Shown here piece by piece: positions 1 through 64,000 of a stretch of 64,000 nucleotides of DNA. The DNA comes from a bacterium (GTDB taxonomy: Bacteria; Pseudomonadota; Alphaproteobacteria; Acetobacterales; Acetobacteraceae): the NCBI GenBank assembly GCA_026224825.1, contig JAMFRO010000002.1, forward strand, positions 62,001-126,000, in the 5' to 3' direction. Both the position numbers and the translations under genes were made by a program. Within the stretch, counting starts at the first letter, position 1. Every line of letters begins with the position of its first letter. The notes beneath the pieces are model-generated. The model worked only from the letters and a program-made list of their open reading frames with translations, searched no databases and was not told where the DNA came from.

Positions 1-1
1 G

Positions 2-343
2 CGCGCGCAGATCCTCTCCGGCACGGTTGCCGCCTGCCATGACGTAGCCGATGGCGGGCTGCTCGTGGCCGTAACGGAAATGGCCCTGGCCGGCGATGCC
101 GGTGTGACTTTGACCCAGGAAAACGGCGCGGAATATTGGTTTGGCGAGGATCAGGCCCGCTACGTGCTGGCCGTGCAGGATGCAGCCGCCCTGCTCGCCG
201 CCGCCGCCGCCGCAGGTATTCCGGCAACGCAGATCGGCTCCAGCGTTAATGGGAATAAATTGACTCTCCCCAATGCTGTTGCCATATCCTTGCCACAGTT
301 GCGCGATGCCCATGAGAGGTTCTTCCCCGCATGGTTCGCCTGA
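2..343 (+). CDS. purL: Phosphoribosylformylglycinamidine synthase subunit PurL, C-terminal part (partial)
   Basis: Only the last 113 residues are in the window; the frame is open from base 2 and the start lies to the left. It opens with Q-I-L-S-G-T-V and the H-D-V-A-D-G-G-L-L block, followed by V-T-E-M-A-L-A-G, which is the conserved C-terminal AIR-synthase-like domain of FGAM synthase (ATP- and glutamine-dependent step 4 of purine synthesis, cytoplasmic). The Met at base 65 is internal, not a start. It ends 14 bases before the bolA-like gene, so cotranscription with bolA and grxD is plausible. Family assignment is firm although most of the enzyme is outside the window. Confidence 0.9.
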   Translation, partial: RAQILSGTVAACHDVADGGLLVAVTEMALAGDAGVTLTQENGAEYWFGEDQARYVLAVQDAAALLAAAAAAGIPATQIGSSVNGNKLTLPNAVAISLPQLRDAHERFFPAWFA

Positions 344-357
344 AGAGGATCTGACTA

Positions 358-591
358 ATGGCTATGCCAGCGGGTGAAATCGAAGCCCTGATCCGGGCCG
401 CTTTCCCGGATGCGAAAATCGAGATCGAGGACCTGGCCGGCGACAACGACCATTTTGCCGCGAACATCGTCTCTGAAGCCTTCCGCGGGGTCTCCCGCGT
501 CCGTCAACACCAGATGGTTTACGCTGCTCTGCAAGGCAATATGGGCAATGCCCTGCATGCCTTGGCACTGCAGACCTCTGCTCCCGAATAA
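358..591 (+). CDS. BolA/IbaG family protein
   Basis: A 77-residue protein of normal BolA length. It shows the family pattern: an N-terminal helix (residues 5-15), the acidic loop D-L-A-G-D-N-D-H-F, and the class II KH-like core [15 protein letters not shown] with the conserved His in the R-x-x-H-Q-x-V segment. BolA proteins bind monothiol glutaredoxins through a shared [2Fe-2S] cluster and take part in iron-sulfur trafficking. The next gene, 14 bases downstream, is exactly such a glutaredoxin, which supports the role. The start ATG at 358 directly follows the purL stop region. The subtype (BolA versus IbaG/YrbA) is not resolved. Confidence 0.9.
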
Positions 592-605
592 GGATTCTAG
601 CTCCC

Positions 606-941
606 ATGACCAACCCGGTTTTTGTTGAAATTCAGAAGCATATCGACAGCAGTGAAGTTCTGCTCTTCATGAAGGGCACGCCGCTTTTCCCGCAATGCGG
701 CTTCTCCGCCCGGGTGGTGCAGATCCTCAAACATGCCGGTGTGCCGTTCGCTTCCGTCAACGTGCTGGAAAACCCTGAGATCCGCGACGGGATTAAGGAA
801 TTCTCCAACTGGCCGACCATCCCGCAGCTCTACGTCAAAAGCGAGTTCATCGGCGGTTGCGACATCGTGACCGAGATGTACCAGAGCGGGGAGCTGACCG
901 CGCTACTGTCTGAAAAAGGCGTAACCCAGAACGCGGCGTAA
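606..941 (+). CDS. grxD: Monothiol glutaredoxin, Grx4 type
   Basis: A 111-residue single-domain glutaredoxin. The active site C-G-F-S is at residues 31-34, preceded by the K-G-T-P motif (residues 23-26). Further on are W-P-T-I-P-Q-L-Y (the cis-Pro strand) and G-G-C-D-I, which bind glutathione and a bridging [2Fe-2S] cluster. CGFS glutaredoxins store or deliver Fe-S clusters in the cytoplasm, commonly as a heterodimer with BolA, whose gene lies immediately upstream. The ATG at 606 gives the usual length. The downstream glycosyltransferase frame runs back into the end of this gene. Confidence 0.95.
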
Positions 942-955
942 AGGCGTACCCATCC

Positions 956-2194
956 CTGGCCATAGTATTCGTCACCGATGAATTGCCGAGACCAGGGGCA
1001 GCGGGCCATCTGGCTCTCAATCACGCCATTATCCGCTGGCTGCAAGTCCAGGGATTTACTGTAAAAATTCTGCTCACCGGCGCCAGGCTTGGCCGGCCGG
1101 TGCAGCGTTATATGACCGCCGATGTGTCCGGGCCGCATGTGCGGCAATGGATTGGTCAGGTTTTCGCCTCTTCGCTGAGCGCTCTTGCAGGGCTGGCGGC
1201 GCGCGCCGTGCTGAGCATATTGCCGGACGGGCTGGGGCAGCATATCCGCCAGACGCGCCACAAGGCCGATATGGTGCTGGGCAGCTTCCCCTCCGCGGAG
1301 GATTTGCGCTGGTGCGCCCGCGCCGTGGCCCGGCTGCAGCCCGAGGCGGTGCTGATCGATACCATCTTCCGCAGCCCGCTGCTGGCCGAGCCTGAGCTGC
1401 GCGGGTGCAACAGCATCATCATCGCGCATGATGTGTTCCACCGCCGCGCCCAGGCCATAGAGGCCGCCGGCTATAGCGTGCTGCCGCGCGACCTTACCCG
1501 CACCCGCGAAGCTGCCCTTCTTGGCCGGGCGGAAAACATCGCCGCCATCCAGCCGGAGGAGGCGGCGGTGATCAGCGCCATGTGCCCCGGCGTAAATGTG
1601 TTCACCACCCCCATGCCGGCTTTGCCCTGCCCGCCGCCGGGCAATGTACGGCGCAACTCCGGCCGGCTGGTGTTCGTGGGCAGCGGCGGGCTGCCGAACC
1701 TGGACGGGATGCGCTGGTTCCTGAAGGAAATCTGGCCGCTGCTGGCCGGCTATGGCATCACGCTGGATATTATCGGCGATTGCGGCACCGCTTTGCGCCG
1801 CCTGCCGCCGGGGGTGCAGGCTTTCGGGCGCGTGCCGGATCTGGCCCCCTATCTGCACCGCGCGGCACTGGCCATCGCCCCGTTGCGCGCTGGCTCTGGG
1901 CTGAAGGTGAAGCTGCTCGATTACGCGAGGCACGGGCTGACCACCGTCGTCACCCCGCCTGGGGTCGCCGGTTTCCAGCAGGATGCCAACGCGCCCTTCG
2001 TGGTGGCCGGCAGTGCGGTGATGTTCGCGGAGGCGGTGCGCCGGCTGGCGCATAACCCGCCGCCGCCGGATGAGGCACTGGCCTATTGCACCAACCATTA
2101 CGGCATGGCGGCTAGTTTTGCGGGGCTGGCCGCGGCCTTGCAGCCGGCTCCCGGGTTGGCCGCCGAACAGCGCTTCGGGGCTATTGGGCTTTAA
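956..2194 (+). CDS. GT-B fold glycosyltransferase (family 4-like), start codon uncertain
   Basis: About 412 residues. The C-terminal half carries the GT4-type nucleotide-sugar domain: a V-F-V-G-S-G-G-L-P-N-L-D-G strand/loop, I-I-G-D-C, a G-R-V-P-D-L-A-P-Y-L segment, then A-P-L-R-A-G-S-G-L-K-V-K-L-L-D-Y, the usual acceptor/donor-binding region. The only standard start in this frame is TTG at 983, but the residues just before it (A-I-V-F-V-T-D-E-L-P-R-P-G-A) form a typical first strand of the N-terminal Rossmann domain. CTG at 956, with AAAGG about 11 bases upstream, would include them and is used here. Acceptor and sugar are unknown. The gene stands alone; no polysaccharide cluster is visible nearby. 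Confidence 0.7.
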   Translation: MAIVFVTDELPRPGAAGHLALNHAIIRWLQVQGFTVKILLTGARLGRPVQRYMTADVSGPHVRQWIGQVFASSLSALAGLAARAVLSILPDGLGQHIRQTRHKADMVLGSFPSAEDLRWCARAVARLQPEAVLIDTIFRSPLLAEPELRGCNSIIIAHDVFHRRAQAIEAAGYSVLPRDLTRTREAALLGRAENIAAIQPEEAAVISAMCPGVNVFTTPMPALPCPPPGNVRRNSGRLVFVGSGGLPNLDGMRWFLKEIWPLLAGYGITLDIIGDCGTALRRLPPGVQAFGRVPDLAPYLHRAALAIAPLRAGSGLKVKLLDYARHGLTTVVTPPGVAGFQQDANAPFVVAGSAVMFAEAVRRLAHNPPPPDEALAYCTNHYGMAASFAGLAAALQPAPGLAAEQRFGAIGL

Positions 2195-2611
2195 AGGGCA
2201 CTTTGACGCGAAAGAATCACGCCGGATTACCCCTCGAGTCGCAGTTTTTTACATAAACCGGCTTAACACCCGGCCCGAAATGAATAACAATTCGGTCATT
2301 CAGTGTTCATGACAACGGACCTAGGGGTTAATGTGAAGACTCGCCGGCATATCTTCCGTAAACGGCCACGCCACCGCGCCAGACTGCATGCCCTGCTGTT
2401 GGGCCTGGTCACCGCACTGGCCTCCGCCCCGGCGGCCGTGCCGCAAACCCTGCCACAGCCGGTTATGCATATTACCGCCGCGCGCTGAGACCCCAGACTT
2501 TACTTCTCATGACTTCTTATCGACTCAACGGGCAAAACTTTGCCTAAATAATGTAAAAAACAATTGTCTAGCCGTTAATATTCGGGGGGCAGTTTCAGGG
2601 CATGACGTGCC
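2195..2611. other. Intergenic stretch with one weak small ORF
   Basis: This 417-base gap between the glycosyltransferase and the EAL protein is less GC-rich than its surroundings in places, notably around 2500-2580. Apart from the small ORF at 2333-2488 listed separately, no gene, strong hairpin or RNA was recognised. The promoter of the EAL gene presumably lies in its right half, but no clear -35/-10 pair could be assigned. Confidence 0.4.
2333..2488 (+). CDS. Possible small exported or membrane peptide (doubtful)
   Basis: A 51-codon frame from GTG at 2333, preceded by AGGGG at 2323-2327. It encodes a strongly basic N-terminus (R/K/H-rich, about 20 residues), then a hydrophobic segment L-L-L-G-L-V-T-A-L-A-S-A-P-A-A that resembles a secretion signal with an A-x-A-like end, then a short Pro/Gln-rich tail. 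No family is recognised. A slightly longer version could start at GTG 2303. It is listed because of the plausible ribosome binding site and signal-like segment; it may be chance. Confidence 0.3.
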   Translation: MKTRRHIFRKRPRHRARLHALLLGLVTALASAPAAVPQTLPQPVMHITAAR

Positions 2612-2626
2612 TTGTCTGCCATACCC

Positions 2627-3484
2627 ATGATTAGGTTTCCCACCGAACCGCTGCCGGCAGCGTCCGGCTCCGCGACTGTGCTGCCCTCCCCCAAGGAGCT
2701 GCGCCAGCGCACGGCGCGGCGCGAGATAACGGAGCGGCGGCGCATAACGCTGCGGCTACGCCAGGCTTTGTGCACCGGCGGCTTCGTGCTGCATTACCAG
2801 CCCATCGTCAGCCTCAGCTCCGGCCTGGCCTGCGGGGCGGAAACGCTCATCCGGCTGCAACACGCCCGGCGCGGGCTGATACCGGCGGCGCATTTCATGC
2901 CCATTGCTGAGCGCTCGGATGTGATCGTCGATGTGGCCGGCTGGATATTGAACACCGCCAGCGCCGAAGCCGCCGGCTGGCCGGGGCATTTTGCGCTGTG
3001 CACGGCATTGTCCCTACGCCATTTGCAAAGTGGCCGGTTGGTACAGCAGTTGCTGGAGGCGCTCTCGCGTTCGGGGCTGCCGCCGGACCGGCTGCATCTG
3101 GAAATCACCGAATCGATGCTGCTCGATGAGAATGACGACACGATTTTTGCCCTGCGCGCGTTGCAGGGCCTGGGGGTGCCGTTCGCGCTGAATAATTTCG
3201 GCACGGGCTATGCCTCGTTGAGCGCGCTGAAGCGGCTGAAATTCTCGACCCTTCGGCTGGACCGCTCGCTGATCCAGAACCTCTCCGAACCCTCGGGCGT
3301 GGCCATTGTGCGCGCCGCGGTGGAGGCCGGGCATGCGCTCGGCTGCCGGGTGCTGGGCGATGGGGTGGAGACGGAGGAGCAGTTCCAGCGCCTGGTTGAA
3401 ATCGGCGCCGATGAGGGCCAGGGCCCGTATTTCAGCGCAGCAGTGGATGCGGCGGAGATGGCGGCGATGTTCACGCCAAACTAG
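2627..3484 (+). CDS. EAL-domain protein with degenerate catalytic site
   Basis: A 285-residue protein consisting of a short N-terminus and one EAL domain (from about residue 45). Recognisable blocks are E-T-L-I-R (EAL motif, Glu kept), L-E-I-T-E-S-M-L, N-N-F-G-T-G-Y-A-S-L, L-R-L-D-R-S-L and G-D-G-V-E-T. In active c-di-GMP phosphodiesterases these read D-D-F-G-T-G, I-K-I-D and A-E-G-V-E; here the metal-binding Asp pair is Asn-Asn, the Lys is Arg and the Glu is Asp. The protein is therefore probably a nucleotide sensor or a protein-binding scaffold rather than an enzyme. There is no GGDEF or membrane segment. The start is ATG 2627; a TTG at 2612 is an alternative. Its stop overlaps the stop of the convergent EF-hand gene within CTAG. 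Confidence 0.8.
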   Translation: MIRFPTEPLPAASGSATVLPSPKELRQRTARREITERRRITLRLRQALCTGGFVLHYQPIVSLSSGLACGAETLIRLQHARRGLIPAAHFMPIAERSDVIVDVAGWILNTASAEAAGWPGHFALCTALSLRHLQSGRLVQQLLEALSRSGLPPDRLHLEITESMLLDENDDTIFALRALQGLGVPFALNNFGTGYASLSALKRLKFSTLRLDRSLIQNLSEPSGVAIVRAAVEAGHALGCRVLGDGVETEEQFQRLVEIGADEGQGPYFSAAVDAAEMAAMFTPN

Positions 3485-3813
3485 CTTGCGGCGGGCTGCT
3501 GGCCGCCCTGGTGGTGATGCGCTTTATGCCAGGCCTGGAGATCGTCCAGCGTGACATAGCCTTTATTGCCGGCATCGATTTGCGCGAAATTCTGCACGAT
3601 ATGCGTCAGCCCGGCGGCCTGCGCCTGAGCGAGCGTCAAATGCCCGTCATGCGCCGTGTTCGCGGCATTGAATTTGGCGATGAATTGCTGCTGCCGCCCG
3701 TCCTGAGGCTGGGTAGTCTGGGCCTGGGCGGTCTGGGCCTGGGTAGTCTGGGCCTGGGTAGTTTGGGCAAAGACGGCCAGCGGCAGGGCCAAGGCGATGA
3801 GTAAACGGCGCAT
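3481..3813 (-). CDS. Secreted EF-hand protein with AQTTQ repeats
   Basis: A 110-residue protein with a signal peptide (M-R-R-L-L-I-A-L-A-L-P-L-A-V-F-A), then four tandem five-residue repeats of the A-Q-T-T-Q type encoded by a 15-bp tandem repeat. Two EF-hand-like loops follow: one around residues 49-62 (N-T-A-H-D-G-H-L-T) and one around 78-91 (D-A-G-N-K-G-Y-V-T-L-D-D). Calcium binding in the periplasm is inferred; the first loop is imperfect. The C-terminus is His/Gln-rich. ATG 3813 is chosen because it starts the signal peptide, although the open frame extends further upstream. It converges on the EAL gene with overlapping stops. Confidence 0.75.
   Translation of the reverse strand: MRRLLIALALPLAVFAQTTQAQTTQAQTAQAQTTQPQDGRQQQFIAKFNAANTAHDGHLTLAQAQAAGLTHIVQNFAQIDAGNKGYVTLDDLQAWHKAHHHQGGQQPAAS
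3709..3768. repeat. 15-bp tandem repeat x4 within the EF-hand gene
   Basis: Four consecutive 15-base units (3709, 3724, 3739, 3754) of the form CTGGGTAGTCTGGGC with one to two changes per unit. On the minus strand they encode repeated A-Q-T-T-Q. The in-frame unit length keeps the reading frame whatever the copy number, so length variation between strains is likely. Confidence 0.9.
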
Positions 3814-3853
3814 CGGGGTTTCCTCTCGGTTTCCTCTGCTCTGGCAGTACAGT

Positions 3854-3945
3854 GTAACCGCCGTTTTGCCGGGCGGTAACGATCTCTTGCTGTGCCCCCT
3901 CTTTGCTTTGTCCCTCTTTGCTTTGCTCTGGCAAAACGCGGTTAC
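3854..3945. repeat. Inverted repeat with internal 15-bp tandem duplication in a divergent promoter region
   Basis: Arms at 3854-3870 and 3930-3945 are complementary with a one-base bulge (GTAACCGCCGTTTTGCC versus the reverse complement of GGCAAAACGCGGTTAC). The loop contains two tandem copies of CCCTCTTTGCTTTG (3897 and 3912). Just upstream (3818-3839) is an 11-bp tandem duplication. This lies between the divergent EF-hand gene and the DUF3253-like gene and may be regulatory or a mobile-sequence remnant. Confidence 0.6.
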
Positions 3946-3992
3946 ATCCACCGGGTGGCGGGAGGCTGCGGATTGCGGCATAAGCCCGGACC

Positions 3993-4256
3993 ATGAATAC
4001 CGATCCGGCCGAACAGGCGATTCTCGACACTTTGCGCGCCCGCGGCGCCGGCAAATCCATCTGCCCCACGGAGGCCGCCCGTAACCTGGCCGGCAACCCG
4101 CCCGATGACACCTGGCGCCGCAGCCTGGCGCCGGTGAAACTGGCGGCGCAAAGGCTGGCACGGGCCGGGCAGATTGAGATTTTGCGCAAGGGCAAGCCGA
4201 TTGATCCCTCTACCCTGCACGGCGTGCTGCGCCTGCGCCTGCCCGCGGGGGAATAA
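3993..4256 (+). CDS. DUF3253-like small winged-helix protein
   Basis: An 87-residue protein resembling DUF3253: an N-terminal helix with A-I-L-D-T-L, then I-C-P-T-E-A-A-R-N-L, D-D-T-W-R-R, an A-A-Q-R-L-A-R-A-G helix and an I-E-I-L-R-K-G-K-P-I-D-P wing. These small proteins are predicted winged-helix folds of unknown role. Its stop (4254-4256) touches the ATG of the ABC transporter, so the two are very likely cotranscribed and translationally coupled. Function is not known. Confidence 0.8.
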   Translation: MNTDPAEQAILDTLRARGAGKSICPTEAARNLAGNPPDDTWRRSLAPVKLAAQRLARAGQIEILRKGKPIDPSTLHGVLRLRLPAGE

Positions 4257-6023
4257 ATGGCTGACCGGATGACGAATTTCGGCACGGGTGTGCGCGAGGC
4301 ATGGAGTCTGGCCAAGCCTTATTTCAGTTCCGAGAAAAAATGGCAGGCCTGGGGGCTGCTCGGCGCTGTCATCGCCCTCAACCTGCTGATCGTCGCCATG
4401 AATGTGGTGATCACCTATTGGAACAACGATTTCTACAACGCCATTCAGACCTACGACGCCGACACCTGCATCCATTTGCTGTATTATCCCATCATCCATA
4501 TCAAGGGTTCGCCCGTCCCCATCATCGGCTTTGCCGAGCTCATCGCCGCCTATGTGCTGATCGCCACCTACGCCATTTATCTCGCCCAGATGCTGCAGAT
4601 AAAATGGCGGCAATGGCTGACGACGCATTATGTCGAGAATTGGCTCTCCAACCGCGCCTATTACATCATCAGCCTGCGCCAAAGCCCCAGCCAGATTCTC
4701 GACAACCCGGACCAGCGTATCGCCGAGGATTTGCGTGACTTCACGGCCAACACGCTAACGCTCGGCATCGATTTCATCACCAATCTCGTCACCCTGTTCA
4801 GCTTCGTCTTCGTGCTCTACTCGGTCTCCGGCATCGTGCATTGGTTCGGCTTCACCATCCATGGGTATCTGGTGTGGGTGGCTTTGCTCTACTCACTGGT
4901 TGGCACAATCATTACGCAGCTCATCGGCCGCAAGATGATCCCGCTCTCCTTCAACCAGCAGCGTCTCGAAGCTAATTTCCGCTACCGGCTGATCCGCGTG
5001 CGCGACAATCCCGAAGCCATCGCCTTGGCGCGCGGTGAGGATGACGAGCATGGCGCGCTCAACATCAGCTTCCAGGACGTGCGGGATAATTTCTGGGCGC
5101 TGATGCGCCGTAATGTGCCGCTGAATTTTTTTACCAACAGCTTTGCCCAGATCGCGAATATCTTTCCGCTGGTGGTCATCCTGCCGCGTTATTTCGCCAA
5201 GCAGATCGGCTTTGGCGCGCTGGCGCAAATCCCCATCGCCTTCGGCCAGGTGCAGGGGGCGCTCTCATGGTTCATCAGCAATTACACAGCACCTATCGGT
5301 ACAAACACGGCCGGTCTCGTCACCTGGCGCGCTACCGTGTCGCGTCTCTATGGTTTCCGCGAAGCCATGGAGGCTGCCCGCACCGCCTCCACCACCGGGC
5401 CGCAGCTTAGCGCTTCAGGCCCGGCTCTGACGCTCAACGGCCTTACCCTGACCCTGCCCGATGGCCGCAAATTGCTGCAAAACGCCAGCCTGACCCTGCC
5501 GCCGGGCGAGAAAGTCACTTTTACGGGCCCCTCCGGCTCCGGCAAATCCACATTGTTCCGCGCCATCGCCGGTATCTGGCCGTTTGGTGAGGGCAGCATC
5601 ACCCCGCCCAGCGGCTCGCTGCTGTTCCTGCCGCAAAAGCCGTATTTCCCGCTGGGCTCTCTCAAACGCAGCCTTACCTATCCCAACGCGGAAGACAGCA
5701 TCACCGACGAGGCCGCCATCGACGCCCTCACCGCGCTCAACCTCGGCCAGATCGCGCCGCAACTGCACGAAACCCATAACTGGGGCCTCACCCTCTCCGG
5801 GGGCGAACAGCAGCGCCTGGCCCTCGCCCGCGCCCTGGTCGCCAAACCGGACTGGCTGTTCCTGGACGAAGCCACCTCCGCCCTGGACCCGGCAATGGCC
5901 ACCCAGGCACAAACCACCCTCACCCAACGCCTGCCCCACACCACCATCGTCGCCATCAGCCACCACGACACCCCCGCAGCCCGGCACCTCACACTACAGG
6001 CTGGGGGTTTGGCTGGTGTTTAG
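4257..6023 (+). CDS. ABC transporter, fused permease and ATPase, SbmA/BacA-like
   Basis: A 588-residue half-transporter. The N-terminal region (about 1-380) has six hydrophobic segments of the SbmA/BacA-like transmembrane family (W-x-x-x-Y-F-S-S near residue 20, then Y-W-N-N-D-F-Y-N-A-I-Q). The ATPase follows: Walker A G-P-S-G-S-G-K-S-T at about residue 424, signature L-S-G-G-E-Q-Q-R near 512, Walker B L-F-L-D-E-A near 533. All catalytic motifs are intact. Relatives import peptides or cobalamin-like compounds or affect very-long-chain fatty acids; the substrate here is unknown. Located in the inner membrane. Translation is coupled to the DUF3253-like gene upstream. Palindrome A begins at the base after its stop. 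Confidence 0.88.
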   Translation: MADRMTNFGTGVREAWSLAKPYFSSEKKWQAWGLLGAVIALNLLIVAMNVVITYWNNDFYNAIQTYDADTCIHLLYYPIIHIKGSPVPIIGFAELIAAYVLIATYAIYLAQMLQIKWRQWLTTHYVENWLSNRAYYIISLRQSPSQILDNPDQRIAEDLRDFTANTLTLGIDFITNLVTLFSFVFVLYSVSGIVHWFGFTIHGYLVWVALLYSLVGTIITQLIGRKMIPLSFNQQRLEANFRYRLIRVRDNPEAIALARGEDDEHGALNISFQDVRDNFWALMRRNVPLNFFTNSFAQIANIFPLVVILPRYFAKQIGFGALAQIPIAFGQVQGALSWFISNYTAPIGTNTAGLVTWRATVSRLYGFREAMEAARTASTTGPQLSASGPALTLNGLTLTLPDGRKLLQNASLTLPPGEKVTFTGPSGSGKSTLFRAIAGIWPFGEGSITPPSGSLLFLPQKPYFPLGSLKRSLTYPNAEDSITDEAAIDALTALNLGQIAPQLHETHNWGLTLSGGEQQRLALARALVAKPDWLFLDEATSALDPAMATQAQTTLTQRLPHTTIVAISHHDTPAARHLTLQAGGLAGV

Positions 6024-6251
6024 GTAAACAAAAGGCTGGGGCTCCGCCCCTGACCCCGCCGGGGCCTGAGGCCCCGGACCCCCATTAGCTTTTAAAAGGA
6101 TATGAGAGAGGGGTAATGCGCCTCATGGACCTGTGAACATTGTTCACAGGTCCATGAGGCGCATTACCCCTCTCTCATATCCTTAAAGTCTAGGGGTCTG
6201 GGGCCTAAGGCCCCAGCGGGGTCAGGGGCGGAGCCCCAGCCTTTTGTTTAC
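6024..6251. repeat. Large modular palindrome A between convergent genes
   Basis: A 228-base imperfect palindrome filling the gap between the stops of the ABC transporter and the Hint-domain gene. The inner part is a perfect inverted repeat, arms 6096-6139 and 6141-6184 (44 bases each, one-base spacer). Middle modules are GGGGCCTGAGGCCCC on the left and GGGGCCTAAGGCCCCAG on the right. The outer arms start and end with GTAAACAAAAGGCTGGGG and its complement, including GGGGCGGAGCCCC followed by a T-rich tract in each outward direction. The outward T tracts suggest bidirectional termination. Related elements occur at four other places in the window. Confidence 0.9.
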
Positions 6252-7426
6252 CCAGACACCAACCGAACCCCAATCTGCCGTGCGGCGATGCGGGCGCGGA
6301 CGGCGTCGAGATGGGGGCCGGTGTAGTGCAGGGGGGCGCAGGCGAGGGTGTCCCGGCGGTGTTGCATGGTGGTGGGGTGGTCGACGAGGACGGAGGTGTC
6401 GTTGTCGAAGGCGCCGCGGTGGCCGGTGTCCAGGTAGGATTCGGCGGGGGTGGATTCGGCGAAGATGATGGCGTGCTGGGGCAGTTCGAGGTGGTAGTAG
6501 GTGATGTTGTTGCAGCGGTGGTCCTGGCGGATGGAGTTCCAGTTCACCAGCTCTTTGGCGGGGATGAGGATGCCGTCGAAATAGAGGGCGTGGTCGGGTG
6601 AGATGGCGAGGTCGCGGGCGGGCACGCCGTCGGCCAGGGCGCCGGCTTCGATGATGATGGGGCGCACGGCTTCCGGGCGGCGGAAGGATTTGATGTTTTC
6701 GACGCGGCGGCTGCCGATCCAGACGATGGGTTGTTCCTCGCCGTCCGGGGTGATGAGGAGGTCGCCGATGGCGAGGTCTTCGACCGGGATATCGCCGCGT
6801 GTGGTGAGGATGAGTGTGCCGGCGGCGAAGCAGGGGTTGGAGTTGGTTTCGTTGTTGACCGGGGTGGTGGTGGTGAAGACGCCGTCTATGAACGGGTTGT
6901 TGGCGTTGGGGTTGGTGCGCAGCTCGAAGGTGAGATCGAGCGTGGCGGTCTCCACGGCGGTGCCGAACAGGCCGATGGCGATGTCCTCGATGATGGTCGC
7001 TTCATTGGCGGTGAGGGTGAAGGGGGTACCGGCGCTCCAGCTTGCGGTGCCGTCGATGATGGTGATGGTATTCCCGCTTTGCGCCGCGTAGGTTTCGTGG
7101 CTTTCGAAATCAGTATTGTCGCTGCTGGCGGTGGTGGACACATCCATGGCGGTGAAGAGGGATTCGAAGACCTGGATGGTGGCGAAGTCGTTAAGGCCGC
7201 CGGCGCCGCCATAGGCACCGGGCAGGAAATTGGTGATGCTGCCGTTGAAATAGGCGCTGCTGGTGGCGGTGCCGTTGGTGGTGACGGTTTCCACGCCGAT
7301 GGCGCCGCGGGTGAAGATGACCACCCCGTCGATGCCCTCATTGTTCAGGAACTGGATGTTGGTTGGCACGTCGAACGGCTGGGTGATGGTGCCGGGGCCG
7401 TAGGAGGCGATGGTGTAACTCGTCAT
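6248..7426 (-). CDS. Hint-domain protein with repetitive N-terminal region
   Basis: A 392-residue protein. Residues from about 205 onward form a Hint (hedgehog/intein) module: C-F-A-A-G-T-L-I-L-T, G-D-I-P-V-E-D-L-A-I-G-D, P-I-V-W-I-G, then I-S-P-D-H-A-L-Y-F-D-G-I-L-I-P-A-K-E-L-V-N and a Y-Y-H-L-E-L-P-Q-H block. The N-terminal half is Thr/Ser/Gly/Asn-rich and beta-like, as in surface or secreted proteins. Hint domains self-cleave; the leading Cys and the later His are present, but substrate or ligation activity is unknown. ATG 7426 with AGGAAG upstream is preferred to TTG 7444. The last codons overlap palindrome A. Confidence 0.8.
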   Translation of the reverse strand: MTSYTIASYGPGTITQPFDVPTNIQFLNNEGIDGVVIFTRGAIGVETVTTNGTATSSAYFNGSITNFLPGAYGGAGGLNDFATIQVFESLFTAMDVSTTASSDNTDFESHETYAAQSGNTITIIDGTASWSAGTPFTLTANEATIIEDIAIGLFGTAVETATLDLTFELRTNPNANNPFIDGVFTTTTPVNNETNSNPCFAAGTLILTTRGDIPVEDLAIGDLLITPDGEEQPIVWIGSRRVENIKSFRRPEAVRPIIIEAGALADGVPARDLAISPDHALYFDGILIPAKELVNWNSIRQDHRCNNITYYHLELPQHAIIFAESTPAESYLDTGHRGAFDNDTSVLVDHPTTMQHRRDTLACAPLHYTGPHLDAVRARIAARQIGVRLVSG

Positions 7427-7540
7427 TATACTTCCTGAACTCAACCCAGAGGGCGGCAGCGCACATTCCGCGCGAGGCCACAGCGATTCTGTATTACTCT
7501 AGATTGTACCGGAACGGGTTAATGAATCAACAAAGGTGAT

Positions 7541-8581
7541 TCAGATAATAAAGCCGCCGCCGAGGATTCTGGTGCCGTCGTAGAACACCGCGGCCTGGCC
7601 GGGGGCGGCGAGTGCCGGTTCGTCCAGGGTGAGGGTGGCGCCGGTGCCATTCGGGGTGATGGCGGCGGGGTGCAGCGTGTCGCGGGCGCGGAGCTTGGCG
7701 GTGGCGCGGATTTCGCGGGGCTCGACGAGCCAGTTGACGTCGCGCAAGGTGACGATCTTGCTCTGCGTGCCGCGTGGGCCGACGACGATGCGGCGGGTGC
7801 CGGGCTCGATTTTTTTGACCACCATGTGGGCGGCGGCGTCCGGCAGGCGCTTGGCCTGGCCGATGGTGTAGCGGGCGATACCCTGGTGCGCGCCGAGTAC
7901 GCGGCCATCCTCGGCGACGACTTCGCCGGACTCCAGCGCATCGGGGCGGAATTTTTCGACGATGCCGGCGTAGGAGCCGGAGGGGACAAAGCAGATGTCC
8001 TGGCTGTCGGCTTTTTCGGCCACGGCCAGGCCCATTTCCAGGGCCACGGCACGGACTTCGGCTTTTGAGGCGTAGCCGCCGAGGGGGAAGCGGCAGAAAT
8101 CGAGCTGCGCGCGGGTGGTGGCGAAGAGGAACCAGCTCTGGTCGCGGTTTTCATCCACGGCCTGGTGCATTTCGGCGCCGTTGGGCCCGTCTATGCGGCG
8201 GACGTAATGCCCGGTGGCCATGGCTTCGGCGCCGAAATCACGGGCCATTTCAAGAAGATCGCCGAATTTTAGGTGCTGATTGCAGGCGATGCAGGGCACC
8301 GGGGTTTCGCCGGCGGCGTAGCTATCGGCAAAGGCCGACATTACGGATTTTTTGAAGCGGGCCTCGGAATCCACCACGTAATGGGCGATGCCGAGGCGGT
8401 CGGCGACGCGCTTGGCATCGTATATGTCCTGGCCGGCGCAGCAGGCACCTTTGCGGGCCGTTGCGGCGCCGTGGTCGTAAAGCTGGAGGGTGATGCCGAT
8501 CACCTCATGGCCGGCGCGCGCCATCAGCCCGGCTACCACCGAGCTGTCGACCCCTCCGGACATGGCGACGGCGATTTTCAT
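7541..8581 (-). CDS. mnmA: tRNA-specific 2-thiouridylase MnmA
   Basis: A 346-residue enzyme that thiolates U34 of tRNA-Lys/Glu/Gln, using ATP and persulfide sulfur. It has the N-type ATP pyrophosphatase P-loop S-G-G-V-D-S-S-V near the start, the catalytic-Cys region P-C-I-A-C-N, G-H-Y-V-R, D-Q-S-W-F-L-F, and the second catalytic Cys in D-S-Q-D-I-C-F. ATG 8581 is chosen over a longer frame because it starts the first strand M-K-I-A-V-A-M-S-G-G and overlaps the fdx stop by one base (TAATG). Located downstream of cysE-iscS-fdx, which can supply its sulfur. Confidence 0.96.
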   Translation of the reverse strand: MKIAVAMSGGVDSSVVAGLMARAGHEVIGITLQLYDHGAATARKGACCAGQDIYDAKRVADRLGIAHYVVDSEARFKKSVMSAFADSYAAGETPVPCIACNQHLKFGDLLEMARDFGAEAMATGHYVRRIDGPNGAEMHQAVDENRDQSWFLFATTRAQLDFCRFPLGGYASKAEVRAVALEMGLAVAEKADSQDICFVPSGSYAGIVEKFRPDALESGEVVAEDGRVLGAHQGIARYTIGQAKRLPDAAAHMVVKKIEPGTRRIVVGPRGTQSKIVTLRDVNWLVEPREIRATAKLRARDTLHPAAITPNGTGATLTLDEPALAAPGQAAVFYDGTRILGGGFII

Positions 8582-8904
8582 TACCCTGCCTTCTTGCTCG
8601 GGGGGAGCGTTACGGTGAGACCGTCCAGCGCGTCGGTGATGACGATCTGGCAGCCAAGGCGCGAGGTTTTCTGCAGGCCGAAGGCGACATCCAGCATGTC
8701 TTCTTCCTCTTCGGCGGCGGGTTTCAGTCTGCCGTACCATTCGGCGGCGACGATGACATGGCAGGTGGAGCAGGCGAGCGAGCCCTCGCAGGCGCCTTCG
8801 ATATCGACGCCGTGCTTGTGGGCTACCTCCAGCACGGAGAGGCCGTTCGGGGCCTCAACCTCGCGGGGCTGGCCATTGCGTTCGATAAAAGTGATTTTCG
8901 GCAT
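8581..8904 (-). CDS. fdx: ISC-type [2Fe-2S] ferredoxin
   Basis: A 107-residue adrenodoxin-like ferredoxin. Cluster ligands are C-E-G-S-L-A-C-S-T-C with a distal L-G-C-Q, the typical CX5CX2C...C spacing. The acidic E-E-E-E-D-M-L-D segment is the usual partner-binding patch. It supplies electrons for Fe-S cluster assembly and fits directly downstream of the cysteine desulfurase. ATG 8904 (M-P-K-I-T-F) has AGGA upstream and is preferred over TTG 8913. The stop overlaps the mnmA start by one base. Confidence 0.93.
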   Translation of the reverse strand: MPKITFIERNGQPREVEAPNGLSVLEVAHKHGVDIEGACEGSLACSTCHVIVAAEWYGRLKPAAEEEEDMLDVAFGLQKTSRLGCQIVITDALDGLTVTLPPSKKAG

Positions 8905-8936
8905 CGTGTACAAATCCTGCGGCGTTCGCGGGTTCG

Positions 8937-10022
8937 TTAAGCGGAATGCTCCGCTTTCCGCAAGGCGCGTTTTACCATGGCTGCATAGGCGGTGGTGAAT
9001 TTCTCTACAGCTTCGGCCGTGACATTCCAGGGCAGAGAGACGCGAATGGCCTGGCCGGCGAGGTCGCCATAGCCCATCGCGGTGAGGACATGGCTGGCCG
9101 CGAGCTTGCCGGAGGAGCAGGCGGAACCGGCGGATACGGCGATGCCTTCCATGTCCAAAGCGATAAGCTGGGTTTCGGCGCGGATGCCGGGCAGGGCCAG
9201 GTTGGTGGTGTTGGGCAGGCGGGGGGCGGTGCTGCCCGCCGCTATGGCGCCGAGGTTGATGCAGAATGTCTCTATTTCATCGCGGAAGGTGGCGATTTTA
9301 CCGGCCTCGTAGGGCTCGCCCAGAGCCGCGGCCAGACCGGCGATGGCGGGCAAAGCCTGGGTGCCGCCGCGCCTGCCCTGTTCCTGGCCACCGCCTTTGG
9401 TCAGAGCCTCAATCTCGATGCCCTGGCGGATGATGAGCGCCCCTGCCCCCATCGGCCCGCCGAATTTATGGCCGGAGAGGGAGATACTGGTGGCGCCCAT
9501 GCCGAGCCAGTCGCGGTTGTTGCGGCCGATGGCCTGGACGGCGTCGATGTGCAGCAGCGCGCCTTGGGCGGTGCAGGTTTTCGCGGCGAATTCAATGTCA
9601 TGCAGCACGCCAGTCTCGTTATTGGCGGCCATCAGGGCAACCAGCGCGCCGGGATGCGCCACCAGGGCTGCTTCCAGGGTTTCGGGGGCGAGCGTGCCAT
9701 CGGGGCGCACCGGCAGGGTTATGGCGCCGGGTGCGGTGCGGATGGAGTCATGCTCGGTGGCGCCGATGAGGATGGGACGGCCCTTCCCCAAGGCGTGGAG
9801 CGCCAAAGCATTGGCCTCGGTGGCGCCGGAGGTGAAGATGACGTCCGCCGGGCGGGCGTGGCAGTAGCCGGCCACGGTCTCGCGGGCGGATTCCAGGATT
9901 TTGCGGGCGTCGCGGCCGGCGGCGTGGATGGAGGAGGGGTTGCCCGCCGCCATCGCCGCCAGCGCCGCCTCCCGGGCCGCCGGACGCAACGACTCGGTGG
10001 CGTTGGCATCGAGATATATCAG
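8937..10022 (-). CDS. iscS: Cysteine desulfurase (class V aminotransferase), apparent CTG start
   Basis: A PLP enzyme that takes sulfur from cysteine as a persulfide. It has Y-L-D-A-N-A-T near the N-terminus, [10 protein letters not shown], the PLP lysine in [10 protein letters not shown], and the catalytic-Cys loop S-A-G-S-A-C-S-S-G. The first standard start in frame is TTG 9989, which would remove the conserved I-Y-L-D-A-N-A-T strand. A CTG at 10022-10020 sits at the expected position, overlaps the cysE stop (CTGA) and has GAGGA about nine bases upstream, so it is used here. The IscS/NifS/SufS-like subtype is assigned from context with fdx and mnmA. Confidence 0.9.
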
Positions 10023-10675
10023 ATGGAATAATCCTCGGGCATGCGGGGCAGACGGGCTTCCAGCGCGGTCAGTTGGGCATGCAATAGCGCCAGATCGTGC
10101 AGCAGCGGGTCGGAGCTGGGGTCGCTGGGCGTGCCGTAGGCATCGAACCGGGGCTGGCCGCTGCGGGCCACGGCGCGGGCGGGAATGCCGACCATTGTGG
10201 TATTGGCCGGGACCGAAGCCACCACCACCGCATTAGCGCCGATGCGCGCATTCTGGCCGATCTCGATTGCCCCCAGCACTTTGGCGCCGGCGCCGATGAT
10301 GACATTATCGCCGATGGTGGGGTGGCGCTTGCCATGATCGGAGCTGGTGCCGCCCAGAGTAACCTGATGATATATATAGACATCATCACCTATCTCAGCG
10401 GTCTCGCCGATAACCACCCCCATGCCGTGGTCGATGATGAAGCGCCGGCCGAGTTTGGCGCCGGGGTGGATTTCAATGCCCGTGAGGAACCGCCCGATAT
10501 GCGAGACGAAGCGCCCGGAGGTGGTGAAACCATGCCGCCAGAGGTAGCCCGCGAGGTGGTGAATCATTACGGCATGCAGCCCAGGATAGCATAAAAATAC
10601 TTCCAGATCTGAGTGGGCCGCCGGGTCACGCTGCCGGTAGGCTTGGATCGTCTCACGTAAAAACATAAGGGCCAT
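10019..10675 (-). CDS. cysE: Serine O-acetyltransferase
   Basis: A 218-residue enzyme making O-acetylserine, the carbon precursor of cysteine. An N-terminal helical part is followed by left-handed beta-helix hexapeptide repeats: [53 protein letters not shown]. The catalytic His of I-D-H-G and the V-T-L-G-G-T segment are present. The length is close to the short (EpsC-type) form. It is the first gene of the cysE-iscS-fdx-mnmA group, and its stop overlaps the presumed start of iscS. Confidence 0.95.
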
Positions 10676-10907
10676 GCGAATTTCCGTGGATAAACAGGCC
10701 GAAAGCGCGCTATATTAGCGGACCTGAGGGGAAACCCTGTGTTAAACTATCCGTAATGTGAGACTATGATTTGACTAGACCTTAGTTATCCGGACCGTAC
10801 CGGTCAACTTTCGGATGAGCAAGGCGGGAAGGCTGCCGCCCGCTCTAAATTGTGGCAAAATCCCTGCCGACGCCTTAAAATGCGTAGGCTATGAAAGACG
10901 AGTAAGA

Positions 10908-11573
10908 ATGCCTGAAGTGATGTTCGCCGGCCCCGAGGGCCGCCTAGAGGGACGCTACCACCATGCCAAGGAACGCGGTGCGCCCCTCGCTTTGGTACTG
11001 CACCCGCACCCGCTGCATGGCGGGACCATGAATAACCGCATCACCTATTCCATGTACCAGGTCTATCAACGCCTGGGCTTCTCCGTCATGCGCTTCAACT
11101 TTCGCGGCGTGGGACGCAGCCAGAGCAAGTTCGACGGCGGCATGGGCGAGATTAACGACGCCGCTGCGGCGCTGGACTGGATGCAGGCGCTCAACCCCGG
11201 CCATGGCGGGTTGTGGATCGCCGGCTACTCCTTCGGCGCGTTCGTGGGCATGCAACTGCTGATGCGCCGGCCGGAAGTGTCCGGCTGGGTCTCCGTGGCC
11301 CCGCCCGCAGCGCATTACGACTTCGGCTTCCTCGCCCCCTGCCCTTGCGGCGGGCTGTTGATCCACGGTGATTCCGACGAGATGGTGCCGGAGAATTCCG
11401 TGCGCAAACTGGTCGATAAGCTGAACCTGCAAAAAGGTGTGGCCATCGACTACCGCGTGTTCGAAGGCGCGGACCATGTATTCGCCAACCACGCCGACCG
11501 TGTGGCCGAAGCCGTGGAAGGCTACGTGACCCAGCAACTGGCCCGCAAGCAGATGGCGCTCGCTGCTGATTGA
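10908..11573 (+). CDS. Alpha/beta hydrolase, dienelactone-hydrolase-like
   Basis: A 221-residue cytoplasmic protein. It has L-V-L-H-P-H-P-L-H-G-G-T-M (oxyanion region), F-N-F-R-G-V-G-R-S, and a nucleophile-elbow-like G-Y-S-F-G-A-F with the likely catalytic Ser. Then come H-G-D-S-D-E-M-V-P (Asp) and G-A-D-H-V-F (His). The family is widespread in alphaproteobacteria and of unknown substrate. ATG 10908 is chosen because the conserved M-P-E-V-M-F-A-G-P-E-G-R-L-E-G start is typical; an open frame continues to 10815 without family similarity. A strong terminator lies 53 bases after the stop. Confidence 0.88.
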   Translation: MPEVMFAGPEGRLEGRYHHAKERGAPLALVLHPHPLHGGTMNNRITYSMYQVYQRLGFSVMRFNFRGVGRSQSKFDGGMGEINDAAAALDWMQALNPGHGGLWIAGYSFGAFVGMQLLMRRPEVSGWVSVAPPAAHYDFGFLAPCPCGGLLIHGDSDEMVPENSVRKLVDKLNLQKGVAIDYRVFEGADHVFANHADRVAEAVEGYVTQQLARKQMALAAD

Positions 11574-11587
11574 GGGCTGCCGATTAA

Positions 11588-11617
11588 GTTTGCTCCCAAG
11601 ACGTTTGCTCCCAAGAC
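11588..11617. repeat. 15-bp tandem duplication after the hydrolase gene
   Basis: GTTTGCTCCCAAGAC occurs twice back to back (11588-11602 and 11603-11617), 14 bases after the stop codon and just before the terminator. It is one of several 13-15 bp tandem duplications near gene ends in this window. Confidence 0.95.
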
Positions 11618-11625
11618 TACGACTC

Positions 11626-11653
11626 AAACGGCGCCCTCGGGCGCCGTTTTTTT
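11626..11653 (+). terminator. Rho-independent terminator of the hydrolase gene
   Basis: A perfect 10-bp stem, AAACGGCGCC (11626-11635) and GGCGCCGTTT (11640-11649), with loop CTCG, runs into seven T residues. It ends the plus-strand hydrolase transcript. The convergent chemotaxis cluster ends at 11682. Confidence 0.92.
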
Positions 11654-11681
11654 GTGCACTGGCGCTGGGCTTACAAAAACT

Positions 11682-12182
11682 TCAAGCGGCTTCAAGCAAA
11701 GCCTGCACGGCGGTATCAGGCATAAGTGCGGAAATGGCGACGATGCTGACGATGCGGTTTTCCATCATGATCAGCCCTTCGATATATTCGCGCGGGGTGC
11801 TGTTGCCGGTCTCGGGAATGGGCTGGCGCATGTCATCCGTTACGGTGATGATATCGCATACCGCGTCGACCAGCAGGCCCGCGACCTTGTCGCCATGTTC
11901 CACCACCACCACCACGGAGGCGGGGCTGGGCTCCTGGCTGGGCAGGCCAAGGCGCTCCGCCAGATCGATAACGACCAGCACGGTGCCGCGCAGGTTGATC
12001 ATGCCTTTGATGAAGGAGGGGGCGTGCGGCAGATGGGTGGAGGCGCTCCAGCCGCGGATTTCACGGATGGAGCGTATGTCCATGGCGAATTCCTGCGCGC
12101 CGATGCGCACCGAGAGCAGCTCCGTGCGGTGCTCGCCATGCGCGCTGCCGCGCTGGCCTGTAAGATTCATGCTAGAACTCAT
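11682..12182 (-). CDS. cheW: Chemotaxis coupling protein CheW (copy 1, distal)
   Basis: A 166-residue CheW-fold protein that links receptors to CheA at the inner membrane. Blocks: L-L-S-V-R-I-G-A-Q-E-F-A-M-D-I, I-R-E-I-R-G-W, P-S-F-I-K-G-M-I-N-L-R-G-T-V-L-V-V-I-D-L, and G-L-L-V-D-A-V. About 20 extra N-terminal residues precede the fold. It is the last gene of the minus-strand chemotaxis cluster, separated by 48 bases from the CheZ-like gene. That gap holds a TTAA-N7-TTAA motif, so it may also have its own promoter. A second cheW lies between cheA and cheR. Confidence 0.93.
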   Translation of the reverse strand: MSSSMNLTGQRGSAHGEHRTELLSVRIGAQEFAMDIRSIREIRGWSASTHLPHAPSFIKGMINLRGTVLVVIDLAERLGLPSQEPSPASVVVVVEHGDKVAGLLVDAVCDIITVTDDMRQPIPETGNSTPREYIEGLIMMENRIVSIVAISALMPDTAVQALLEAA

Positions 12183-12219
12183 GCGTCACACTCCATAGCG
12201 CGAAGATAGCGGAAACTTG

Positions 12220-12234
12220 TTAAACCCCGCTTAA
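12220..12234 (-). promoter_or_regulatory. Candidate CtrA box upstream of distal cheW
   Basis: TTAA-N7-TTAA (spacer ACCCCGC), the half-site arrangement recognised by the alphaproteobacterial cell-cycle regulator CtrA, lies 38 bases upstream of the cheW start and overlaps the stop of the preceding gene. CtrA controls motility and chemotaxis genes in many alphaproteobacteria. One site only; binding is unproven. Confidence 0.4.
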
Positions 12235-12608
12235 AACATTTCCAACTCGCCTGATTCATGCTCCAGCCCATCCGGCAGCGGCGCGCCTTTGAGGCGGTAT
12301 TGCAAATCGGACAAGGTGATATTGCTGAGCGCGTGATGCGAATTGACCTGCCAGTCCGAGGGCAGCATTTTGCCGATGGTGAGGACGTATTTCGACAATG
12401 CCGTGAGGCGCTGCGACAACAGGTCGAGCGATTGCACATCGCGGTGGCATTGCGCGTTATTCGCCACCTGCAGCAAGGCCGGGCTCAGGGTTGATTGAAA
12501 TTCTTCGGTGAAGCGGCCCAGCTCACAAAACTCTTCGCCCAGAGCTTCCAATATGGAATGCAGTGGCGCGTGGTGCCGTTCATCCTCGCCAGAGCGACGC
12601 TCGCTCAT
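12231..12608 (-). CDS. Small chemotaxis-cluster protein, possibly CheZ-like
   Basis: A 125-residue, mostly helical protein between cheD and cheW. The longest frame starts at 12692, but ATG 12608 (M-S-E-R-R-S-G-E-D-E) is more reasonable. A central helix contains V-Q-S-L-D-L-L-S-Q-R-L-T-A-L; its D-x-x-x-Q spacing recalls the catalytic Asp and Gln of the CheY-P phosphatase CheZ. The C-terminus ends G-E-L-E-M-F, similar to the end of CheD (G-A-L-E-L-F). No annotated family was recognised with certainty, so the phosphatase role is only a hypothesis from position and motif. Confidence 0.6.
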   Translation of the reverse strand: MSERRSGEDERHHAPLHSILEALGEEFCELGRFTEEFQSTLSPALLQVANNAQCHRDVQSLDLLSQRLTALSKYVLTIGKMLPSDWQVNSHHALSNITLSDLQYRLKGAPLPDGLEHESGELEMF

Positions 12609-12714
12609 CCTGTCTCTCCTGTAGTAGCCTGATGATGGTGGCTGGTTTTGCCATCGCACTGCCCCCGGTCTACGGGGCATTATGTGTTTCAACAGTTAAC
12701 GCCGCACAAAAAAT

Positions 12715-13293
12715 CTAGAACAATTCCAGCGCGCCGGTCTCTGGCGCCGGCTTGGGCAGCGGACGGGTGCGCTCGAGGTTGAGGATGGATTCCGTCTCAT
12801 TAGAGAGCAACACCTGGCGCGCGCGGCCCGACACGGGCCAGAACTGGATGCGCCGCCCCTGCTCGCCGCGCAAACTACCGCCGACCAATGAAACCCCTTC
12901 CTCACGCAAAAACTGCTCGGCGAAAATGGCGTTCAGCTCGCCGATATCGGTGAGGCCCTTGATCATCCGCGCACCCCCGAAGAGCTTGGCGCGCATCCGG
13001 CTTTTCACCCCCCCGCGCTGCAGCAGCCCGTTCAGCAGCAGCTCCATGGCGTGCACGCCGAAGCGCATGGCATCGCCGCCGGGTTTGCGATTCTTGCCGT
13101 CGCCAGGCAGAAGAAAGTGATTCATGCCGCCCAGACCCGCCACGCCATCCCAGATGCAGGCGGCGATGCAGGAGCCGAGGATGGTGGTGATCACCGTGTT
13201 CGGATTGTCATCGACGCAGTTCTCCCCTTGCACGATGTTGATTTTTCGTTCGACGGCCAGTGCCGTGGTCTGTGTACCGAGATATGTGGTCAT
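12715..13293 (-). CDS. cheD: Chemoreceptor glutamine deamidase CheD
   Basis: A 192-residue CheD. The catalytic Cys is in [13 protein letters not shown], the His in G-M-N-H-F-L-L-P, and the Thr/Gly-rich segment A-K-L-F-G-G-A-R-M follows. It deamidates glutamines of chemoreceptors and in some species is controlled by CheC or CheY-P; no cheC is seen here. The ATG overlaps the cheB stop (ATGA), so the two are translationally coupled. The last residues G-A-L-E-L-F extend past the usual domain. Confidence 0.94.
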
Positions 13294-14321
13294 ACTGCAT
13301 GTTCCCGGCGGTGCGCGTTGGAGCTGGTGAGAATACGTTCGGCAATGCGCTCTAGCGGCAGTTGGCGGGCGACGGCACCTATCTCGAAAGCAGCGCGCGG
13401 CATGCCGTAGACCACGCTGGATCCCTCATCCTGGCCGATGGTTTCGGCGCCGGCCTGGCGCAGGGCCAGCAGCCCTTCCGCGCCATCGCGCCCGAGCCCG
13501 GTGAGAATCACGCCGATGGCATTTCCCCCTGATACACGCAGCAGGGATTGGAACATAACATCCACCGAGGGGCGATGGCCGTTGACACGCTCGGCGGCAC
13601 TGAGCTGGATGACCGGGGCATTCACCCCGCTCAGCTCCAGGTGAAACTCGCCGGGGCAGAGGAAGATCTGGCCCGGGCGCAGGCGGTCGCCGCTCTGCGC
13701 CTCGCTCACCTCCGGCTGGCATAGTTTGTTGAGCCGTGCCGCGAAGCTTTTGGTGAAACTGGGCGGCATGTGCTGGCTGATGATGGTGGGCGGGCAATTG
13801 ACCGGGAATTTGGAGAGGATGGCAATGAGCGCCTCCACCCCGCCGGTGGAGGAGCCGATGCCGACGATGCGGCCATCCGGCGTGTAGCTGCCCTCCATTT
13901 TCACCGGCCTGGCAACGGCCAGGCGCGGCTGGCGGCGTGAGCGCGCGGCCGCTTTCACTTTTTCCGATAGCGTATTGAAACTATCCGGCGCGTAGGAGGA
14001 AGGTTTTGCCACGCAATCGAACGCGCCAATTTCCAGCGCGCGCAGATTAACCTCTGCCCCAGCCTGCGTCAGCGTGGAGACCATGATGACAGGTGTCGGG
14101 CGCAGCCGCATGATTTTTTCGAGGAAGGCCAGCCCGTCCATATTCGGCATCTCGATGTCGAGCGTGATCACATCGGGTGCCAGTTGCTTGATGATCTGCC
14201 GCGCCTCATGCGGATCGGCGGCCTGCCCCACCACCTCGATCTCGGGGTCGGCACGCAAAGTGGCGGTGATGACCGCACGCATGGTGGCTGAATCGTCAAC
14301 CACGACAACACGAACACTCAT
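13290..14321 (-). CDS. cheB: Chemotaxis response regulator protein-glutamate methylesterase CheB
   Basis: A 343-residue two-domain protein. The receiver domain (1-120) has V-D-D-S-A-T-M-R and phospho-acceptor Asp in [13 protein letters not shown]. The C-terminal methylesterase has [12 protein letters not shown] (Ser), I-S-Q-H-M-P-P (His) and L-G-R-D-G-A-E-G (Asp), a complete triad. It removes methyl groups from receptors and opposes CheR, whose gene is directly upstream with a 4-base overlap. Its own stop overlaps the cheD start. Confidence 0.96.
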
Positions 14322-15202
14322 GCCGCCCCTCCTTTGCCGGTTTTGCGGTAGATGGTGATGCCGTCGCTGCGCAGAAGTTTCTCAGCGCTACCGCTGATGC
14401 GTTCGGAATGGCCGATATACAGCGCGCCATTGTCATCCAGCAGCGGCAGCATATGCGACCAGATGTGCTCCTGTGTCGGCAGCTCGAAATAGATGACGAC
14501 ATTGCGGCAGAAGATGACCTGGAATTTGGCTTTCATCGGCCAGTTGCCGATGAGGTTTAGTTTTTTGAAGGAGACCAGTGAGCGCAGGGTTTCATTGGCC
14601 TGCATCTGGCCGGCGCCGGCGGGGGTGAACCAGGCTTTGCGTTGTGCCGCGGGCACGGGCTCCAGCAGGGATTCCTCGTATATGCCGGCAGCACCTGTGG
14701 CGAGCACATTGGTGTCGATGTCGGTGGCGAGAATGCGGATATCGTGGCGCGGTGCATCGGGCATGAGGCCAAGCAAAGTGAGCGCCATGGAATAGGGCTC
14801 CTGGCCGGAGGAACAGGCCGAGGACCAGAGGCGGATGCGCTCGCCGGCTTTGGCGCGGGCAATCAACCCCGGCAGAACATTATCGCGCAAGTGATCGAAA
14901 TGATGCGGTTCGCGGAAGAAGCGCGTGACGTTGGTGGTGAGTGCGGTGATCATCTCATGCCGCTCGCCCTCACCTTCCGGGCTCGCCACCAACTGGCAAT
15001 ATTGCGCGAAACTGCGCAGGCCGAGCCGGCGCAAATGCTTGGCCAGGCGCGAATAGATGAGATTTCCCTTCGCACCACTCAGCGAAATCCCGGTCTCCGC
15101 CATCATGATGCGCACGATCGCGTCCAGATCCGCCGCCGTGAAGGCGAATTCCGCATTCTCGACAATCTGCGCCGCTTTATCGATTATGCCAGCGGCACTC
15201 AT
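14318..15202 (-). CDS. cheR: Chemotaxis protein methyltransferase CheR
   Basis: A 294-residue SAM-dependent methyltransferase. The N-terminal helical domain contains [17 protein letters not shown] and [13 protein letters not shown]. The SAM domain has [24 protein letters not shown] and the late F-C-R-N-V-V-I-Y-F. It methylates receptor glutamates. Some CheR enzymes dock on a C-terminal x-W-x-x-F tail; the MCP in this cluster ends E-W-D-E-F. Overlaps both neighbours by 4 bases. Confidence 0.96.
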
Positions 15203-15660
15203 GCGGCTTCAAGCTCGCGCGGCAGAGCGTTATCCAGCGTGATCAGGCTGATCATGCGGCCATCAACCGGCAGCAGACCTTTGACGAAGGTTTTTACGAG
15301 GTCCGAGGCGACATCCGGCGAGGGCTGGATATTGGCGCTGTTGGCGGTGAGAATATCCGACACCGCGTCCACCAGCAGCCCGATCTGCTGATTGCCGATC
15401 TGCACCACGATGATGACATTGCGCGCGGTGGGCTCACCCGCCGGCAGGCCGAGGCGGATGGCGAGATCGACGATGGGCAGCACCGCACCACGCAGGTTGA
15501 TGACACCGCGCACATAGCGCGGCGAGCGCGGTAGCCTGGTGGCGGCGGTCCAGCCACGGATCTCGCGCACCATCATTACATTGATGCAGAACTCCTGTTT
15601 GCCCACGCGAAAGGCGATCAACTCGCGGTTACCGGGATCGGCTTGCATCGTCACACTCAT
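15199..15660 (-). CDS. cheW: Chemotaxis coupling protein CheW (copy 2, next to cheA)
   Basis: A 153-residue CheW with the standard blocks: [60 protein letters not shown]. It lies 11 bases downstream of cheA and overlaps cheR by 4 bases, so it is probably the main coupling protein of this array. It is similar in sequence to the distal copy but lacks its N-terminal extension. Confidence 0.95.
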
Positions 15661-15671
15661 TGCCGTTTTCC

Positions 15672-17822
15672 TTACGCTGCGTCGGTCAAAACAAGCTGCT
15701 CGGGCGCGCGGGCGCCGGAATCGGAGCGGGCATCGCGCACCATGGCATCAACATCGAGGATCAGTGCGACGCGGCCATCGCCCATCACCGTGGCGGCACC
15801 AATGCCGGGCACGGCGCGGTAATTGGCCTCCAGGCTCTTGATGACGACCTGGCGCTGGCCATGGATGGCATCGACCAGCAGCACCGCGCGTACCCCGCCC
15901 TCGCCTTCCACCAGCAGCGCCACGGATTGCTCGGGCTCGATGGGCTGCTCGCTATAACCGAGCGAGGTGGCGATATCGACCATCGGCACATAGCCGCCGC
16001 GCAAGGCCAGCACGTTGATCTCGTGGTCGAGCGGGAAGACATCCTGCGCGCGGGGCTTCAGCGTCTCCACAATGGCGCTGAGCGGGATGATGAGGGTATG
16101 GCCATGGGCGGAGACCACCATGCCGTCCAGCACCGCCAGAGTGAGCGGCAGCGAGAGGGTGAAGGTGGAGCCGAGGCCGGGGCGCGAGGTGATGGAAATG
16201 CGCCCGCCCAGAGCGGCGACGGATTGGCGCACCACATCCATGCCCACGCCACGGCCGGAGATGTCCGACACCTTCGCGGCGGTGGAGAACCCCGGCAGGA
16301 AGATGAGATTATCGATCTCGTCATCGCTGAGCTGGGCATCCGGCGCGATCACGCCGTTCTCGATCGCCTTCTCTTTGACCCTGGCGCGGTTGATGCCGCC
16401 ACCGTCGTCCGAAACCTCCAGCACAATCCGCCCGGAGCGGTGCAGCGCGATCAGCTTCACCGTGCCCTCGGCCGGCTTGCCGATTTCGAGGCGCCGCTCG
16501 GTGCTTTCCAGCCCATGGTCGATGGCATTGCGGATCATGTGGGTCAGCGGATCGGCGATGCGTTCGATGACGGTCTTGTCGACCTCCGTGCCCTCGCCTT
16601 CCGTGACCAGCCGCACCTGCTTATGCGTCTGCGCCGCCACCTCGCGCACCAGGCGCGGCATGCGCTGGAACACCGAGCGCACCGGCTGGGCGCGGATGGC
16701 CATCACGCTGTCCTGGATCTCGCGTGTGAGATGCTCCAACTCTTCCAGCGCCATGGCCACGCCCGAGGCGCGGGCGATGCCGGCCTCCAGCACGCGCTGG
16801 CTCAGCATCGCCTCGTTGATGACCAGCTCGCCGACCAGATCGATCATGCGGTCGACGCGGTCGAGATCGACGCGGATGGTGGCGGAGACAGATGCTGCGG
16901 CCTCGGCCTTCGCCGCCATCACCTCCACGGCCTGGTTCTTCGGCGGCGGTGGCGGGGCCTGAACTTCACGCGCGACGGGCGGGGGTGCTGCCACCACCTC
17001 TGCTTCGGGCTCCTCCTCTTCCTCCGAGGGCGGGAAGAATTCGAATTTGAAACCATTATCCCCGGTGATGACCGTGCCCGGCGCGAAGCCCGGCGGCTCC
17101 GGCGGGGTGATCAGAAGAACGCAGTCATCCTCGACGAATTCAAACACATGGCGGATTGCCGCCTCGTCGCAATCGCTGGTGAGCTTGATGTGCCAGGTGA
17201 GATACGCCCCTTCCGGATCGAGCTCCGAAAGATCGGGCAGCCCCGACGTGTCGAGCCGCACGTCTATATCCCCAAGCCGGCGCAATTCGCGCAGGATGAT
17301 CGCGGCTTCATTGGCCTTGGCGTAAAGTTCCGCACGCGGGGTAAAGCTGATCTCCCAGGTTGAGGATTCTTCCGGTACCGGTTCGAACAGCCCGGTGGTA
17401 GCGGCTGCGGCTTTAGCCGGAGCGGGCGCCTCGCCGGCATTGTTGATCTGGTCGAACTCCGCCACCATCGTGGCGGTGCGCGCCTCATCCACACTGCCGT
17501 TTTCGCGCGCCGCGCGCACCAGATCCGCCAGCACGTCAGCCGCGCGCAGAAACACGCCGATGACAATGGGCGTGCCTTCCAGCGTGCCGGAGCGCACCTT
17601 GTCCAGCGCGGTCTCGAACACATGGGCAAACCGCACCAGGCTGTCGAGCGCGAAGATCCCTGCCCCGCCCTTCATCGAATGCACCGCGCGGAATACGGCG
17701 TTCACCGTTTCCGCCTCGGCCGTGCCATTCTCCATGGCGATAAGCCCGGTTTCGAGCTCTGCTAATTGTTCCTCGCATTCCTGGAAAAAGGTTTCCCGGA
17801 TTGCCGCCATCGGGTCTTCCAT
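15672..17822 (-). CDS. cheA: Chemotaxis histidine kinase CheA
   Basis: A 716-residue kinase. The P1 Hpt domain has phospho-His 48 in [10 protein letters not shown] variable Ala/Pro-rich linker and P2-like region spans about 105-290. The dimerisation helices (about 300-365) start at [19 protein letters not shown]. The HATPase has [16 protein letters not shown] and [10 protein letters not shown] CheW-like domain (about 570-700) ends the protein. It phosphorylates CheY and CheB. Located 14 bases downstream of cheY; one uninterrupted operon with cheW-cheR-cheB-cheD. Confidence 0.96.
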
Positions 17823-17836
17823 GTCACCCCTCCTGT

Positions 17837-18202
17837 TCAGGCTGAAACGCGGCGAATGGCTTCGATCAGCTTCACCGGGTCAAACGGTTTCACGATCCAG
17901 CCCGTGGCACCGGCGGCGCGGGCGCGGTTTTTTTTGTCCACATCCACCTCCGTGGTCAGCACCAGCACAGGCAGCGCCTTGCGTGTGTCATCCCGGCGTA
18001 CAGCTTCGATAAAACCAAACCCATCCATGCGCGGCATGTTGATATCGGTAACGATGACATCGGGCCTCTCGCTTTCCAGCACCTCCAACCCATGCAGCCC
18101 GTCCTCGGCCTGGATCACGCGGAAACCGGCCGCGGCGAGGGAGTGCCGCAACATGTCGCGCATCGCGCGGGAATCATCGACCGTCAGTACCGTGGTGCTC
18201 AT
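17837..18202 (-). CDS. cheY: Chemotaxis response regulator CheY
   Basis: A 121-residue single receiver domain: V-D-D-S-R-A-M-R at the acidic pocket, phospho-acceptor Asp 53 in V-I-V-T-D-I-N-M-P-R-M-D-G, Thr in L-V-L-T-T-E, and Lys in I-V-K-P-F. It carries the signal from CheA to the flagellar motor. Its start overlaps the end of the STAS gene by 4 bases, and cheA follows after 14 bases. Confidence 0.95.
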   Translation of the reverse strand: MSTTVLTVDDSRAMRDMLRHSLAAAGFRVIQAEDGLHGLEVLESERPDVIVTDINMPRMDGFGFIEAVRRDDTRKALPVLVLTTEVDVDKKNRARAAGATGWIVKPFDPVKLIEAIRRVSA

Positions 18203-18513
18203 GCAGCCAACTCCTTACCATCATGTTTTGGGTCATCCTGTTGCGCGTGATGCGTCAAATCCTCAGGGGTTGCGCCCAATAGTTCCAAAGTCGCGGAAAA
18301 CTCGTCGGAGATGTTTTCCACCGCCAGCCCCATGCCATCCGCCGCCCAGGCGGCGCGCGCGGCCAACAGCACCTGCAGGCATTGCGCCCCCAGCCGCGTC
18401 ACCCCGCCGGCATCCACTTCCAGCGCCTCGCCGCGCCGGCTGGTAAAGGCCTCATGCAACCCGGAGGCGGCGATGAGGTCGAGTATCGAAGGCAGTTCCA
18501 GCGCGTTGCTCAT
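18199..18513 (-). CDS. STAS-domain protein of the chemotaxis cluster
   Basis: A 104-residue protein with a STAS/anti-anti-sigma-like pattern: an A-L-E-V-D-A-G-G-V-T-R-L-G-A-Q-C-L-Q-V-L-L-A-A-R-A-A-W strand-helix unit, then G-L-A-V-E-N-I-S-D-E-F-S-A-T-L-E-L-L-G. STAS proteins of this type often precede cheY-cheA in alphaproteobacteria; their role is not settled. ATG 18513 is used because the frame upstream to 18573 overlaps the MCP gene. The segment after residue 85 is acidic and His-rich. Confidence 0.8.
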   Translation of the reverse strand: MSNALELPSILDLIAASGLHEAFTSRRGEALEVDAGGVTRLGAQCLQVLLAARAAWAADGMGLAVENISDEFSATLELLGATPEDLTHHAQQDDPKHDGKELAA

Positions 18514-18557
18514 GCTGTGTTGTCCTGAATTGATCCGCAAAATTGCAGTTGTACCCT

Positions 18558-20558
18558 CTAGAATTCGTCCCATTCTCCGCCGCCGGCCCCCGCCGCGGCA
18601 CGCGGCAAGACCGTCGTGGCCGCGGCACGCGGCAAGACCGACGTGGCCGCGGCACGCGGCAAAACCGTCGTGGCCGCGGCGCGCGGCAGGGCGACGAATT
18701 TTCCGGCAGGTGCGGCAGGCGGCGTTGCCCTTACCTCGCGCGCCACGGGGCGCGGCGGGGCTTGCGCATCGCCGACGTTAAATTGCGACACCAGCCGCGA
18801 TAATTCCTCGGCCTCCGCGGCCAAGGCATGGCTCGCCGCCGTGGCTTCCTCCACCATCGCCGCATTCTGCTGCGTTACCTGGTCCATCTGGTTGATGGCG
18901 CTGTTCACCTCGCCCAACCCCACCGCCTGCTCCTGCGCCGAGCTGGCGATATTGCCGACCAGATCAGAGAGTTTTCCAACCTGCTCAACGATGCGGGTAA
19001 GGGCTTTGCCGGTCTCACCCACCAGCCGCACACCTGCCTCAACTTGTGTGCCAGAGGTGGAAATCAGCGCCTTGATCTCTTTCGCGGCATCGGCCGAGCG
19101 CTGCGCCAATGCGCGCACCTCCGTGGCGACCACGGCGAAGCCCCGCCCGGCATCGCCGGCACGCGCTGCCTCCACCCCGGCATTGAGCGCCAGCAGATTG
19201 GTCTGGAAGGCGATCTCGTCGATGACGCCAATGATGTTGGAAATCTGTTTCGATGATGTCTCGATACCGTGCATCGCCGTCACCGTCTCCTGCACCACGG
19301 TACCGGAACGCTCAGCATCGGATTTGGCGGCATTGACGACATCGCGCGCCGCATTGGCACCACTCGCGGTTTTGTTCACCGTGGCGTTGATCTCATCCAA
19401 AGCCGCTGCCGTTTGCTCCAAACTTGCCGCCTGCTGCTCGGTGCGGCGCGACAGATCATCGGAAGAGCGGGTGATCTCGGCGGCACCTGAACGCACACCA
19501 TGCGTATTGGCGGCGATGCCCTGTATGGTCTGCTCCAGTGTTTCCATTGCCTGGTTGAAATCGGTGCGCAGTTTTTCGTATTCGGGGGCGAATTTCACAT
19601 TGATGCGGTACAGTAAATCGCCGCTGGAGAGTCGCTCCAGCCCATCGGCAATACCCTCCACCACCACGGCCTGCGCGGCCGCGGCGGCCTCGCGGGCGGA
19701 TTCAGCGCGGTCGCGCTCCGCCTCCGCCTGTGCCGCATTTTCCGCCGCCGCCGCCTCCAGCCGTTCCTTCTCCCGGGCGGCATCGCGGAACACCTGCACG
19801 CTGCGCGCCATGGCCCCTACCTCGTCATGCCGCGCGGTATCCAAAGCGATGTTGGAATCGCCTGTGGCCAGACGCTCCATGGCGGTGCGCAAAATGCCCA
19901 GAGGCTTCACCACCCATTGGCCCATGCCGAAATAACCGATCAGCGCCACCAGCACGAAGCCGCTGAGCACGCCTATAAAAGTGAGCAGCACAATGTGGTT
20001 GGTCTGCGTCTTAAGCCCGGCCAGCTCGCTCACCGCCATGCCGCTCAACGCATCGCGCTCATTCTCCATATCATGCGTCACCGGCACAAAACCGGGGGCG
20101 CAGCTCGCACCGAAATCGCCGAGCACCGCCGGATTTGCCCCGCCGCCGCCGCCCGATGCGAGATTTTCGACCTCCTGGCACTCGGCCTGGGCCAGCAGCG
20201 CATCGGTACGGCTCTGCAAATCCTGCAATTGCGCCTGCTGGCTGGGCACGGCAGCCCCGGCGGCGGTCAGGCGGGTGTCGATATCCTTCTGCGAGATGAT
20301 GATGGCCTTGCCCGCGGCACCTATCCCCTCGGAGGAGGTGCTGAGCAGCATATATTCCATGGCCGCGCGGATCTTCTCCATCGAGCCGGCCGCTTCCGAA
20401 AGATCGGTGGCGGCCAGCACCACCGTATTATTCACCCGCTGCGCATCCGTCCCGATGTCATACATCTGCCGCGCCACAAAACCGACAGCAGCGACGGTGA
20501 ACATGCCAAGCATGCCGAGAATGGCGAGAAACTTCATGCTGATCGGCAAATGCTTCAT
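18558..20558 (-). CDS. Methyl-accepting chemotaxis protein with C-terminal repeats and a CheR-docking-like tail
   Basis: A 666-residue chemoreceptor. TM1 is about residues 8-28 and TM2 about 190-212, with a periplasmic helical sensor region between them that contains two Cys. HAMP follows, a second HAMP-like unit lies near residues 300-335, and then the cytoplasmic signalling domain with the hairpin tip E-I-A-F-Q-T-N-L-L-A-L-N-A-G-V-E-A-A-R-A-G. The tail holds nearly four copies of L-P-R-A-A-A-T-T-V and ends G-E-W-D-E-F, matching the x-W-x-x-F pentapeptide that tethers CheR/CheB in high-abundance receptors. The ligand is unknown. First gene of the chemotaxis cluster. Confidence 0.93.
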   Translation of the reverse strand: MKHLPISMKFLAILGMLGMFTVAAVGFVARQMYDIGTDAQRVNNTVVLAATDLSEAAGSMEKIRAAMEYMLLSTSSEGIGAAGKAIIISQKDIDTRLTAAGAAVPSQQAQLQDLQSRTDALLAQAECQEVENLASGGGGGANPAVLGDFGASCAPGFVPVTHDMENERDALSGMAVSELAGLKTQTNHIVLLTFIGVLSGFVLVALIGYFGMGQWVVKPLGILRTAMERLATGDSNIALDTARHDEVGAMARSVQVFRDAAREKERLEAAAAENAAQAEAERDRAESAREAAAAAQAVVVEGIADGLERLSSGDLLYRINVKFAPEYEKLRTDFNQAMETLEQTIQGIAANTHGVRSGAAEITRSSDDLSRRTEQQAASLEQTAAALDEINATVNKTASGANAARDVVNAAKSDAERSGTVVQETVTAMHGIETSSKQISNIIGVIDEIAFQTNLLALNAGVEAARAGDAGRGFAVVATEVRALAQRSADAAKEIKALISTSGTQVEAGVRLVGETGKALTRIVEQVGKLSDLVGNIASSAQEQAVGLGEVNSAINQMDQVTQQNAAMVEEATAASHALAAEAEELSRLVSQFNVGDAQAPPRPVAREVRATPPAAPAGKFVALPRAAATTVLPRAAATSVLPRAAATTVLPRAAAGAGGGEWDEF
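18592..18690. repeat. 27-bp tandem repeat, 3.7 copies, at the 3' end of the MCP gene
   Basis: Units begin at 18592, 18619, 18646 and (partial) 18673. Each opens GCCGCGGCACGCGGCAA and differs from the next by one or two bases. The unit is nine codons long, so copy number can change without breaking the frame. It encodes the flexible linker in front of the terminal pentapeptide. Confidence 0.95.
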
Positions 20559-20731
20559 AATAGCGCGGCCCTTTGTCTCGAAAGCTGGCCGCTCACACCT
20601 CCTGATACCAAGGTGCCGCCAGCGCCGCCCAGCCAGGCGGCCCCCTCGTTATCGCGTGGCTTACTTAAAACTTGGTTGCCACGGCTGAAGTTCCTGAGGC
20701 GGGGGTGTTTTCACGGAAAAAAAGCCAGGCC

Positions 20732-21445
20732 TCAGGCCAAGGCTTCGCCGATGAGCAGCAGTACGGGGCCGGCGGGGGCGGCGGCGGCTAGTTGGGTGGG
20801 CAGTGTGCCCAGGGTGGCGCGCCATTGGCGTTGGGTGGGCAGGGAGACGTTTTCCACTGCGGCGGCGGCCATGTCCGGGCTCATGCCGGCGGCGATCAGG
20901 TTTTCGGCCAGGGCTGGCAGGGTGCGTACCCCCATATACACGGCGAGTGTGCCGCCGGTTGCGGCCAAAGCGGCCCAGTCGTGCGGGGGGAGCCCGCCTT
21001 CGCTGCCGTGGGCGGCGAGAAAATGTACGGCGCGGGAGATGTCGCGCCGGGTGAGCGAGGCTGCCAAAGCGGCGGCGGCGGCGGCGGCGGCGGTGACGCC
21101 GGGGACAACCTCAAAAGCCAGCCCGGCGGCGCGCAGGGCTTCCATCTCCTCGGTGGCCCGGCCGAAGATCATCGGGTCGCCGCCCTTGAGGCGCAGCACA
21201 ACCCCGCCGGTCTGGCCGGATTCCACCAGCAGGCGGCAGATCTCCGCCTGCGGATGCGCCTTGCCGCCGCAGCGTTTGCCGACATCGATCAATGCGGCTT
21301 TGGGATTGGCCAGGGCCAGCACATCGGGGCCGATCAGGCTGTCATGCAGCACGATATCGGCCCGCTCCAGCAGGCGCAGGGCTTTTACCGTGAGCAGGTC
21401 CGCGCTGCCGGGGCCGGCGCCGACGAGAAAGATTTTTGCACCCAT
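20732..21445 (-). CDS. cobA: Uroporphyrinogen-III C-methyltransferase
   Basis: A 237-residue SUMT. It has the SAM-binding start V-G-A-G-P-G-S-A-D-L-L-T, the D-I-V-L-H-D-S-L-I segment, V-G-K-R, and L-R-L-K-G-G-D-P-M-I-F-G-R, all family signatures. It adds two methyl groups to make precorrin-2, the branch point to siroheme and cobalamin. It stands alone as a single-domain form without the CysG dehydrogenase/chelatase part. A run of eight alanines at about residues 119-126 is unusual but falls in a known helix. Siroheme would serve sulfite reduction, consistent with the cys genes elsewhere in the window. Confidence 0.94.
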   Translation of the reverse strand: MGAKIFLVGAGPGSADLLTVKALRLLERADIVLHDSLIGPDVLALANPKAALIDVGKRCGGKAHPQAEICRLLVESGQTGGVVLRLKGGDPMIFGRATEEMEALRAAGLAFEVVPGVTAAAAAAAALAASLTRRDISRAVHFLAAHGSEGGLPPHDWAALAATGGTLAVYMGVRTLPALAENLIAAGMSPDMAAAAVENVSLPTQRQWRATLGTLPTQLAAAAPAGPVLLLIGEALA

Positions 21446-21490
21446 GCTGGGTTACTTGGCCAAATGCCGCGCATTGGCAAGGGAAAGCTC

Positions 21491-21862
21491 TCACTCGCCC
21501 TCGAAGCGCAGCTCCAGCGGCACGCCGTGCGGGTCTTTCAAAAACATCTGGGTCACACCCGGAGTCAGGTTTTCGGCGATGCTGTATTTTATCCCCCGCG
21601 CCTGCAGCCGGGCGATAATCTCGTCCTTGCCCTGGCAGGCGAGTGCGATGTGGTCGATCGGGCCGGTCGTCTCGGAGCCGGCTTCGAGCATGCGGAAATG
21701 GATGATCGGGCGCCCGGCGGTATCATGCAGCCAATGCCCCTGATTGCCCATCACCAGCGGGCCGTGGCGGTAGTCGAAACCGAAAATTTCCACATAGAAT
21801 TGCGCCGAAGCGGCAACATCCATGGTCCTGATATTGACGTGATCCAACCCTGTGACCGGCAT
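21491..21862 (-). CDS. VOC (glyoxalase/bleomycin-resistance) family protein
   Basis: A 123-residue single VOC unit pair. Likely metal ligands are His in G-L-D-H-V-N-I, His in I-I-H-F-R-M, His in I-D-H-I-A-L and Glu in V-P-L-E-L-R-F. It has the K-D-P-H-G-V-P-L-E ending found in many VOC enzymes. ATG 21862 (M-P-V-T-G-L-D-H) starts the first strand; the longer frame to 21892 overlaps the neighbouring transporter start region. The substrate is unknown. It follows the DHA2 exporter closely and may be cotranscribed with it. Confidence 0.85.
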   Translation of the reverse strand: MPVTGLDHVNIRTMDVAASAQFYVEIFGFDYRHGPLVMGNQGHWLHDTAGRPIIHFRMLEAGSETTGPIDHIALACQGKDEIIARLQARGIKYSIAENLTPGVTQMFLKDPHGVPLELRFEGE

Positions 21863-21888
21863 TTTGATATCTCCTGTAATACCGCGCC

Positions 21889-23442
21889 TCAATGCGCGGC
21901 GTTGGCTTTTTCTTCCGGCGTCAGCTCCACCTCGTTTTTGCTGGGGCGCAGCAGCAGCAGCAACGGCAGGAGGAGGAACGTGGCGAGCAGCATCAGCTTG
22001 AAATTGTCGCCATAGGCGATGATGCTCGCCTGGCGGGTGATGATACTGTCCAGCGCCGCCGCACCCGCGGCCGTGGCCGGGTTCCAGAACACACCCACAA
22101 CGCCGCTGTGCAGGGCATGGTTAAATGGTGTTACCACGGATCCGATAATCTCATGGTTGATCTGCGTGTTGGATTGCAACAGCGCGCTGGTGACGGCGAT
22201 GCCCAGCGCACTGCCGAGATTGCGCATCAGGTTGAACACGCCCGCCGCCTCCACCCGCAGCTCCGGCGCCAAAGTGGTATAAATGATGGCGCTGAGCGGC
22301 ATGACGACGAAACCTACCCCCAGCCCCTGGATGATACCGTTCATGATGATCTCATGTTCCGAGACATCCGGTGTCCAACGGGTAAAGCTCGTCATGGCGA
22401 TGAGGGAGATGCACAGACCGGTGCCGATGATGAACCGCACGTCGATTTTGCCCAATACCTGGCCCGAGATCACCATCGCCACCATCATGCCGATGCCGCG
22501 CGGGCCGAGCAGGAAGCCGGTGAGCATCACCGGATCGCCGGCGAGGTTCTGCAGGTAAGGCGAGAGCAGGGCCAGGGTGGCGTATGAATTGGTGCCGACG
22601 AGAAACACCATCGCCGTGCCGAGCATGAAGTTCACATCCCGGAACAGGTTCAGCGACAGGAAGGGTTTTTTCGCCATCAGCATCTGCACGATGAAAACAT
22701 AGAAGCCGATGCCGGCGACCACTGCCTCGATGATGATCTCGTTCGAGTTGAACCAATCCACCTCCTCGCCACGGTCCATGAGCAGTTGCACAGCGCCCAC
22801 CCCCAGGCTGAGGGCCGCAAAGCCCAGCCAGTCCATGCTCATCACCCGGTTGCGGGTGGTTTCCTTGAGGAAGAACAACAGCCCCAGCGTGGCCATGATG
22901 CCAAAGGGCACGTTGACGTAGAACACCCAGCGCCAGGAGAAATTCTCGGTGAGAAACCCGCCGACAAACGGGCCGGCAATGGGCCCTACCTGCACGCCAA
23001 TGCCCCAGAGAGACATCGCCATGCCGCGCTTCTCACGCGGGAACAGCTCCAGCAGCACGGTCTGGCTGAGCGGGATGAGCGCCGCGCCGAACGCCCCCTG
23101 GAGCAGGCGGAACAGCACGATCTGCCCCACCGATTGCGCCGCGCCACAGAGGATGGAGGCAAGGGTGAAGCCCACGATGGAGACAACATACACGCGGGTG
23201 CGGCCGAAATGCGCCACCAGCACGCCGGTAGGTGCGGTCATGATGGCGGCGGCGATGATATATGACGTCAAAACCCAGTTGATCTGCGTCTGACTGGCGG
23301 ACATCGAGCCCTGCATATAGGGCAGCGCCACATTGCAGATGGTGGAATCCAGCGCCTGCATCAATGTGGCCAGCATGGTGCACACAGCAACGACGATCAA
23401 CGCCGTGCGGCTATAAACCGGCAGGCCATCGGTTTCACTCAT
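21889..23442 (-). CDS. DHA2-family multidrug exporter (EmrB/QacA-like), copy 1
   Basis: A 517-residue major facilitator with about 14 hydrophobic helices. Motifs: L-D-S-T-I-C-N-V-A-L-P-Y-M-Q-G (DHA2 motif D1), G-R-T-R-V-Y-V (motif A region), R-L-L-Q-G-A-F-G-A-A-L-I-P-L, and G-P-I-A-G-P-F-V-G-G-F-L-T (motif C). A proton-driven drug exporter of the inner membrane. ATG 23442 (M-S-E-T-D-G) is chosen; the frame is open to 23460. No EmrA-type membrane-fusion gene is adjacent. Closely similar to the next exporter upstream; the pair looks like a tandem duplication separated by palindrome B. Confidence 0.92.
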   Translation of the reverse strand: MSETDGLPVYSRTALIVVAVCTMLATLMQALDSTICNVALPYMQGSMSASQTQINWVLTSYIIAAAIMTAPTGVLVAHFGRTRVYVVSIVGFTLASILCGAAQSVGQIVLFRLLQGAFGAALIPLSQTVLLELFPREKRGMAMSLWGIGVQVGPIAGPFVGGFLTENFSWRWVFYVNVPFGIMATLGLLFFLKETTRNRVMSMDWLGFAALSLGVGAVQLLMDRGEEVDWFNSNEIIIEAVVAGIGFYVFIVQMLMAKKPFLSLNLFRDVNFMLGTAMVFLVGTNSYATLALLSPYLQNLAGDPVMLTGFLLGPRGIGMMVAMVISGQVLGKIDVRFIIGTGLCISLIAMTSFTRWTPDVSEHEIIMNGIIQGLGVGFVVMPLSAIIYTTLAPELRVEAAGVFNLMRNLGSALGIAVTSALLQSNTQINHEIIGSVVTPFNHALHSGVVGVFWNPATAAGAAALDSIITRQASIIAYGDNFKLMLLATFLLLPLLLLLRPSKNEVELTPEEKANAAH

Positions 23443-23580
23443 GCGCGCCGCCCTGAGCAACGCCGTTTTGTAGTTTGTTAATCTGTCTCATCCCAATGGT
23501 AATCGTTCGTTTTATTCTGGCAGATGCCCCCGCCCGGGTGAAGCCCCAATCCTGCGCCTCCGCCCCGCCCGCCGGGTTAC

Positions 23581-23878
23581 GGCATAGGGCGGGGGCGTTT
23601 CCACGGAAAAGGCCAGGGCTCTGCCGTCGTGCGCAGCACGCCTCCGGCGTGACGACCCGCCAAGGGCCGAAGGGCCCTTGGATCCCACCTAGGTCTTGGA
23701 AAGGGATGCCCTCCACAGTGTGCTCGTGGAAAGCCCGTGCAGGGCATCCCTTTCCAAGACCCGAAGTAGTGGGGGTCTGGGGCCGTCACGCCGGAGGCGT
23801 GCTTCGCACGACGGCCCCAGCGGGGTCAGGGGCGGAGCCCCAGCCTTTTTTTCCGTGCAAACACCCCTGCCCTATGCC
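23581..23878. repeat. Large modular palindrome B between tandem exporter genes
   Basis: About 298 bases. The outer arms pair GGCATAGGGC and a TTTCCACGGAAAA-like block at 23581-23620 with their complement at 23840-23878. A module GTCGTGCGCAGCACGCC with its complement follows, then GCCAAGGGCCGAAGGGCCCTTGG. The inner hairpin has arms 23693-23712 and 23741-23760 (20 bases, perfect). The right end carries GGGGCGGAGCCCC followed by seven T, and it overlaps the last codons of the second exporter. The surrounding gap 23443-23871 holds nothing else. Confidence 0.88.
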
Positions 23879-25386
23879 GCAGCCTGGCGGGCGGGGCGGA
23901 GGAGTAGGATGGTGGGGGCGACGAGGATGCTTAGGATCAGCATCAGTTTGAAGTCATTGCCGTAGGCGATGATCTGGGCCTGGCGGGTGATGGTTGCATC
24001 CAGCGCCGCTGCGCCTGTGGCGTGCAAGGGGTTCCAGAATTGGCCTGCGGCGCCTGATTGCAGGGCGTGGTTGAAGGGGGTGATTACCGCGCTGATGATG
24101 GCGTGGTTGACCTGTGTGTTGGCGGTGAGCAGCGCGCCGGTGACGGAGATGCCGATGGCGCTGCCCATGTTGCGGATGAGGCTGAACACCCCGGCCGCCT
24201 CGACGCGCAGCTCCAGCGGCAGAGTGGCGTAGATGACGGTGCTGAGCGGCATGAACACCAGCCCGACGGAGAAGCCCTGGATGATGCCGGTGACGACCAC
24301 GGTGGTTTCGGAAACATCCGGCGTCCACCGGGTGAATTGATACAGCGCCCATACGCCGATGACCGAGCCGGTACCGATGAACCAGCGCACGTCCACGCGG
24401 TTGACGAAGCGGCCGGCGAACAGCATGGCGGCCATGGTGCCGAGACCCCGGGGGCCGAGCAGCAGGCCGGTGGTGATGACTGGATCGCCCGAGAGATTTT
24501 GCAAATAGGGCGAGAGCAGCGCCAGCGTGGCGTATTGCACCAGGCCAACGAGGAAGACCAGGATTGTGCCGGTGGCGAAATTCACATCGGCGAAGAGTTT
24601 GGGCGAGAGGAAGGGTTTGGGGGCGAGGGCCGTCTGCACCGCGAAGAGGTAAAAGCCGATGCCGGCCAGGCAGGCCTCGGTGACGATCTCGGGGGCGGAG
24701 AACCAGTCCACGATCTCGCCGCGGTCCAGCAGCAGTTGGAGCGCTCCCACACCCAGGCTAAGCGCGAGGAAGCCGAGCCAGTCGAAGCGCATGGCACGGA
24801 CGACGGGGGTTTCTTTCAGGAAGATGAGCATGCCCAAAGTGGCGAAGATGCCGAGCGGCACGTTGACGTAGAACACCCAGCGCCAGGACAGCTCCTGCGT
24901 CAGCCAGCCGCCGATGATGGGCCCCGCCACCGGCCCCACCTGCACGCCGATGCCCCACATGGCGAGCGCTCTACCCCGTTTCTCGCCGGGGTACAGCTCC
25001 ATGAGCACGGTCTGGCTGAGCGGCACCAGCGCCCCGCCGCAGGCCCCCTGGATGAGCCGGAACAGCACGATCTGCCCCACGGATTGCGCCATGCCGCACA
25101 ATACCGAGGCGATGGTGAAGCCGCCGATGGAGAGCACGAACACCCGCGTGCGGCCGAAGCGTGAGACCAGGAAGCTGGTGGGGGCGGTCATGATGGCGCA
25201 GGAGATGATGTAGCTGGTGAGGACCCAGTTGATCTCATCCTGGCTCGCCGCCATCGTGCCCTGCATATAGGGAAGTGCTACGTTGGCGATGGTGCTGTCC
25301 AGCGCCTGAACCAATGTTGCCAGCATGGTGCAGATGGTGAGAATGATGAGCGCCGTCCGGCTGTAGCCAGTTTGAACGCTGTTCAT
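23872..25386 (-). CDS. DHA2-family multidrug exporter (EmrB/QacA-like), copy 2
   Basis: A 504-residue 14-helix major facilitator, strongly similar to the copy at 21889: L-D-S-T-I-A-N-V-A-L-P-Y-M-Q-G-T-M, G-R-T-R-V-F-V-L-S-I-G-G-F, R-L-I-Q-G-A-C-G-G-A-L-V-P-L, G-P-V-A-G-P-I-I-G-G-W-L-T. It ends in a short basic tail whose last codons lie inside palindrome B. A drug-proton antiporter by family; the substrate is unknown. ATG 25386 is supported by good alignment of the first helix with the paralog. Confidence 0.92.
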   Translation of the reverse strand: MNSVQTGYSRTALIILTICTMLATLVQALDSTIANVALPYMQGTMAASQDEINWVLTSYIISCAIMTAPTSFLVSRFGRTRVFVLSIGGFTIASVLCGMAQSVGQIVLFRLIQGACGGALVPLSQTVLMELYPGEKRGRALAMWGIGVQVGPVAGPIIGGWLTQELSWRWVFYVNVPLGIFATLGMLIFLKETPVVRAMRFDWLGFLALSLGVGALQLLLDRGEIVDWFSAPEIVTEACLAGIGFYLFAVQTALAPKPFLSPKLFADVNFATGTILVFLVGLVQYATLALLSPYLQNLSGDPVITTGLLLGPRGLGTMAAMLFAGRFVNRVDVRWFIGTGSVIGVWALYQFTRWTPDVSETTVVVTGIIQGFSVGLVFMPLSTVIYATLPLELRVEAAGVFSLIRNMGSAIGISVTGALLTANTQVNHAIISAVITPFNHALQSGAAGQFWNPLHATGAAALDATITRQAQIIAYGNDFKLMLILSILVAPTILLLRPARQAAA

Positions 25387-25488
25387 GATTGCCGCCAGGA
25401 CAGAGCGACTGTAAAACTCGTGCGAATGTCAGTTATCCAGACAGGTGGTCTGACCTATATCTGCCAGAAACCCGGCCGGAGGTGAAGT

Positions 25489-25509
25489 GCTAAGCGACCA
25501 GCCGCCATT
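25489..25509. repeat. Extra copy of the mipZ 3' end (left repeat of a putative cassette)
   Basis: GCTAAGCGACCAGCCGC at 25489-25505 is an exact 17-base match, in the same orientation, to 26090-26106, which encodes the last residues and stop of mipZ (L-R-L-V-A-stop). Four further bases match after one mismatch. The 584 bases between the two copies hold one plus-strand gene. Confidence 0.85.
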
Positions 25510-25589
25510 GACGCGGAGCGTCCTTGACGCCGTCGCAACGGAAAGCGACTCTGGGTGGACCGGGGCGATGGCGCAATGGAGATTAGGTC

Positions 25590-26060
25590 TTGCAGACGTA
25601 TCTACGAGCATATGTATTTGTTATATCCTTGCTCGCTTTTGCACAGCCAGCGATGGCTGCGCCGGAACAAGCATGCTTGGATCATCTAACATTCCGCTGG
25701 ACTTCGGGTGCCCCTCTCCGGGGTGATGTAATATATCCCCCGCGTTCCGCTTTGGCCAATCAGCCATTTTTGACTGATCCAAAACTATTATCGATCAAAC
25801 ACGGACAAATTTTTCCTGGGATTCCAGACCTGTCCATCAAACTTGACGCGAAAGCCATGGCGATCGTGAACAAGGAAACGGAATCTCATAACGGGTCGCA
25901 ATTGCTGATCATGAGAGGCGATAGCATCATCATGACAATGATGCTGCACGGCTCGATCGAAGGTGACACAATGGTCGCCTCGGGAACAGCGGCAGATCTT
26001 GATCGATTGCAAACGGCCCTGGAAACAAACACCGTGGCATGTGAGACGCGCGAATATTGA
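25590..26060 (+). CDS. Hypothetical exported protein in a low-GC cassette
   Basis: A 156-residue protein with a signal peptide (hydrophobic core F-V-I-S-L-L-A-F-A, end A-M-A-A). The mature part begins P-E-Q-A-C-L-D-H-L and has a second Cys near the C-terminus (V-A-C-E-T-R-E-Y), so a periplasmic disulfide is possible. No family is recognised. The start is TTG 25590 with GGAG at 25578-25581. Its GC content, judged by eye at about half, is well below that of both neighbours, and it lies between direct repeats of the mipZ 3' end, suggesting acquisition. Confidence 0.65.
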   Translation: MQTYLRAYVFVISLLAFAQPAMAAPEQACLDHLTFRWTSGAPLRGDVIYPPRSALANQPFLTDPKLLSIKHGQIFPGIPDLSIKLDAKAMAIVNKETESHNGSQLLIMRGDSIIMTMMLHGSIEGDTMVASGTAADLDRLQTALETNTVACETREY

Positions 26061-26090
26061 ACGCTGGAGACGTCTTCGTAAAACCCTCAG

Positions 26091-26936
26091 CTAAGCGACC
26101 AGCCGCAATTTGGCGGTGGGCAGCTTTATGGCGGAGACCAGGGCCCGCACCTCATTGCGCGCCGCCACATGGCTCAGCCCCATGGCGATGCCGATATTGG
26201 CTTCCTTCACATCCATCAGCGTGAGGCCCTGCAGATACAGCTCGCGGAAGATCACGCGCTCGCCGAAACCCTTCACGGTGCGGAAGCCGATGCGCTTGGC
26301 CAGCAGTTCCAGCGTCTCGCCCACATCGCGCTTGTTGCGGGCTTCCGAGGCGGCGAGGCGGTTGCGCATCACGATCCAGTCGAATTTACCGCGATCGCGG
26401 GTGAAGCGGTTTTTGCGGGCTTCCCACACCATCTCGGAATAGATGCTGGGGTTGATGATGTCGTGGTTATCGGGCTCGACCTTCGCCAGCATCGAGAAAT
26501 CCACGAAACTATCGTTGATGGGGGTGATCAGCGTATCCGCATGGGAATGGCCGAAGCGAGAGAGATGGGTGTCCGCCCCTGGGCAGTCGATGACGATGAT
26601 TTCAGCACCGCCATTTACCAGTTCGGCCACGGCAGCGTTGAATGTTTCGCGCTCCTCGGCCTCGGCCTCGGCGCGATGCTCATGGTTGGAACGGAATACG
26701 GAGCGGAAATCCGGCAAAGGCAGCTCTATGCCCTTGCTCACGACGAAATGCCGCCGCGCCGCCAGCGTGCCGGCCAAAGTGCCCTGGCGCGCATCGAGGT
26801 CTATGGCGCCGACCTTATAGCCCTCCCGCAGGAGTGACACGATGATGTGGATGGCGCTGGTGGATTTGCCCGAGCCGCCCTTTTCATTGCCCAGGACAAT
26901 GAAATAGGGACGCCCCGATGCTGAAATAACGGCCAT
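26091..26936 (-). CDS. mipZ: Division-site positioning ATPase MipZ
   Basis: A 281-residue ParA/MinD-family ATPase. It has the deviant Walker A G-N-E-K-G-G-S-G-K-S-T-S-A-I-H with Lys 19 and Lys 24, D-L-D-A-R-Q-G-T-L and I-I-V-I-D-C-P-G-A-D-T. MipZ forms a gradient from the chromosome poles through ParB and inhibits FtsZ polymerisation, placing the ring at midcell; ftsZ is in this window at 52509-54026. Four GANTC sites sit just upstream. The last 17 bases of the gene region are duplicated at 25489. Confidence 0.94.
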   Translation of the reverse strand: MAVISASGRPYFIVLGNEKGGSGKSTSAIHIIVSLLREGYKVGAIDLDARQGTLAGTLAARRHFVVSKGIELPLPDFRSVFRSNHEHRAEAEAEERETFNAAVAELVNGGAEIIVIDCPGADTHLSRFGHSHADTLITPINDSFVDFSMLAKVEPDNHDIINPSIYSEMVWEARKNRFTRDRGKFDWIVMRNRLAASEARNKRDVGETLELLAKRIGFRTVKGFGERVIFRELYLQGLTLMDVKEANIGIAMGLSHVAARNEVRALVSAIKLPTAKLRLVA

Positions 26937-26949
26937 GCCTTTGCTCCTG

Positions 26950-27002
26950 GATTCGCACCCAACTTACTGGGCGACTCGGAGTTTACCCGAATCTGCCGAT
27001 TC
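26950..27002 (-). promoter_or_regulatory. Cluster of four GANTC (CcrM methylation) sites upstream of mipZ
   Basis: GANTC occurs at 26950 (GATTC), 26973 (GACTC), 26989 (GAATC) and 26998 (GATTC), all within 53 bases and 14-66 bases upstream of the mipZ ATG. One site per about 256 bases is expected at random. In Caulobacter, GcrA binds methylated GANTC promoters including that of mipZ; gcrA is also in this window. Confidence 0.65.
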
Positions 27003-27021
27003 GGCAGGCATGGTTTATGCG

Positions 27022-27834
27022 TTATCGTGCGGGAGGCTTCACCGGCTTGGTCGCGGTAAGGATTACAGCGGGATAGGCGAACAGAATCTTGTTCCCCTCG
27101 CGCCTGGTGTTCAGCCCCATGCCATCGCCTGGCACCGCCTCCTCGAACAGGCGCAGCACGGCGGCGGCGTCATCAGGGAAGGAGCGCGCCACGGCGGTGC
27201 CGGCCTCATCCGGTACCTGAAAGAATTTTTGCGCCGGCACCGGCAGGTCCGCCGCGGCGAACAGATTGCACAGGGCGCCGAGGGTTAAAAATTCCACGGT
27301 GGAGGGGTCGCGGTGGCGCTCCATTTTATTGAAGGCATCGGCTTTGGCTTTGTCGTCCGAGGCGACGGCGTCGCTGACCAGCACCACCCCGCCGGGGCGG
27401 CAGACGCGCACCATCTCCGCCAGTGCCGCCAGCGGCCGGGCGAAATGGTGGAAGGCGAAGCGGCAGGTGACGATGTCGAAGCTCTGCTCCTGGAACGGCA
27501 GCGCATACACATTGCCCTCGGCCCAGGTGACGTTTTTACGCCCTTCGGCCTCGGCCAGAGCGCGGGCCTGGTCCAGCATGGCCTGGGTGGCGTCCAGCCC
27601 GGTGGCGTGGCGGGCGCGTTTGGCCATGGCCACCACCACGCTGCCGGGGCCGCAGGCGATGTCCAGCGTGGTATGGTCAGGGCCGGGGTGCGCGGCATCC
27701 ACGAGCAGGGCCAAAGCCTCGGCGCTGTGCAGCTCGGGCACGGAAGCAAAAATCCCGGCCTGGCGGGTAAACTGGTCACGGATCAGCGCATCATGCACTG
27801 CTGCGGAATCTGGCGCGGGATCTGGGTTGGACAT
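27022..27834 (-). CDS. Class I SAM-dependent methyltransferase, UbiE-like
   Basis: A 270-residue methyltransferase. Motif I is T-L-D-I-A-C-G-P-G-S-V-V-V-A-M-A, followed by G-L-D-A-T-Q-A-M-L, N-V-Y-A-L-P-F-Q-E-Q-S-F-D-I-V-T-C-R-F-A-F-H-H-F and V-C-R-P-G-G-V-V-L-V. The pattern resembles UbiE/Coq5 or small-molecule methyltransferases; the substrate is unknown. ATG 27834. A hairpin (27949-27974) lies in the gap between this gene and the next minus-strand gene. Confidence 0.88.
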   Translation of the reverse strand: MSNPDPAPDSAAVHDALIRDQFTRQAGIFASVPELHSAEALALLVDAAHPGPDHTTLDIACGPGSVVVAMAKRARHATGLDATQAMLDQARALAEAEGRKNVTWAEGNVYALPFQEQSFDIVTCRFAFHHFARPLAALAEMVRVCRPGGVVLVSDAVASDDKAKADAFNKMERHRDPSTVEFLTLGALCNLFAAADLPVPAQKFFQVPDEAGTAVARSFPDDAAAVLRLFEEAVPGDGMGLNTRREGNKILFAYPAVILTATKPVKPPAR

Positions 27835-27948
27835 GGTTTTTACTCCAGCAGAATAGATATGGGGCGTGCGGAAGCCGGCTCCAAGGGAACCGGCTAGATA
27901 AGTCGCCGGATAAAAACCTGCTGGGTCATGTGGGGAGGCTAAAGGGCA

Positions 27949-27974
27949 GCGGCCGGATTGGCAAATCCGGCCGC
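27949..27974 (-). terminator. Probable terminator of the small exported protein gene
   Basis: An 11-bp perfect stem, GCGGCCGGATT (27949-27959) and AATCCGGCCGC (27964-27974), with a 4-base loop. On the minus strand it follows the gene ending at 28002. The T run is short (CCCTTT), so efficiency is uncertain. Confidence 0.5.
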
Positions 27975-27984
27975 CTTATCTTTA

Positions 27985-28010
27985 TCTCTTATTCGCCCCT
28001 CTTATTCACC
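27985..28010. repeat. 13-bp tandem duplication over a stop codon
   Basis: TCTCTTATTCGCC (27985-27997) and CCTCTTATTCACC (27998-28010) are 11 of 13 identical. The right copy contains the stop of the minus-strand gene ending at 28002, so the last codons plus stop are repeated downstream. Confidence 0.75.
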
Positions 28011-28262
28011 GTGCGCCTGGCCGTAGGCGAGGCCTTCATTCACCTGTGCGATGGCCTGGGCCACCAGATGCCGCGCGGCACTTGCATGGCCGCCTTTATC
28101 CTGCGTGACATGCGAGAGATAGTCTTGCGCGGATTGCAGCGAGGACAAGGCCCCCTGCAATTCCGGCTGGCCGGCGATGGCGACACCCGCCCCCAGCCCG
28201 GCCGTGGCCGCAACGATGGCGACGGCGAATAATTTGATCTGCGCGGTTTTTAGAAACTTCAT
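28002..28262 (-). CDS. Small conserved exported protein
   Basis: An 86-residue protein with a signal peptide or N-terminal anchor (A-V-A-I-V-A-A-T-A-G-L-G-A-G-V-A-I-A-G). The mature helical part has L-Q-S-A-Q-D-Y-L and the pattern D-K-G-G-H-A-S-A-A-R-H-L-V-A-Q-A-I-A-Q-V-N-E-G. Short exported proteins with a G-G-H...A-I-x-L-V-x-x-A-I motif recur in proteobacteria; no function is known. Its 3' end carries a 13-bp tandem duplication. Confidence 0.7.
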   Translation of the reverse strand: MKFLKTAQIKLFAVAIVAATAGLGAGVAIAGQPELQGALSSLQSAQDYLSHVTQDKGGHASAARHLVAQAIAQVNEGLAYGQAHGE

Positions 28263-28435
28263 AACGGCCAGTCCTCATTCCTGTTTTTTGTGAAATCCTT
28301 GTGGATTTCCCAAAACCTAGTCTTTTGATGGCGTTTCCAAAAGACCGGCAACGCCTATGCGACGCCTGGGTCCGGTTAAAAAATGTAACGCCGCGAACCG
28401 CGCGCGATAGCGGGAACCCTACCAGGCGGGATTCG

Positions 28436-28813
28436 TCAGCGTGTGAAGCCGCGCAATGTCTGGGCTATTTTTGAGCTCTGGTATGGTTTGGGGATGTATA
28501 CGGCGCGCGCTGGCATACGATCATTATGTGGGCGTAATTGACCCGATGTTAGAATAATCTCGGTGGGCGGCCAGCGATCGCGGATTTGGTTGGCCAACTG
28601 CATGCCATTCAGACTCCCTGGCATGTCGATGTCGGCAAACACCACCGCGATATCGCTTCGGCTTTCAAGGATGGCCAACGCCTCATCGGCATTTGCCGCC
28701 TCTATGCCGTTGAACCCAGCCTCCGCGACGATTTCCATCGCCAGCATCCGGATAATTGGCTCATCTTCAACAATAAGAACCGACTGCCGAACCACCGCTT
28801 CCTGGTTTAACAA
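28436..28813 (-). CDS. Single-domain response regulator
   Basis: A 125-residue receiver domain: V-E-D-E-P-I-I-R at the acidic pocket, phospho-acceptor Asp 61 in V-F-A-D-I-D-M-P-G, L-T-S-G-Q (Thr/Ser switch) and I-P-K-P-Y (Lys). No output domain. Start choice: TTG 28813 has GGGAG seven bases upstream. TTG 28840 lies inside a tandem repeat, and GTG 28795 is a third option. It is divergent from a HWE/HisKA_2-type histidine kinase gene, a plausible partner. Confidence 0.85.
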   Translation of the reverse strand: MLNQEAVVRQSVLIVEDEPIIRMLAMEIVAEAGFNGIEAANADEALAILESRSDIAVVFADIDMPGSLNGMQLANQIRDRWPPTEIILTSGQLRPHNDRMPARAVYIPKPYQSSKIAQTLRGFTR

Positions 28814-28825
28814 TTGCCTGCTCCC

Positions 28826-28864
28826 AAAAACCTGTGCCAAAGACCTGTGTCAAAAAACTGTGCT
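28826..28864. repeat. 13-bp imperfect tandem repeat x3 upstream of the response regulator
   Basis: Units AAAAACCTGTGCC (28826), AAAGACCTGTGTC (28839) and AAAAAACTGTGCT (28852) lie head to tail directly upstream of the response-regulator start, in the divergent promoter region. They could act as regulator-binding repeats or reflect slippage. Confidence 0.7.
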
Positions 28865-29018
28865 AGAGGGTTGTAACTGCGCACGAATGCTGGACAATTC
28901 AAATTAAGGTCGCGCAATAGAGCGCGTCCGCCCGCTTGTGGCCGGGCCGGCAAAACTCATATATCTATCCAGCGGGTCAGTTCTCTAGAAATGGCCCTTG
29001 CTCTTTTACGAGGTCACG

Positions 29019-30134
29019 ATGACGGACACCGAACGCCCAGACAGCAAGCCAGACAGCCAGGACGCACCGCCGCCGGTCGCAGCACTTCTGACCACGCCTG
29101 ACCTCTCCGATGCGCTTGAAAGCAAGCAGTTCCGGCGGTTTTTGGATCAGGTACCGATCGCCATCGCGCTCTCCGAACTTGGTAGCGAAGAGCATATCAT
29201 TTACGTGAATCCTGAATTCGAGCGCATCTCCGCGCGCGATGCCGCCGCCGTGGAGGGCCAGAGGTGGAACATACTACGCGGCCGCGCAGACCGCTCGGAT
29301 GACCAATTGGACGCCGGCGATGCCATTGTTCAACGCTCCGATTTCGTCGGCACATTCCGGCTTGAAGGTGATGCCCAATCCGTAAATCTGGTCGACATAT
29401 ATTCCAACGTCATTGAAGACGATACCGGCACGCCCTGCTACCGCCTCGCCGCCTTGGTCGATGTTAATGAGCATGCGACCAAAGTTGAGCAGCTCGACCA
29501 GAAGATCGAGGAGAAGGAAACGCTACTGCTCGAGATTCAACATCGGGTCAGAAACAATCTGCAGATGATCACGGCCTTGATTCGTATTGAGGCGCGAAAT
29601 ACACGAGGCAAAATCGACACCGCGACTTTTGACCGATTGGCCGGGCGGATCGAAGCGATCCAATTGCTCTATTCCACTTTGGTTGAGCACGGCGCGGAAG
29701 GCGAGGTTGATCTCGGGCTTTACGTCAGTGAAATTGCGACCTCGGTTCTACGCGCGCATAGCGTTGAAGGCATCAGGCTCGATCTGAAAGTGGATACTTG
29801 GCCCGTCTCGGTCAACGTTGCCATGCCCACCGGTCTCGTCGTGAATGAATTGCTTACCAACGCGCTGAAATATGCCTTTGCCGGGCGGCCAGGCGGGACG
29901 ATCACGGTGCATAGTCTCGCGGAAACCTATGGCTGCCGCATTATCGTCGCTGATGATGGGATTGGCTTGCCGCCCGATATCACCTGGCCCAAGCCAGGCA
30001 AGCTCAGCGCGCTGATCGTGCAATCTCTACGGACCAATGCAAAAGCGCAAGTCGAGGTGAGTTCGGAGCCGGGCAAAGGCATGCGTGTCGCCATATCGTT
30101 TTCGCGGCGGGACGCGGCACCGGAAAGCCACTGA
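29019..30134 (+). CDS. PAS-domain sensor histidine kinase, HisKA_2/HWE type
   Basis: A 371-residue soluble kinase. An N-terminal PAS/LOV-like domain (about 35-150) includes F-L-D-Q-V-P-I-A-I-A-L-S, I-Y-V-N-P-E-F-E-R-I-S and G-R-W/N-I-L-R-G-R-type spacing without the N-C-R-F-L photoactive Cys block. The phospho-His is near residue 175 in E-I-Q-H-R-V-R-N-N-L-Q-M-I. The HATPase has N-E-L-L-T-N-A-L-K-Y-A-F and D-D-G-I-G-L-P. There is no transmembrane segment. ATG 29019 (GAGG upstream) is used rather than TTG 28998. It is divergent from the response regulator; such kinases often act in general stress signalling. Confidence 0.9.
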   Translation: MTDTERPDSKPDSQDAPPPVAALLTTPDLSDALESKQFRRFLDQVPIAIALSELGSEEHIIYVNPEFERISARDAAAVEGQRWNILRGRADRSDDQLDAGDAIVQRSDFVGTFRLEGDAQSVNLVDIYSNVIEDDTGTPCYRLAALVDVNEHATKVEQLDQKIEEKETLLLEIQHRVRNNLQMITALIRIEARNTRGKIDTATFDRLAGRIEAIQLLYSTLVEHGAEGEVDLGLYVSEIATSVLRAHSVEGIRLDLKVDTWPVSVNVAMPTGLVVNELLTNALKYAFAGRPGGTITVHSLAETYGCRIIVADDGIGLPPDITWPKPGKLSALIVQSLRTNAKAQVEVSSEPGKGMRVAISFSRRDAAPESH

Positions 30135-30144
30135 TGGACCGCAT

Positions 30145-30687
30145 TTAGCCTAATTTTACCCGTTCCGCAAAAGCCGTGAAAATAGCCAGCATCTTGCCAA
30201 AAAATTCCAACGTGCCGGCTTCGGTGAGTTTTCCGTCCGCGAATTTTGCCCCTGCCCCGCCTATGAAAACCTCCGGCTGGCCGAGCAACTGCACGGAGAG
30301 CACGCCCAGCGTCTGCCGCAACGGATATTGCGCGCGCGACGTGCCCAGCGCACCGGGCGAGACGCCACAAATGGCGGCGGCCTTATGGGCCAAAGTGCTG
30401 GCCGGGCGCGAGGCCCAGTCTATGGCGTTTTTCAACGGTGCCGGGATGGAAGCGTTATATTCCGGCGTGGCAAAGAGGATCGCATCCGCCGCCAGCACTT
30501 CGGACCGAAAACGCTCCACCTGCGCGGGGAATTTGCCGCCCTGCTCCAGATCCTGATTGATCAAGGGCAGATCACCGATCTCGGCAATGCTGAACTCGTG
30601 GCCTTGCAGCAGCGTGGCGGCGGTATGCAGCAACGCGGTATTCCAGGAGGCTTTCCGTAAACTGCCGGAAATACCGAGTATCTTCAT
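30145..30687 (-). CDS. NADPH-dependent FMN reductase
   Basis: A 180-residue flavodoxin-like reductase: G-I-S-G-S-L-R-K-A-S-W-N-T at the phosphate-binding loop, A-T-P-E-Y-N-A-S-I-P-A-P-L-K-N-A-I-D-W-A-S-R typical of the ArsH/ChrR/YieF group. It reduces quinones, chromate or azo compounds in family members; the natural substrate is unknown. It converges on the histidine kinase gene and lies 38 bases downstream of the nitronate monooxygenase-like gene on the same strand, so a flavin-enzyme operon is possible. Confidence 0.88.
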   Translation of the reverse strand: MKILGISGSLRKASWNTALLHTAATLLQGHEFSIAEIGDLPLINQDLEQGGKFPAQVERFRSEVLAADAILFATPEYNASIPAPLKNAIDWASRPASTLAHKAAAICGVSPGALGTSRAQYPLRQTLGVLSVQLLGQPEVFIGGAGAKFADGKLTEAGTLEFFGKMLAIFTAFAERVKLG

Positions 30688-30697
30688 AATCCGCGCC

Positions 30698-30736
30698 CCT
30701 TATTTGCCGACCTTATTTGCCAACCTTATTTGCCGG
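30698..30736. repeat. 13-bp tandem triplication over a stop codon
   Basis: CCTTATTTGCCGA (30698), CCTTATTTGCCAA (30711) and CCTTATTTGCCGG (30724) are head to tail. On the minus strand each unit reads G-K-stop (GGC AAA TAA), the genuine 3' end of the flavin oxidoreductase gene, followed by two extra copies. Confidence 0.9.
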
Positions 30737-32141
30737 TAAGAATTCTCTCTACCAGCTCTTTGACCGTGGGAATAAAACCGTTTGAATAAAACGGGTCCGT
30801 GCCAAAACGATGCGCGTTATGCCCGGCGAACATCAGATTATTATCCAGCGCCGCCTCGTCCCCAGGTGCGGCATGCGCCACGGCCTGCAGCGATTTCTGG
30901 ATGCAGAAGCTGCGCGGATCGGCTTTTTTGCCGTTGTCGTAATCCGGGCCTTCCTGGCTCCAATTGGAGAAGCGGCATTGGCTAAGGCAGCCCATGCAAT
31001 CCACCTGGTCCTGGTGAATATGCTCGGCATCCTGGGGCGTGACAAAAATCAGCGTCGAGTCTGGGGTGCGCAAAGCATCGATAAAGCCGGCGTCCTCCCA
31101 ATCCTTTACCCGCGCATAATCGGGGGCGGTGAGGTAGACGGAGCGCTTGCGCACCCCCACCCCGTATTCCACCACATGATCGCCCACGGCTTCCGGCGAA
31201 TACGCCACCTGGCGCTCGGTGCGGCCGCGCAATTCGCGCATAAAATCGTTATTCACCGCCGAGGAGTAAAAACCGGTCGGCGAGAATTTGTTCAGAAACA
31301 CATCGCCGGGTTTCAGTTTTAACAACCGGTCCTTCCAGCTCTGCGGGATCGGGCTTTCCTTGGTCAGCAGCGGGCGGGTGCCGAACTGGAAGGCGATCGG
31401 CCCGATATCCGGATTGCCGATATAATCCTTCCACTCATCCAACGCCCAGACGCCGCCAGCCATGATGATCGGCGTGTCGTGCAGGCCGAATTCGCGCATG
31501 GCCTTGCGCAAGGCGACCAGGCGCGGGAAAGGCGATTCCGGCTTGTTGGGGTCCTCGGAATTGGACAGGCCGTTATGCCCGCCGGCCAGCCAGGGGTCTT
31601 CATACACCACCCCGCCGAGCAGGTCCGACACTTTGGAATAGGCGCGCTTCCACAAAGCCGAGAAGGCGCGGCTGGAGGAGACGATGGGGTAGTAATGCAC
31701 ATTGAACTTGGCGGCGATTTCCGCCAGCCGGTAGGGCATGCCGGCGCCGCAGGTGATGCCGTTCACAATACCCTTGGTGCGCTCCAGAATACCGGTGATG
31801 ACACGCTCGGCCCCGCCCATCTCCCAGAGGATATTGGCGTGGATGCGGCCTTTGCCCCCGGAAATATCCCAGGCGCGCTCGGCCTGGGCGATGCCGCCCT
31901 CGATACCGTAAGCCACCAGCTCCTCGTGGCGGTCGCGCCGTGTGCGGCCGTGGTAGATTTGCTCGATAATCTTGCCGTCCTTGTCATAGGAATCGGCGTT
32001 GACGGCGGAAAACGTGCCCGCCCCACCGCTTGCGGCCCAATGGCCGGAAGTGACACCGTTGGAAATCGCAACACCCTTGCCGCCTTCGACCAGGGGGAGA
32101 ACATCGGCGCCACCCATGCGGATGGCATTGATCAACTGCAT
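30726..32141 (-). CDS. Nitronate monooxygenase-like FMN oxidoreductase with C-terminal Cys cluster
   Basis: A 471-residue TIM-barrel flavoprotein of the 2-nitropropane dioxygenase/NMO superfamily: G-G-A-D-V-L-P-L-V-E-G-G-K-G-V near the start, G-I-T-C-G-A-G-M-P, Y-P-I-V-S-S-S-R-A-F, P-I-I-M-A-G-G-V-W and A-F-Q-F-G-T-R-P-L. Residues beyond about 350 form an extra region with C-M-G-C-L-S-Q-C and a later S-F-C-I-Q, which could bind an Fe-S cluster. The physiological substrate is unknown. ATG 32141 is preferred over the open frame up to 32210. The 3' end is triplicated. Confidence 0.85.
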   Translation of the reverse strand: MQLINAIRMGGADVLPLVEGGKGVAISNGVTSGHWAASGGAGTFSAVNADSYDKDGKIIEQIYHGRTRRDRHEELVAYGIEGGIAQAERAWDISGGKGRIHANILWEMGGAERVITGILERTKGIVNGITCGAGMPYRLAEIAAKFNVHYYPIVSSSRAFSALWKRAYSKVSDLLGGVVYEDPWLAGGHNGLSNSEDPNKPESPFPRLVALRKAMREFGLHDTPIIMAGGVWALDEWKDYIGNPDIGPIAFQFGTRPLLTKESPIPQSWKDRLLKLKPGDVFLNKFSPTGFYSSAVNNDFMRELRGRTERQVAYSPEAVGDHVVEYGVGVRKRSVYLTAPDYARVKDWEDAGFIDALRTPDSTLIFVTPQDAEHIHQDQVDCMGCLSQCRFSNWSQEGPDYDNGKKADPRSFCIQKSLQAVAHAAPGDEAALDNNLMFAGHNAHRFGTDPFYSNGFIPTVKELVERILTGK

Positions 32142-32280
32142 TACCCAAAACCCTAAACAGCCCGGCGAGGTACCGGGCATACGGGCGCATTGTATTACAG
32201 ATTGACACATCGCGTGAAGTGCTAGTTGAGGGACAGGTGCGGGTTTGGCCCTGCGCCAGACGCATATTATAGTTAAGGCA

Positions 32281-33036
32281 ATGGAATTTAATTTTTCTGA
32301 AGACGAAATCCAGCGCTACGCCCGGCATATTCTGCTCCGCGAGCTGGGGGGAACCGGCCAGGCCCGGCTGAAAGCGGCCAAAGTGCTGGTGGTGGGCGCC
32401 GGCGGGCTGGGCTCGCCGCTGGCCCTTTATCTGGCCGCGGCCGGGGTGGGGCGCATTGGGCTGGTGGATGCGGATGTGGTGGAGCTGTCCAATTTACAGC
32501 GGCAGATCGCGCATGGCACGGCGGATATCGGCCGGGCGAAGGTGGAGTCGGCCGCCGAGTCGCTGCGGCGGATCAACCCGCTGGTGCAGGTGGTGGAGCA
32601 TAACGAGCATCTCGGCGCCGCAAATGTGGCCGGGCTGATCGCAAGCTACGACATAATTTGCGACGGCACGGATAATTTCGCCACGCGGTTTCTCCTCGCC
32701 GATGCCTGTGTGGCGGCGCAAAAGACCCTCGTCACCGCCGCTGTGCTGCGCTTCGAGGGGCAATTATCCACTTTCAAGCCGCATGAGGGCGGGCCGTGCT
32801 ACCGCTGCCTCTACCCGGAGCCGCCGCCCGAGGGGCTGGTGCCGAGCTGCTCCGAGGCCGGGGTGCTGGGTGCGGTAACCGGGGTGATGGGCACGCTGCA
32901 GGCCACCGAGGTGCTGAAAGAGATCACCGGCATCGGCAAATCCCTTGCCGGTTATCTGCTGGTGTGGAACGCGCTGGATGCGGAATTCCGCAAGATCAGG
33001 CTGAAAAAGGATCCCGCATGTCCCGTCTGTGGCTAG
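32281..33036 (+). CDS. moeB: E1-like adenylyltransferase MoeB/ThiF
   Basis: A 251-residue ThiF/MoeB/HesA-family protein. It has R-Y-A-R-H-I-L-L-R-E-L-G-G-T-G-Q, the ATP-binding V-V-G-A-G-G-L-G-S-P, D-x-D in G-L-V-D-A-D-V-V-E-L-S-N-L-Q-R-Q, and D-G-T-D-N-F-A-T-R. Zinc ligands are C-Y-R-C and C-P-V-C; a possible catalytic Cys lies in S-C-S-E-A-G-V-L-G. It adenylates the C-terminus of MoaD or ThiS for molybdopterin or thiamine synthesis; which one is not decided here because no moaD or thiS is adjacent. ATG 32281. It overlaps the SH3 gene by 19 bases. Confidence 0.88.
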   Translation: MEFNFSEDEIQRYARHILLRELGGTGQARLKAAKVLVVGAGGLGSPLALYLAAAGVGRIGLVDADVVELSNLQRQIAHGTADIGRAKVESAAESLRRINPLVQVVEHNEHLGAANVAGLIASYDIICDGTDNFATRFLLADACVAAQKTLVTAAVLRFEGQLSTFKPHEGGPCYRCLYPEPPPEGLVPSCSEAGVLGAVTGVMGTLQATEVLKEITGIGKSLAGYLLVWNALDAEFRKIRLKKDPACPVCG

Positions 33037-33530
33037 TTTTTTTGGTCCTGCTCTGCGCCGCCGCCCCTGCGCCGGGTGTGGGACCGGGGCCGGGGATTGG
33101 GGCGGTGACCAAGCTGCCGGTGCCGCGCTTTGTCTCTTTGCGCTCGGACCAGATCAATTTCCGCGCCGGGCCGGGGTTCCAGTATCCGGTAACCTGGGTG
33201 TATCAGCGCGCCGGCCTGCCGGTGGAAATCATCGGCGAGTTCGACGTCTGGCGCCAGCTCCTGGCCCCCGATGGCGGCACCGGCTGGGTGCATGAGGCCA
33301 CTTTGCGGGCCCGGCGCAGTTTTTACATTTCCGCTCCCCAGGCCATCATGCGCAGCGCCCCCTCGGCCGATGCCGGGGTGGCTGCTTATTTGAACCAGGG
33401 GGTGAGCGGCGAGCTGCTGCGCTGCGATGCCGGCGCCGATTACTGCAAAGTGAGTGCCGATCACCGCACCGGCTATCTCGCCCGCGGCGATTTCTGGGGC
33501 GCTTTCGACGGCGAGACGGTCGCGCCCTGA
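33018..33530 (+). CDS. Exported bacterial SH3-like domain protein
   Basis: A 170-residue protein with a signal peptide (W-L-V-F-L-V-L-L-C-A-A-A-P). It carries two SH3b-type repeats: one with N-F-R-A-G-P-G-F-Q-Y-P-V-T-W-V-Y and G-W-V-H-E-A-T-L, one with I-M-R-S-A-P-S-A-D-A-G-V-A-A-Y and G-Y-L-A-R-G-D-F-W-G. Such proteins bind cell-wall peptides in the periplasm; no catalytic domain is present. The start overlaps the moeB-like gene and has AAGGA upstream (33007-33011), suggesting translational coupling. Confidence 0.85.
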   Translation: MSRLWLVFLVLLCAAAPAPGVGPGPGIGAVTKLPVPRFVSLRSDQINFRAGPGFQYPVTWVYQRAGLPVEIIGEFDVWRQLLAPDGGTGWVHEATLRARRSFYISAPQAIMRSAPSADAGVAAYLNQGVSGELLRCDAGADYCKVSADHRTGYLARGDFWGAFDGETVAP

Positions 33531-33563
33531 CACATCTGGTGTAAAATTTTTTTCACAATTGGG

Positions 33564-33583
33564 TTGTCCACAGAAAAGGACTC
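33564..33583 (+). promoter_or_regulatory. Near-consensus DnaA box and a GANTC site upstream of gcrA
   Basis: TTGTCCACA (33564-33572) differs by one base from the DnaA box TTATNCACA, and GACTC (33579-33583) is a CcrM methylation site. Both lie 80-100 bases upstream of gcrA. In Caulobacter DnaA activates gcrA, and the promoter is methylation sensitive, so the arrangement is plausible, though single short sites can be chance. Confidence 0.45.
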
Positions 33584-33662
33584 GGGGCGAGCCTGCTAGA
33601 GGTTGCTGTGTCGACCGGACTTGCCTACTGTATATAGTAGATTGCACAGGGGGAGCCACAAT

Positions 33663-34109
33663 ATGGAGTGGAATGACGACACGATCGCCAAGCTTCGTAC
33701 GCTCTGGGCCGAGGGGCTTTCCACGGCCGAAATCGGCCGCCGGTTGAATATTTCCAAAAATGCCGTGGTCGGCAAGGCGCACAGGTTGAACCTGCCCTCG
33801 CGCCCCTCGCCTATCCGCCGCGCCGAGGGCGATGCCGTGCCGCGCCAGGCAGCACCCAAGCGCGCCCAGGGCCCAACCCTGCCGCCTCTGGCTGCCTCAA
33901 TGGGCGCGCCGGTGCCGAGCCTGCGGGCCATAATGCCCACGGCGAAATACACCACCCGCGCCACGCCCTGCTGCTGGCCCATCGGCGAGCCGGGCAAGCC
34001 GAGCTTTCATTTCTGTAATGCGTCAGCGGCCGCTGGTAAGCCCTATTGCGAGGACCATGCCTCCATCGCTTATGTGCGGGTGCGCGATCGGCGCGAGGAT
34101 GTCGCTTAA
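33663..34109 (+). CDS. gcrA: Cell-cycle regulator GcrA
   Basis: A 148-residue GcrA. The N-terminal helix-turn-helix W-N-D-D-T-I-A-K-L-R-T-L-W-A-E-G-L-S-T-A-E-I-G-R-R-L, N-A-V-V-G-K-A-H-R-L is nearly canonical. A Pro/Ala linker follows, and then the C-terminal C-C-W-P-I-G-E-P-G, F-H-F-C-N and Y-C-E-D-H, which binds sigma-70 domain 2. It activates promoters methylated at GANTC. ATG 33663 has a strong GGGGGAG ribosome binding site; the longer frame is ignored. The gene is restricted to alphaproteobacteria and supports the assignment of the organism. Confidence 0.96.
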   Translation: MEWNDDTIAKLRTLWAEGLSTAEIGRRLNISKNAVVGKAHRLNLPSRPSPIRRAEGDAVPRQAAPKRAQGPTLPPLAASMGAPVPSLRAIMPTAKYTTRATPCCWPIGEPGKPSFHFCNASAAAGKPYCEDHASIAYVRVRDRREDVA

Positions 34110-34131
34110 CCGGTAATTATCCGGCTTTTAT
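34108..34131 (+). terminator. Weak terminator-like hairpin after gcrA
   Basis: CCGG and CCGG flanking TAATTAT form a short dyad directly after the gcrA stop, followed by CTTTTAT. The stem is only four to five pairs, so this is a weak call. Confidence 0.3.
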
Positions 34132-34295
34132 CAACAGCTTTGCAAACCGGCAGTGCAACTGACCTTGTGTCAGATGCGCTGCCGTTTTGCATTAAGCGTT
34201 GCGGTGCAGCACATAATTTTAATTGATCATGCCTCGTAATCCGGCCTAGACTTGGCGTGCCGGCGAAAACGCCCGGTGAAAAAAAAGACCCCGTG

Positions 34296-34311
34296 CCTGG
34301 TTCGAACCAGG
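34296..34311 (+). promoter_or_regulatory. Hairpin in the cold-shock gene leader
   Basis: CCTGGTTCGAACCAGG is a perfect 16-base palindrome 20 bases upstream of the cold-shock ATG, preceded by a run of eight A. Cold-shock genes often have structured 5' leaders that regulate translation; this may be part of one. Its resemblance to a tRNA T-arm is discussed under rejected items. Confidence 0.4.
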
Positions 34312-34330
34312 TCAAGAATAAGGTGCGAAG

Positions 34331-34579
34331 ATGGAAACGATGCACGACAACAATCTGCAGGCGGACAGCGCCGTGCTTACCGGTGTTGTAAAATGGTTCA
34401 ACCCCGGAAAAGGTTACGGCTTCATCGCGCCGGATGAAGGCGGAAACGATATTTTCGTCCATATCAGCGCCGTGCAGCATGCCGGCCTGCGCAAGCTCAA
34501 TGAGGGCGAGCGCGTGCGCTTCGCTTTGCAGCAGCGCGAAGGCCGGGTCGCGGCCATCGGAATCGAACGGCTGCACTAA
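34331..34579 (+). CDS. Cold-shock domain protein (CspA family)
   Basis: An 82-residue single cold-shock domain after a short N-terminal extension: G-V-V-K-W-F-N-P-G-K-G-Y-G-F-I (RNP1 region) and D-I-F-V-H-I-S-A-V (RNP2), then L-N-E-G-E-R-V-R-F. It binds single-stranded nucleic acid as an RNA chaperone. ATG 34331 follows AAGGTG; ATG 34340 is an alternative. Flanked by a leader hairpin and a good terminator, so it is monocistronic. Confidence 0.93.
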   Translation: METMHDNNLQADSAVLTGVVKWFNPGKGYGFIAPDEGGNDIFVHISAVQHAGLRKLNEGERVRFALQQREGRVAAIGIERLH

Positions 34580-34589
34580 GCCCTTGCAT

Positions 34590-34619
34590 CCGGCGGCTGT
34601 TCACGCCGCCGGGTGTTTT
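34590..34619 (+). terminator. Terminator of the cold-shock gene
   Basis: CCGGCGGC (34590-34597) pairs with GCCGCCGG (34605-34612) over a 7-base loop and is followed by GTGTTTT. It lies 10 bases after the stop codon. Confidence 0.7.
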
Positions 34620-34628
34620 GACGCAACC

Positions 34629-34656
34629 CAGGATCTGCGCCTCAGGATCTGCGCCT
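34629..34656. repeat. 14-bp tandem duplication downstream of the cold-shock gene
   Basis: CAGGATCTGCGCCT is present twice without gap (34629-34642, 34643-34656), followed by a GC-only palindromic run TGCGGCCGCGCGGCCGCG. The rest of 34620-34839 shows no gene. Confidence 0.9.
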
Positions 34657-34839
34657 GCGGCCGCGCGGCCGCGCTGGTCACACACGGCCTGAGCCGGTTT
34701 GTAAAATTGGCCCGGCGGGGCCCGTACCGCTGGCTACTCTCCCCTGCGCCTAAATCAACCTGAGTTTACTCTATTGTGTTCCACGGTCATGCCCGGCACA
34801 TGCAAATACGGTATGGTCGCGTGTCGTGTGGAGTGAAGC

Positions 34840-36225
34840 ATGGTTGAAGGATTGGCTTGTATAGCGGCGGCTGGTGTTACCGGCCTGCCGCTTTTTGGCG
34901 TGGCACCTGAGGGGCTGGAGGCATTGCTGGCCACCCTGCCCGGTGCCGCCGCACAGGCCGGGCTGACCGCCTTCAAGGCCGAGGCCGGGCAGGTGATGCG
35001 GCTGGAAGAGGCGGCCGTGGTTGGCCTGGGTAGTGCCCCTGCCCTGCATGGCTTCGGTGCCGCCGCCACCGCTCTGCCGCCGGGCAGCATCTGGCATCTG
35101 GCCGGTGCGGATTACGACCGTGAGCAGGCCGCACTCGGCTTTCTGCTCGGCGCGTATCGCTATGATCGTTTCAAAAGCAAAACACGCGGCACCGCATTGC
35201 TGACTCACGAAAACGTGACCGCGCGCAACCACGCTATTGCAACCGGCATCTTTCTGGCACGCGACCTAATTAATATGCCCGCTAATCATCTCGGCCCCGC
35301 GGAGTTAGCGCAGGCAGCCGTTGATCTGGCGGAATATCAGGGCGCTCAGGCCGAACGCGTTAGCGGTGTTGCACTGACAGCGCGTTATCCAGCCTTGGCT
35401 GCCGTGGGGGCAGGCTCAGACCGCGCACCGGAAGTTGTACTACTGACCTGGCAAGGATCTGAATCCGAAATTGATTCGCCGTTAATATCCATGTGCGGCA
35501 AAGGCGTCTGTTTCGATACAGGCGGTTACGATTTGAAACCCAGCGCCGGCATGCTGCGTATGAAGAAGGATATGGGTGGCGCCGCGATTCTGCTTGGGCT
35601 GGCATCGGCCATAATGTCCCTAAACCTACCGGTGAGGTTACAATTGCGCATTGGCTGCGTTGAAAACTCCGTGTCCGGACAAGCTATGCGGCCATCCGAT
35701 GTATTGCAGACTCATGCAGGTTTAACCGTGGAAGTTGGCAATACCGATGCCGAAGGCCGGCTCGTGCTGTGCGATCTTCTGAGCGAGGCCAGCGCTGAAA
35801 ATCCTGACTGGCTGATCGACGCCGCGACGCTGACAGGGGCGGCGCGCGCGGCACTGGGGCCCGATCTGCCGGCGTTGTTCTGCACGGATGAGGCGATGGC
35901 TGCCGCGATTTTACAGGCGGGACAGGAAGCCCACGACCCGCTCTGGCGCCTGCCGCTTTACGAAGGATACGCAAGCTGGCTGGAAAGTAACGTTGCTGAC
36001 ATGAACAATGTCTCTTCAAAACCTTACGCTGGCGCTATTATTGCCGCTTTATTTTTGAAACGGTTCGTATCAAAACAAATACCTTGGGCACATGTTGATA
36101 CATACGCCTGGAACGATACGGCACGTCCTGCACGTCCGGAAGGCGGCGAGGCACAAACATTACGCGCATTGCTCGGCGCCGTTGAACGATTCGCCGCCCA
36201 GCGGCACATAAATGTGCCGCAATGA
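34840..36225 (+). CDS. Leucyl aminopeptidase family (M17) peptidase
   Basis: A 461-residue cytosolic metallopeptidase. The catalytic half has G-K-G-V-C-F-D-T-G-G-Y-D-L-K-P, M-K-K-D-M-G-G-A-A (Lys and Asp ligands), N-T-D-A-E-G-R-L-V-L-C-D (Asp, Glu and the catalytic Arg) and A-T-L-T-G-A-A. The N-terminal domain is divergent and short, as in the alphaproteobacterial M17 group distinct from PepA. Base composition changes from GC-rich to more AT-rich around 35200, inside the gene, then varies. ATG 34840. The gene stands alone. Confidence 0.92.
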   Translation: MVEGLACIAAAGVTGLPLFGVAPEGLEALLATLPGAAAQAGLTAFKAEAGQVMRLEEAAVVGLGSAPALHGFGAAATALPPGSIWHLAGADYDREQAALGFLLGAYRYDRFKSKTRGTALLTHENVTARNHAIATGIFLARDLINMPANHLGPAELAQAAVDLAEYQGAQAERVSGVALTARYPALAAVGAGSDRAPEVVLLTWQGSESEIDSPLISMCGKGVCFDTGGYDLKPSAGMLRMKKDMGGAAILLGLASAIMSLNLPVRLQLRIGCVENSVSGQAMRPSDVLQTHAGLTVEVGNTDAEGRLVLCDLLSEASAENPDWLIDAATLTGAARAALGPDLPALFCTDEAMAAAILQAGQEAHDPLWRLPLYEGYASWLESNVADMNNVSSKPYAGAIIAALFLKRFVSKQIPWAHVDTYAWNDTARPARPEGGEAQTLRALLGAVERFAAQRHINVPQ

Positions 36226-36590
36226 CACTGTTAGTGCTGCGCATTGACCGCAATGCTGACACAACAACATCGCAATGCAGCAACCATGCGCCGCTGTATC
36301 TCATAAATTCAAAAAACATCAGTGAAGCTCTGATAACTCTGGATTTTTTGTGCAGTCGTTGAAATTTTAGGTTTCACGTCAATCAGGCAATTGCATCCCT
36401 GCCGTGCCGCCATGCGTGACCTCAACCAGAACTTTTGACCAGATGTTAATAATTTCGACAATCAGAAGCACATACGTGCCATGTCATCTATTGGAAAATC
36501 TGTATCAGATCGTATACTTAGCTTCACACGGAACGGAATGCCTTCGTTCAGATTCGTTTCAACTGTATTTTCCACCTTAAGGATATAATC
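36226..36590. other. AT-richer intergenic region upstream of the MarR gene
   Basis: A 365-base gap with clearly lower GC than the genes around it. No ORF on either strand resembles a known family and no stable hairpin was seen. The right end holds the candidate MarR promoter and dyad described separately. Confidence 0.5.
36491..36518 (+). promoter_or_regulatory. Candidate promoter with embedded dyad for the MarR-type gene
   Basis: TTGGAA (36491-36496) and TATACT (36513-36518), 16 bases apart, resemble sigma-70 -35 and -10 elements. The spacer contains the dyad ATCTG-TAT-CAGAT (36498-36510), a likely repressor site. The ATG of the MarR-family gene is 73 bases downstream, fitting autoregulation. 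Confidence 0.45.
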
Positions 36591-36962
36591 ATGGCAGCAG
36601 CACCGCTTTCTTCCGACCAGTTGGTTGGTATTCTTCGTGACACCGTTGTCTCTCTGGTGCGCAGAGACGGCGTCGATCTTTCCGCCCGCCAGCTCGGCGT
36701 GTTCCTCACCTGTTATCTCAACGACGGCGCGCATACCGTGCGCGGCCTGGCGCAGGAACTGAACGTTTCGAAGCCGGCGATCACCCGCGCGCTCGATCGT
36801 CTCTCGGAGCTGGATTATGTCCGCCGCAAGGTCGACCCGTCCGACCGCCGCTCAGTGCTGGTGCAGCGTACGGTGAAGGGGGCTGCGTTTTTGCGTGAAA
36901 CGCGCCATATTATGACCGATGCACTCTCAAGCAACAAAGCTGAAGCCTCCAGCCGCCGCTAA
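36591..36962 (+). CDS. MarR-family transcriptional regulator
   Basis: A 123-residue winged helix-turn-helix protein: Q-L-G-V-F-L-T-C-Y, H-T-V-R-G-L-A-Q-E-L-N-V-S-K-P-A-I-T-R-A-L-D-R-L (recognition helix) and the wing Y-V-R-R-K-V-D-P-S-D-R-R-S-V-L-V, characteristic of MarR. It is shorter than usual at the C-terminus, so the dimerisation part is reduced. ATG 36591 with AAGGA. The 3' end overlaps lolA by 44 bases. Ligand and targets are unknown. Confidence 0.87.
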   Translation: MAAAPLSSDQLVGILRDTVVSLVRRDGVDLSARQLGVFLTCYLNDGAHTVRGLAQELNVSKPAITRALDRLSELDYVRRKVDPSDRRSVLVQRTVKGAAFLRETRHIMTDALSSNKAEASSRR

Positions 36963-37605
36963 CCCCTTGCCGCGCCAGTGTTTTGCACTGGCCGCGGCAT
37001 TATTTGTGATGCTGCCCGCAACCCTGCGGGCAGCGCCACCCCCCTCCCCGCTTAAGCCGGCGGATCAGGCACTCATCAGCCAGATCAACAGTTACCTCAA
37101 TAGCCAGAGTGCCATAACCGCCAACTTCCTGCAGGTGGCCGATGACGGCTCCACCCGCACCGGTAAGGCCTGGATGGAACGCCCGGGGCGCATGCGCTTC
37201 GAATATGATCCACCCGATCCGCAATTACTCGTTTCCGGCGGCAACGCGCTGGTCTATCACGACCCCGCATTGAACCAGACCACGAACATCCCGCTCGCCA
37301 GTACGCCGCTCGGTATTTTGCTGGCGCAACATGTGGCGCTGGATTCAGCCGATAGCGAAATCATAAAAATCGACCGTGAACCCGGTGAGATCGATGTCAC
37401 CCTGGCACGCCGTGGCAAGGAAACGCTCGGCAGCCTGACATTGGTATTCGGCGCAAATCCGCTGGAGCTGCGGCAATGGGTGGTAACCGATGCGCAAAGC
37501 CGGCAAACCCGCGTGAGCCTGTACGACATCGCCCCCTCCGCCCCCCTGCCCGATTCGCTGTTCCAATATTCGATCAGCGCGCCCACCAACCGCCGGAGCC
37601 AGTAG
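36919..37605 (+). CDS. lolA: Outer-membrane lipoprotein carrier protein LolA
   Basis: A 228-residue periplasmic chaperone. The signal peptide is residues 18-38 (C-F-A-L-A-A-A-L-F-V-M-L-P-A-T-L-R-A). The mature part has I-N-S-Y-L-N-S-Q-S-A-I-T-A-N-F-L-Q, G-K-A-W-M-E-R-P-G-R-M-R-F-E-Y-D-P-P-D, a classic LolA strand set, and Q-T-R-V-S-L-Y-D-I. It ferries lipoproteins from LolCDE to the outer membrane. Translation probably couples with the MarR gene, which it overlaps by 44 bases; no good ribosome binding site is seen before ATG 36919. Confidence 0.88.
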   Translation: MHSQATKLKPPAAANPLPRQCFALAAALFVMLPATLRAAPPPSPLKPADQALISQINSYLNSQSAITANFLQVADDGSTRTGKAWMERPGRMRFEYDPPDPQLLVSGGNALVYHDPALNQTTNIPLASTPLGILLAQHVALDSADSEIIKIDREPGEIDVTLARRGKETLGSLTLVFGANPLELRQWVVTDAQSRQTRVSLYDIAPSAPLPDSLFQYSISAPTNRRSQ

Positions 37606-37637
37606 AGACGGCAGGACTTCTGGGCTAAACACGCGGC

Positions 37638-38438
37638 ATGAAACTCACCATTGCCACCTGGAACATCAACTCGCTGCGCCTGCGCCAGGCGCTGCTGCAC
37701 CAGCTTAAGCTGGCGCTGGCGCCGGACATCATCTGCCTGCAGGAAACCAAGGTGCCGGATGAACTGTTCCCGGAGGCGATCGGTGCGGCGCTGGGCATGC
37801 CGTACATGCTCAAGCGCGGCATGAAGGGCTATAATGGTGTGGCCATACTCTCGCGCCTGCCGCTTACGCTGGCGGAGGACACGCCGGATTGGTGCGGCAA
37901 AGGCGATTGCCGGCATATCTCCGCGCAGGTGCAGGCCGGGGGCAAGACGCTCACCGTGCATAATTTCTACGTCCCCGCCGGCGGTGATGTTCCGGACCGG
38001 GATGAAAACATAAAATTTGGTCATAAACTGGATTTTGTGGCGGAAACACGCGCGCATTTCGCCAAATACAAACCCAGGCACGCCATCCTCGTGGGCGATC
38101 TCAACATCGCCCCGCAGGAAAACGATGTGTGGAACCACAAGCAGTTGCTCGGCATCGTCAGCCATACGCCGGTTGAGGTGGAAGGGCTGAACGCCTGGAT
38201 GGCGCAAGGCTGGTACGACGCGCTGCGGCATTTCGTGCCGGCGGACCAGAAACTCTACACCTGGTGGTCGTATCGCAACAAGGATTGGGCCGCATCCAAC
38301 CGCGGCCGCCGGCTGGACCACGTATGGATTACACCCGACCTCAAAGCCGGGCTGCAAAGCCACCAGATATTGCGCGAAGCCCGCGACTGGGAACAACCCT
38401 CCGACCATGTGCCCGTGGCCGTGACACTGGAAGTTTAA
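37638..38438 (+). CDS. xth: Exodeoxyribonuclease III
   Basis: A 266-residue endonuclease/exonuclease/phosphatase-fold enzyme: I-A-T-W-N-I-N-S-L-R, C-L-Q-E-T-K (metal Glu), G-Y-N-G-V-A-I-L-S, G-D-L-N-I-A-P (Asp/Asn), W-S-Y-R and the final L-D-H-V-W-I and S-D-H-V-P-V (His). An AP endonuclease for base excision repair. It follows lolA by 32 bases on the same strand. Its stop is immediately followed by a remnant of a PhnB-like gene. Confidence 0.95.
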   Translation: MKLTIATWNINSLRLRQALLHQLKLALAPDIICLQETKVPDELFPEAIGAALGMPYMLKRGMKGYNGVAILSRLPLTLAEDTPDWCGKGDCRHISAQVQAGGKTLTVHNFYVPAGGDVPDRDENIKFGHKLDFVAETRAHFAKYKPRHAILVGDLNIAPQENDVWNHKQLLGIVSHTPVEVEGLNAWMAQGWYDALRHFVPADQKLYTWWSYRNKDWAASNRGRRLDHVWITPDLKAGLQSHQILREARDWEQPSDHVPVAVTLEV

Positions 38439-38556
38439 CGCAAGCCTCGCGGAAGGCGGCCATATCGACATGAAACTGCAAAAAACCTTCTGGGCCAGTG
38501 CCTTCGGCATGGTCACCGACCGCTTCAACATCCCCTGGATGGTTAACTGCCTGTAA
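38434..38556 (+). pseudogene. 3' remnant of a PhnB-like VOC gene
   Basis: The frame from 38434 to TAA 38554-38556 encodes F-N-A-S-L-A-E-G-G-H-I-D-M-K-L-Q-K-T-F-W and then F-G-M-V-T-D-R-F-N-I-P-W-M-V-N-C. This matches the C-terminal end of PhnB-type glyoxalase-fold proteins (L-A-E-G-G...T-F-W...G-x-x-x-D-R-F-G-x-x-W-M). The upstream 70 percent of such a gene is absent; xth coding sequence lies there instead. It therefore looks like a deletion scar. ATG 38470 could still start a 28-residue peptide. Confidence 0.75.
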
Positions 38557-38650
38557 ATTGGCGCGCCGCGACAAACGCATGCCTCGCACCTAGATTCTGC
38601 GCGAGCAACATAGCTCCGGATGCGCCATATAGCGGCCCAGGAGTTGTGTC

Positions 38651-38728
38651 ATGAAGTTCTGGCCGTCCACATCAATACTAGCCCTCGCCTTCGCCGCCGG
38701 TATGGCCATCGCCGCCGTCACCGGCTGA
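38651..38728 (+). CDS. Possible 25-residue membrane or leader peptide
   Basis: ATG 38651 with AGGAG eight bases upstream opens a 25-codon frame: M-K-F-W-P-S-T-S-I-L, then a hydrophobic stretch A-L-A-F-A-A-G-M-A-I-A-A-V-T-G. It resembles a signal peptide or a very small membrane protein. It ends six bases before palindrome C, so it may be the stub of a longer gene cut off by that element. Coding status is uncertain. Confidence 0.35.
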   Translation: MKFWPSTSILALAFAAGMAIAAVTG

Positions 38729-38734
38729 GCAGGT

Positions 38735-39000
38735 CCGCGGCGTTTTAAATCCGGGTTCTCGGCGTGACTCGCAAGGGGACTTTGTCCCCCTGCACCCCCT
38801 ACCAGGGGCCGAAAGGCCCCTGGACCCCACCCGGGTTATAAAAGAGGGCCCATCCCAGCACGTGTGTTGCACGAGTAGGGATGGGCCCTCTCTTATAACC
38901 CGAATCTGATGGGGGTCTGGGGCCTCAGGCCCCAGGCAGGGGGTGCAGGGGGTAAGCCCCCTGCGAGTCACGCCGAGAACCCGGATTTAAGACGCCGCGG
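38735..39000. repeat. Large modular palindrome C
   Basis: 266 bases. The outer arms are CCGCGGCGT plus a 30-base block at 38735-38779 and its complement ending at 39000, overlapping the last codons of the phosphatase gene. Next come a GGGGGTGCAGGGG-type module and GGGGCCGAAAGGCCCC on the left against GGGGCCTCAGGCCCC on the right. The inner hairpin arms are about 38832-38856 and 38878-38902. The middle modules match those of palindromes A, B and E; the outer arms are unique to this copy. Confidence 0.88.
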
Positions 39001-39535
39001 TGACCTGCCAGCCCGTGTCGGTGGGGGCGCAGTACAGGGGTACGGCGTTGGGGGTTAGGCCTTGTTTGGGCAGGGCCATCAGGTCGCGCAGGGCGCGGAA
39101 TACGCCGCCGTGGGCGACGATGAGGAGCGGGCCGGGGGTTAGGATGTTGGTCATGGCTGCGTCTATGCGGGCCAGGACCTGGGCGAAGCTTTCGGCGTTG
39201 GGGGGGGTGAAACGGCCTTCGAGCCATTCCGGGAACCAGGGGAGCAGGGGTTTGCCTTCCATGCCGCCGAACTGGACTTCGCGCAGGCCGGGTTCGAAGG
39301 CGATGGGCAGGTTCAGGAATTCGTTCACGATTTCAGCGGTTTCGCGGGCGCGCAGCAAAGGCGAGGCGATGATGCCGGTAATGCCTTGCCCTGCCAGAAG
39401 CGGGCCGGCGGTGGCGGCCTGGGCGCGGCCGGTGGCATTCAGCGGGATATCCAGCGCCCCTTGGCTCAAGCCGGCGGCGTTATAATCTGTCTCGCCATGC
39501 CGGAGGAACCAGAAGGGGATTTGCGGCAGGCTCAA
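38987..39535 (-). CDS. Histidine phosphatase family protein (phosphoglycerate-mutase-like)
   Basis: A 182-residue enzyme: F-L-R-H-G-E-T-D-Y-N (phospho-His motif), S-P-L-L-R-A-R-E-T-A-E and V-A-H-G-G-V-F-R (second His), with the general acid Glu in L-R-E-V-Q-F-G-G-M-E-G. Substrate unknown; relatives include cobalamin phosphatases and broad sugar phosphatases. The start is TTG 39535, which overlaps the GST stop (TTGA), with AAGG upstream contributed by the 15-bp repeat. The last codons lie in palindrome C. Confidence 0.85.
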   Translation of the reverse strand: MSLPQIPFWFLRHGETDYNAAGLSQGALDIPLNATGRAQAATAGPLLAGQGITGIIASPLLRARETAEIVNEFLNLPIAFEPGLREVQFGGMEGKPLLPWFPEWLEGRFTPPNAESFAQVLARIDAAMTNILTPGPLLIVAHGGVFRALRDLMALPKQGLTPNAVPLYCAPTDTGWQVTAAS

Positions 39536-40164
39536 GCCAAACCTTCAGCGGCCAAACCTTCAGCGGCCAGGGCGCGTTGCACGGCGGGGCGGGCGTGCAT
39601 GCGGGCCAGATGGCCGGCGATGTTTTCCGGCACGTGCAGTTGCACGCGGGTGACGGCCCAGTATTCCAGATAGAACAGCACCGCATCGGCGATGGAGTAG
39701 TCGCCCAGCAGATAGGCTTTGGCGCCGAGCGACTGGCTCAGCAGTTTCAGCCCATCCTTCACAATATCCTTGCCGGTCTGCTGCACGGCGGGTTCATCGG
39801 CGGTGGTGGGGGTGAAGGCGGCGGTGCGGAAGATGCGGGTGAAGCCGCGCATGTGCACGGTCGCCACCATGTAATCCACCAGCTCCAGCAGGCGGGCCTC
39901 GCCCTCGATGCTCTCGGGCAGCAGCCCGGCGGCGGGGTTGGTGCGGGCCAGGTACCAGGCGATGGCGGGGAGTTCGGTGAGCAACGTGCCGTCATCGCGC
40001 AGCAGCGCCGGCACCTTGGCTTTGGGGTTCAGCGTGGCATAGGGCTGCTTGTACTGTGCCCCTTCGCGCAGGTTCACCAGATCCAGTTCATACGGCTTGC
40101 CGATCTCTTCGAGGATGATGTGGATGGCGAGGGCGCAGCTATTCGGCGAGTAGAAGAGTTTCAC
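39532..40164 (-). CDS. Glutathione S-transferase family protein
   Basis: A 210-residue GST: N-terminal thioredoxin-like domain K-L-F-Y-S-P-N-S-C-A-L-A-I-H-I-I-L-E-E, cis-Pro in K-A-K-V-P-A-L, E-L-P-A-I-A-W-Y-L, then a helical domain with Y-L-L-G-D-Y-S-I-A-D-A. The Ser/Cys pair in S-P-N-S-C resembles beta-class GSTs. GTG 40164 with GGGAGG upstream is the start; the frame further upstream is noncoding. The C-terminus A-E-G-L-A-A-E-G-L-A comes from a 15-bp tandem duplication. Probably coupled to the phosphatase gene. Confidence 0.88.
   Translation of the reverse strand: MKLFYSPNSCALAIHIILEEIGKPYELDLVNLREGAQYKQPYATLNPKAKVPALLRDDGTLLTELPAIAWYLARTNPAAGLLPESIEGEARLLELVDYMVATVHMRGFTRIFRTAAFTPTTADEPAVQQTGKDIVKDGLKLLSQSLGAKAYLLGDYSIADAVLFYLEYWAVTRVQLHVPENIAGHLARMHARPAVQRALAAEGLAAEGLA
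39536..39565. repeat. 15-bp tandem duplication at the end of the GST gene
   Basis: GCCAAACCTTCAGCG occurs twice exactly (39536-39550, 39551-39565), adding five residues in frame to the GST C-terminus. Confidence 0.95.
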
Positions 40165-40194
40165 GGCGCCCTCCCAGGCATTAGAGACGTTGAA

Positions 40195-40323
40195 AAATCG
40201 GTCTGGGAGAAATCGGTCTGGCGGCCGTATAGTGGTGATTTGCGAGCACCGGCGCGGAGCGCACCCTTGTACGCGAGCACCGGCGCGGAGAAAATCGCCG
40301 CTATACGGCCGCCAGACCGATTT
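40195..40323. repeat. Composite repeat between prs and the GST gene
   Basis: A perfect 23-base inverted repeat (40210-40232 and 40301-40323, beginning AAATCGGTCTGGCGGCC) encloses two direct copies of GCGAGCACCGGCGCGGAG (40242-40259 and 40273-40290). The left arm is itself preceded by a near copy (40195-40209). The right arm ends two bases from the prs stop, so the structure could act as its terminator. Confidence 0.9.
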
Positions 40324-40324
40324 C

Positions 40325-41260
40325 TCAGTCGAAAAGTGAGCTGACGGAACTTTCCGTAGAGATGCGGCGCATTGCCTCGGCCAGCAAGGGGGCGATGGAG
40401 AGTTGGCGCACATTATGCGCCAGGCGCACGGCTTCGGTGCCCATGATGGAGTCGGTGATGGTCAGCATCTCGATGGGAGAAGCGGCGATACGCGCCACGG
40501 CACCGCCGGAGAGCACGCCGTGCGACACGTAGACCTCGACGGATTTGGCGCCATTGGCCAGCAGCGCCTCGGCGGCGTTGCAGAGCGTGCCGCCGGAATC
40601 CACGATGTCATCCACCAGGATGCAATCTCGGCCTTCGACCTCACCGATGATGTTCATCACCTCGGACACCCCTGCCCGCTCGCGGCGCTTGTCGATGATG
40701 GCGAGGTCCGTGTTCAGCCGCGTGGCCATAAGGCGGGCGCGCACCACGCCGCCCACATCCGGCGAGACGATCATCGGGTCGCGGCTCGCGAAACGCTCCT
40801 CGATATCGCGCGAGAACAGCGGGGCGCCGGCGGTGAGGTTATCCACGGGGATATCGAAGAAGCCTTGGATCTGGCCGGCGTGCAGATCCAGGGTCAGCAC
40901 GCGGTTCGCACCAGCCTCGGTGATGAGATTGGCAACCAGCTTGGCGGAGATGGGCGTGCGCGGGCCGGATTTACGGTCCTGGCGGGCATAGCCGAAATAG
41001 GGGATCACCGGGGTGATGCGCCGTGCCGAGCTGCGGCGCAAAGCATCGCAGGTGATCAGCAATTCCATGAGGTTGTCGTTGGTCGGGTAGGAGGTGCTCT
41101 GTACCACGAACACATCCTCACCGCGCACGTTTTCCTGGATTTCCACGAACACTTCCATATCGGCGAAGCGGCGGATGGAGGCTTTGGCGAGCGGCAGGTT
41201 CAAACCGGCAGCCACAGCTTCGGCCAGAGGGCGGTTGCTGTTGCAGGCGACAATTTTCAT
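40325..41260 (-). CDS. prs: Ribose-phosphate pyrophosphokinase
   Basis: A 311-residue PRPP synthase: [27 protein letters not shown] (ATP site), [11 protein letters not shown], and the PRPP loop [14 protein letters not shown]. It makes PRPP for nucleotides, histidine and NAD. Typical length, ATG 41260. A composite repeat follows its stop. Confidence 0.97.
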
Positions 41261-41320
41261 GTGTGAGGCTTCCCGGCTGAGGTACGGGGGCGGTTTAGCA
41301 ACGGGGGGGTGCCCTGTAAA

Positions 41321-42124
41321 TCAACCGGAGAGCGCGCGGGAGCGTTCCGTGGCGGCTGCGATGGCCTCACGGAAAATTTTCGGCAGAGCGTCATCCGCGC
41401 GCAACAGTTTTAGCGCCTCGGCGGTGGTGCCGCCGGGTGAGGTGACGTTGATGCGAAGCTGTGCGGCCTCCTCATCCGAGGCGGCGAGCAAAGCGGCGGA
41501 GCCGATGACCGTCTGGCGGGCGAGTTTTCGCGCAAGTTCCGGGGCTAGGCCCTGGTCGAGTCCGGCTTGTTCCAGCAGCTCGGTGAGCAGAAACACGTAA
41601 GCGGGGCCGCCGCCGGAGATGGCGGTGACGGGGTCGAGCTGGTTTTCGTCCTCAATCCAGGCGACATCGCCTGTTGCCGCCAGCAGCGTATCGGCAAGCT
41701 CGCGCTGCTTGGCGGAGACGTGGGAGCTTGGATAGGCCACAGTAATGCCCTGGCGCACGGCGGCCGGGGTATTGGGCATGGCGCGCACGATCGCGGCCTG
41801 GCCGAGGAGTTGGCTTATGGCCGCGATGGTTTTGCCGGCCATGATGGAGATGAACACGGCCTGCCCGGCAAAACGCGCGTATTCCGGTAGAGCCTGCCCG
41901 GCCATTTGCGGTTTTACGGCGAGGATCACCGCCGCCGGCGCAAAACCCGGCGGGATTTGTGCGGGAGCGGCCACCACCGTGATGCCGGGGCCGGCCAGTG
42001 TGGCAGCACCCGGCGAAGGGTCAACGATAACAGCCTGTTCGAGACCCTGCTCGCGCCATCCGGCGAGCATGGCGGAGCCCATGCGGCCACCGCCAACAAG
42101 GAGAATGGAAGGAAGCGTTGTCAT
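41321..42124 (-). CDS. proC: Pyrroline-5-carboxylate reductase
   Basis: A 267-residue enzyme, the last step of proline synthesis. N-terminal NADP Rossmann motif L-L-V-G-G-G-R-M-G-S-A-M, then A-V-K-P-Q, I-S-I-M-A-G-K-T, R-A-M-P-N-T-P-A, and the C-terminal dimer domain with A-I-S-G-G-G-P-A-Y-V-F and V-T-S-P-G-G-T-T-A-E-A. It lies 12 bases downstream of the YbjN-like gene on the same strand and is probably cotranscribed with it. Confidence 0.95.
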   Translation of the reverse strand: MTTLPSILLVGGGRMGSAMLAGWREQGLEQAVIVDPSPGAATLAGPGITVVAAPAQIPPGFAPAAVILAVKPQMAGQALPEYARFAGQAVFISIMAGKTIAAISQLLGQAAIVRAMPNTPAAVRQGITVAYPSSHVSAKQRELADTLLAATGDVAWIEDENQLDPVTAISGGGPAYVFLLTELLEQAGLDQGLAPELARKLARQTVIGSAALLAASDEEAAQLRINVTSPGGTTAEALKLLRADDALPKIFREAIAAATERSRALSG

Positions 42125-42136
42125 GCGCCCCCTATG

Positions 42137-42646
42137 TCATGCTTCGCCGACGCACTCCAGCATGGCCGCCTCTAGCGCCTCATCCGCCCCCTTGCCGCCC
42201 CACAGCACGAACTGGAAGGCCGGGAAAAACCGTTCACATTCCGTCATGGCGATATCGATGAGATCCTCGATGGATTCCGCCGCCGCACTCGGTGTGCCGC
42301 GCAGCAGCATGGAGTGGCGGTAGATCGGCATGCCGGTATCTTCATCCATGCCGAAATGCCCGATCCACAGCCGCTCATTCGCTTTGGCCAGCAGCTCGTA
42401 CAGCCCGCCACGCTGTTTCGGCGGGGCTTTCATGTCGAACGCGGCGGAGAAATGCATGACGGAAATCTCGTCGGACCAGCAGAAAAACAGCCCGTAATCG
42501 CACCATTTGCCATGGCCCTCGGCGGCCAGCTCGGCATCGGAACGGCGGTCATACGCCCAGTCATTTGCGGAAACGACCTGTTCGACCAGGTCAAGCGGGT
42601 TGGAGACGGAGGATACGTCTTCTTCGTGAAGGGCGAGGCTCGTCAT
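42137..42646 (-). CDS. YbjN-domain protein
   Basis: A 169-residue cytoplasmic protein of the YbjN family (tertiary fold like type III chaperones): N-D-W-A-Y-D-R-R-S-D-A-E-L-A-A-E, V-M-H-F-S-A-A-F-D, L-W-I-G-H-F-G-M and a late E-C-E-R-F-F-P-A-F-Q-F-V. Usually found directly upstream of proC in alphaproteobacteria, as here. Function unknown; YbjN affects many phenotypes in E. coli. ATG 42646 has AAGGAG at the right distance, so the longer frame is not used. Confidence 0.88.
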   Translation of the reverse strand: MTSLALHEEDVSSVSNPLDLVEQVVSANDWAYDRRSDAELAAEGHGKWCDYGLFFCWSDEISVMHFSAAFDMKAPPKQRGGLYELLAKANERLWIGHFGMDEDTGMPIYRHSMLLRGTPSAAAESIEDLIDIAMTECERFFPAFQFVLWGGKGADEALEAAMLECVGEA

Positions 42647-42873
42647 GCACAAGTCTCCTTGGGCGCAAGTTTTATGCCGGGTGAGACGGGGCTGGGATTT
42701 GTGAGCCGCCAGACTGTTTCTCCCCACGAATCGGAGTCTAGCTGGGTTTTTGGGGGATGGGCAATGAATTAAGTGTGAGGTGGTGGATGGCTGACGTTAT
42801 TAGATGATTGCATGACGAGACGGGGATGTTATCCGTACATGACTGCCGGGGCTGCCGGATAAGGATCCGAGAC

Positions 42874-43515
42874 GTGAAAAAATACATACTCTTCGATCAT
42901 GACGGCGTTCTGGTGGACACCGAATTCTGGTATTATAAAGCTGGAGAACGCGCCCTTGCGGATATTGGTTTTACTTTGGACAAGGACCAATACCTCCGGG
43001 ACATGACCCAGGGATCTGGCAGTTGGGCCCAAGCCAGGGCGGCAGGTGTTGATGAACAGACCATCAGCCGGCAGCGTGAGATTCGTAATGATTATTATCA
43101 GGATTATCTGAGAACAGAAGCCATTGAGATTGAAGGCGTCGTTGAGACGCTTGCTGAACTGTCCAAATACGTCCGCATGGGTATTGTGACGACTTCAAAA
43201 CGTATTGACTTTGAAATAATCCATGAAAAGCGCCGCATTAGACAATTTATGGACTTCGTCCTTGTGCGGGAAGACTACAAGCTCGCCAAGCCGCACCCGG
43301 AACCATACCTGACCGGCTTAAAGCGCTTCGGCGCCACCAAGGAAGAGACACTGGTTGTTGAGGATTCATCCAGAGGGCTGAGCTCAGCCGTGGCGGCCGG
43401 TATTGATTGTACCATTGTGTATAACGAGTTTACAAAATCGCATGATTTTTCACAGGCGCGTTATCGGATCGACACTCTGAGTGAGTTGAAGGGTATCGTT
43501 CTTGATGTCGGTTGA
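42874..43515 (+). CDS. HAD-superfamily hydrolase, low-GC gene
   Basis: A 213-residue HAD phosphatase, subfamily with alpha-helical cap: F-D-H-D-G-V-L-V-D-T-E (nucleophile and acid Asp), I-V-T-T-S-K (motif II), K-L-A-K-P-H-P-E-P-Y (motif III Lys), V-V-E-D-S-S-R-G (motif IV). It resembles phosphoglycolate phosphatase or beta-phosphoglucomutase groups. GTG 42874 has AAGGA (42861-42865). The sequence is visibly more AT-rich than flanking genes, with many A/T-ending codons, suggesting acquisition. No partner genes. Confidence 0.85.
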   Translation: MKKYILFDHDGVLVDTEFWYYKAGERALADIGFTLDKDQYLRDMTQGSGSWAQARAAGVDEQTISRQREIRNDYYQDYLRTEAIEIEGVVETLAELSKYVRMGIVTTSKRIDFEIIHEKRRIRQFMDFVLVREDYKLAKPHPEPYLTGLKRFGATKEETLVVEDSSRGLSSAVAAGIDCTIVYNEFTKSHDFSQARYRIDTLSELKGIVLDVG

Positions 43516-43540
43516 GGAATGATTTACCGGCACGAAAAGC

Positions 43541-43572
43541 GATGGGTTACGCTACGCTCCAACCATCCTACC
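43541..43572. repeat. Short REP-like palindrome
   Basis: GATGGGTT (43541-43548) and AACCATC (43561-43567) form arms around a core containing ACGCTACGCT. Sequences of this GATGGGTTACGCTACGCT type recur as intergenic palindromes in many proteobacteria. It sits just after the low-GC HAD gene. Confidence 0.45.
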
Positions 43573-43586
43573 TTGCTAAGAGGTTG

Positions 43587-44009
43587 CTATGGCGCCTCAC
43601 CCACCCATTGATAAAACACCGGCTTGCCGAGTGCCTTCTCCACAATGGCGCGGGGGACCGAACCTGTGGCGATAGCGTAACCATCGTCTTTTCCGTCAAA
43701 CAGCATCACATAGCCAGGCCACCAGGCGAGATCGAAATTCCGCACAGCCGCTCCTGGCGGAATGCGCTGCACATATGGGCTATCAGGAAAATCCCGTGCC
43801 GTGGTGTAGGGGAACGGTGTGTGCTGGTTGATGAACCACCATACCAACCGGGCGCCATCGGCGTTTTCCGCAGTGCTGAAGGGCAGCGCGTGGACTGGCG
43901 GCGGCAGCGCATGGGCCTGTGCGGCGCAAAGGCTCAAGGCAACGGTGAACCAGGGTAAGATGAACCACACGACCGAGGCTCCAACATTTATTGTTGTGTC
44001 GCACCTCAT
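43587..44009 (-). CDS. Hypothetical exported protein
   Basis: A 140-residue protein with an N-terminal hydrophobic signal (V-V-W-F-I-L-P-W-F-T-V-A-L-S-L-C-A-A-Q-A-H-A). The mature part is aromatic-rich: L-V-W-W-F-I-N-Q-H-T-P-F-P-Y, F-D-L-A-W-W-P-G-Y-V-M-L-F-D-G and K-P-V-F-Y-Q-W. No family is recognised with confidence. ATG 44009 is chosen at the signal peptide; the frame opens at 44075. It converges with the HAD gene and is divergent from the next gene. Confidence 0.6.
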   Translation of the reverse strand: MRCDTTINVGASVVWFILPWFTVALSLCAAQAHALPPPVHALPFSTAENADGARLVWWFINQHTPFPYTTARDFPDSPYVQRIPPGAAVRNFDLAWWPGYVMLFDGKDDGYAIATGSVPRAIVEKALGKPVFYQWVGEAP

Positions 44010-44137
44010 AAACACAACTAAAAAGTTGTAAACAGACAATAAACTCCCCTCATGCGTGCACCTCTTGCTTGCCATGATTTTGTGCTAACCTTCTACGGAC
44101 ACATGACCTGCCTCGAGCGGGCGGAAGGAGTTTGACG

Positions 44138-44848
44138 ATGAGAGGTTTATGGCTTGCACCGGTGCTGCTGATTGGGACCTTGCTCCTGGCCAAGCCCGCC
44201 GCCGCACAGGATGCCTCCCCCGCCCAGATCCAGGGTATGATCACCGCTGGGCAGGATACTCAGGCCATCCAGGCGCTGGACAACGTGCTCGCCGCCCACC
44301 CTAAAAGCGGTGTCGGCTGGTATTTGCTGGCCGAGGCTTATGATGCGCAGAATAACGAGGATGCCGCCGGTAGCGCGCTGAATATGGCGGCGCGGACCAA
44401 CCCCGGCCTGCCCTTCGCCGATCCGCAAAGACTGGCGGAGCTGCAGGCGCATATCGCCGCCGCACAGCCGCGCAGCAGCGGGCATACCGTTATGCTGGTT
44501 ATCGGCGGGCTGTTGCTGCTGATGATCGTGCTGCGCTTCCTGCCCGGGCGCGACGCCGGCTCCCGCAACTATGGTTACACCGCCCCGCCGCCGCCGCCCG
44601 GCACCCCGCCCTACGGCTTCGGCTACGGCCCCAATACCGGCGGTGGGCTGGGCAGCGCGCTGATGGGCGGCCTCGCCGCCGGTGCGGGCTTCGCCGCCGG
44701 GGAACGCATCATCGACGGCATGATGGGCCAACCCAGCCAGCAACCCGGCCCGGACCAATCCCGCGACGACGGGCTAACCGGCAACCCAGGCTGGGACGGC
44801 ACCGGTACGCCGAGCGATGACGACCTGAGCAATACGGGGTGGTCTTAG
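44138..44848 (+). CDS. Exported TPR-like protein with glycine-zipper C-terminus
   Basis: A 236-residue protein. Signal peptide M-R-G-L-W-L-A-P-V-L-L-I-G-T-L-L-L-A-K-P-A-A-A-Q. One TPR-like pair follows (A-L-D-N-V-L-A-A-H-P-K-S-G-V-G-W-Y-L-L-A-E-A-Y-D). Then a transmembrane helix (T-V-M-L-V-I-G-G-L-L-L-L-M-I-V-L), a Pro/Gly/Tyr-rich linker, and G-G-G-L-G-S-A-L-M-G-G-L-A-A-G-A-G-F-A-A-G-E, a glycine zipper. Probably a membrane-bound scaffold; role unknown. ATG 44138 with AAGGAG. Palindrome D starts at the next base after its stop. Confidence 0.75.
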   Translation: MRGLWLAPVLLIGTLLLAKPAAAQDASPAQIQGMITAGQDTQAIQALDNVLAAHPKSGVGWYLLAEAYDAQNNEDAAGSALNMAARTNPGLPFADPQRLAELQAHIAAAQPRSSGHTVMLVIGGLLLLMIVLRFLPGRDAGSRNYGYTAPPPPPGTPPYGFGYGPNTGGGLGSALMGGLAAGAGFAAGERIIDGMMGQPSQQPGPDQSRDDGLTGNPGWDGTGTPSDDDLSNTGWS

Positions 44849-45089
44849 AAAAAGGCCAGGGCTCTGCCCTGAACCCGCTGGGGCCGTCGTGCGCAGCACG
44901 CCTTCGGCGAGACGGCCCCAGCCCCCCATTAGCTTTTAAGAATTGAAAAGGGCCTGCCTCCGAGGTGTTTGAAACACCGGGGAGGCAGGCCCTTTTCAAT
45001 TCTTAAGTTACGGGATCCAAGGGCCTTTCGGCCCTTGGCGGGTCGTCCGCCGGAGGCGTGCTGCGCACGACTGCAGAGCCCTGGCCTTG

Positions 45090-45091
<2 letters not shown>
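44849..45091. repeat. Large modular palindrome D between convergent genes
   Basis: 243 bases exactly filling the gap between the TPR-like gene and eno. The outer arms carry AAGGCCAGGGCTCTGC and complement, then GTCGTGCGCAGCACGCC and GCCAAGGGCC modules (shared with B). The inner hairpin has arms 44937-44961 and 44981-45005 (25 bases, perfect) with a loop holding GGTGTTTGAAACACC, also found in E. The CCATTAGCTTTTAA junction is shared with A. It probably terminates both transcripts. Confidence 0.9.
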
Positions 45092-46415
<1,324 letters not shown>

Positions 46416-46422
46416 TCAAGCT

Positions 46423-46455
46423 TCGGGGCGCTCATCCCTGGGATGAGCGCCCCGA
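46423..46455. repeat. 33-base perfect palindrome upstream of eno
   Basis: Arms TCGGGGCGCTCATCCC (46423-46438) and GGGATGAGCGCCCCGA (46440-46455) pair perfectly around one T. Located between cysQ and eno, on the minus strand it follows cysQ and precedes eno. There is no T tract. It could be a terminator stem, an eno leader hairpin or a REP. Confidence 0.8.
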
Positions 46456-46504
46456 TTGTGGCCTCGTCATGCACGGTTGGCGCCCATGGCCCTGGGAGCC
46501 AGAG

Positions 46505-46524
46505 ATCCCCGCTTTCGCGGGGAT
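46505..46524. repeat. REP-like hairpin
   Basis: ATCCCCGC-TTTC-GCGGGGAT, an 8-bp stem with a 4-base loop, followed by GACGGG and a partial repeat GGGGATGACGGG. This ATCCCCGC palindrome type is common between genes in many bacteria. Confidence 0.6.
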
Positions 46525-46577
46525 GACGGGGGGTGGGGATGACGGGTATTCGCCGAAACCCCTTTAAAAACAGTCTC

Positions 46578-47309
46578 TTAAACGGTTGCCTTCTCCAACG
46601 CGGCCAGCACGGCTGGGGCCAGGTGTTTCTGGCAGATCAGCAGGTCCGGCAGGTAGGGGTCGGCGTTGTTGTAGACCAGCGGGCTGCCATCGGCGCGCGA
46701 GGCGTGGAGCCCGGCGGCCAAAGCGACTGCCGCGGGGGCGCAATTGTCCCATTCATACTGCCCGCCGGTGTGCAGATAGATATCTGCCTCGCCGCGCAGT
46801 ACGGCCATGGCTTTGGCGCCGGCGGAGCCCATGGGCACGAGTTCGGCGTTCAGGGCTTCCGCCACCGCCAAAGCTTCCTTCGCCGGGCGGGTACGGCTGA
46901 CCAGCACGCGGAGCCTGTCCGGAATGGGAGGCAGCTTCTGCGGCACGGAGGTGAGGGTCTGGCCCAGACCCGGCAGGGCCACTGCCCCCACTGCCGGCGC
47001 GCCGTTGATGGAGAGGGCGATGTGCACCGCCCAATCCGTGCGGCTCTCGCCATATTCGCGTGTGCCATCCAGCGGGTCCACAATCCAGACGCGGCCGGCG
47101 CTGAGCCGGTCCGCATTGTCTTTCTCCTCTTCGGAGAGGATCGCGTCATCGGGGCGCTGTTGTTTCAGCGCCTCGATGATGAAGGCATTGGCAACGCGGT
47201 CTCCCGCTTTGCCAAGCGCCTTTTCCGTGAACAGCCCGGATTGCTGCAGCTCCAGCAGCAATTTGCCGGCGATTGTGGCGATGTGAGACGCCAGCTCCAG
47301 ATCGTTCAT
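46578..47309 (-). CDS. cysQ: 3'(2'),5'-bisphosphate nucleotidase CysQ
   Basis: A 243-residue inositol-monophosphatase-fold enzyme: D-A-I-L-S-E-E-E (metal Glu), W-I-V-D-P-L-D-G-T-R-E-Y (metal Asp motif) and W-D-N-C-A-P-A-A-V-A-L-A-A-G (C-terminal Asp). The family recycles PAP/PAPS in sulfate assimilation. Its ATG overlaps the cysNC stop by one base (TAATG), so it is the third gene of the cysD-cysNC-cysQ operon, which supports the CysQ role over inositol phosphatase. Confidence 0.92.
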   Translation of the reverse strand: MNDLELASHIATIAGKLLLELQQSGLFTEKALGKAGDRVANAFIIEALKQQRPDDAILSEEEKDNADRLSAGRVWIVDPLDGTREYGESRTDWAVHIALSINGAPAVGAVALPGLGQTLTSVPQKLPPIPDRLRVLVSRTRPAKEALAVAEALNAELVPMGSAGAKAMAVLRGEADIYLHTGGQYEWDNCAPAAVALAAGLHASRADGSPLVYNNADPYLPDLLICQKHLAPAVLAALEKATV

Positions 47310-49225
47310 TACGGGATCAACTTCGCGATGATGAGATCCGCCGCCTCTTCCGCCGTGAGCTTGGAGGTGTCGATATGAATCTCCGGCTGCTGCGGTGCTT
47401 CATAGGGGCTGTCTATCCCTGTGAAGTTCTTCAGCTCACCGGCACGGGCCTTCTTGTACAGCCCCTTCACATCGCGCTTCTCGGCATCTTCCAGACTGGT
47501 GTCGATGAAGATCTCGATGAACTCACCAGGTGCCACCATGCTGCGCACCAGCTCACGCTCCGAACGGAAGGGTGAGATGAAGGCGGTGACGACGATCAAG
47601 CCTGCATCGGTCATCAGCTTGGCAACTTCACCCACGCGGCGGATGTTTTCGATCCGGTCGGCGTCCGTAAAGCCCAGGTCCTTGTTGAGACCGTGGCGCA
47701 CGTTATCGCCATCGAGCAGGAAGGTGTGGCGGTTCATCCGCAACAATTTCTTCTCGACGAGGTTGGCGATGGTGGATTTGCCCGCACCCGAGAGCCCGGT
47801 GAACCAGAGCACGCCGGCCTGCTGGTTCTTGAGCTTGGCCCGTGATTCGCGAGACACATCCAGCGCCTGCCAATGCACATTCTGCGAGCGGCGGAGCGAG
47901 AAGTTGATCATGCCGGCGCCGACGGTGGCGTTCGTCATCTTGTCGATGACGATGAAGCCGCCGAGGGCGCGGTTGTCCGCGTAGGCCTCGAAGGGGATCG
48001 GCTTGTCGGTGACGATGTTGGTCACACCTATGGCGTTCAGCTCTAGCGTCTTCGCCGCCACATGCTCCAGCGTGTTCACGTTCACGGTGTATTTCGGTGC
48101 GTGAATGCTGGCGCTGACGAGCTGCGTGCCGATCTTGATCCAGTAGGAGCGGCCGGGGATGAGCGCCTCATCGGACATCCATACCAGGTTGACTTCGAAC
48201 TGGTCCGCGACCTGCACCGGCTCATCGGCCAAAGTGATCACATCGCCGCGCGAGCAATCGACTTCATCGGCGAAGGTGAGCGTGACAGACTGGCCGGCGA
48301 CCGCTTGCGGCAGATCGCCATCGTAGGTGACGATGCGCGTTACGGTCGAGGTTTTGCCCGAGGGCAGCACGCGCACGGCGTCGCCTGGTTTTACCACGCC
48401 GGAGGAGACGAGGCCGGAGAAGCCGCGGAAGTCGAGGTTGGGGCGGTTGACCCATTGCACCGGCAGGCGGAATTTCTTGGCCTGGTCGGCGGTCACGTCC
48501 AGCTCGACCGACTCCAGGTGCTGCATTAGCGACGGACCGGTATACCAGGGCGTGTTCTCGGATTTGCTGGTGATGTTATCACCTTTGAAGCCCGAAATCG
48601 GCATCGGCGTGAAATTCTTGATGCCGATGCTGGTCGCGAACTGGCGGTATTCGGCGACAATCGCGTCGTATCTGTCGTGATCGTAGCCGATGAGATCCAT
48701 CTTGTTCACGGCAACCACGAGGTTACGGATGCCGATGAGATGGGCGAGGTAGGAATGCCGGCGCGTCTGCGTCAGCACGCCCTTGCGCGCATCGATGAGG
48801 ATGACGGCGAGGTCCGCCGTGGAGGCGCCGGTGACCATGTTGCGCGTGTATTGCTCATGGCCCGGGGTGTCGGCCACGATGAACTTGCGTTTTTCCGTGG
48901 CGAAGAAACGATAGGCCACGTCGATGGTGATGCCCTGCTCGCGCTCGGCGGCGAGACCGTCGACCAGCAGCGCGAAATCGATGTTCTGCCCTTGGGTGCC
49001 GAACTTTTTGGAATCGGCTTCGACGGCGGCGAGCTGGTCCTCGAAGATCATTTTGGAATCATACAGCAGCCGGCCGATGAGGGTCGATTTACCGTCGTCC
49101 ACCGAGCCGCAGGTGATGAAGCGCAGCAGGGATTTATGCTGATGCTTGATCAGATAGGCGTCGATATCGGATGCGATCAGCTCGTCGGTGACGTAGGAGC
49201 TTTCTTTCGTGGTGGTTTCGGACAT
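47309..49225 (-). CDS. cysN: Bifunctional sulfate adenylyltransferase subunit 1/adenylylsulfate kinase CysNC
   Basis: A 638-residue fusion. CysN part (1-440): G-S-V-D-D-G-K-S-T-L-I-G-R-L-L-Y-D, D-T-P-G-H-E-Q-Y-T-R-N-M, N-K-M-D-L, an elongation-factor-like GTPase that drives ATP sulfurylase. CysC part (about 455-638): W-F-T-G-L-S-G-A-G-K-S-T-I-A-N, L-D-G-D-N-V-R-H-G-L-N, F-I-S-P-F and I-F-I-D-T. It makes APS then PAPS. ATG 49225 overlaps the cysD stop by one base. Both active sites look intact. Confidence 0.96.
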   Translation of the reverse strand: MSETTTKESSYVTDELIASDIDAYLIKHQHKSLLRFITCGSVDDGKSTLIGRLLYDSKMIFEDQLAAVEADSKKFGTQGQNIDFALLVDGLAAEREQGITIDVAYRFFATEKRKFIVADTPGHEQYTRNMVTGASTADLAVILIDARKGVLTQTRRHSYLAHLIGIRNLVVAVNKMDLIGYDHDRYDAIVAEYRQFATSIGIKNFTPMPISGFKGDNITSKSENTPWYTGPSLMQHLESVELDVTADQAKKFRLPVQWVNRPNLDFRGFSGLVSSGVVKPGDAVRVLPSGKTSTVTRIVTYDGDLPQAVAGQSVTLTFADEVDCSRGDVITLADEPVQVADQFEVNLVWMSDEALIPGRSYWIKIGTQLVSASIHAPKYTVNVNTLEHVAAKTLELNAIGVTNIVTDKPIPFEAYADNRALGGFIVIDKMTNATVGAGMINFSLRRSQNVHWQALDVSRESRAKLKNQQAGVLWFTGLSGAGKSTIANLVEKKLLRMNRHTFLLDGDNVRHGLNKDLGFTDADRIENIRRVGEVAKLMTDAGLIVVTAFISPFRSERELVRSMVAPGEFIEIFIDTSLEDAEKRDVKGLYKKARAGELKNFTGIDSPYEAPQQPEIHIDTSKLTAEEAADLIIAKLIP

Positions 49226-50145
49226 CAGAAATACCCCTCCTGCTTCTTCTTCTCCATGCTGGCACCGCCAGCATCTTTATCAATCACGCGGCCCTGGCGC
49301 TCGGAGGTGGTGGTCAGGAGCATTTCCTGAATCACTTCCGGCAGGGTCTTGGCTTCGGACTCAACCGCGCCTGAGAGCGGGTAGCAGCCGAGTGTGCGGA
49401 AGCGGATGGACTTCATCTCCGGCACTTCGCCGGGGGCGAAGGGGAAGCGGTCGTCATCAACCATGATGGTCAGGCCGTCGCGCTGCACCGTCGGGCGCTT
49501 GGCCGCGAAGTACAGAGGCACGATGGGGATGTTTTCCAGATGGATATACTGCCAGATGTCCAGCTCGGTCCAGTTGGAGATGGGGAACACGCGGATGCTC
49601 TCGCCCTTGGCCTTGCGGGCATTGTAGATATTCCACAATTCCGGGCGCTGGCTCTTGGGATCCCAGCGATGGTTGGTAGAGCGGAACGAGAAGATGCGTT
49701 CCTTGGCGCGGGATTTCTCTTCATCGCGGCGGGCACCACCGAAGGCGGCATCGAAACCGTATTTGTCGAGGGCCTGCTTGAGACCTTCGGTCTTCCACAT
49801 ATCCGTGTGCAGCGGGCCATGGTCGAACGGGTTGATGCCTTTGGCCTTGGCTTCCGGGTTTTGATAAACCAGCAGCTCCATGCCGCTCTCTTGCGCCATC
49901 TTGTCGCGCAGCTCGTACATGGCTTTGAACTTCCATGTCGTATCCACATGCAGCAGCGGGAAAGGCGGCGGGGAGGGATAGAACGCTTTACGCGCGAGGT
50001 GCAGCATCACCGCGGAATCCTTGCCCACGGAGTAGAGCATCACCGGCTTTTCAGTCTCGGCGACGACCTCACGCATGATATGGATCGATTCCGCCTCCAG
50101 ACGCTGCAAATGCGTCAGTGTCACCGTATCTGTCACGGCATCCAT
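49225..50145 (-). CDS. cysD: Sulfate adenylyltransferase subunit 2
   Basis: A 306-residue PP-loop ATP sulfurylase subunit: [47 protein letters not shown] and E-L-D-I-W-Q-Y-I. It works with CysN. First gene of the sulfate-activation operon. The 372-base gap upstream contains a palindromic candidate operator. ATG 50145. Confidence 0.96.
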
Positions 50146-50397
50146 TCAACCCGTCTCCTTACCCAATATTAAAGGCACCTCATTTGTTAACGAGGTCCCG
50201 CCACATAGCCCCGCCCCAGTCAATCTAAGACGTGGAGCGTTAATTCGCATGGCATGCCCCTGGAGGCAAACACAAAAGACACACCAAAATGGCCAAAACA
50301 TCGCTTACAAGCCATGAAACCAGGCCACACTGGGGTTAACAAAGCGCAAAAACGACATTTTATCTCTATTTAGTGCACTCTTTTAAGGGGTGAGCTT

Positions 50398-50419
50398 TAA
50401 GATAGTGAACACTATCTTA
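50398..50419. promoter_or_regulatory. Palindromic candidate operator upstream of cysD
   Basis: Arms TAAGATAGTG and CACTATCTTA, perfectly complementary around a two-base AA spacer, 253 bases upstream of cysD in an AT-rich stretch. The arm length and symmetry fit a dimeric repressor. No regulator gene is adjacent; identity unknown. Confidence 0.5.
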
Positions 50420-50466
50420 TGTCAACTTGACGGCGCATGCAATCACGGCAGGCATATAAACAGCTT

Positions 50467-50486
50467 CGGCCGCCCGAAGGCGGCCG
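50467..50486 (-). terminator. Probable lpxC terminator
   Basis: CGGCCGCC (50467-50474) pairs with GGCGGCCG (50479-50486) around a CGAA loop, 31 bases after the lpxC stop on the minus strand, followed there by AAGCTGTTTATAT. The T content is modest. Confidence 0.5.
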
Positions 50487-50517
50487 ATTGCGGTATCCGG
50501 CATTTTTCGAGAGGTTT

Positions 50518-51453
50518 TTAGGCGGCAGTAAGCTGCAACGGCGCTTCCACGGCGCCATTCACCAGCCGGTAATTGGCCTGATCCGCAAACAATTCCCGCA
50601 GCAGCAGGTTATTCAGCGCGTGGCCGGTGCGGCTGCCTATAAAGCGGCCTGAAATGGGCGCGCCGGCCAGGGCCAGGTCGCCGATCACATCCAGCAGCTT
50701 GTGACGCACGAACTCATCGGCGAAACGCAGGCCCTCGGGGTTGATCACCTTGGCGCCATCCACCACGATGGCGTTGGCCAGCGAGCCGCCCTGGGCCAGA
50801 CCGGCCTTGCGCAACGCCTCGATCTCGCCAAGCTGGGTGAAGGTGCGCGCCGCCGCGATCTCGCCGGCAAACCCCTCGGTGGAGAGGTGGAAATGATAGG
50901 CCTGGGCGCCAATGGCGGCGGCCTCAAACGCGATGGAGAGCGAGATGTCGAACCCTGCCCCGCCCTCGTTATGCGGGCGCAGTTCGGCGAAAGCGCCGTT
51001 ATGCTCAACCCGCACGGGGCGCAAAATCTCCAGCCGCTCGCGCAAACCGCCATGCTCAACCACGCCGGCGCTCTCGATGAGGAACAGGAAAGGGGCTGCC
51101 GAACCGTCGAACACCGGCAGTTCCGGTGCATTCACCTCGACCAGTACATCGTCAATCCCGGCCGCGAATAATGCCGCCATCAGATGCTCGACCGTGCCGA
51201 TTTTGGCTTCGCCCTCGGCAATCACCGTGCACAGGCGGGTGTCGGCCACGGCATCGAAGCGCGCCGGAATGTCCAGCCCCAGATCGGTCCGGCGGAACAT
51301 GATGCCGGCCCCGGTTTCCGCCGGCTTCAGCGCCATCGCCACCTCGGCCCCGCTATGCAGGCCGCGCCCCACAGCCGAGATCGCCGCTTTCAGCGTCCGC
51401 CGCGGGGCGGGGGCTGTCATGGCAAGGCTGTATCTTTCACGCAAGGACGACAT
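50518..51453 (-). CDS. lpxC: UDP-3-O-acyl-N-acetylglucosamine deacetylase
   Basis: A 311-residue zinc enzyme, the committed step of lipid A synthesis. Signatures: G-R-G-L-H-S-G, the zinc/catalytic T-V-E-H-L-M-A-A-L, E-V-N-A-P-E-L-P-V-F-D-G-S-A, F-V-R-H-K-L-L-D-V-I-G-D-L and T-G-H-A-L-N-N-L-L-L-R. ATG 51453 with CGGAG upstream; ATG 51420 is an alternative that would remove 11 residues. It is separated here from ftsZ by a small plus-strand pair, unlike species where lpxC follows ftsZ directly. Confidence 0.95.
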   Translation of the reverse strand: MSSLRERYSLAMTAPAPRRTLKAAISAVGRGLHSGAEVAMALKPAETGAGIMFRRTDLGLDIPARFDAVADTRLCTVIAEGEAKIGTVEHLMAALFAAGIDDVLVEVNAPELPVFDGSAAPFLFLIESAGVVEHGGLRERLEILRPVRVEHNGAFAELRPHNEGGAGFDISLSIAFEAAAIGAQAYHFHLSTEGFAGEIAAARTFTQLGEIEALRKAGLAQGGSLANAIVVDGAKVINPEGLRFADEFVRHKLLDVIGDLALAGAPISGRFIGSRTGHALNNLLLRELFADQANYRLVNGAVEAPLQLTAA

Positions 51454-51697
51454 GGAAACTCCGGTTTTAACCAGATGTTATATATCGCCCCTGGGGGGTG
51501 CGCCGCCAGTCAATCATTATTACTGATTATGTCGCCACAATACATTGATCTTATTTAATTGCTGCACCGCAGTGTGTTGTGAAAACCGCGCGCTTCATCA
51601 CGAAAATGTGCCAACGCCCAGGCCCTGAAACAAGCACGTAAATATTGCGGCCCACCAACAGCCATGCTCTGCTGCGCGTAACGGAGGAGGTCAAATA

Positions 51698-52018
51698 ATG
51701 ATCGTCGTCACCACAGAAAACATCGCCAATTTCCGCGTGAAGGAGACAATCGGCCAATGTTTCGGCGTGGTCGTGCGCTCACGCGGCCTCGGCGGTAATC
51801 TCATGGCCGGCTTACGCTCGCTGGTGGGCGGCGAAATCGTGGAATACACCAAAATGCTCGAAGAAGCCCGCCGCCACGCCATCGACCGGCTCGTCGCCAA
51901 TGCCCAGACCATGGGTGCCAACGCCATCATCATGCTGCGCTTCGACAGCTCCGAAATAGGCCAGACCATGAGCGAAATCGTCGCCTACGGCACCGCCGTG
52001 ATACTGGAGCCCGTATAA
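51698..52018 (+). CDS. YbjQ/UPF0145 family protein
   Basis: A 106-residue protein with the family features: T-T-E-N-I strand, G-V-V-V-R-S-R, a G-G-E-I-V-E-Y-T-K-M-L-E-E-A-R-x-x-A-I-D-R-L helix and G-A-N-A-I-I-M-L-R-F-D-S. It forms a pentamer in structural relatives and is of unknown function, sometimes called heavy-metal-binding. ATG 51698 follows a GGAGG. It shares TAATG with the next gene. Confidence 0.9.
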   Translation: MIVVTTENIANFRVKETIGQCFGVVVRSRGLGGNLMAGLRSLVGGEIVEYTKMLEEARRHAIDRLVANAQTMGANAIIMLRFDSSEIGQTMSEIVAYGTAVILEPV

Positions 52019-52311
52019 TGCTGCGCTCCTTCGTGCTCGGGCTGGGCGTGCTCCTGCTGGGCACCGGCGTGCTCGGCATCACGCTCGGCGGCGGCGGCCC
52101 CATGCTCGGCCCCCTCATCTTCGGCGTGCTGCTGCTCATCGGCACCATATTCGAGCCGCATTACAAACGAAATGAATCCACCCCGCCCAGCGACGGGTTC
52201 GCCCCCACCGGCGAACGCTTCCACGACCCCAACCAAAACCAAACCGTCGAAGTCTGGTACAACCCGACCACCGGCGAACGCCGGTATGTTGCGCTGGGCG
52301 CCGTGAAGTAA
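52018..52311 (+). CDS. Small membrane protein coupled to the YbjQ-like gene
   Basis: A 97-residue protein with two hydrophobic helices (V-L-G-L-G-V-L-L-L-G-T-G-V-L-G-I and L-G-P-L-I-F-G-V-L-L-L-I-G-T-I-F), then a polar C-terminus with a Y-N-P-x-T-G-E-R-x-Y motif of the kind found after WW-like segments. The ATG overlaps the YbjQ-like stop by one base, so the pair is coupled. No family is recognised. Palindrome E begins at its stop. Confidence 0.7.
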   Translation: MLRSFVLGLGVLLLGTGVLGITLGGGGPMLGPLIFGVLLLIGTIFEPHYKRNESTPPSDGFAPTGERFHDPNQNQTVEVWYNPTTGERRYVALGAVK

Positions 52312-52510
52312 AAAGGCCAGGGCTCTGCCCTGGACCCGCCAAGGGCCGAAAGGCCCTTGGATCCCGCTACTGAAGACTTAAAAAAGAGGCCTGCCACCAC
52401 GGTGTTTGAAACACCTAGGAGGCAGGCCTCTTTTTTAAGTCTTCAACTAATGGGGGTCTGGGGCCTCCAGGCCCCAGCGGGTCCAGGGCAGAGCCCTGGC
52501 CTTTTTCCTT
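52306..52510. repeat. Large modular palindrome E between convergent genes
   Basis: 205 bases between the small membrane protein gene and ftsZ. The outer arms contain CCAGGGC-TCT-GCCCTGG and complement with T tracts pointing outward on each strand. The middle modules are GCCAAGGGCCGAAAGGCCC and GGGGCCTCCAGGCCCCAG. The inner hairpin has arms 52372-52395 and 52421-52444 (24 bases, perfect), with a GGTGTTTGAAACACC loop shared with D. Both neighbouring stops touch or overlap it, so it likely terminates both, including the large division operon. Confidence 0.9.
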
Positions 52511-54026
52511 ACGGCCCCCGGCGCAGAAATGCCGGGATTTCGAGGCCGACTTCGTCGATTTGGGCGTGGCGGACGGCTGGGCGGGCTTCCGTCTGGGGTT
52601 CAGCCTGGATGGCTGGTTCCTGGCGGTGTTGGTGGGCGGGAGCGGCCGGTTTGGCCGCGCCGCCGAAGCCGAACACGGATTTGAAGATGCTGGCGCCGGT
52701 TTTGGGGGTTTCGGGCACGCGCACCGGGGTTGGGGCCACGGCGTGGGCGGGCTGCGAGGGGCGCGGCATTGGCCGGGCCGGTGCGGCTTGGGCCGGGGCG
52801 AGCTGGGCGAGGATGTCCGCTGCCGCGGCTGCGGCCGAGGGGGCTGCTTCCTGTGCGCCGAGGGCTATTTCATGCCCGCGATCGATGAACGCCTTGGAGA
52901 TGAGCGGGGAGGCCGGGGGTTCCGGCACGTAGCCGCCCTGGCGTGGGGCTTGGGCGCCGCCCTGCTGGTTCACGCTCTGGTTGGAGACGGCGGAGGGGAA
53001 GTTCACCGGCTCGCTGCCATTGACCACTTTGAGGCTCGGAATTGCCTGCTGCGGCATGGAATCGATACCCGTGGCGACCACGGACACGCGCAGGCGGCCG
53101 CACATGGTGTCGTCCATCGACATGCCGAACATGATGTTCGCATCGGAGTCGACTTCTTCCTTCACGCGGTTGGCGGCCTGGTCGATTTCGAACAGGGTGA
53201 TGTCGGAGCCGCCGGTGATGTTGATGAGCAGGCCGCGGGCACCCTTCATATTGGTGTCTTCGAGCAGCGGGTTGCTGATGGCGGCTTCGGCGGCGCGGAT
53301 GGCGCGGTCTTCGCCTTCGGCCTCGCCGGTGCCCATCATCGCCTTGCCCATTTCGCGCATCACGCTGCGCACGTCTGCAAAGTCCAGGTTCACCATGCCG
53401 GGCATGACCATGAGGTCGGTGACGCCGCGCACGCCCATATAGAGCACGTTATCGGCCATCTCGAAGGCTTCTTTCCAGCCGGTGCGCTCGTTGGCCACCT
53501 TGAAAAGATTCTGATTGGGGATGACGATCAGCGTATCGACATAGGCCTGCATCTCGATGATGCCTTCCTCGGCGGCGCGCATGCGGCGCTTGCCTTCGAA
53601 GGCGAAAGGTTTGGTGACCACACCGACGGTGAGGATGTCGCGCTCGCGGGCCATGCGGGCGATGACGGGGGCGGCACCGGTACCGGTACCACCGCCCATG
53701 CCGGCGGTGATGAACACCATGTGGGTGTTCTCAAGGTGGCGGGCGAGGTCTTCCGATGCTTCATCGGCCGAGAGCTTGCCCACATCCGGCCGGCCACCTG
53801 CGCCGTTGCCTTGGGTGAGGTGCGGCCCGAGCTGGATGCGCTTTTCCGCCAGGCTGCGCTGGAGCTGCTGCGCGTCGGTATTCGCGACGACGAAGTCAAC
53901 ACCGGGCAGGTTCAGTGCGATCATGTTGTTGACGGCATTGCAACCGCCACCGCCGACACCGAACACAGTGATGCGTGGGGTGAAGTCCGTGTGGGTCGGT
54001 TTGTCTATCGACAGATGCAAAACCAT
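52509..54026 (-). CDS. ftsZ: Cell division protein FtsZ
   Basis: A 505-residue tubulin homolog. N-terminal GTPase: [24 protein letters not shown] (tubulin signature), N-x-D-F-A-D-V. A long Ala/Pro/Gln linker from about residue 320 follows, and the C-terminal peptide E-I-P-A-F-L-R-R that binds FtsA and other partners. The linker is long compared with gamma-proteobacterial FtsZ but usual for alphaproteobacteria. Last gene of the division operon, with a 76-base leader containing one GANTC site (54100-54104). MipZ, its inhibitor, is at 26091-26936. Confidence 0.97.
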
Positions 54027-54102
54027 TTTTTTCTCTCCTCAGGCGAATAGCGGTAAAGAACGCTTCGATTTCATGTCAAACAGGATTTTTCAGAAATCCG
54101 AC

Positions 54103-55407
54103 TCAAACACGGTTTTTTAGAAAATCAACGAGTTTGCCGAACCAGCTACTGCCGCGTTCGGCGTCGAAATCAATATCATGCATGGTCTGGCCATCGCCGG
54201 TGGCGAAGGCCAGCAGGCCTACGAGTGTGGCGAAGCCCGGGCCGCTGGCGGAATCCGGCAGGCCGATGACCGGGCCGGGACGGCCGAGGCGCACCTGGCG
54301 CTCCAGGATTTGGCTGGCCAGCTCGCGCACGCCGCCCAGTTGCGAGGCGCCGCCGGTGAGCACGACGCGCGAGGCCCCTTCCCTGCCCAGGCCGGCCGTC
54401 TCCAGCCGGTCTTTGACCATCTCGAACACTTCCTCAAGGCGCGGGCGGATGCAGCCGATGAGATGCGAGCGCGGCATTTGCGCGATCTGGTGTTCTGCTT
54501 CGCCCACCAGCGGCACGGGCAGCAGCTCGCGCTGGTCATCCGGCGAGCCGTGGCAATTGCCGTAGAGCGCTTTGAGCCGCTCGGCATGGGCGATGGAGGT
54601 GGAGAGGCCTTTGGCGATGTCCGTGGTGACGTGGTGGCCGCCGATGGGGAGTTGCGAGGTGTAGAGGATCTGGCCTTCGGAGAACACCGCCATGGTGGTG
54701 GTGCCGCCGCCCATGTCTATGAGTGTGGCGCCCAGCTCGCGCTCGTCGCCCACCAGCGTGGCGAGGCCGGAGGCGAGCGGGGCGGAGACCAGCGCCTCGA
54801 TGTCCAGCTCGCAGCGGGCGAGGCAAGCGGCGAGGGTGCGCAATGCGGTGTTGCCGGCGTCGACCACATGGAGCTGGGCGGTGAGGATGTCGCAGAACAG
54901 GCCGCGCGGGTCGGTGACGCCGGCGGTCTCGTCCGTGGCGAAGCTTAGGGGGAGCGCGTGGATGACGGCGCGGCCATCGGCATTGGCGCGGTGGCGGGCC
55001 TCGCGCACCACGCGGCGGATGTCATCGGCCACCACGGCGCGGCCATCCACCGGCCATTGCACGTTGAACAGGCGGGATTCCGGCGCGCCGCAGGAGAGGT
55101 TTACGAACACGGATTTCAGCCGCATGTCGGCCTGGTCCTCGGCCGCACCCACGGCGGCGCGGATTGCTTTTTCCGCCTCTTCCAGATCCACTATGCCGCC
55201 GGATTTGATGCCGCGGCTCTTTTGCCAGCCGAAGCCGAGGCAGCGCAGCCGGCCATCGGCTTCCCCGCGCCCGATGAGGCAGGTGATTTTGGAGGAGCCG
55301 ATGTCCAGCACGCCGAACGGGCCGGAGCGTACGTTGCGGTTACGGATTGGTTCATCCGGCCTGGTCAGCGCATCATGGGCGGGCGGGCGGCGCGTCATGT
55401 TATTCAT
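54103..55407 (-). CDS. ftsA: Cell division protein FtsA
   Basis: A 434-residue actin-fold membrane anchor of FtsZ: V-L-D-I-G-S-S-K-I-T-C-L-I-G, I-K-S-G-G-I-V-D-L-E, G-A-T-L-I-D-M-G-G-G-T-T-T, and V-V-L-T-G-G-A-S-Q-L. The C-terminal amphipathic helix is S-W-F-G-K-L-V-D-F-L-K-N-R-V. About 25 extra residues precede the fold. ATG 55407 (M-N-N-M-T-R-R) overlaps the ftsQ end by 8 bases; the longer open frame is not coding. Confidence 0.95.
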   Translation of the reverse strand: MNNMTRRPPAHDALTRPDEPIRNRNVRSGPFGVLDIGSSKITCLIGRGEADGRLRCLGFGWQKSRGIKSGGIVDLEEAEKAIRAAVGAAEDQADMRLKSVFVNLSCGAPESRLFNVQWPVDGRAVVADDIRRVVREARHRANADGRAVIHALPLSFATDETAGVTDPRGLFCDILTAQLHVVDAGNTALRTLAACLARCELDIEALVSAPLASGLATLVGDERELGATLIDMGGGTTTMAVFSEGQILYTSQLPIGGHHVTTDIAKGLSTSIAHAERLKALYGNCHGSPDDQRELLPVPLVGEAEHQIAQMPRSHLIGCIRPRLEEVFEMVKDRLETAGLGREGASRVVLTGGASQLGGVRELASQILERQVRLGRPGPVIGLPDSASGPGFATLVGLLAFATGDGQTMHDIDFDAERGSSWFGKLVDFLKNRV

Positions 55408-56392
55408 GTGCTGGCTCCGGCTTTTTGGTTCCCGGCGGTGCGGGTGATGTCTTTCCGTTTGCCGCCTCCGGCGGCGGGGCTGGTGGCGCGTAGGGGCGCA
55501 CGACCATCCGGTTGGGCTGGCGCAGATCGATGTCCTCCACCGGGCGCTGCAGCAGTTGCATGGAATTTTCCAGCGCCGCCAACTGGCCGATGGCGGCGGC
55601 CTCATTATCGCTGGGGAGTTTTACGACCGTCTGGTCCTTGAGGATGAGGTTCCAGCGCAAGCCATCCACATGTTGGGCGGCGGAAACCTGGTTCAGCACC
55701 ACGGGCACGGTTTTCAATTCCGCAAGGAGTGTAGAGGCGAATTTGGGGGCGTCGGGGCCGGAGAGCAGCAGCAGTGCCGGCTCGCGGCGCTTGGCTGCCG
55801 CCGCGTCCTGGTTGTCGATTACGGCGCCGTCTTTATCGATGAGCACGAATTGCGCCTGGCCGTTGTTCGTGGTCTGCCAGATCGCCAGAGGATCGCGCGC
55901 CTGGATGGTGACGACCAGCGTATCGGGCAGGATGCGCTCCACTGTTACGTTCTGTACCGGCCCCAGTTGCGCCACGCGGCTCTGCACCGCAGCGAGTGAG
56001 AAGCCCAAAGCGGGGTCGCCCGGCTGCACGCCGATGGCGGCGTTCAACGAGGCGGGGTCGAGGCTTTCCGCACCGGTCACCTGGACATGGGCGATGCGCA
56101 GGCCGAGATCCGCCAGCAATGAGGCGATACCGAAACGATGATGCACGGGCTGTGCCTGAACCGGCGCGGCGGTGGGCAGGCTTGCGGGCAATGTGCGGAA
56201 CAGCTCGGAGCCTACCACGATGATGGCACCGAAGCCAAGAATCCACAGGCCGGGCTTGAGGCTTTTGCGCACACGGCGGAAGAACAAGGTGCGCTGCGTC
56301 AACCGGTCCTGGCGCGGTGCTGGCTTACGGCTCCGCGAATTGCGGCGTGGCGGTGCGCCCGTGATCGGGCCGATGCGGTCTACACCCGGCAT
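55400..56392 (-). CDS. ftsQ: Cell division protein FtsQ
   Basis: A 330-residue bitopic protein. A basic cytoplasmic part (R/K-rich, 1-45) is followed by one membrane helix (about 50-68: [13 protein letters not shown]), a POTRA domain ([13 protein letters not shown]...L-G-F-S-L) and the beta domain with R-D-P-L-A-I-W-Q and [10 protein letters not shown]. The C-terminal tail is Pro-rich. It scaffolds FtsB/FtsL in the divisome. ATG 56392 overlaps ddl by 13 bases. Confidence 0.93.
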
Positions 56393-57285
56393 TGCGCCCT
56401 CTCCACCATCCAGGCGCAAAGGGCGGGGAAATCCAGCCCGGCATGCGCCGCTTGTTCCGGCAGCAACGAGGTGGGTGTCATGCCTGGCTGGGTGTTTACT
56501 TCCAGCAGCACGAGCCGGCCTGTTGCAGAATCATAACGTAAATCCGCGCGGGTCGCGCCACGGCAGCCCAGCGCCCGGTGTGCGGCGAGTGCTATGTGCT
56601 TGGCCTGCGCGGTTACATCCTCCGGCAGCTCCGCCGGGATGACATGGCGTGAGCCGCCTGCGGCATATTTGGCGGTATAGTCGTAGAAATCCTCATCGGT
56701 GAGAATTTCCGTGACGAACAAGGAACGATCATCCAGCACGCAAACGGTAAGCTCGCGGCCGGGGATGAACTGCTCGACCATGGCGGGGCCGAAATTCCAT
56801 TCGCGCACGATGTCCGGATTGCGGTTGCTGCCCGGCCGCACGATGGACACACCAACGGACGAGCCTTCGTTCACCGGTTTCACCACATAGGGTGGCGGGA
56901 GCGGGTCGTGGTCCGCCAGCTCCGCGATATCGATGATGCGATGCGGTGCGACCGGCAGGCCGGCGGCGGCGAAGACGGCTTTGGCGGCGGCCTTGTCCAT
57001 GGCGATGGCGGAGGCGCGCACGCCGGAATGTGTGTAGGGAATGCCTAGATAGTCGAGAATGCCCTGGATGGTGCCGTCTTCGCCGAAGCGGCCGTGCAGC
57101 GCGTTGAACACCACGTCAGGCTTAGGGGTGAGGGCGGCAATCAGCGCGCCCAGGTCATCGCCCACCACCACGGGTATGGTTTCAAACCCGGCCTCTCGCA
57201 AAGCCTCGATCACCTGCGCGCCGGAGCGCAGCGATACTTCCCGTTCAGCCGACATTCCGCCATGCAATACCGCGACGCGCGTCAT
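56380..57285 (-). CDS. ddl: D-alanine--D-alanine ligase
   Basis: A 301-residue ATP-grasp enzyme: [47 protein letters not shown], and the late T-R-A-D-L-R-Y-D and [10 protein letters not shown]. It makes the D-Ala-D-Ala used by MurF. The gene overlaps murB by 4 bases and ftsQ by 13 bases. Confidence 0.96.
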
Positions 57286-58175
57286 GCCTTCACTCCAATT
57301 CTTTTGATTTCCCAGCGCAATTCCACGCCGGATTGCTGGGCCACGCGGCGCCGTACTTCCTCGCCCAGGCCTTCCAGCTCAGCGGCCGTGGCCTCGCCCA
57401 GATTCAGCAGGAAATTGCAGTGTAATTGCGAAACCTGGGCCTGCCCGATGGTCAAGCCCCGGCACCCTGCGGCATCCACCAGCTCCCAGGCTTTCTGGCC
57501 ATCGGGATTGGCGAAAGTGGAGCCTCCGGTGCGGGCGCGGACGGGTTGGGTGCTTTCGCGTTTGGATTTGATCTCGGCCATGCGCGCACCGATCATCGCC
57601 GCCTCACCTGGCCGTGCGCGGAGCCTGGCGCGTACCACTACCGCATCCGCCGGCAAATTCGCATGGCGGTAGGAGAGGCCGAGATCCATCGCCGGGACGC
57701 GCAGCAATTCGCCAGCGCGGGTCACGATCTCCGCCCAATCCAGCACCTCGGCGATGTCGCCGCCATAGGCACCCGCGTTCATCGCCACCGCACCGCCGAT
57801 GGTGCCGGGAATGCCGGATAAAAATTCCAGCCCCGCCAGCCCGGCCTCGGCAGCATATTCCGAGACGGTAACATCAAGTGCCGCCGCACCGGCGATCACG
57901 CCATCGGCTTCCACGGTCACGTCACCAAACCCGCGCGCCAGTTTTACCACAACGCCGTTGATGCCGCCGTCGCGCACGATGAGGTTGGAGGCGGCGCCGA
58001 TTACTGTCACCGGCATTTCCAGTGGCAGATCCCGCAGGAAATTGCACAGATCATCCACATCGGCCGGGCGGAGCAAAAACTCCGCCGGGCCGCCGACGCG
58101 GAACCAGGTGAGCGGGGCCAGCGCCACGCTTTCCTGCAACCGTCCGCGCGTTGTGGGGATGATATTGGCCATCAT
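57282..58175 (-). CDS. murB: UDP-N-acetylenolpyruvoylglucosamine reductase
   Basis: A 297-residue FAD enzyme: [56 protein letters not shown], and G-G-S-T-F-A-N-P (Ser of the type II group). It reduces the enolpyruvyl group. ATG 58175 overlaps the murC stop by one base (TGATG); the longer frame is noncoding. Confidence 0.96.
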
Positions 58176-59602
58176 CACCGCCGGCCTTTCGCGGCACTCT
58201 GCAATTCCGCAAGCTGTGCCGGTAAAATTCCTGCCCATTGCGTGATGTTGCCGGCACCCAGGCAGATGACATAATCGCCCTGCCGCGCGATGGCATGCAC
58301 CATCTCGGCCAGATGCGACGGATCGGACAGCGGCACAACCTGGCGGTGGCCGCGCTCACGCAGGCCCTCCACCAGCGCGTCTTTGTCGACACCTTCAATC
58401 GGTTGCTCACCGGCGGCATATACATCGGCCACGATCACCGTGCCGGCGTCGTTCATGCAGGTGCAAAATTCTTCAAACAGACTCTGCAATCTTGAGAAGC
58501 GGTGGGGCTGCACCACGGCGATGACATCGCGGGCACCTGCCTGGCGCGCTGCCTTCAGCACGGCGGCAATTTCCACCGGGTGATGGCCGTAATCGTCGAT
58601 CACGGTGACGCCACCGGCCTCGCCCGTTTTGGTAAAGCGGCGTTTTACGCCGGCAAACGCAGCCAGCGATGATTTGATCAGTTGCTCCTCGATCTCCATC
58701 TCTGTGGCAACAGCGATGGCCGCCAGTGCGTTTTGCACGTTATGGCTGCCCAGCATCGGCAGTTTGAACGGGCCCATGCGGCGCGCGCGGCCGGAGATGC
58801 GATCCGCGATACGCACCTCGAAGGTTGCACCTTCCTTGGAATACATGATGCGCTCGCCACGCACATCCGCCTGCGGGGAAAAACCGTAGGTGATGACGCG
58901 ATGATCTGAAAGCACGGGGAGCATCTGCTGTACCGCCGGATGGTCCATGCACAGCACCGCGAAACCATAGAACGGGATGTTGGAGACGAATTGGCGGTAG
59001 CCGGCCTCCATCGCCTCCTTGGTGCCCCAATGGTCGAGATGTTCCGGATCCATATTGGTCACGATGGTGATGACGGCGGGGAGGCGTAAGAAGCTGCCGT
59101 CGGATTCATCTGCTTCCACCACCATCCACTCGCCCGCACCAAGCCTGGTGTTGGAGCCGTAGGCGTTGATGATGCCGCCGTTGATCACGGTGGGGTCCAA
59201 CGCGGCACCTTCCAGCACGGCGGCGACGAGGCTGGTGGTGGTGGTTTTGCCATGCGTGCCGCCGATGGCGATGGCCCATTTCAGGCGCATCAGCTCGGCC
59301 AGCATTTCCGCCCGCCGCACCACGGGGATAAGTTTCTTGCGCGCGGCTACGACTTCCGGATTATCCTTGGGCACCGCCGTGGAAATCACCACCACCGCCG
59401 CGCTGCCCAAATTCTTCGCATCATGCCCGATGGCTACGTGTATGCCGGCCGCGCGCAGCCGCACCACATTGGCATTCTCGGATAAATCCGAGCCCTGCAC
59501 CTGGTAGCCCAGCTCATGCAGCACCTCGGCAATGCCGGACATGCCGATGCCGCCGATGCCGACAAAATGCAGCGCCCCGATGGAGAGTGGGAGCGCTCTC
59601 AT
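58175..59602 (-). CDS. murC: UDP-N-acetylmuramate--L-alanine ligase
   Basis: A 475-residue Mur ligase: [30 protein letters not shown] (P-loop), [11 protein letters not shown][10 protein letters not shown], D-D-Y-G-H-H-P-V-E and Q-P-H-R-F-S-R. It adds L-Ala to UDP-MurNAc. ATG 59602 overlaps the murG stop by 4 bases; the open frame to 59644 is ignored. Confidence 0.96.
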
Positions 59603-60672
59603 GCCAGCACCAGATCGGCCAGGTTGGAGGCCGCATCCACACATCCCATGCCTGCGGCACTGGCCGCCGCTTTCGTCAAAGCTTCAGAATCCATCAACAA
59701 AGTCTCGATCTTTTCCCGTAAAATTTCAGGCGTTAGCCCGCTCTGGCCGCACACCCAGGCCCCGCCAGCACCCGCCAGCGCCGCCGCATTGGCGTGTTGG
59801 TCGGCATTGATCTGCAGGGGGATCAAAATCGCCGGGCGGCCGACCACGGCCAGCTCCGCCACGGTGGAACCGCCCGCGCGTGCGATGACCAGTTGGGCCT
59901 GCGCCATGATCTCCGCTACATTGCTGATAAATGGCGCCAGCGTCGCCGTGATACCGGCCTGTGCCAGCACCGCCTGTGCGCTCTCGATCTCTTGCACCGG
60001 GCATTGCATGGTAAGCTGGATGCGCGCGCGCAGATCCGGCGGCAACAGCGCCAAGGCGGCGGGGACCAACCGGCCGAGTACCCGCGCGCCCAGCGAGCCG
60101 CCCAGCACGAGCAGGTGAATTTTTGCGCCCGGCGGCACGTAGGCTGCTCCGGCCTGGACAATAATTGCGGGCCGGACCGGATTGCCTGTGAACACCCCGG
60201 TTTTACCCGCAGGCAAGCCCGCGGTTTGCGAAAAGCTCAGCGCAATCCTGTCACAAATCCGCGCCACGAACTGGTTTGCGCGCCCGAGAACGGCATTCTG
60301 ATCATGCAGCACCAGCAGCGGATGGTGGCGCAAGCTGCGCCCGGCCAGCAGCGGCGCGACTGATGGATAACCGCCAAACCCCACCACCGCCACGGGCTGG
60401 AGCCGTGCCAGAATCCGCCGTGCCGCCAGCAGGCCGCGCGCGATTTCCACCAGCCCCACCGCAGCGCGGCGCAGGCTGCGCCCGGCCACACCGGCGCTGG
60501 GAATCACATGCGCCTCGCATTGCGCGAACACGGGTGATTTCGCGGCGGAGGACCGCGCATCCGTCAGCAGCACCACGCGCTTGCCACGGCGCAGCAATTC
60601 CGCGGCCAAAGCTTCAGCCGGGAAAAAATGTCCGCCTGTGCCGCCGGCGGCGATGACTATGGGGCCGGTCAT
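59599..60672 (-). CDS. murG: Undecaprenyldiphospho-muramoylpentapeptide beta-N-acetylglucosaminyltransferase
   Basis: A 357-residue GT-B enzyme: [16 protein letters not shown] (first donor loop), [35 protein letters not shown] and [11 protein letters not shown]. It converts lipid I to lipid II on the inner face of the membrane. Overlaps ftsW and murC by 4 bases each. Confidence 0.95.
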
Positions 60673-61784
60673 GACATTTCCGCCTTGGGCCGCCGGCGGG
60701 TCAGTGCCAGCAGGAATCCCATCTGAATGGAAATCGCCAAAGCCGAGCTTCCGCCATAGGAGATGAAGGGCAGTGTCATCCCCTTGGTGGGGATGAGCGA
60801 GAGGGAGGAGGCCATGTTCACGAAGGCTTGCAGACCGAAGGCGATGATCAGCCCGCCTGCTGCCAGCACCACGAATAAATTCTGCTCCGCCAGCAGCCGC
60901 ACCAGTGCGCGCAGCACGATGGCGGCGAATACCAGAATGATGAAGGCGCAGAAGAACAGCCCGAACTCTTCGCCCGCCACGGCGAATACGAAATCCGCGC
61001 GCGCATCAGGCAGCCAGTGTTTTACCTGGCCCTCGCCTGGCCCGAGGCCCCATACGCCGCCATTGCCGAAGGCTTCGAGCGCTGTTTGTGCCTGGCTTCC
61101 CGCCGGTGGGTTGAGGAACATTTCCACGCGCGTATGCACATGGGTGATGAAGAAGAACGCATACACCAGCGCCAGCAGCACCACGACGGCGGCGACGCCG
61201 ATCCATTTCATGTCCATGCCGTCCAGATAAAACTGCGCCAGCACGACCATGGTGAAGAGGAAGGTCATGCCGATATCGGGCTGCATTTTCAGCAGCATAG
61301 CGGTGAGGAGATAGACGCCCACGGCCGCGCGCTTGCCGGGGAAGCCCGGTGTGCGCCGCGCCTCGGCGATGCACCAGCCGGAGATGATGATGAAGGCTGG
61401 GCGCAGAAACTCCGAGGGCTGCACAGTGAATCCGGGAAGGGCCAGCCAGCGGTTGGCGCCATCTACCTCCGTGCCATGCACCAAAGTGAAGCCGGTGAGC
61501 AGGAAGAAGATGATGCCGAGGCCGAGGGCGGTGAGCTTCACCTGGCGGAGTGAGAGCATCGACATGACCAGTATCACCCCGCCGCCAAGCGCGAGGAAGA
61601 ATATCTGTTTGAGCATCGCCACCGTATGCGGGTCCGACAGATGTGCGGTGAAGCCCGGCATGGCGGCGAGTGCCAGCACATAGCCGACACCCAGCAGCAC
61701 GGCGAGGCCCAGCATGGTGACGCGGTCCACGCTCCACCACCATTTGCCTATAAAGCTGTTATCCGCGCGTGACAGAGGCGGCAT
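60669..61784 (-). CDS. ftsW: Lipid II polymerase/flippase-family FtsW
   Basis: A 371-residue SEDS protein with about ten transmembrane helices. Signatures: L-A-L-P-G-F-T-V-Q-P-S-E-F, A-A-V-G-V-Y-L-L, Q-P-D-I-G-M-T (catalytic Asp region), G-L-G-P-G-E-G and the final L-I-P-T-K-G-M-T-L-P-F-I-S-Y-G-G-S-S. It works with a class B PBP at the septum. It lies between murD and murG, which fixes it as FtsW rather than RodA. Confidence 0.95.
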   Translation of the reverse strand: MPPLSRADNSFIGKWWWSVDRVTMLGLAVLLGVGYVLALAAMPGFTAHLSDPHTVAMLKQIFFLALGGGVILVMSMLSLRQVKLTALGLGIIFFLLTGFTLVHGTEVDGANRWLALPGFTVQPSEFLRPAFIIISGWCIAEARRTPGFPGKRAAVGVYLLTAMLLKMQPDIGMTFLFTMVVLAQFYLDGMDMKWIGVAAVVVLLALVYAFFFITHVHTRVEMFLNPPAGSQAQTALEAFGNGGVWGLGPGEGQVKHWLPDARADFVFAVAGEEFGLFFCAFIILVFAAIVLRALVRLLAEQNLFVVLAAGGLIIAFGLQAFVNMASSLSLIPTKGMTLPFISYGGSSALAISIQMGFLLALTRRRPKAEMS

Positions 61785-63064
61785 TATTTTACTCCCGCCA
61801 AAGCGGCAAATGTCTCGCCGCGTACTTGAAAATTGGGAAACTGGTCGAAGCTCGCGGCGGCGGGCGAGAACAGCACCACGCCAGAAGCCGCCGCCGCCGC
61901 AAACGCCGCCGGCACGGCGCGCTCCAGCGTTCCAACCACCTCATACGCCACACCGGCCTCCTGCAACCGATGCGCGAACGCCTCGGCATCCTGGCCGATC
62001 AGAAAGGCTTTTTCGATGCGCGGGAAAAACGGTGCCAGATCGTCTATCCCGCCCGCTTTGGCCACGCCGCCGGCAATCCACACGAAGCGCTCATAGCAGC
62101 CCATGGCGCGGCTCGTGGCATCGGCATTGGTGGCCTTGCTGTCATTGATGAAGCGCACGCCAGCGCGCAGCCCTACCTCCTGCTGCCGGTGCGGTAGGCC
62201 GGGGAAGCTCGCAATGCCTTGCGCGATCGCGCCCCAGTCCACCCCCAACGCACGGGCCAGCGCCGTAGCGGCGGAGGTATTTTGCACGTTATGCTTACCC
62301 GGCAACGCCTTCACATGCAGCTCCGGAATATCCTCGCCGGAGATTTCCACCATTTTCACATCGCGCGTGTGCAGCCATGCCGCCATCTCGCGCGACTCGG
62401 TATCGTCAATGCCGATCACCGCCGTGCAGCCCTCATCCTGGCGCGCGAAAATCTCCCGTTTGGCGGCGGCATAGCCGGCCATGTCCCCGTGCCGTTCCAG
62501 ATGATCGGGCGAGAGATTGAGCATTACCGCAACATCGAAGCGCAATGTTGCGATTCGTTCCAACATATAGCTGGACATTTCCAGCACATACACGCCGTTA
62601 TCGGGCAAAAGCGGCAGGCTCAGCGCCGCCGGGCCGAGATTTGCCCCCGCCGCATTGGGCACACCGGCTACATCCAGTATATGCGCCAGCAGCGCGGTGG
62701 TGGTGGATTTGCCATTCGTGCCGGTAATACCGGCAAACCGGGCGTGGCTCCCCTGCCCGCGCACGGCCTGGTACAGCAGCTCGGCATCGGTGAGAATCGG
62801 CACACCCTTCGCGAGCGCCCATTTCGCCTCATCATGCGGCTTGGGCAATTTATGCGGAATGCCGGGTGAGAGCACCAGCGCATCCAGCCGCCCCTTCACT
62901 TTCGAAGGCCGCGCCACGTTAAATCCCGCCGCTGCCTCGCGCGACGCGGCATTATCATCCCAGACAAACACTTCCGCGCCCAGCTCGCGCAAGCGTTCCG
63001 CCGCCGGCAGCCCTGCCCGCCCCAGCCCCACTACCGCGTAACGCTTGCCGGAGAAAATGCTCAT
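61784..63064 (-). CDS. murD: UDP-N-acetylmuramoylalanine--D-glutamate ligase
   Basis: A 426-residue Mur ligase: [27 protein letters not shown] (P-loop), [13 protein letters not shown] and [11 protein letters not shown]. It adds D-Glu. Slightly shorter than E. coli MurD. Its stop overlaps the ftsW start by one base and its start overlaps mraY by 4 bases. Confidence 0.96.
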
Positions 63065-64000
63065 CTGATTTTCAGCGTGGCCAGACCCACCAGCCCGAGA
63101 ATCATCGAGATGATCCAGAAACGGATCACGATGGTCGGCTCCGCCCAGCCCTTTTTCTCGAAATGATGGTGCAACGGCGCCATCAGGAACACGCGCCGGC
63201 CGGTGCGCTTGAACCAGAGCACCTGCACGATGACCGAGATGGTCTCGACCACGAACAACCCGCCGACAATGGCCAGCACGATCTCATTCTTGGTCGCCAC
63301 CGCAACCGCACCCAAAGCGCCGCCCAGTGAGAGCGAGCCGGTATCGCCCATGAACACGGCGGCCGGGGGTGCGTTGAACCATAGGAAGCCCAGGCCCGCG
63401 CCGATGAGGGCGGAGAGAAACACCGCCAGCTCGCCCACGCCGGAGACGAAATGCAACTCCAGATAGCCGGAGAAAATCTTGTTGCCGACGAGATAGGCGA
63501 TCAGGGCGAATACGGCTGCGGCGATCATCGTCGGCACGGTGGCCAGACCATCCAGACCATCGGTGAAATTCACCGCATTGGCCGCACCTATCATCACGAA
63601 AAGTGCTACGAAGGGGAATAAAATGCCAAACGGGATGAGTAGATTTTTGAACAACGGCAACGCCAGATCGGTGGCAATGCCCGGCGGCATCAGCGAGATC
63701 ATCCACACGCCCGCGATCAGCCCGATCACGCTTTCGCCCAGCAGCCGCACCCGGCCGGATACGCCTTTGGTGTTGCGCCTGGTCAGCTTCAGATAATCAT
63801 CGGCAAAGCCGATGGCGCCGTAGCCGAAGGTGACAAACATCGTGGCCCAGACAAAGCCGTTGCCGAGATCGCCCCAGAGCAGGACGGAGAATCCGAGGGC
63901 GAGGAGGATCAGCACACCGCCCATGGTGGGCGTGCCTTTTTTCTCCACCAGATGCCGCTCCGGGCCGTCCGAGCGAATCGGCTGGCCATGGCGTTGCACG
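63061..64000 (-). CDS. mraY: Phospho-N-acetylmuramoyl-pentapeptide-transferase MraY (partial)
   Basis: 313 residues from the right edge of the window to the stop; roughly the first 50 residues lie outside. Seen: [17 protein letters not shown] (catalytic Asp pair), [33 protein letters not shown] and [14 protein letters not shown], with about eight hydrophobic helices. It makes lipid I. Upstream dcw genes (murE, murF) presumably continue beyond the edge. Confidence 0.95.

Follow-up and report, generated by a model that had tools for sequence, protein, structure and literature searches.

The five large palindromes in the window (the whole 64,000-nucleotide stretch that was analysed), designated as A–E, are members of a dispersed repeat family in an Acidocella-type Acetobacteraceae. 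The characteristic member is a nested palindrome in which two inverted double-hairpin end units surround one core hairpin; an end unit comprises, in order, hairpin 1, hairpin 2 and an outward T tract, and the core hairpin belongs to one of several families. In the stretches of this genome examined, we found 77 copies with both ends, 75 of which exceed 150 bp, and 45 one-ended copies. Most elements span approximately 185–265 bp between the T tracts and are longer when private outer arms are counted. End units, cores and a module designated M recur in differing combinations, in agreement with the mosaic that a sequence-only reading of the window had proposed; the copies extend beyond A–E and are not simply vertically conserved copies without mosaic structure.

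All five palindromes were found where that reading had placed them, and inverted arm pairs were measured for each, but its limits for A and B were too narrow, both elements reaching further outwards. The elements, with the end units of E, are as follows.

6004..6271, no strand, element A with its outer arms, core family F3; outer arms 6004-6082/6193-6271 (79 nt, 91%), inner arms 6096-6139/6141-6184 (44 nt, perfect); convergent neighbours, ORF 4257-6023 (+), an SbmA/BacA-like ABC transporter, and ORF 6248-7444 (-), a Hint-domain protein.
23544..23915, no strand, element B, core family F2, module M in both ends; outer arms 23544-23610/23849-23915 (67 nt, 85%).
38735..39000, no strand, element C, F2-like core; arms 38735-38778/38957-39000 (44 nt, 95%).
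44849..45091, no strand, element D, core family F1 (variant AAGAATTGAAAAGGGCCTGCC), module M in both ends; inner arms 44936-44970/44972-45006 (35 nt, 94%); neighbours, TPR-protein ORF 44132-44848 (+), ending at 44848, and enolase gene 45090-46367 (-), ending at 45090.
52306..52510, no strand, element E, core family F1; outer arms 52306-52356/52460-52510 (51 nt, 82%), core hairpin arms 52371-52407 and 52409-52445 (37 nt, 92%); neighbours, 97-aa ORF 52018-52311 (+) and ftsZ 52509-54026 (-).
52310..52360, minus strand, left end unit of E, type P; hairpin 1 at 52339-52360 (minus strand, CCAAGGGCCGAAAGGCCCTTGG), hairpin 2 at 52317-52333, then CCTTTTT on the minus strand (terminator-like).
52459..52506, plus strand, right end unit of E, type Q; hairpin 1 at 52459-52476 (plus strand, TGGGGCCTCCAGGCCCCA), hairpin 2 at 52483-52499, then CCTTTTT (terminator-like).

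The window contains 130 exact 16-mer inverted pairs at most 420 nt apart, compared with a mean of 0.025 and a maximum of 1 in 40 dinucleotide-preserving shuffles. These pairs fall at seven places: A–E, another repeat at 40207–40326 and a single pair at 46423. The modules previously described as common among A, B, D and E were recovered: CCAAGGGCC and AAGGCCAGGGC are common to B, D and E, GTCGTGCGCAGCACGCC to B and D, and the GGTGTTTGAAACACC loop to D and E. C has outer arms that A, B, D and E do not share. Across the family, the outer limit is variable and is formed by AGGAAAAAGG, a longer CCGTGGAACACCCC arm or private arms.

ORF ends abut or overlap all five elements, and four of them lie between convergent genes, B being the exception, as had been read from the sequence. 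The outer arms of A cover the last codons of both adjoining ORFs (ends at 6023 and 6248). B is flanked on the right by the 3′ end of an MFS gene (23872–25386, −), the coding 3′ end of which forms the right arm at 23875–23915, and on the left by the 5′ side of a second MFS gene; the inverted copy of the former gene end, at 23544–23584, lies outside the called genes. At C, where ORFs end at 38728 and 38987 and a 25-codon ORF was read from the sequence, the stop codon of a histidine-phosphatase ORF (38987–39535, −) is within the right arm. Copies elsewhere in the genome are likewise located at gene 3′ ends, within approximately 50 nt of stop codons, with a median stop-to-element distance of 12 nt (5–95% range, 1–41 nt; extremes, −24 and 49; n = 117 gene ends). 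Among the 72 two-ended copies with both flanks called (five further copies, with uncalled flanks, were left out), 42 are in convergent, 29 in tandem and one in divergent contexts, compared with 9, 52 and 8, respectively, of the 69 adjacent gene pairs in the window (convergent versus rest, Fisher p = 2.5e-8).

The end unit was found in 104 of 150 genomes of the family Acetobacteraceae (84 at E ≤ 1e-6) and, at 1e-6, in 2 of 289 genomes across the class; its amplification was seen in this species and its sister G173. No Rfam family matched the window above the gathering score and no such family was reported in the open-licence PMC literature, consistent with the earlier statement that no named family has this structure. 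The elements coincide with assembly breaks: for 33 of the 45 one-ended copies, a contig end is at most 300 nt away.

The core arms are complementary although the family sequences differ, a feature absent from the sequence-only reading. In three groupings of 75 elements, which mix core families and of which only the totals were used, the selected core stems are paired in 370 of 375, 540 of 544 and 1076 of 1142 cells (94–99%), partly by construction because the best ungapped stem was picked for each element. At least two kinds of Watson–Crick pair, each counted only if present in at least two elements, occur in 17 of 24, 17 of 23 and 31 of 35 columns, which overstates independent pair changes because the copies are related by descent. 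Mispairs in the core stems are divided about equally between the G.U type (13) and the A.C type (17). The spacers (15 A/A, 10 T/T and 3 mixed of 28) are found in either orientation; of 25 informative pairs, 10 agree only after inversion of one member, L176 contributing to six of these ten. Palindromy also continues into the private flanks, with 29 of 71 tested elements exceeding the 99th percentile for mismatched pairs (the median is 23 for the elements versus 13 for mismatched pairs); this, too, had not been noted before. Core pairing, inverted spacers and flank palindromy are as fold-back template switching would predict, a process that creates and maintains hairpin stems according to a published study (PMC8794818). 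Concerted evolution over whole arms was not visible at 11 shared sites (mean alignment score, 125.6 within an element versus 126.2 between species) and was dropped, the claim being confined to the stems of the cores, the spacers and the private flanks. An ungapped arm comparison (non-concordant/concordant: F1, 2280/691; F2, 1028/321; F3, 74/109) was set aside because it ignores gaps.

Sites vary between the sister species, carrying a full element, a simple hairpin or nothing, in line with the spread that the sequence-only reading had proposed. Approximately 22 shared sites were readable from flank matches between the elements of this genome (G000) and 42 G173 stretches; therefore, many sites are old. 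Nine shared sites and C, D and E were compared letter by letter. C, D and E have elements in both genomes that differ in core or arms, and the core family differs at four of the nine fully compared sites (#1, #10, #56 and #80). Of 13 G173 elements selected for the absence of a known counterpart, 11 were located in G000, and none is full there, the element being reduced or missing. A scan for simple hairpins revealed four in the examined G000 stretches, all at sites retrieved in this comparison, and none in the examined G173 stretches. Such sites are compatible with either collapse or gain, and collapse of older elements can account for part of the site differences. In relatives, the E locus bears short A-tract/GC-stem/T-tract hairpins (L029, L030, L033, L034 and L038), the enolase 3′ side, the D locus, bears plain hairpins (G151 and G158), and some of these gene ends carry no hairpin.

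We consider that the elements are probably dispersed modular palindromic repeats that have replaced ordinary terminators and act as strong bidirectional terminators. Their position and anatomy suggest termination: they combine a hairpin with a T tract on both strands and lie behind stop codons with a convergent bias, as intrinsic bidirectional terminators do. The outward T tracts previously ascribed to the outer hairpins were recovered behind GC-rich hairpins, and E at either end and D at its left end were listed as terminator-like (the right end of D was not listed); C is an exception, its outer arms lacking CCTTTTT. This lack in C, together with F3 cores that have no T tract, counts against the terminator reading.

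Beyond termination, we infer movement and template switching. RNA from either side would fold into a long hairpin and terminate at the far CCTTTTT tract. Fold-back template switching or arm-to-arm conversion may homogenise the arms; this would also invert the spacer and copy gene ends outward. Modules would be exchanged via recombination between copies. New copies may arrive by such recombination or by some trans-acting enzyme, and collapse between near-identical hairpin-2 sequences would leave a simple hairpin, AAAAAGGCCAGGGC-NNN-GCCCTGGCCTTTTT. The absence of the palindrome nuclease SbcCD may make such palindromes tolerable: a search for SbcD gave no match over the cut-off in 38 genus genomes, with one weak match below it. 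Loss of SbcCD as the amplification trigger was dropped; because SbcD is lacking throughout the genus, its absence cannot explain why few genomes amplified the elements, and it would be permissive at most. A fuller scheme, which we offer tentatively, is that the palindromes maintain themselves without a transposase of their own. They would have nucleated where genes end, on small inverted matches such as complementary stop codons of convergent genes. Inward growth would come from palindromic modules acquired at the tips of hairpins, and outward growth from copies of gene 3′ ends; fold-back template switching would keep the arms alike in a lineage without SbcCD, and terminator function would pay for palindrome upkeep.

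A different mover would be a RAYT (REP-associated tyrosine transposase), with the end units as REPs paired as in REPINs. As in REPs, BIMEs and REPINs, small hairpin units form inverted pairs in high copy number (77 inverted end pairs here) at intergenic sites, often behind genes, and true RAYTs occur in the bacterial family: NF047646 (NCBIfam) matched 28 of 150 genomes at E ≤ 0.001 (25 over the cut-off), PF01797 matched 17 of 150, and three RAYT proteins tested gave E values of 1e-58 to 5e-54. An end unit was present at 4 of 20 RAYT loci examined; in L154 and L152, it lies approximately 130–230 bp away from the RAYT. However, a RAYT-type transposase, which the sequence-only reading had suggested seeking, was not found in this 94%-complete genome with either model, and NF047646 matched none of the three genus members of the 150-genome sample, this genome included. 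Units were present in 23 of 28 RAYT-positive and 81 of 122 RAYT-negative genomes (p = 0.12, no significant link), and at least 20 units in 13 of 28 and 35 of 122, respectively (p = 0.08), as tallied among the matches listed, at most 36 per genome. Moreover, each end unit is a double hairpin set within a nested palindrome that has a long core, and it lacks a GTAG/CGTC tag with the described stem. PMC3733652 describes GTAG- or CGTC-tagged palindromes of 20–40 nt, with an 8–9 bp stem in the CGTC class, and lists Acetobacteraceae as lacking CGTC repeats; only module M, which starts with CGTC and has stems of approximately 5–6 bp, resembles an inverted CGTC pair. RAYT as the mover was dropped on its absence from this genome and the lack of a significant association over the 150 genomes, and the REPIN reading as a whole is unlikely. 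Spread as mobile sequences, as originally proposed, is partly supported by the differences between sisters, but not by a RAYT or by target-site duplications: none was established, and one empty site (L301/L333), judged by eye, has no clear duplication.

Alternatively, ordinary strong terminators may have evolved in place through selection on RNA pairing and gene conversion among loci, with no mobility. The position behind genes and the sites common to G000 and the 42 G173 stretches are in favor of this view, and fast two-step compensatory change is documented for terminators (PMC5381666). We nevertheless regard it as improbable: the short hairpins that relatives carry at E and after the enolase gene are unrelated, similar end units recur at more than 70 different junctions, and the 11 G173 sites, selected for having no counterpart, lack a full element in G000. 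The palindromy beyond the element in 29 of 71 cases also argues against it, as do the near-equal mispair types, though a two-way terminator would favor neither. A MITE-like non-autonomous DNA transposon with a palindromic body, moved by some DDE or other transposase of the clade, would account for inverted ends, dispersed copies and presence/absence between sister species; the transposase search covered Y1/RAYT only. This origin seems very unlikely given the variable outer boundary, the lack of an observed target duplication and the unusual target rule that insertion right behind stop codons would need.

Compared with the preferred reading of dispersed terminator-like repeats, several other systems are partly alike. 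Fungal and algal mitochondrial double-hairpin elements and palindromic repeats reportedly include dispersed hairpins and palindromes inserted within palindromes, but the elements here are larger nested units with two-way T tracts that occupy a fixed position after stop codons in a bacterial chromosome. Template-switch maintenance of hairpins (PMC8794818) and quasipalindrome correction likewise involve homogenised arms, inverted spacers and compensatory changes of several bases; they are described for RNA genes and coding sequences, whereas in this genome the process would apply to approximately one hundred large palindromes. Intrinsic bidirectional terminators of convergent genes share the place and the A tract-GC stem-T tract order in both directions; here, however, they would be a dispersed repeat family with several nested stems, in places where relatives carry plain, unrelated hairpins.

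In the usual laboratory bacteria, long palindromes are regarded as unstable or lethal. A genome with approximately one hundred nested palindromes is a natural system for studying how palindromes originate, keep their symmetry and collapse. The paired sites in the sister species would permit a quantitative test of whether compensatory change stems from template switching. If the elements terminate transcription, the ends of many convergent genes in one lineage would have come under the control of a single repeat family.

The five large palindromes reported by the sequence-only reading are real, far above chance expectation, and belong to a family of nested palindromes that lie behind genes and have been amplified in this lineage. 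The members of the window are as follows, with the family of the core (the central long hairpin, of which there are several families).

Element A, 6004..6271, palindrome with a core of family F3
Element B, 23544..23915, palindrome with a core of family F2
Element C, 38735..39000, palindrome with a core of family F2
Element D, 44849..45091, palindrome with a core of family F1
Element E, 52306..52510, palindrome with a core of family F1

The source genome (G000; 4.27 Mb, 108 contigs) has Acidocella among its closest named relatives by LpxC comparison (protein identity of 93% to Acidocella sp. NGEE_A_bin42 and 73% to Acidocella aminolytica). With element E as a blastn query, at least 107 matching pieces were found in G000 among the best 40 of 191 candidates. 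Matches to a signature pattern numbered 79 + 81 (reversed control, 0 + 0), and R1, a covariance model of the double hairpin at each element end (the end unit), gave at least 150. Around these matches we fetched 113 merged pieces including the window (365,675 bases), with three more added later. These stretches, selected for containing elements, extended the family well beyond A–E: 77 elements had both ends recognised, 75 of them longer than 150 bp, and 45 were one-ended, 33 lying no more than 300 nt from a contig end. Element C was scored one-ended because its outer arms differ. Taking two contig-end halves as one, we estimate a total of about 100–110 elements.

Each element end reads, from inside to outside, hairpin 1, GCGGGTC, hairpin 2 and CCTTTTT, and the distance from T tract to T tract has a median of 191 bp (10–90%, 186–234; maximum, 264). 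The variable parts of the ends are the following.

Hairpin 1, type P: CCAAGGGCC...
Hairpin 1, type Q: TGGGGCC...
Module M, a small palindrome present in some end units: GTCGTGCG-AAG-CACGCC...GACGAC

The 75 elements that exceed 150 bp comprise 31 plain P/Q, 14 plain Q/Q, 24 with module M at one end or at both, and six with an untypable end. The module lies within the hairpin 1 loop at 16 of 150 ends and takes the place of the hairpin 2 tip at 14, giving palindromes inside palindromes.

R1 matched 104 of 150 family genomes at E <= 0.01 and 84 at 1e-6 (counted from the table), with at most the best 36 matches per genome considered. Within the genus, 29 of 38 genomes matched at E <= 0.01 and nine did not; G000 had at least 143 matches and its sister species G173 at least 142 (among the best 143 candidates), G158 had 57 and the other 35 had 0–27. 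Across the class, 2 of 289 genomes matched at E <= 1e-6, namely G000 itself and one from another family, and three further members of the family of G000 in that sample gave no match. Among seven best-hit loci in other genera, L141 has two strong inverted units flanking an unrelated core, L140 and L138 have a weak second unit, and L139, L142, L143 and L144 have one unit only. Separately, an inverted repeat with 35-nt arms (94%) overlaps gene ends at window 40207-40326; this ~110-bp segment is a distinct dispersed repeat with many copies, by blast, in the genus relatives G158 and G153.

The placement at gene 3' ends was upheld. The distance from gene 3' end to element had a median of 12 nt (range, -24 to 49; 117 ends), and 5' sides lay 7–521 nt away (32 cases). 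Both neighbours were called for 72 elements (5 uncalled): 42 lay between convergent, 29 between tandem and 1 between divergent genes, compared with 9, 52 and 8 among 69 adjacent gene pairs in the window (p = 2.5e-8). Gene calling used a simple codon score, and pairs flanking the window's own elements are counted among the 69. The C-terminal codons and stop of a histidine-phosphatase ORF (window 38987-39535) lie inside a palindrome arm of C, and by eye they differ from those of the G173 orthologue (L273); elements may thus rewrite protein C-termini. Adjoining C is a 25-codon ORF (MKFWPSTSILALAFAAGMAIAAVTG; window 38651-38728, + strand); by eye, G173 and G150 have look-alikes in the corresponding position, so it may encode a conserved small protein.

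The same sites in relatives carry simpler or different structures. In A. aminolytica and four MAGs, plain short two-way hairpins occupy the interval between ftsZ and its neighbour (site E); G173 has an element with another core variant there, and L032 has a longer, different insert. The neighbour gene of ftsZ was not found in L031, L035-L037 and L039. Plain hairpins also stand behind enolase (site D) in G151 and G158, where the left neighbour is, however, a different gene, and in G173 this site carries a related element. At site C, no such hairpin was found in G151 and G150. A different hairpin, long and perfect, occupies the site in G153, and in G158 there is a gap of 1.8 kb; the G173 element at this site differs in its outermost arms and in its core. 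Because the elements occupy terminator positions, plain terminators stand there in relatives, and stems are followed by T tracts in both directions, we take them to be putative two-way terminators.

At least one flank of 31 of 122 G000 entries matched the 42 fetched G173 stretches, and about 22 sites are shared once weak and repeated flank matches are set aside; the core family differs between the species at 4 of the 9 printed in full. Conversely, 13 G173 elements lacking a known counterpart, a sample picked for absence, were sought in G000. Eleven sites were located and two were not, and none of the 11 carries a full element in G000. Junctions matched close by on both sides at five loci: L301 is empty, its stop codons apparently separated by 3 bp; L302, L305 and L320 have only a simple hairpin, AAAAAGGCCAGGGC-NNN-GCCCTGGCCTTTTT, and L303 has a remnant. 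Where the left flank alone matched, L313 has the simple hairpin with one mismatch, L311 a truncated copy, L295 nothing, and L321 a terminator that is unrelated. At L304 and L314 the element is absent and a longer insert separates the flanks. In the fetched G000 stretches the simple hairpin occurs at only four places (L302, L305, L320 and L313), which fits collapse from a full element, although it may instead represent a precursor state. Elsewhere, L338 (G000:C26:142600-143900) has a truncated element followed by sequence unmatched at the sister locus and transposon-like by eye. Two opposite-orientation elements on one 18.9-kb contig (G000:C8:5837-6056 and 12877-13096) have flanks matching a single G173 stretch; a larger segment may thus have been duplicated in inverted orientation.

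As to the mover, the RAYT-type (REP-associated tyrosine) transposase that had been suggested was not detected in G000 by PF01797 or the RAYT model NF047646. RAYTs are present in the family and are not significantly tied to the end unit. Such transposases occur in other Acetobacteraceae genera (L145-L147, L150-L152, L154, L155), some near an end unit. Recombination among copies would account for module exchange, not for new sites.

In the best ungapped core stems of the 75 elements, in family groupings that are mixed and whose copies are related by descent, 370/375, 540/544 and 1076/1142 cells were paired (stems picked as best). In 17/24, 17/23 and 31/35 columns, no fewer than two kinds of Watson-Crick pair were present, each of them in two elements or more; mispairs comprised 13 of the G.U type and 17 of the A.C type. 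The spacers of 28 arm-oriented F1 cores were A/A in 15, T/T in 10 and mixed in the other 3; 10 of 25 informative pairs match only when inverted, six of these involving one element, and the L014 spacer matches those of L007 and L214 exactly once inverted. Symmetry can extend outside: complementarity 8–70 nt beyond the ends had a median score of 23 across an element versus 13 in mismatched elements, and 29 of the 71 tested exceeded the 99th percentile of the latter. At B the final 41 coding bases of an MFS gene recur inverted on the opposite side, outside called genes. By contrast, in a whole-arm comparison at 11 shared sites, within-element similarity was no higher than between-species similarity.

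A study of quasipalindrome correction reportedly treats arm homogenisation and spacer inversion as signs of template switching. The symmetry data fit fold-back template switching, and a published account describes these two features as its signs (PMC8794818). No SbcD match over the cut-off was obtained in the 38 genus genomes (one weak match, in G154), compared with 8 of 14 control genomes over the cut-off and 13 of 14 matched. SbcD is part of a nuclease that attacks palindromes, and the lack of matches over the cut-off would be permissive only.

Taken together, the nested palindromes have their kin among dispersed palindromic repeats. The family is without a name as far as we searched, and the maintenance of its arms is unusual and testable.
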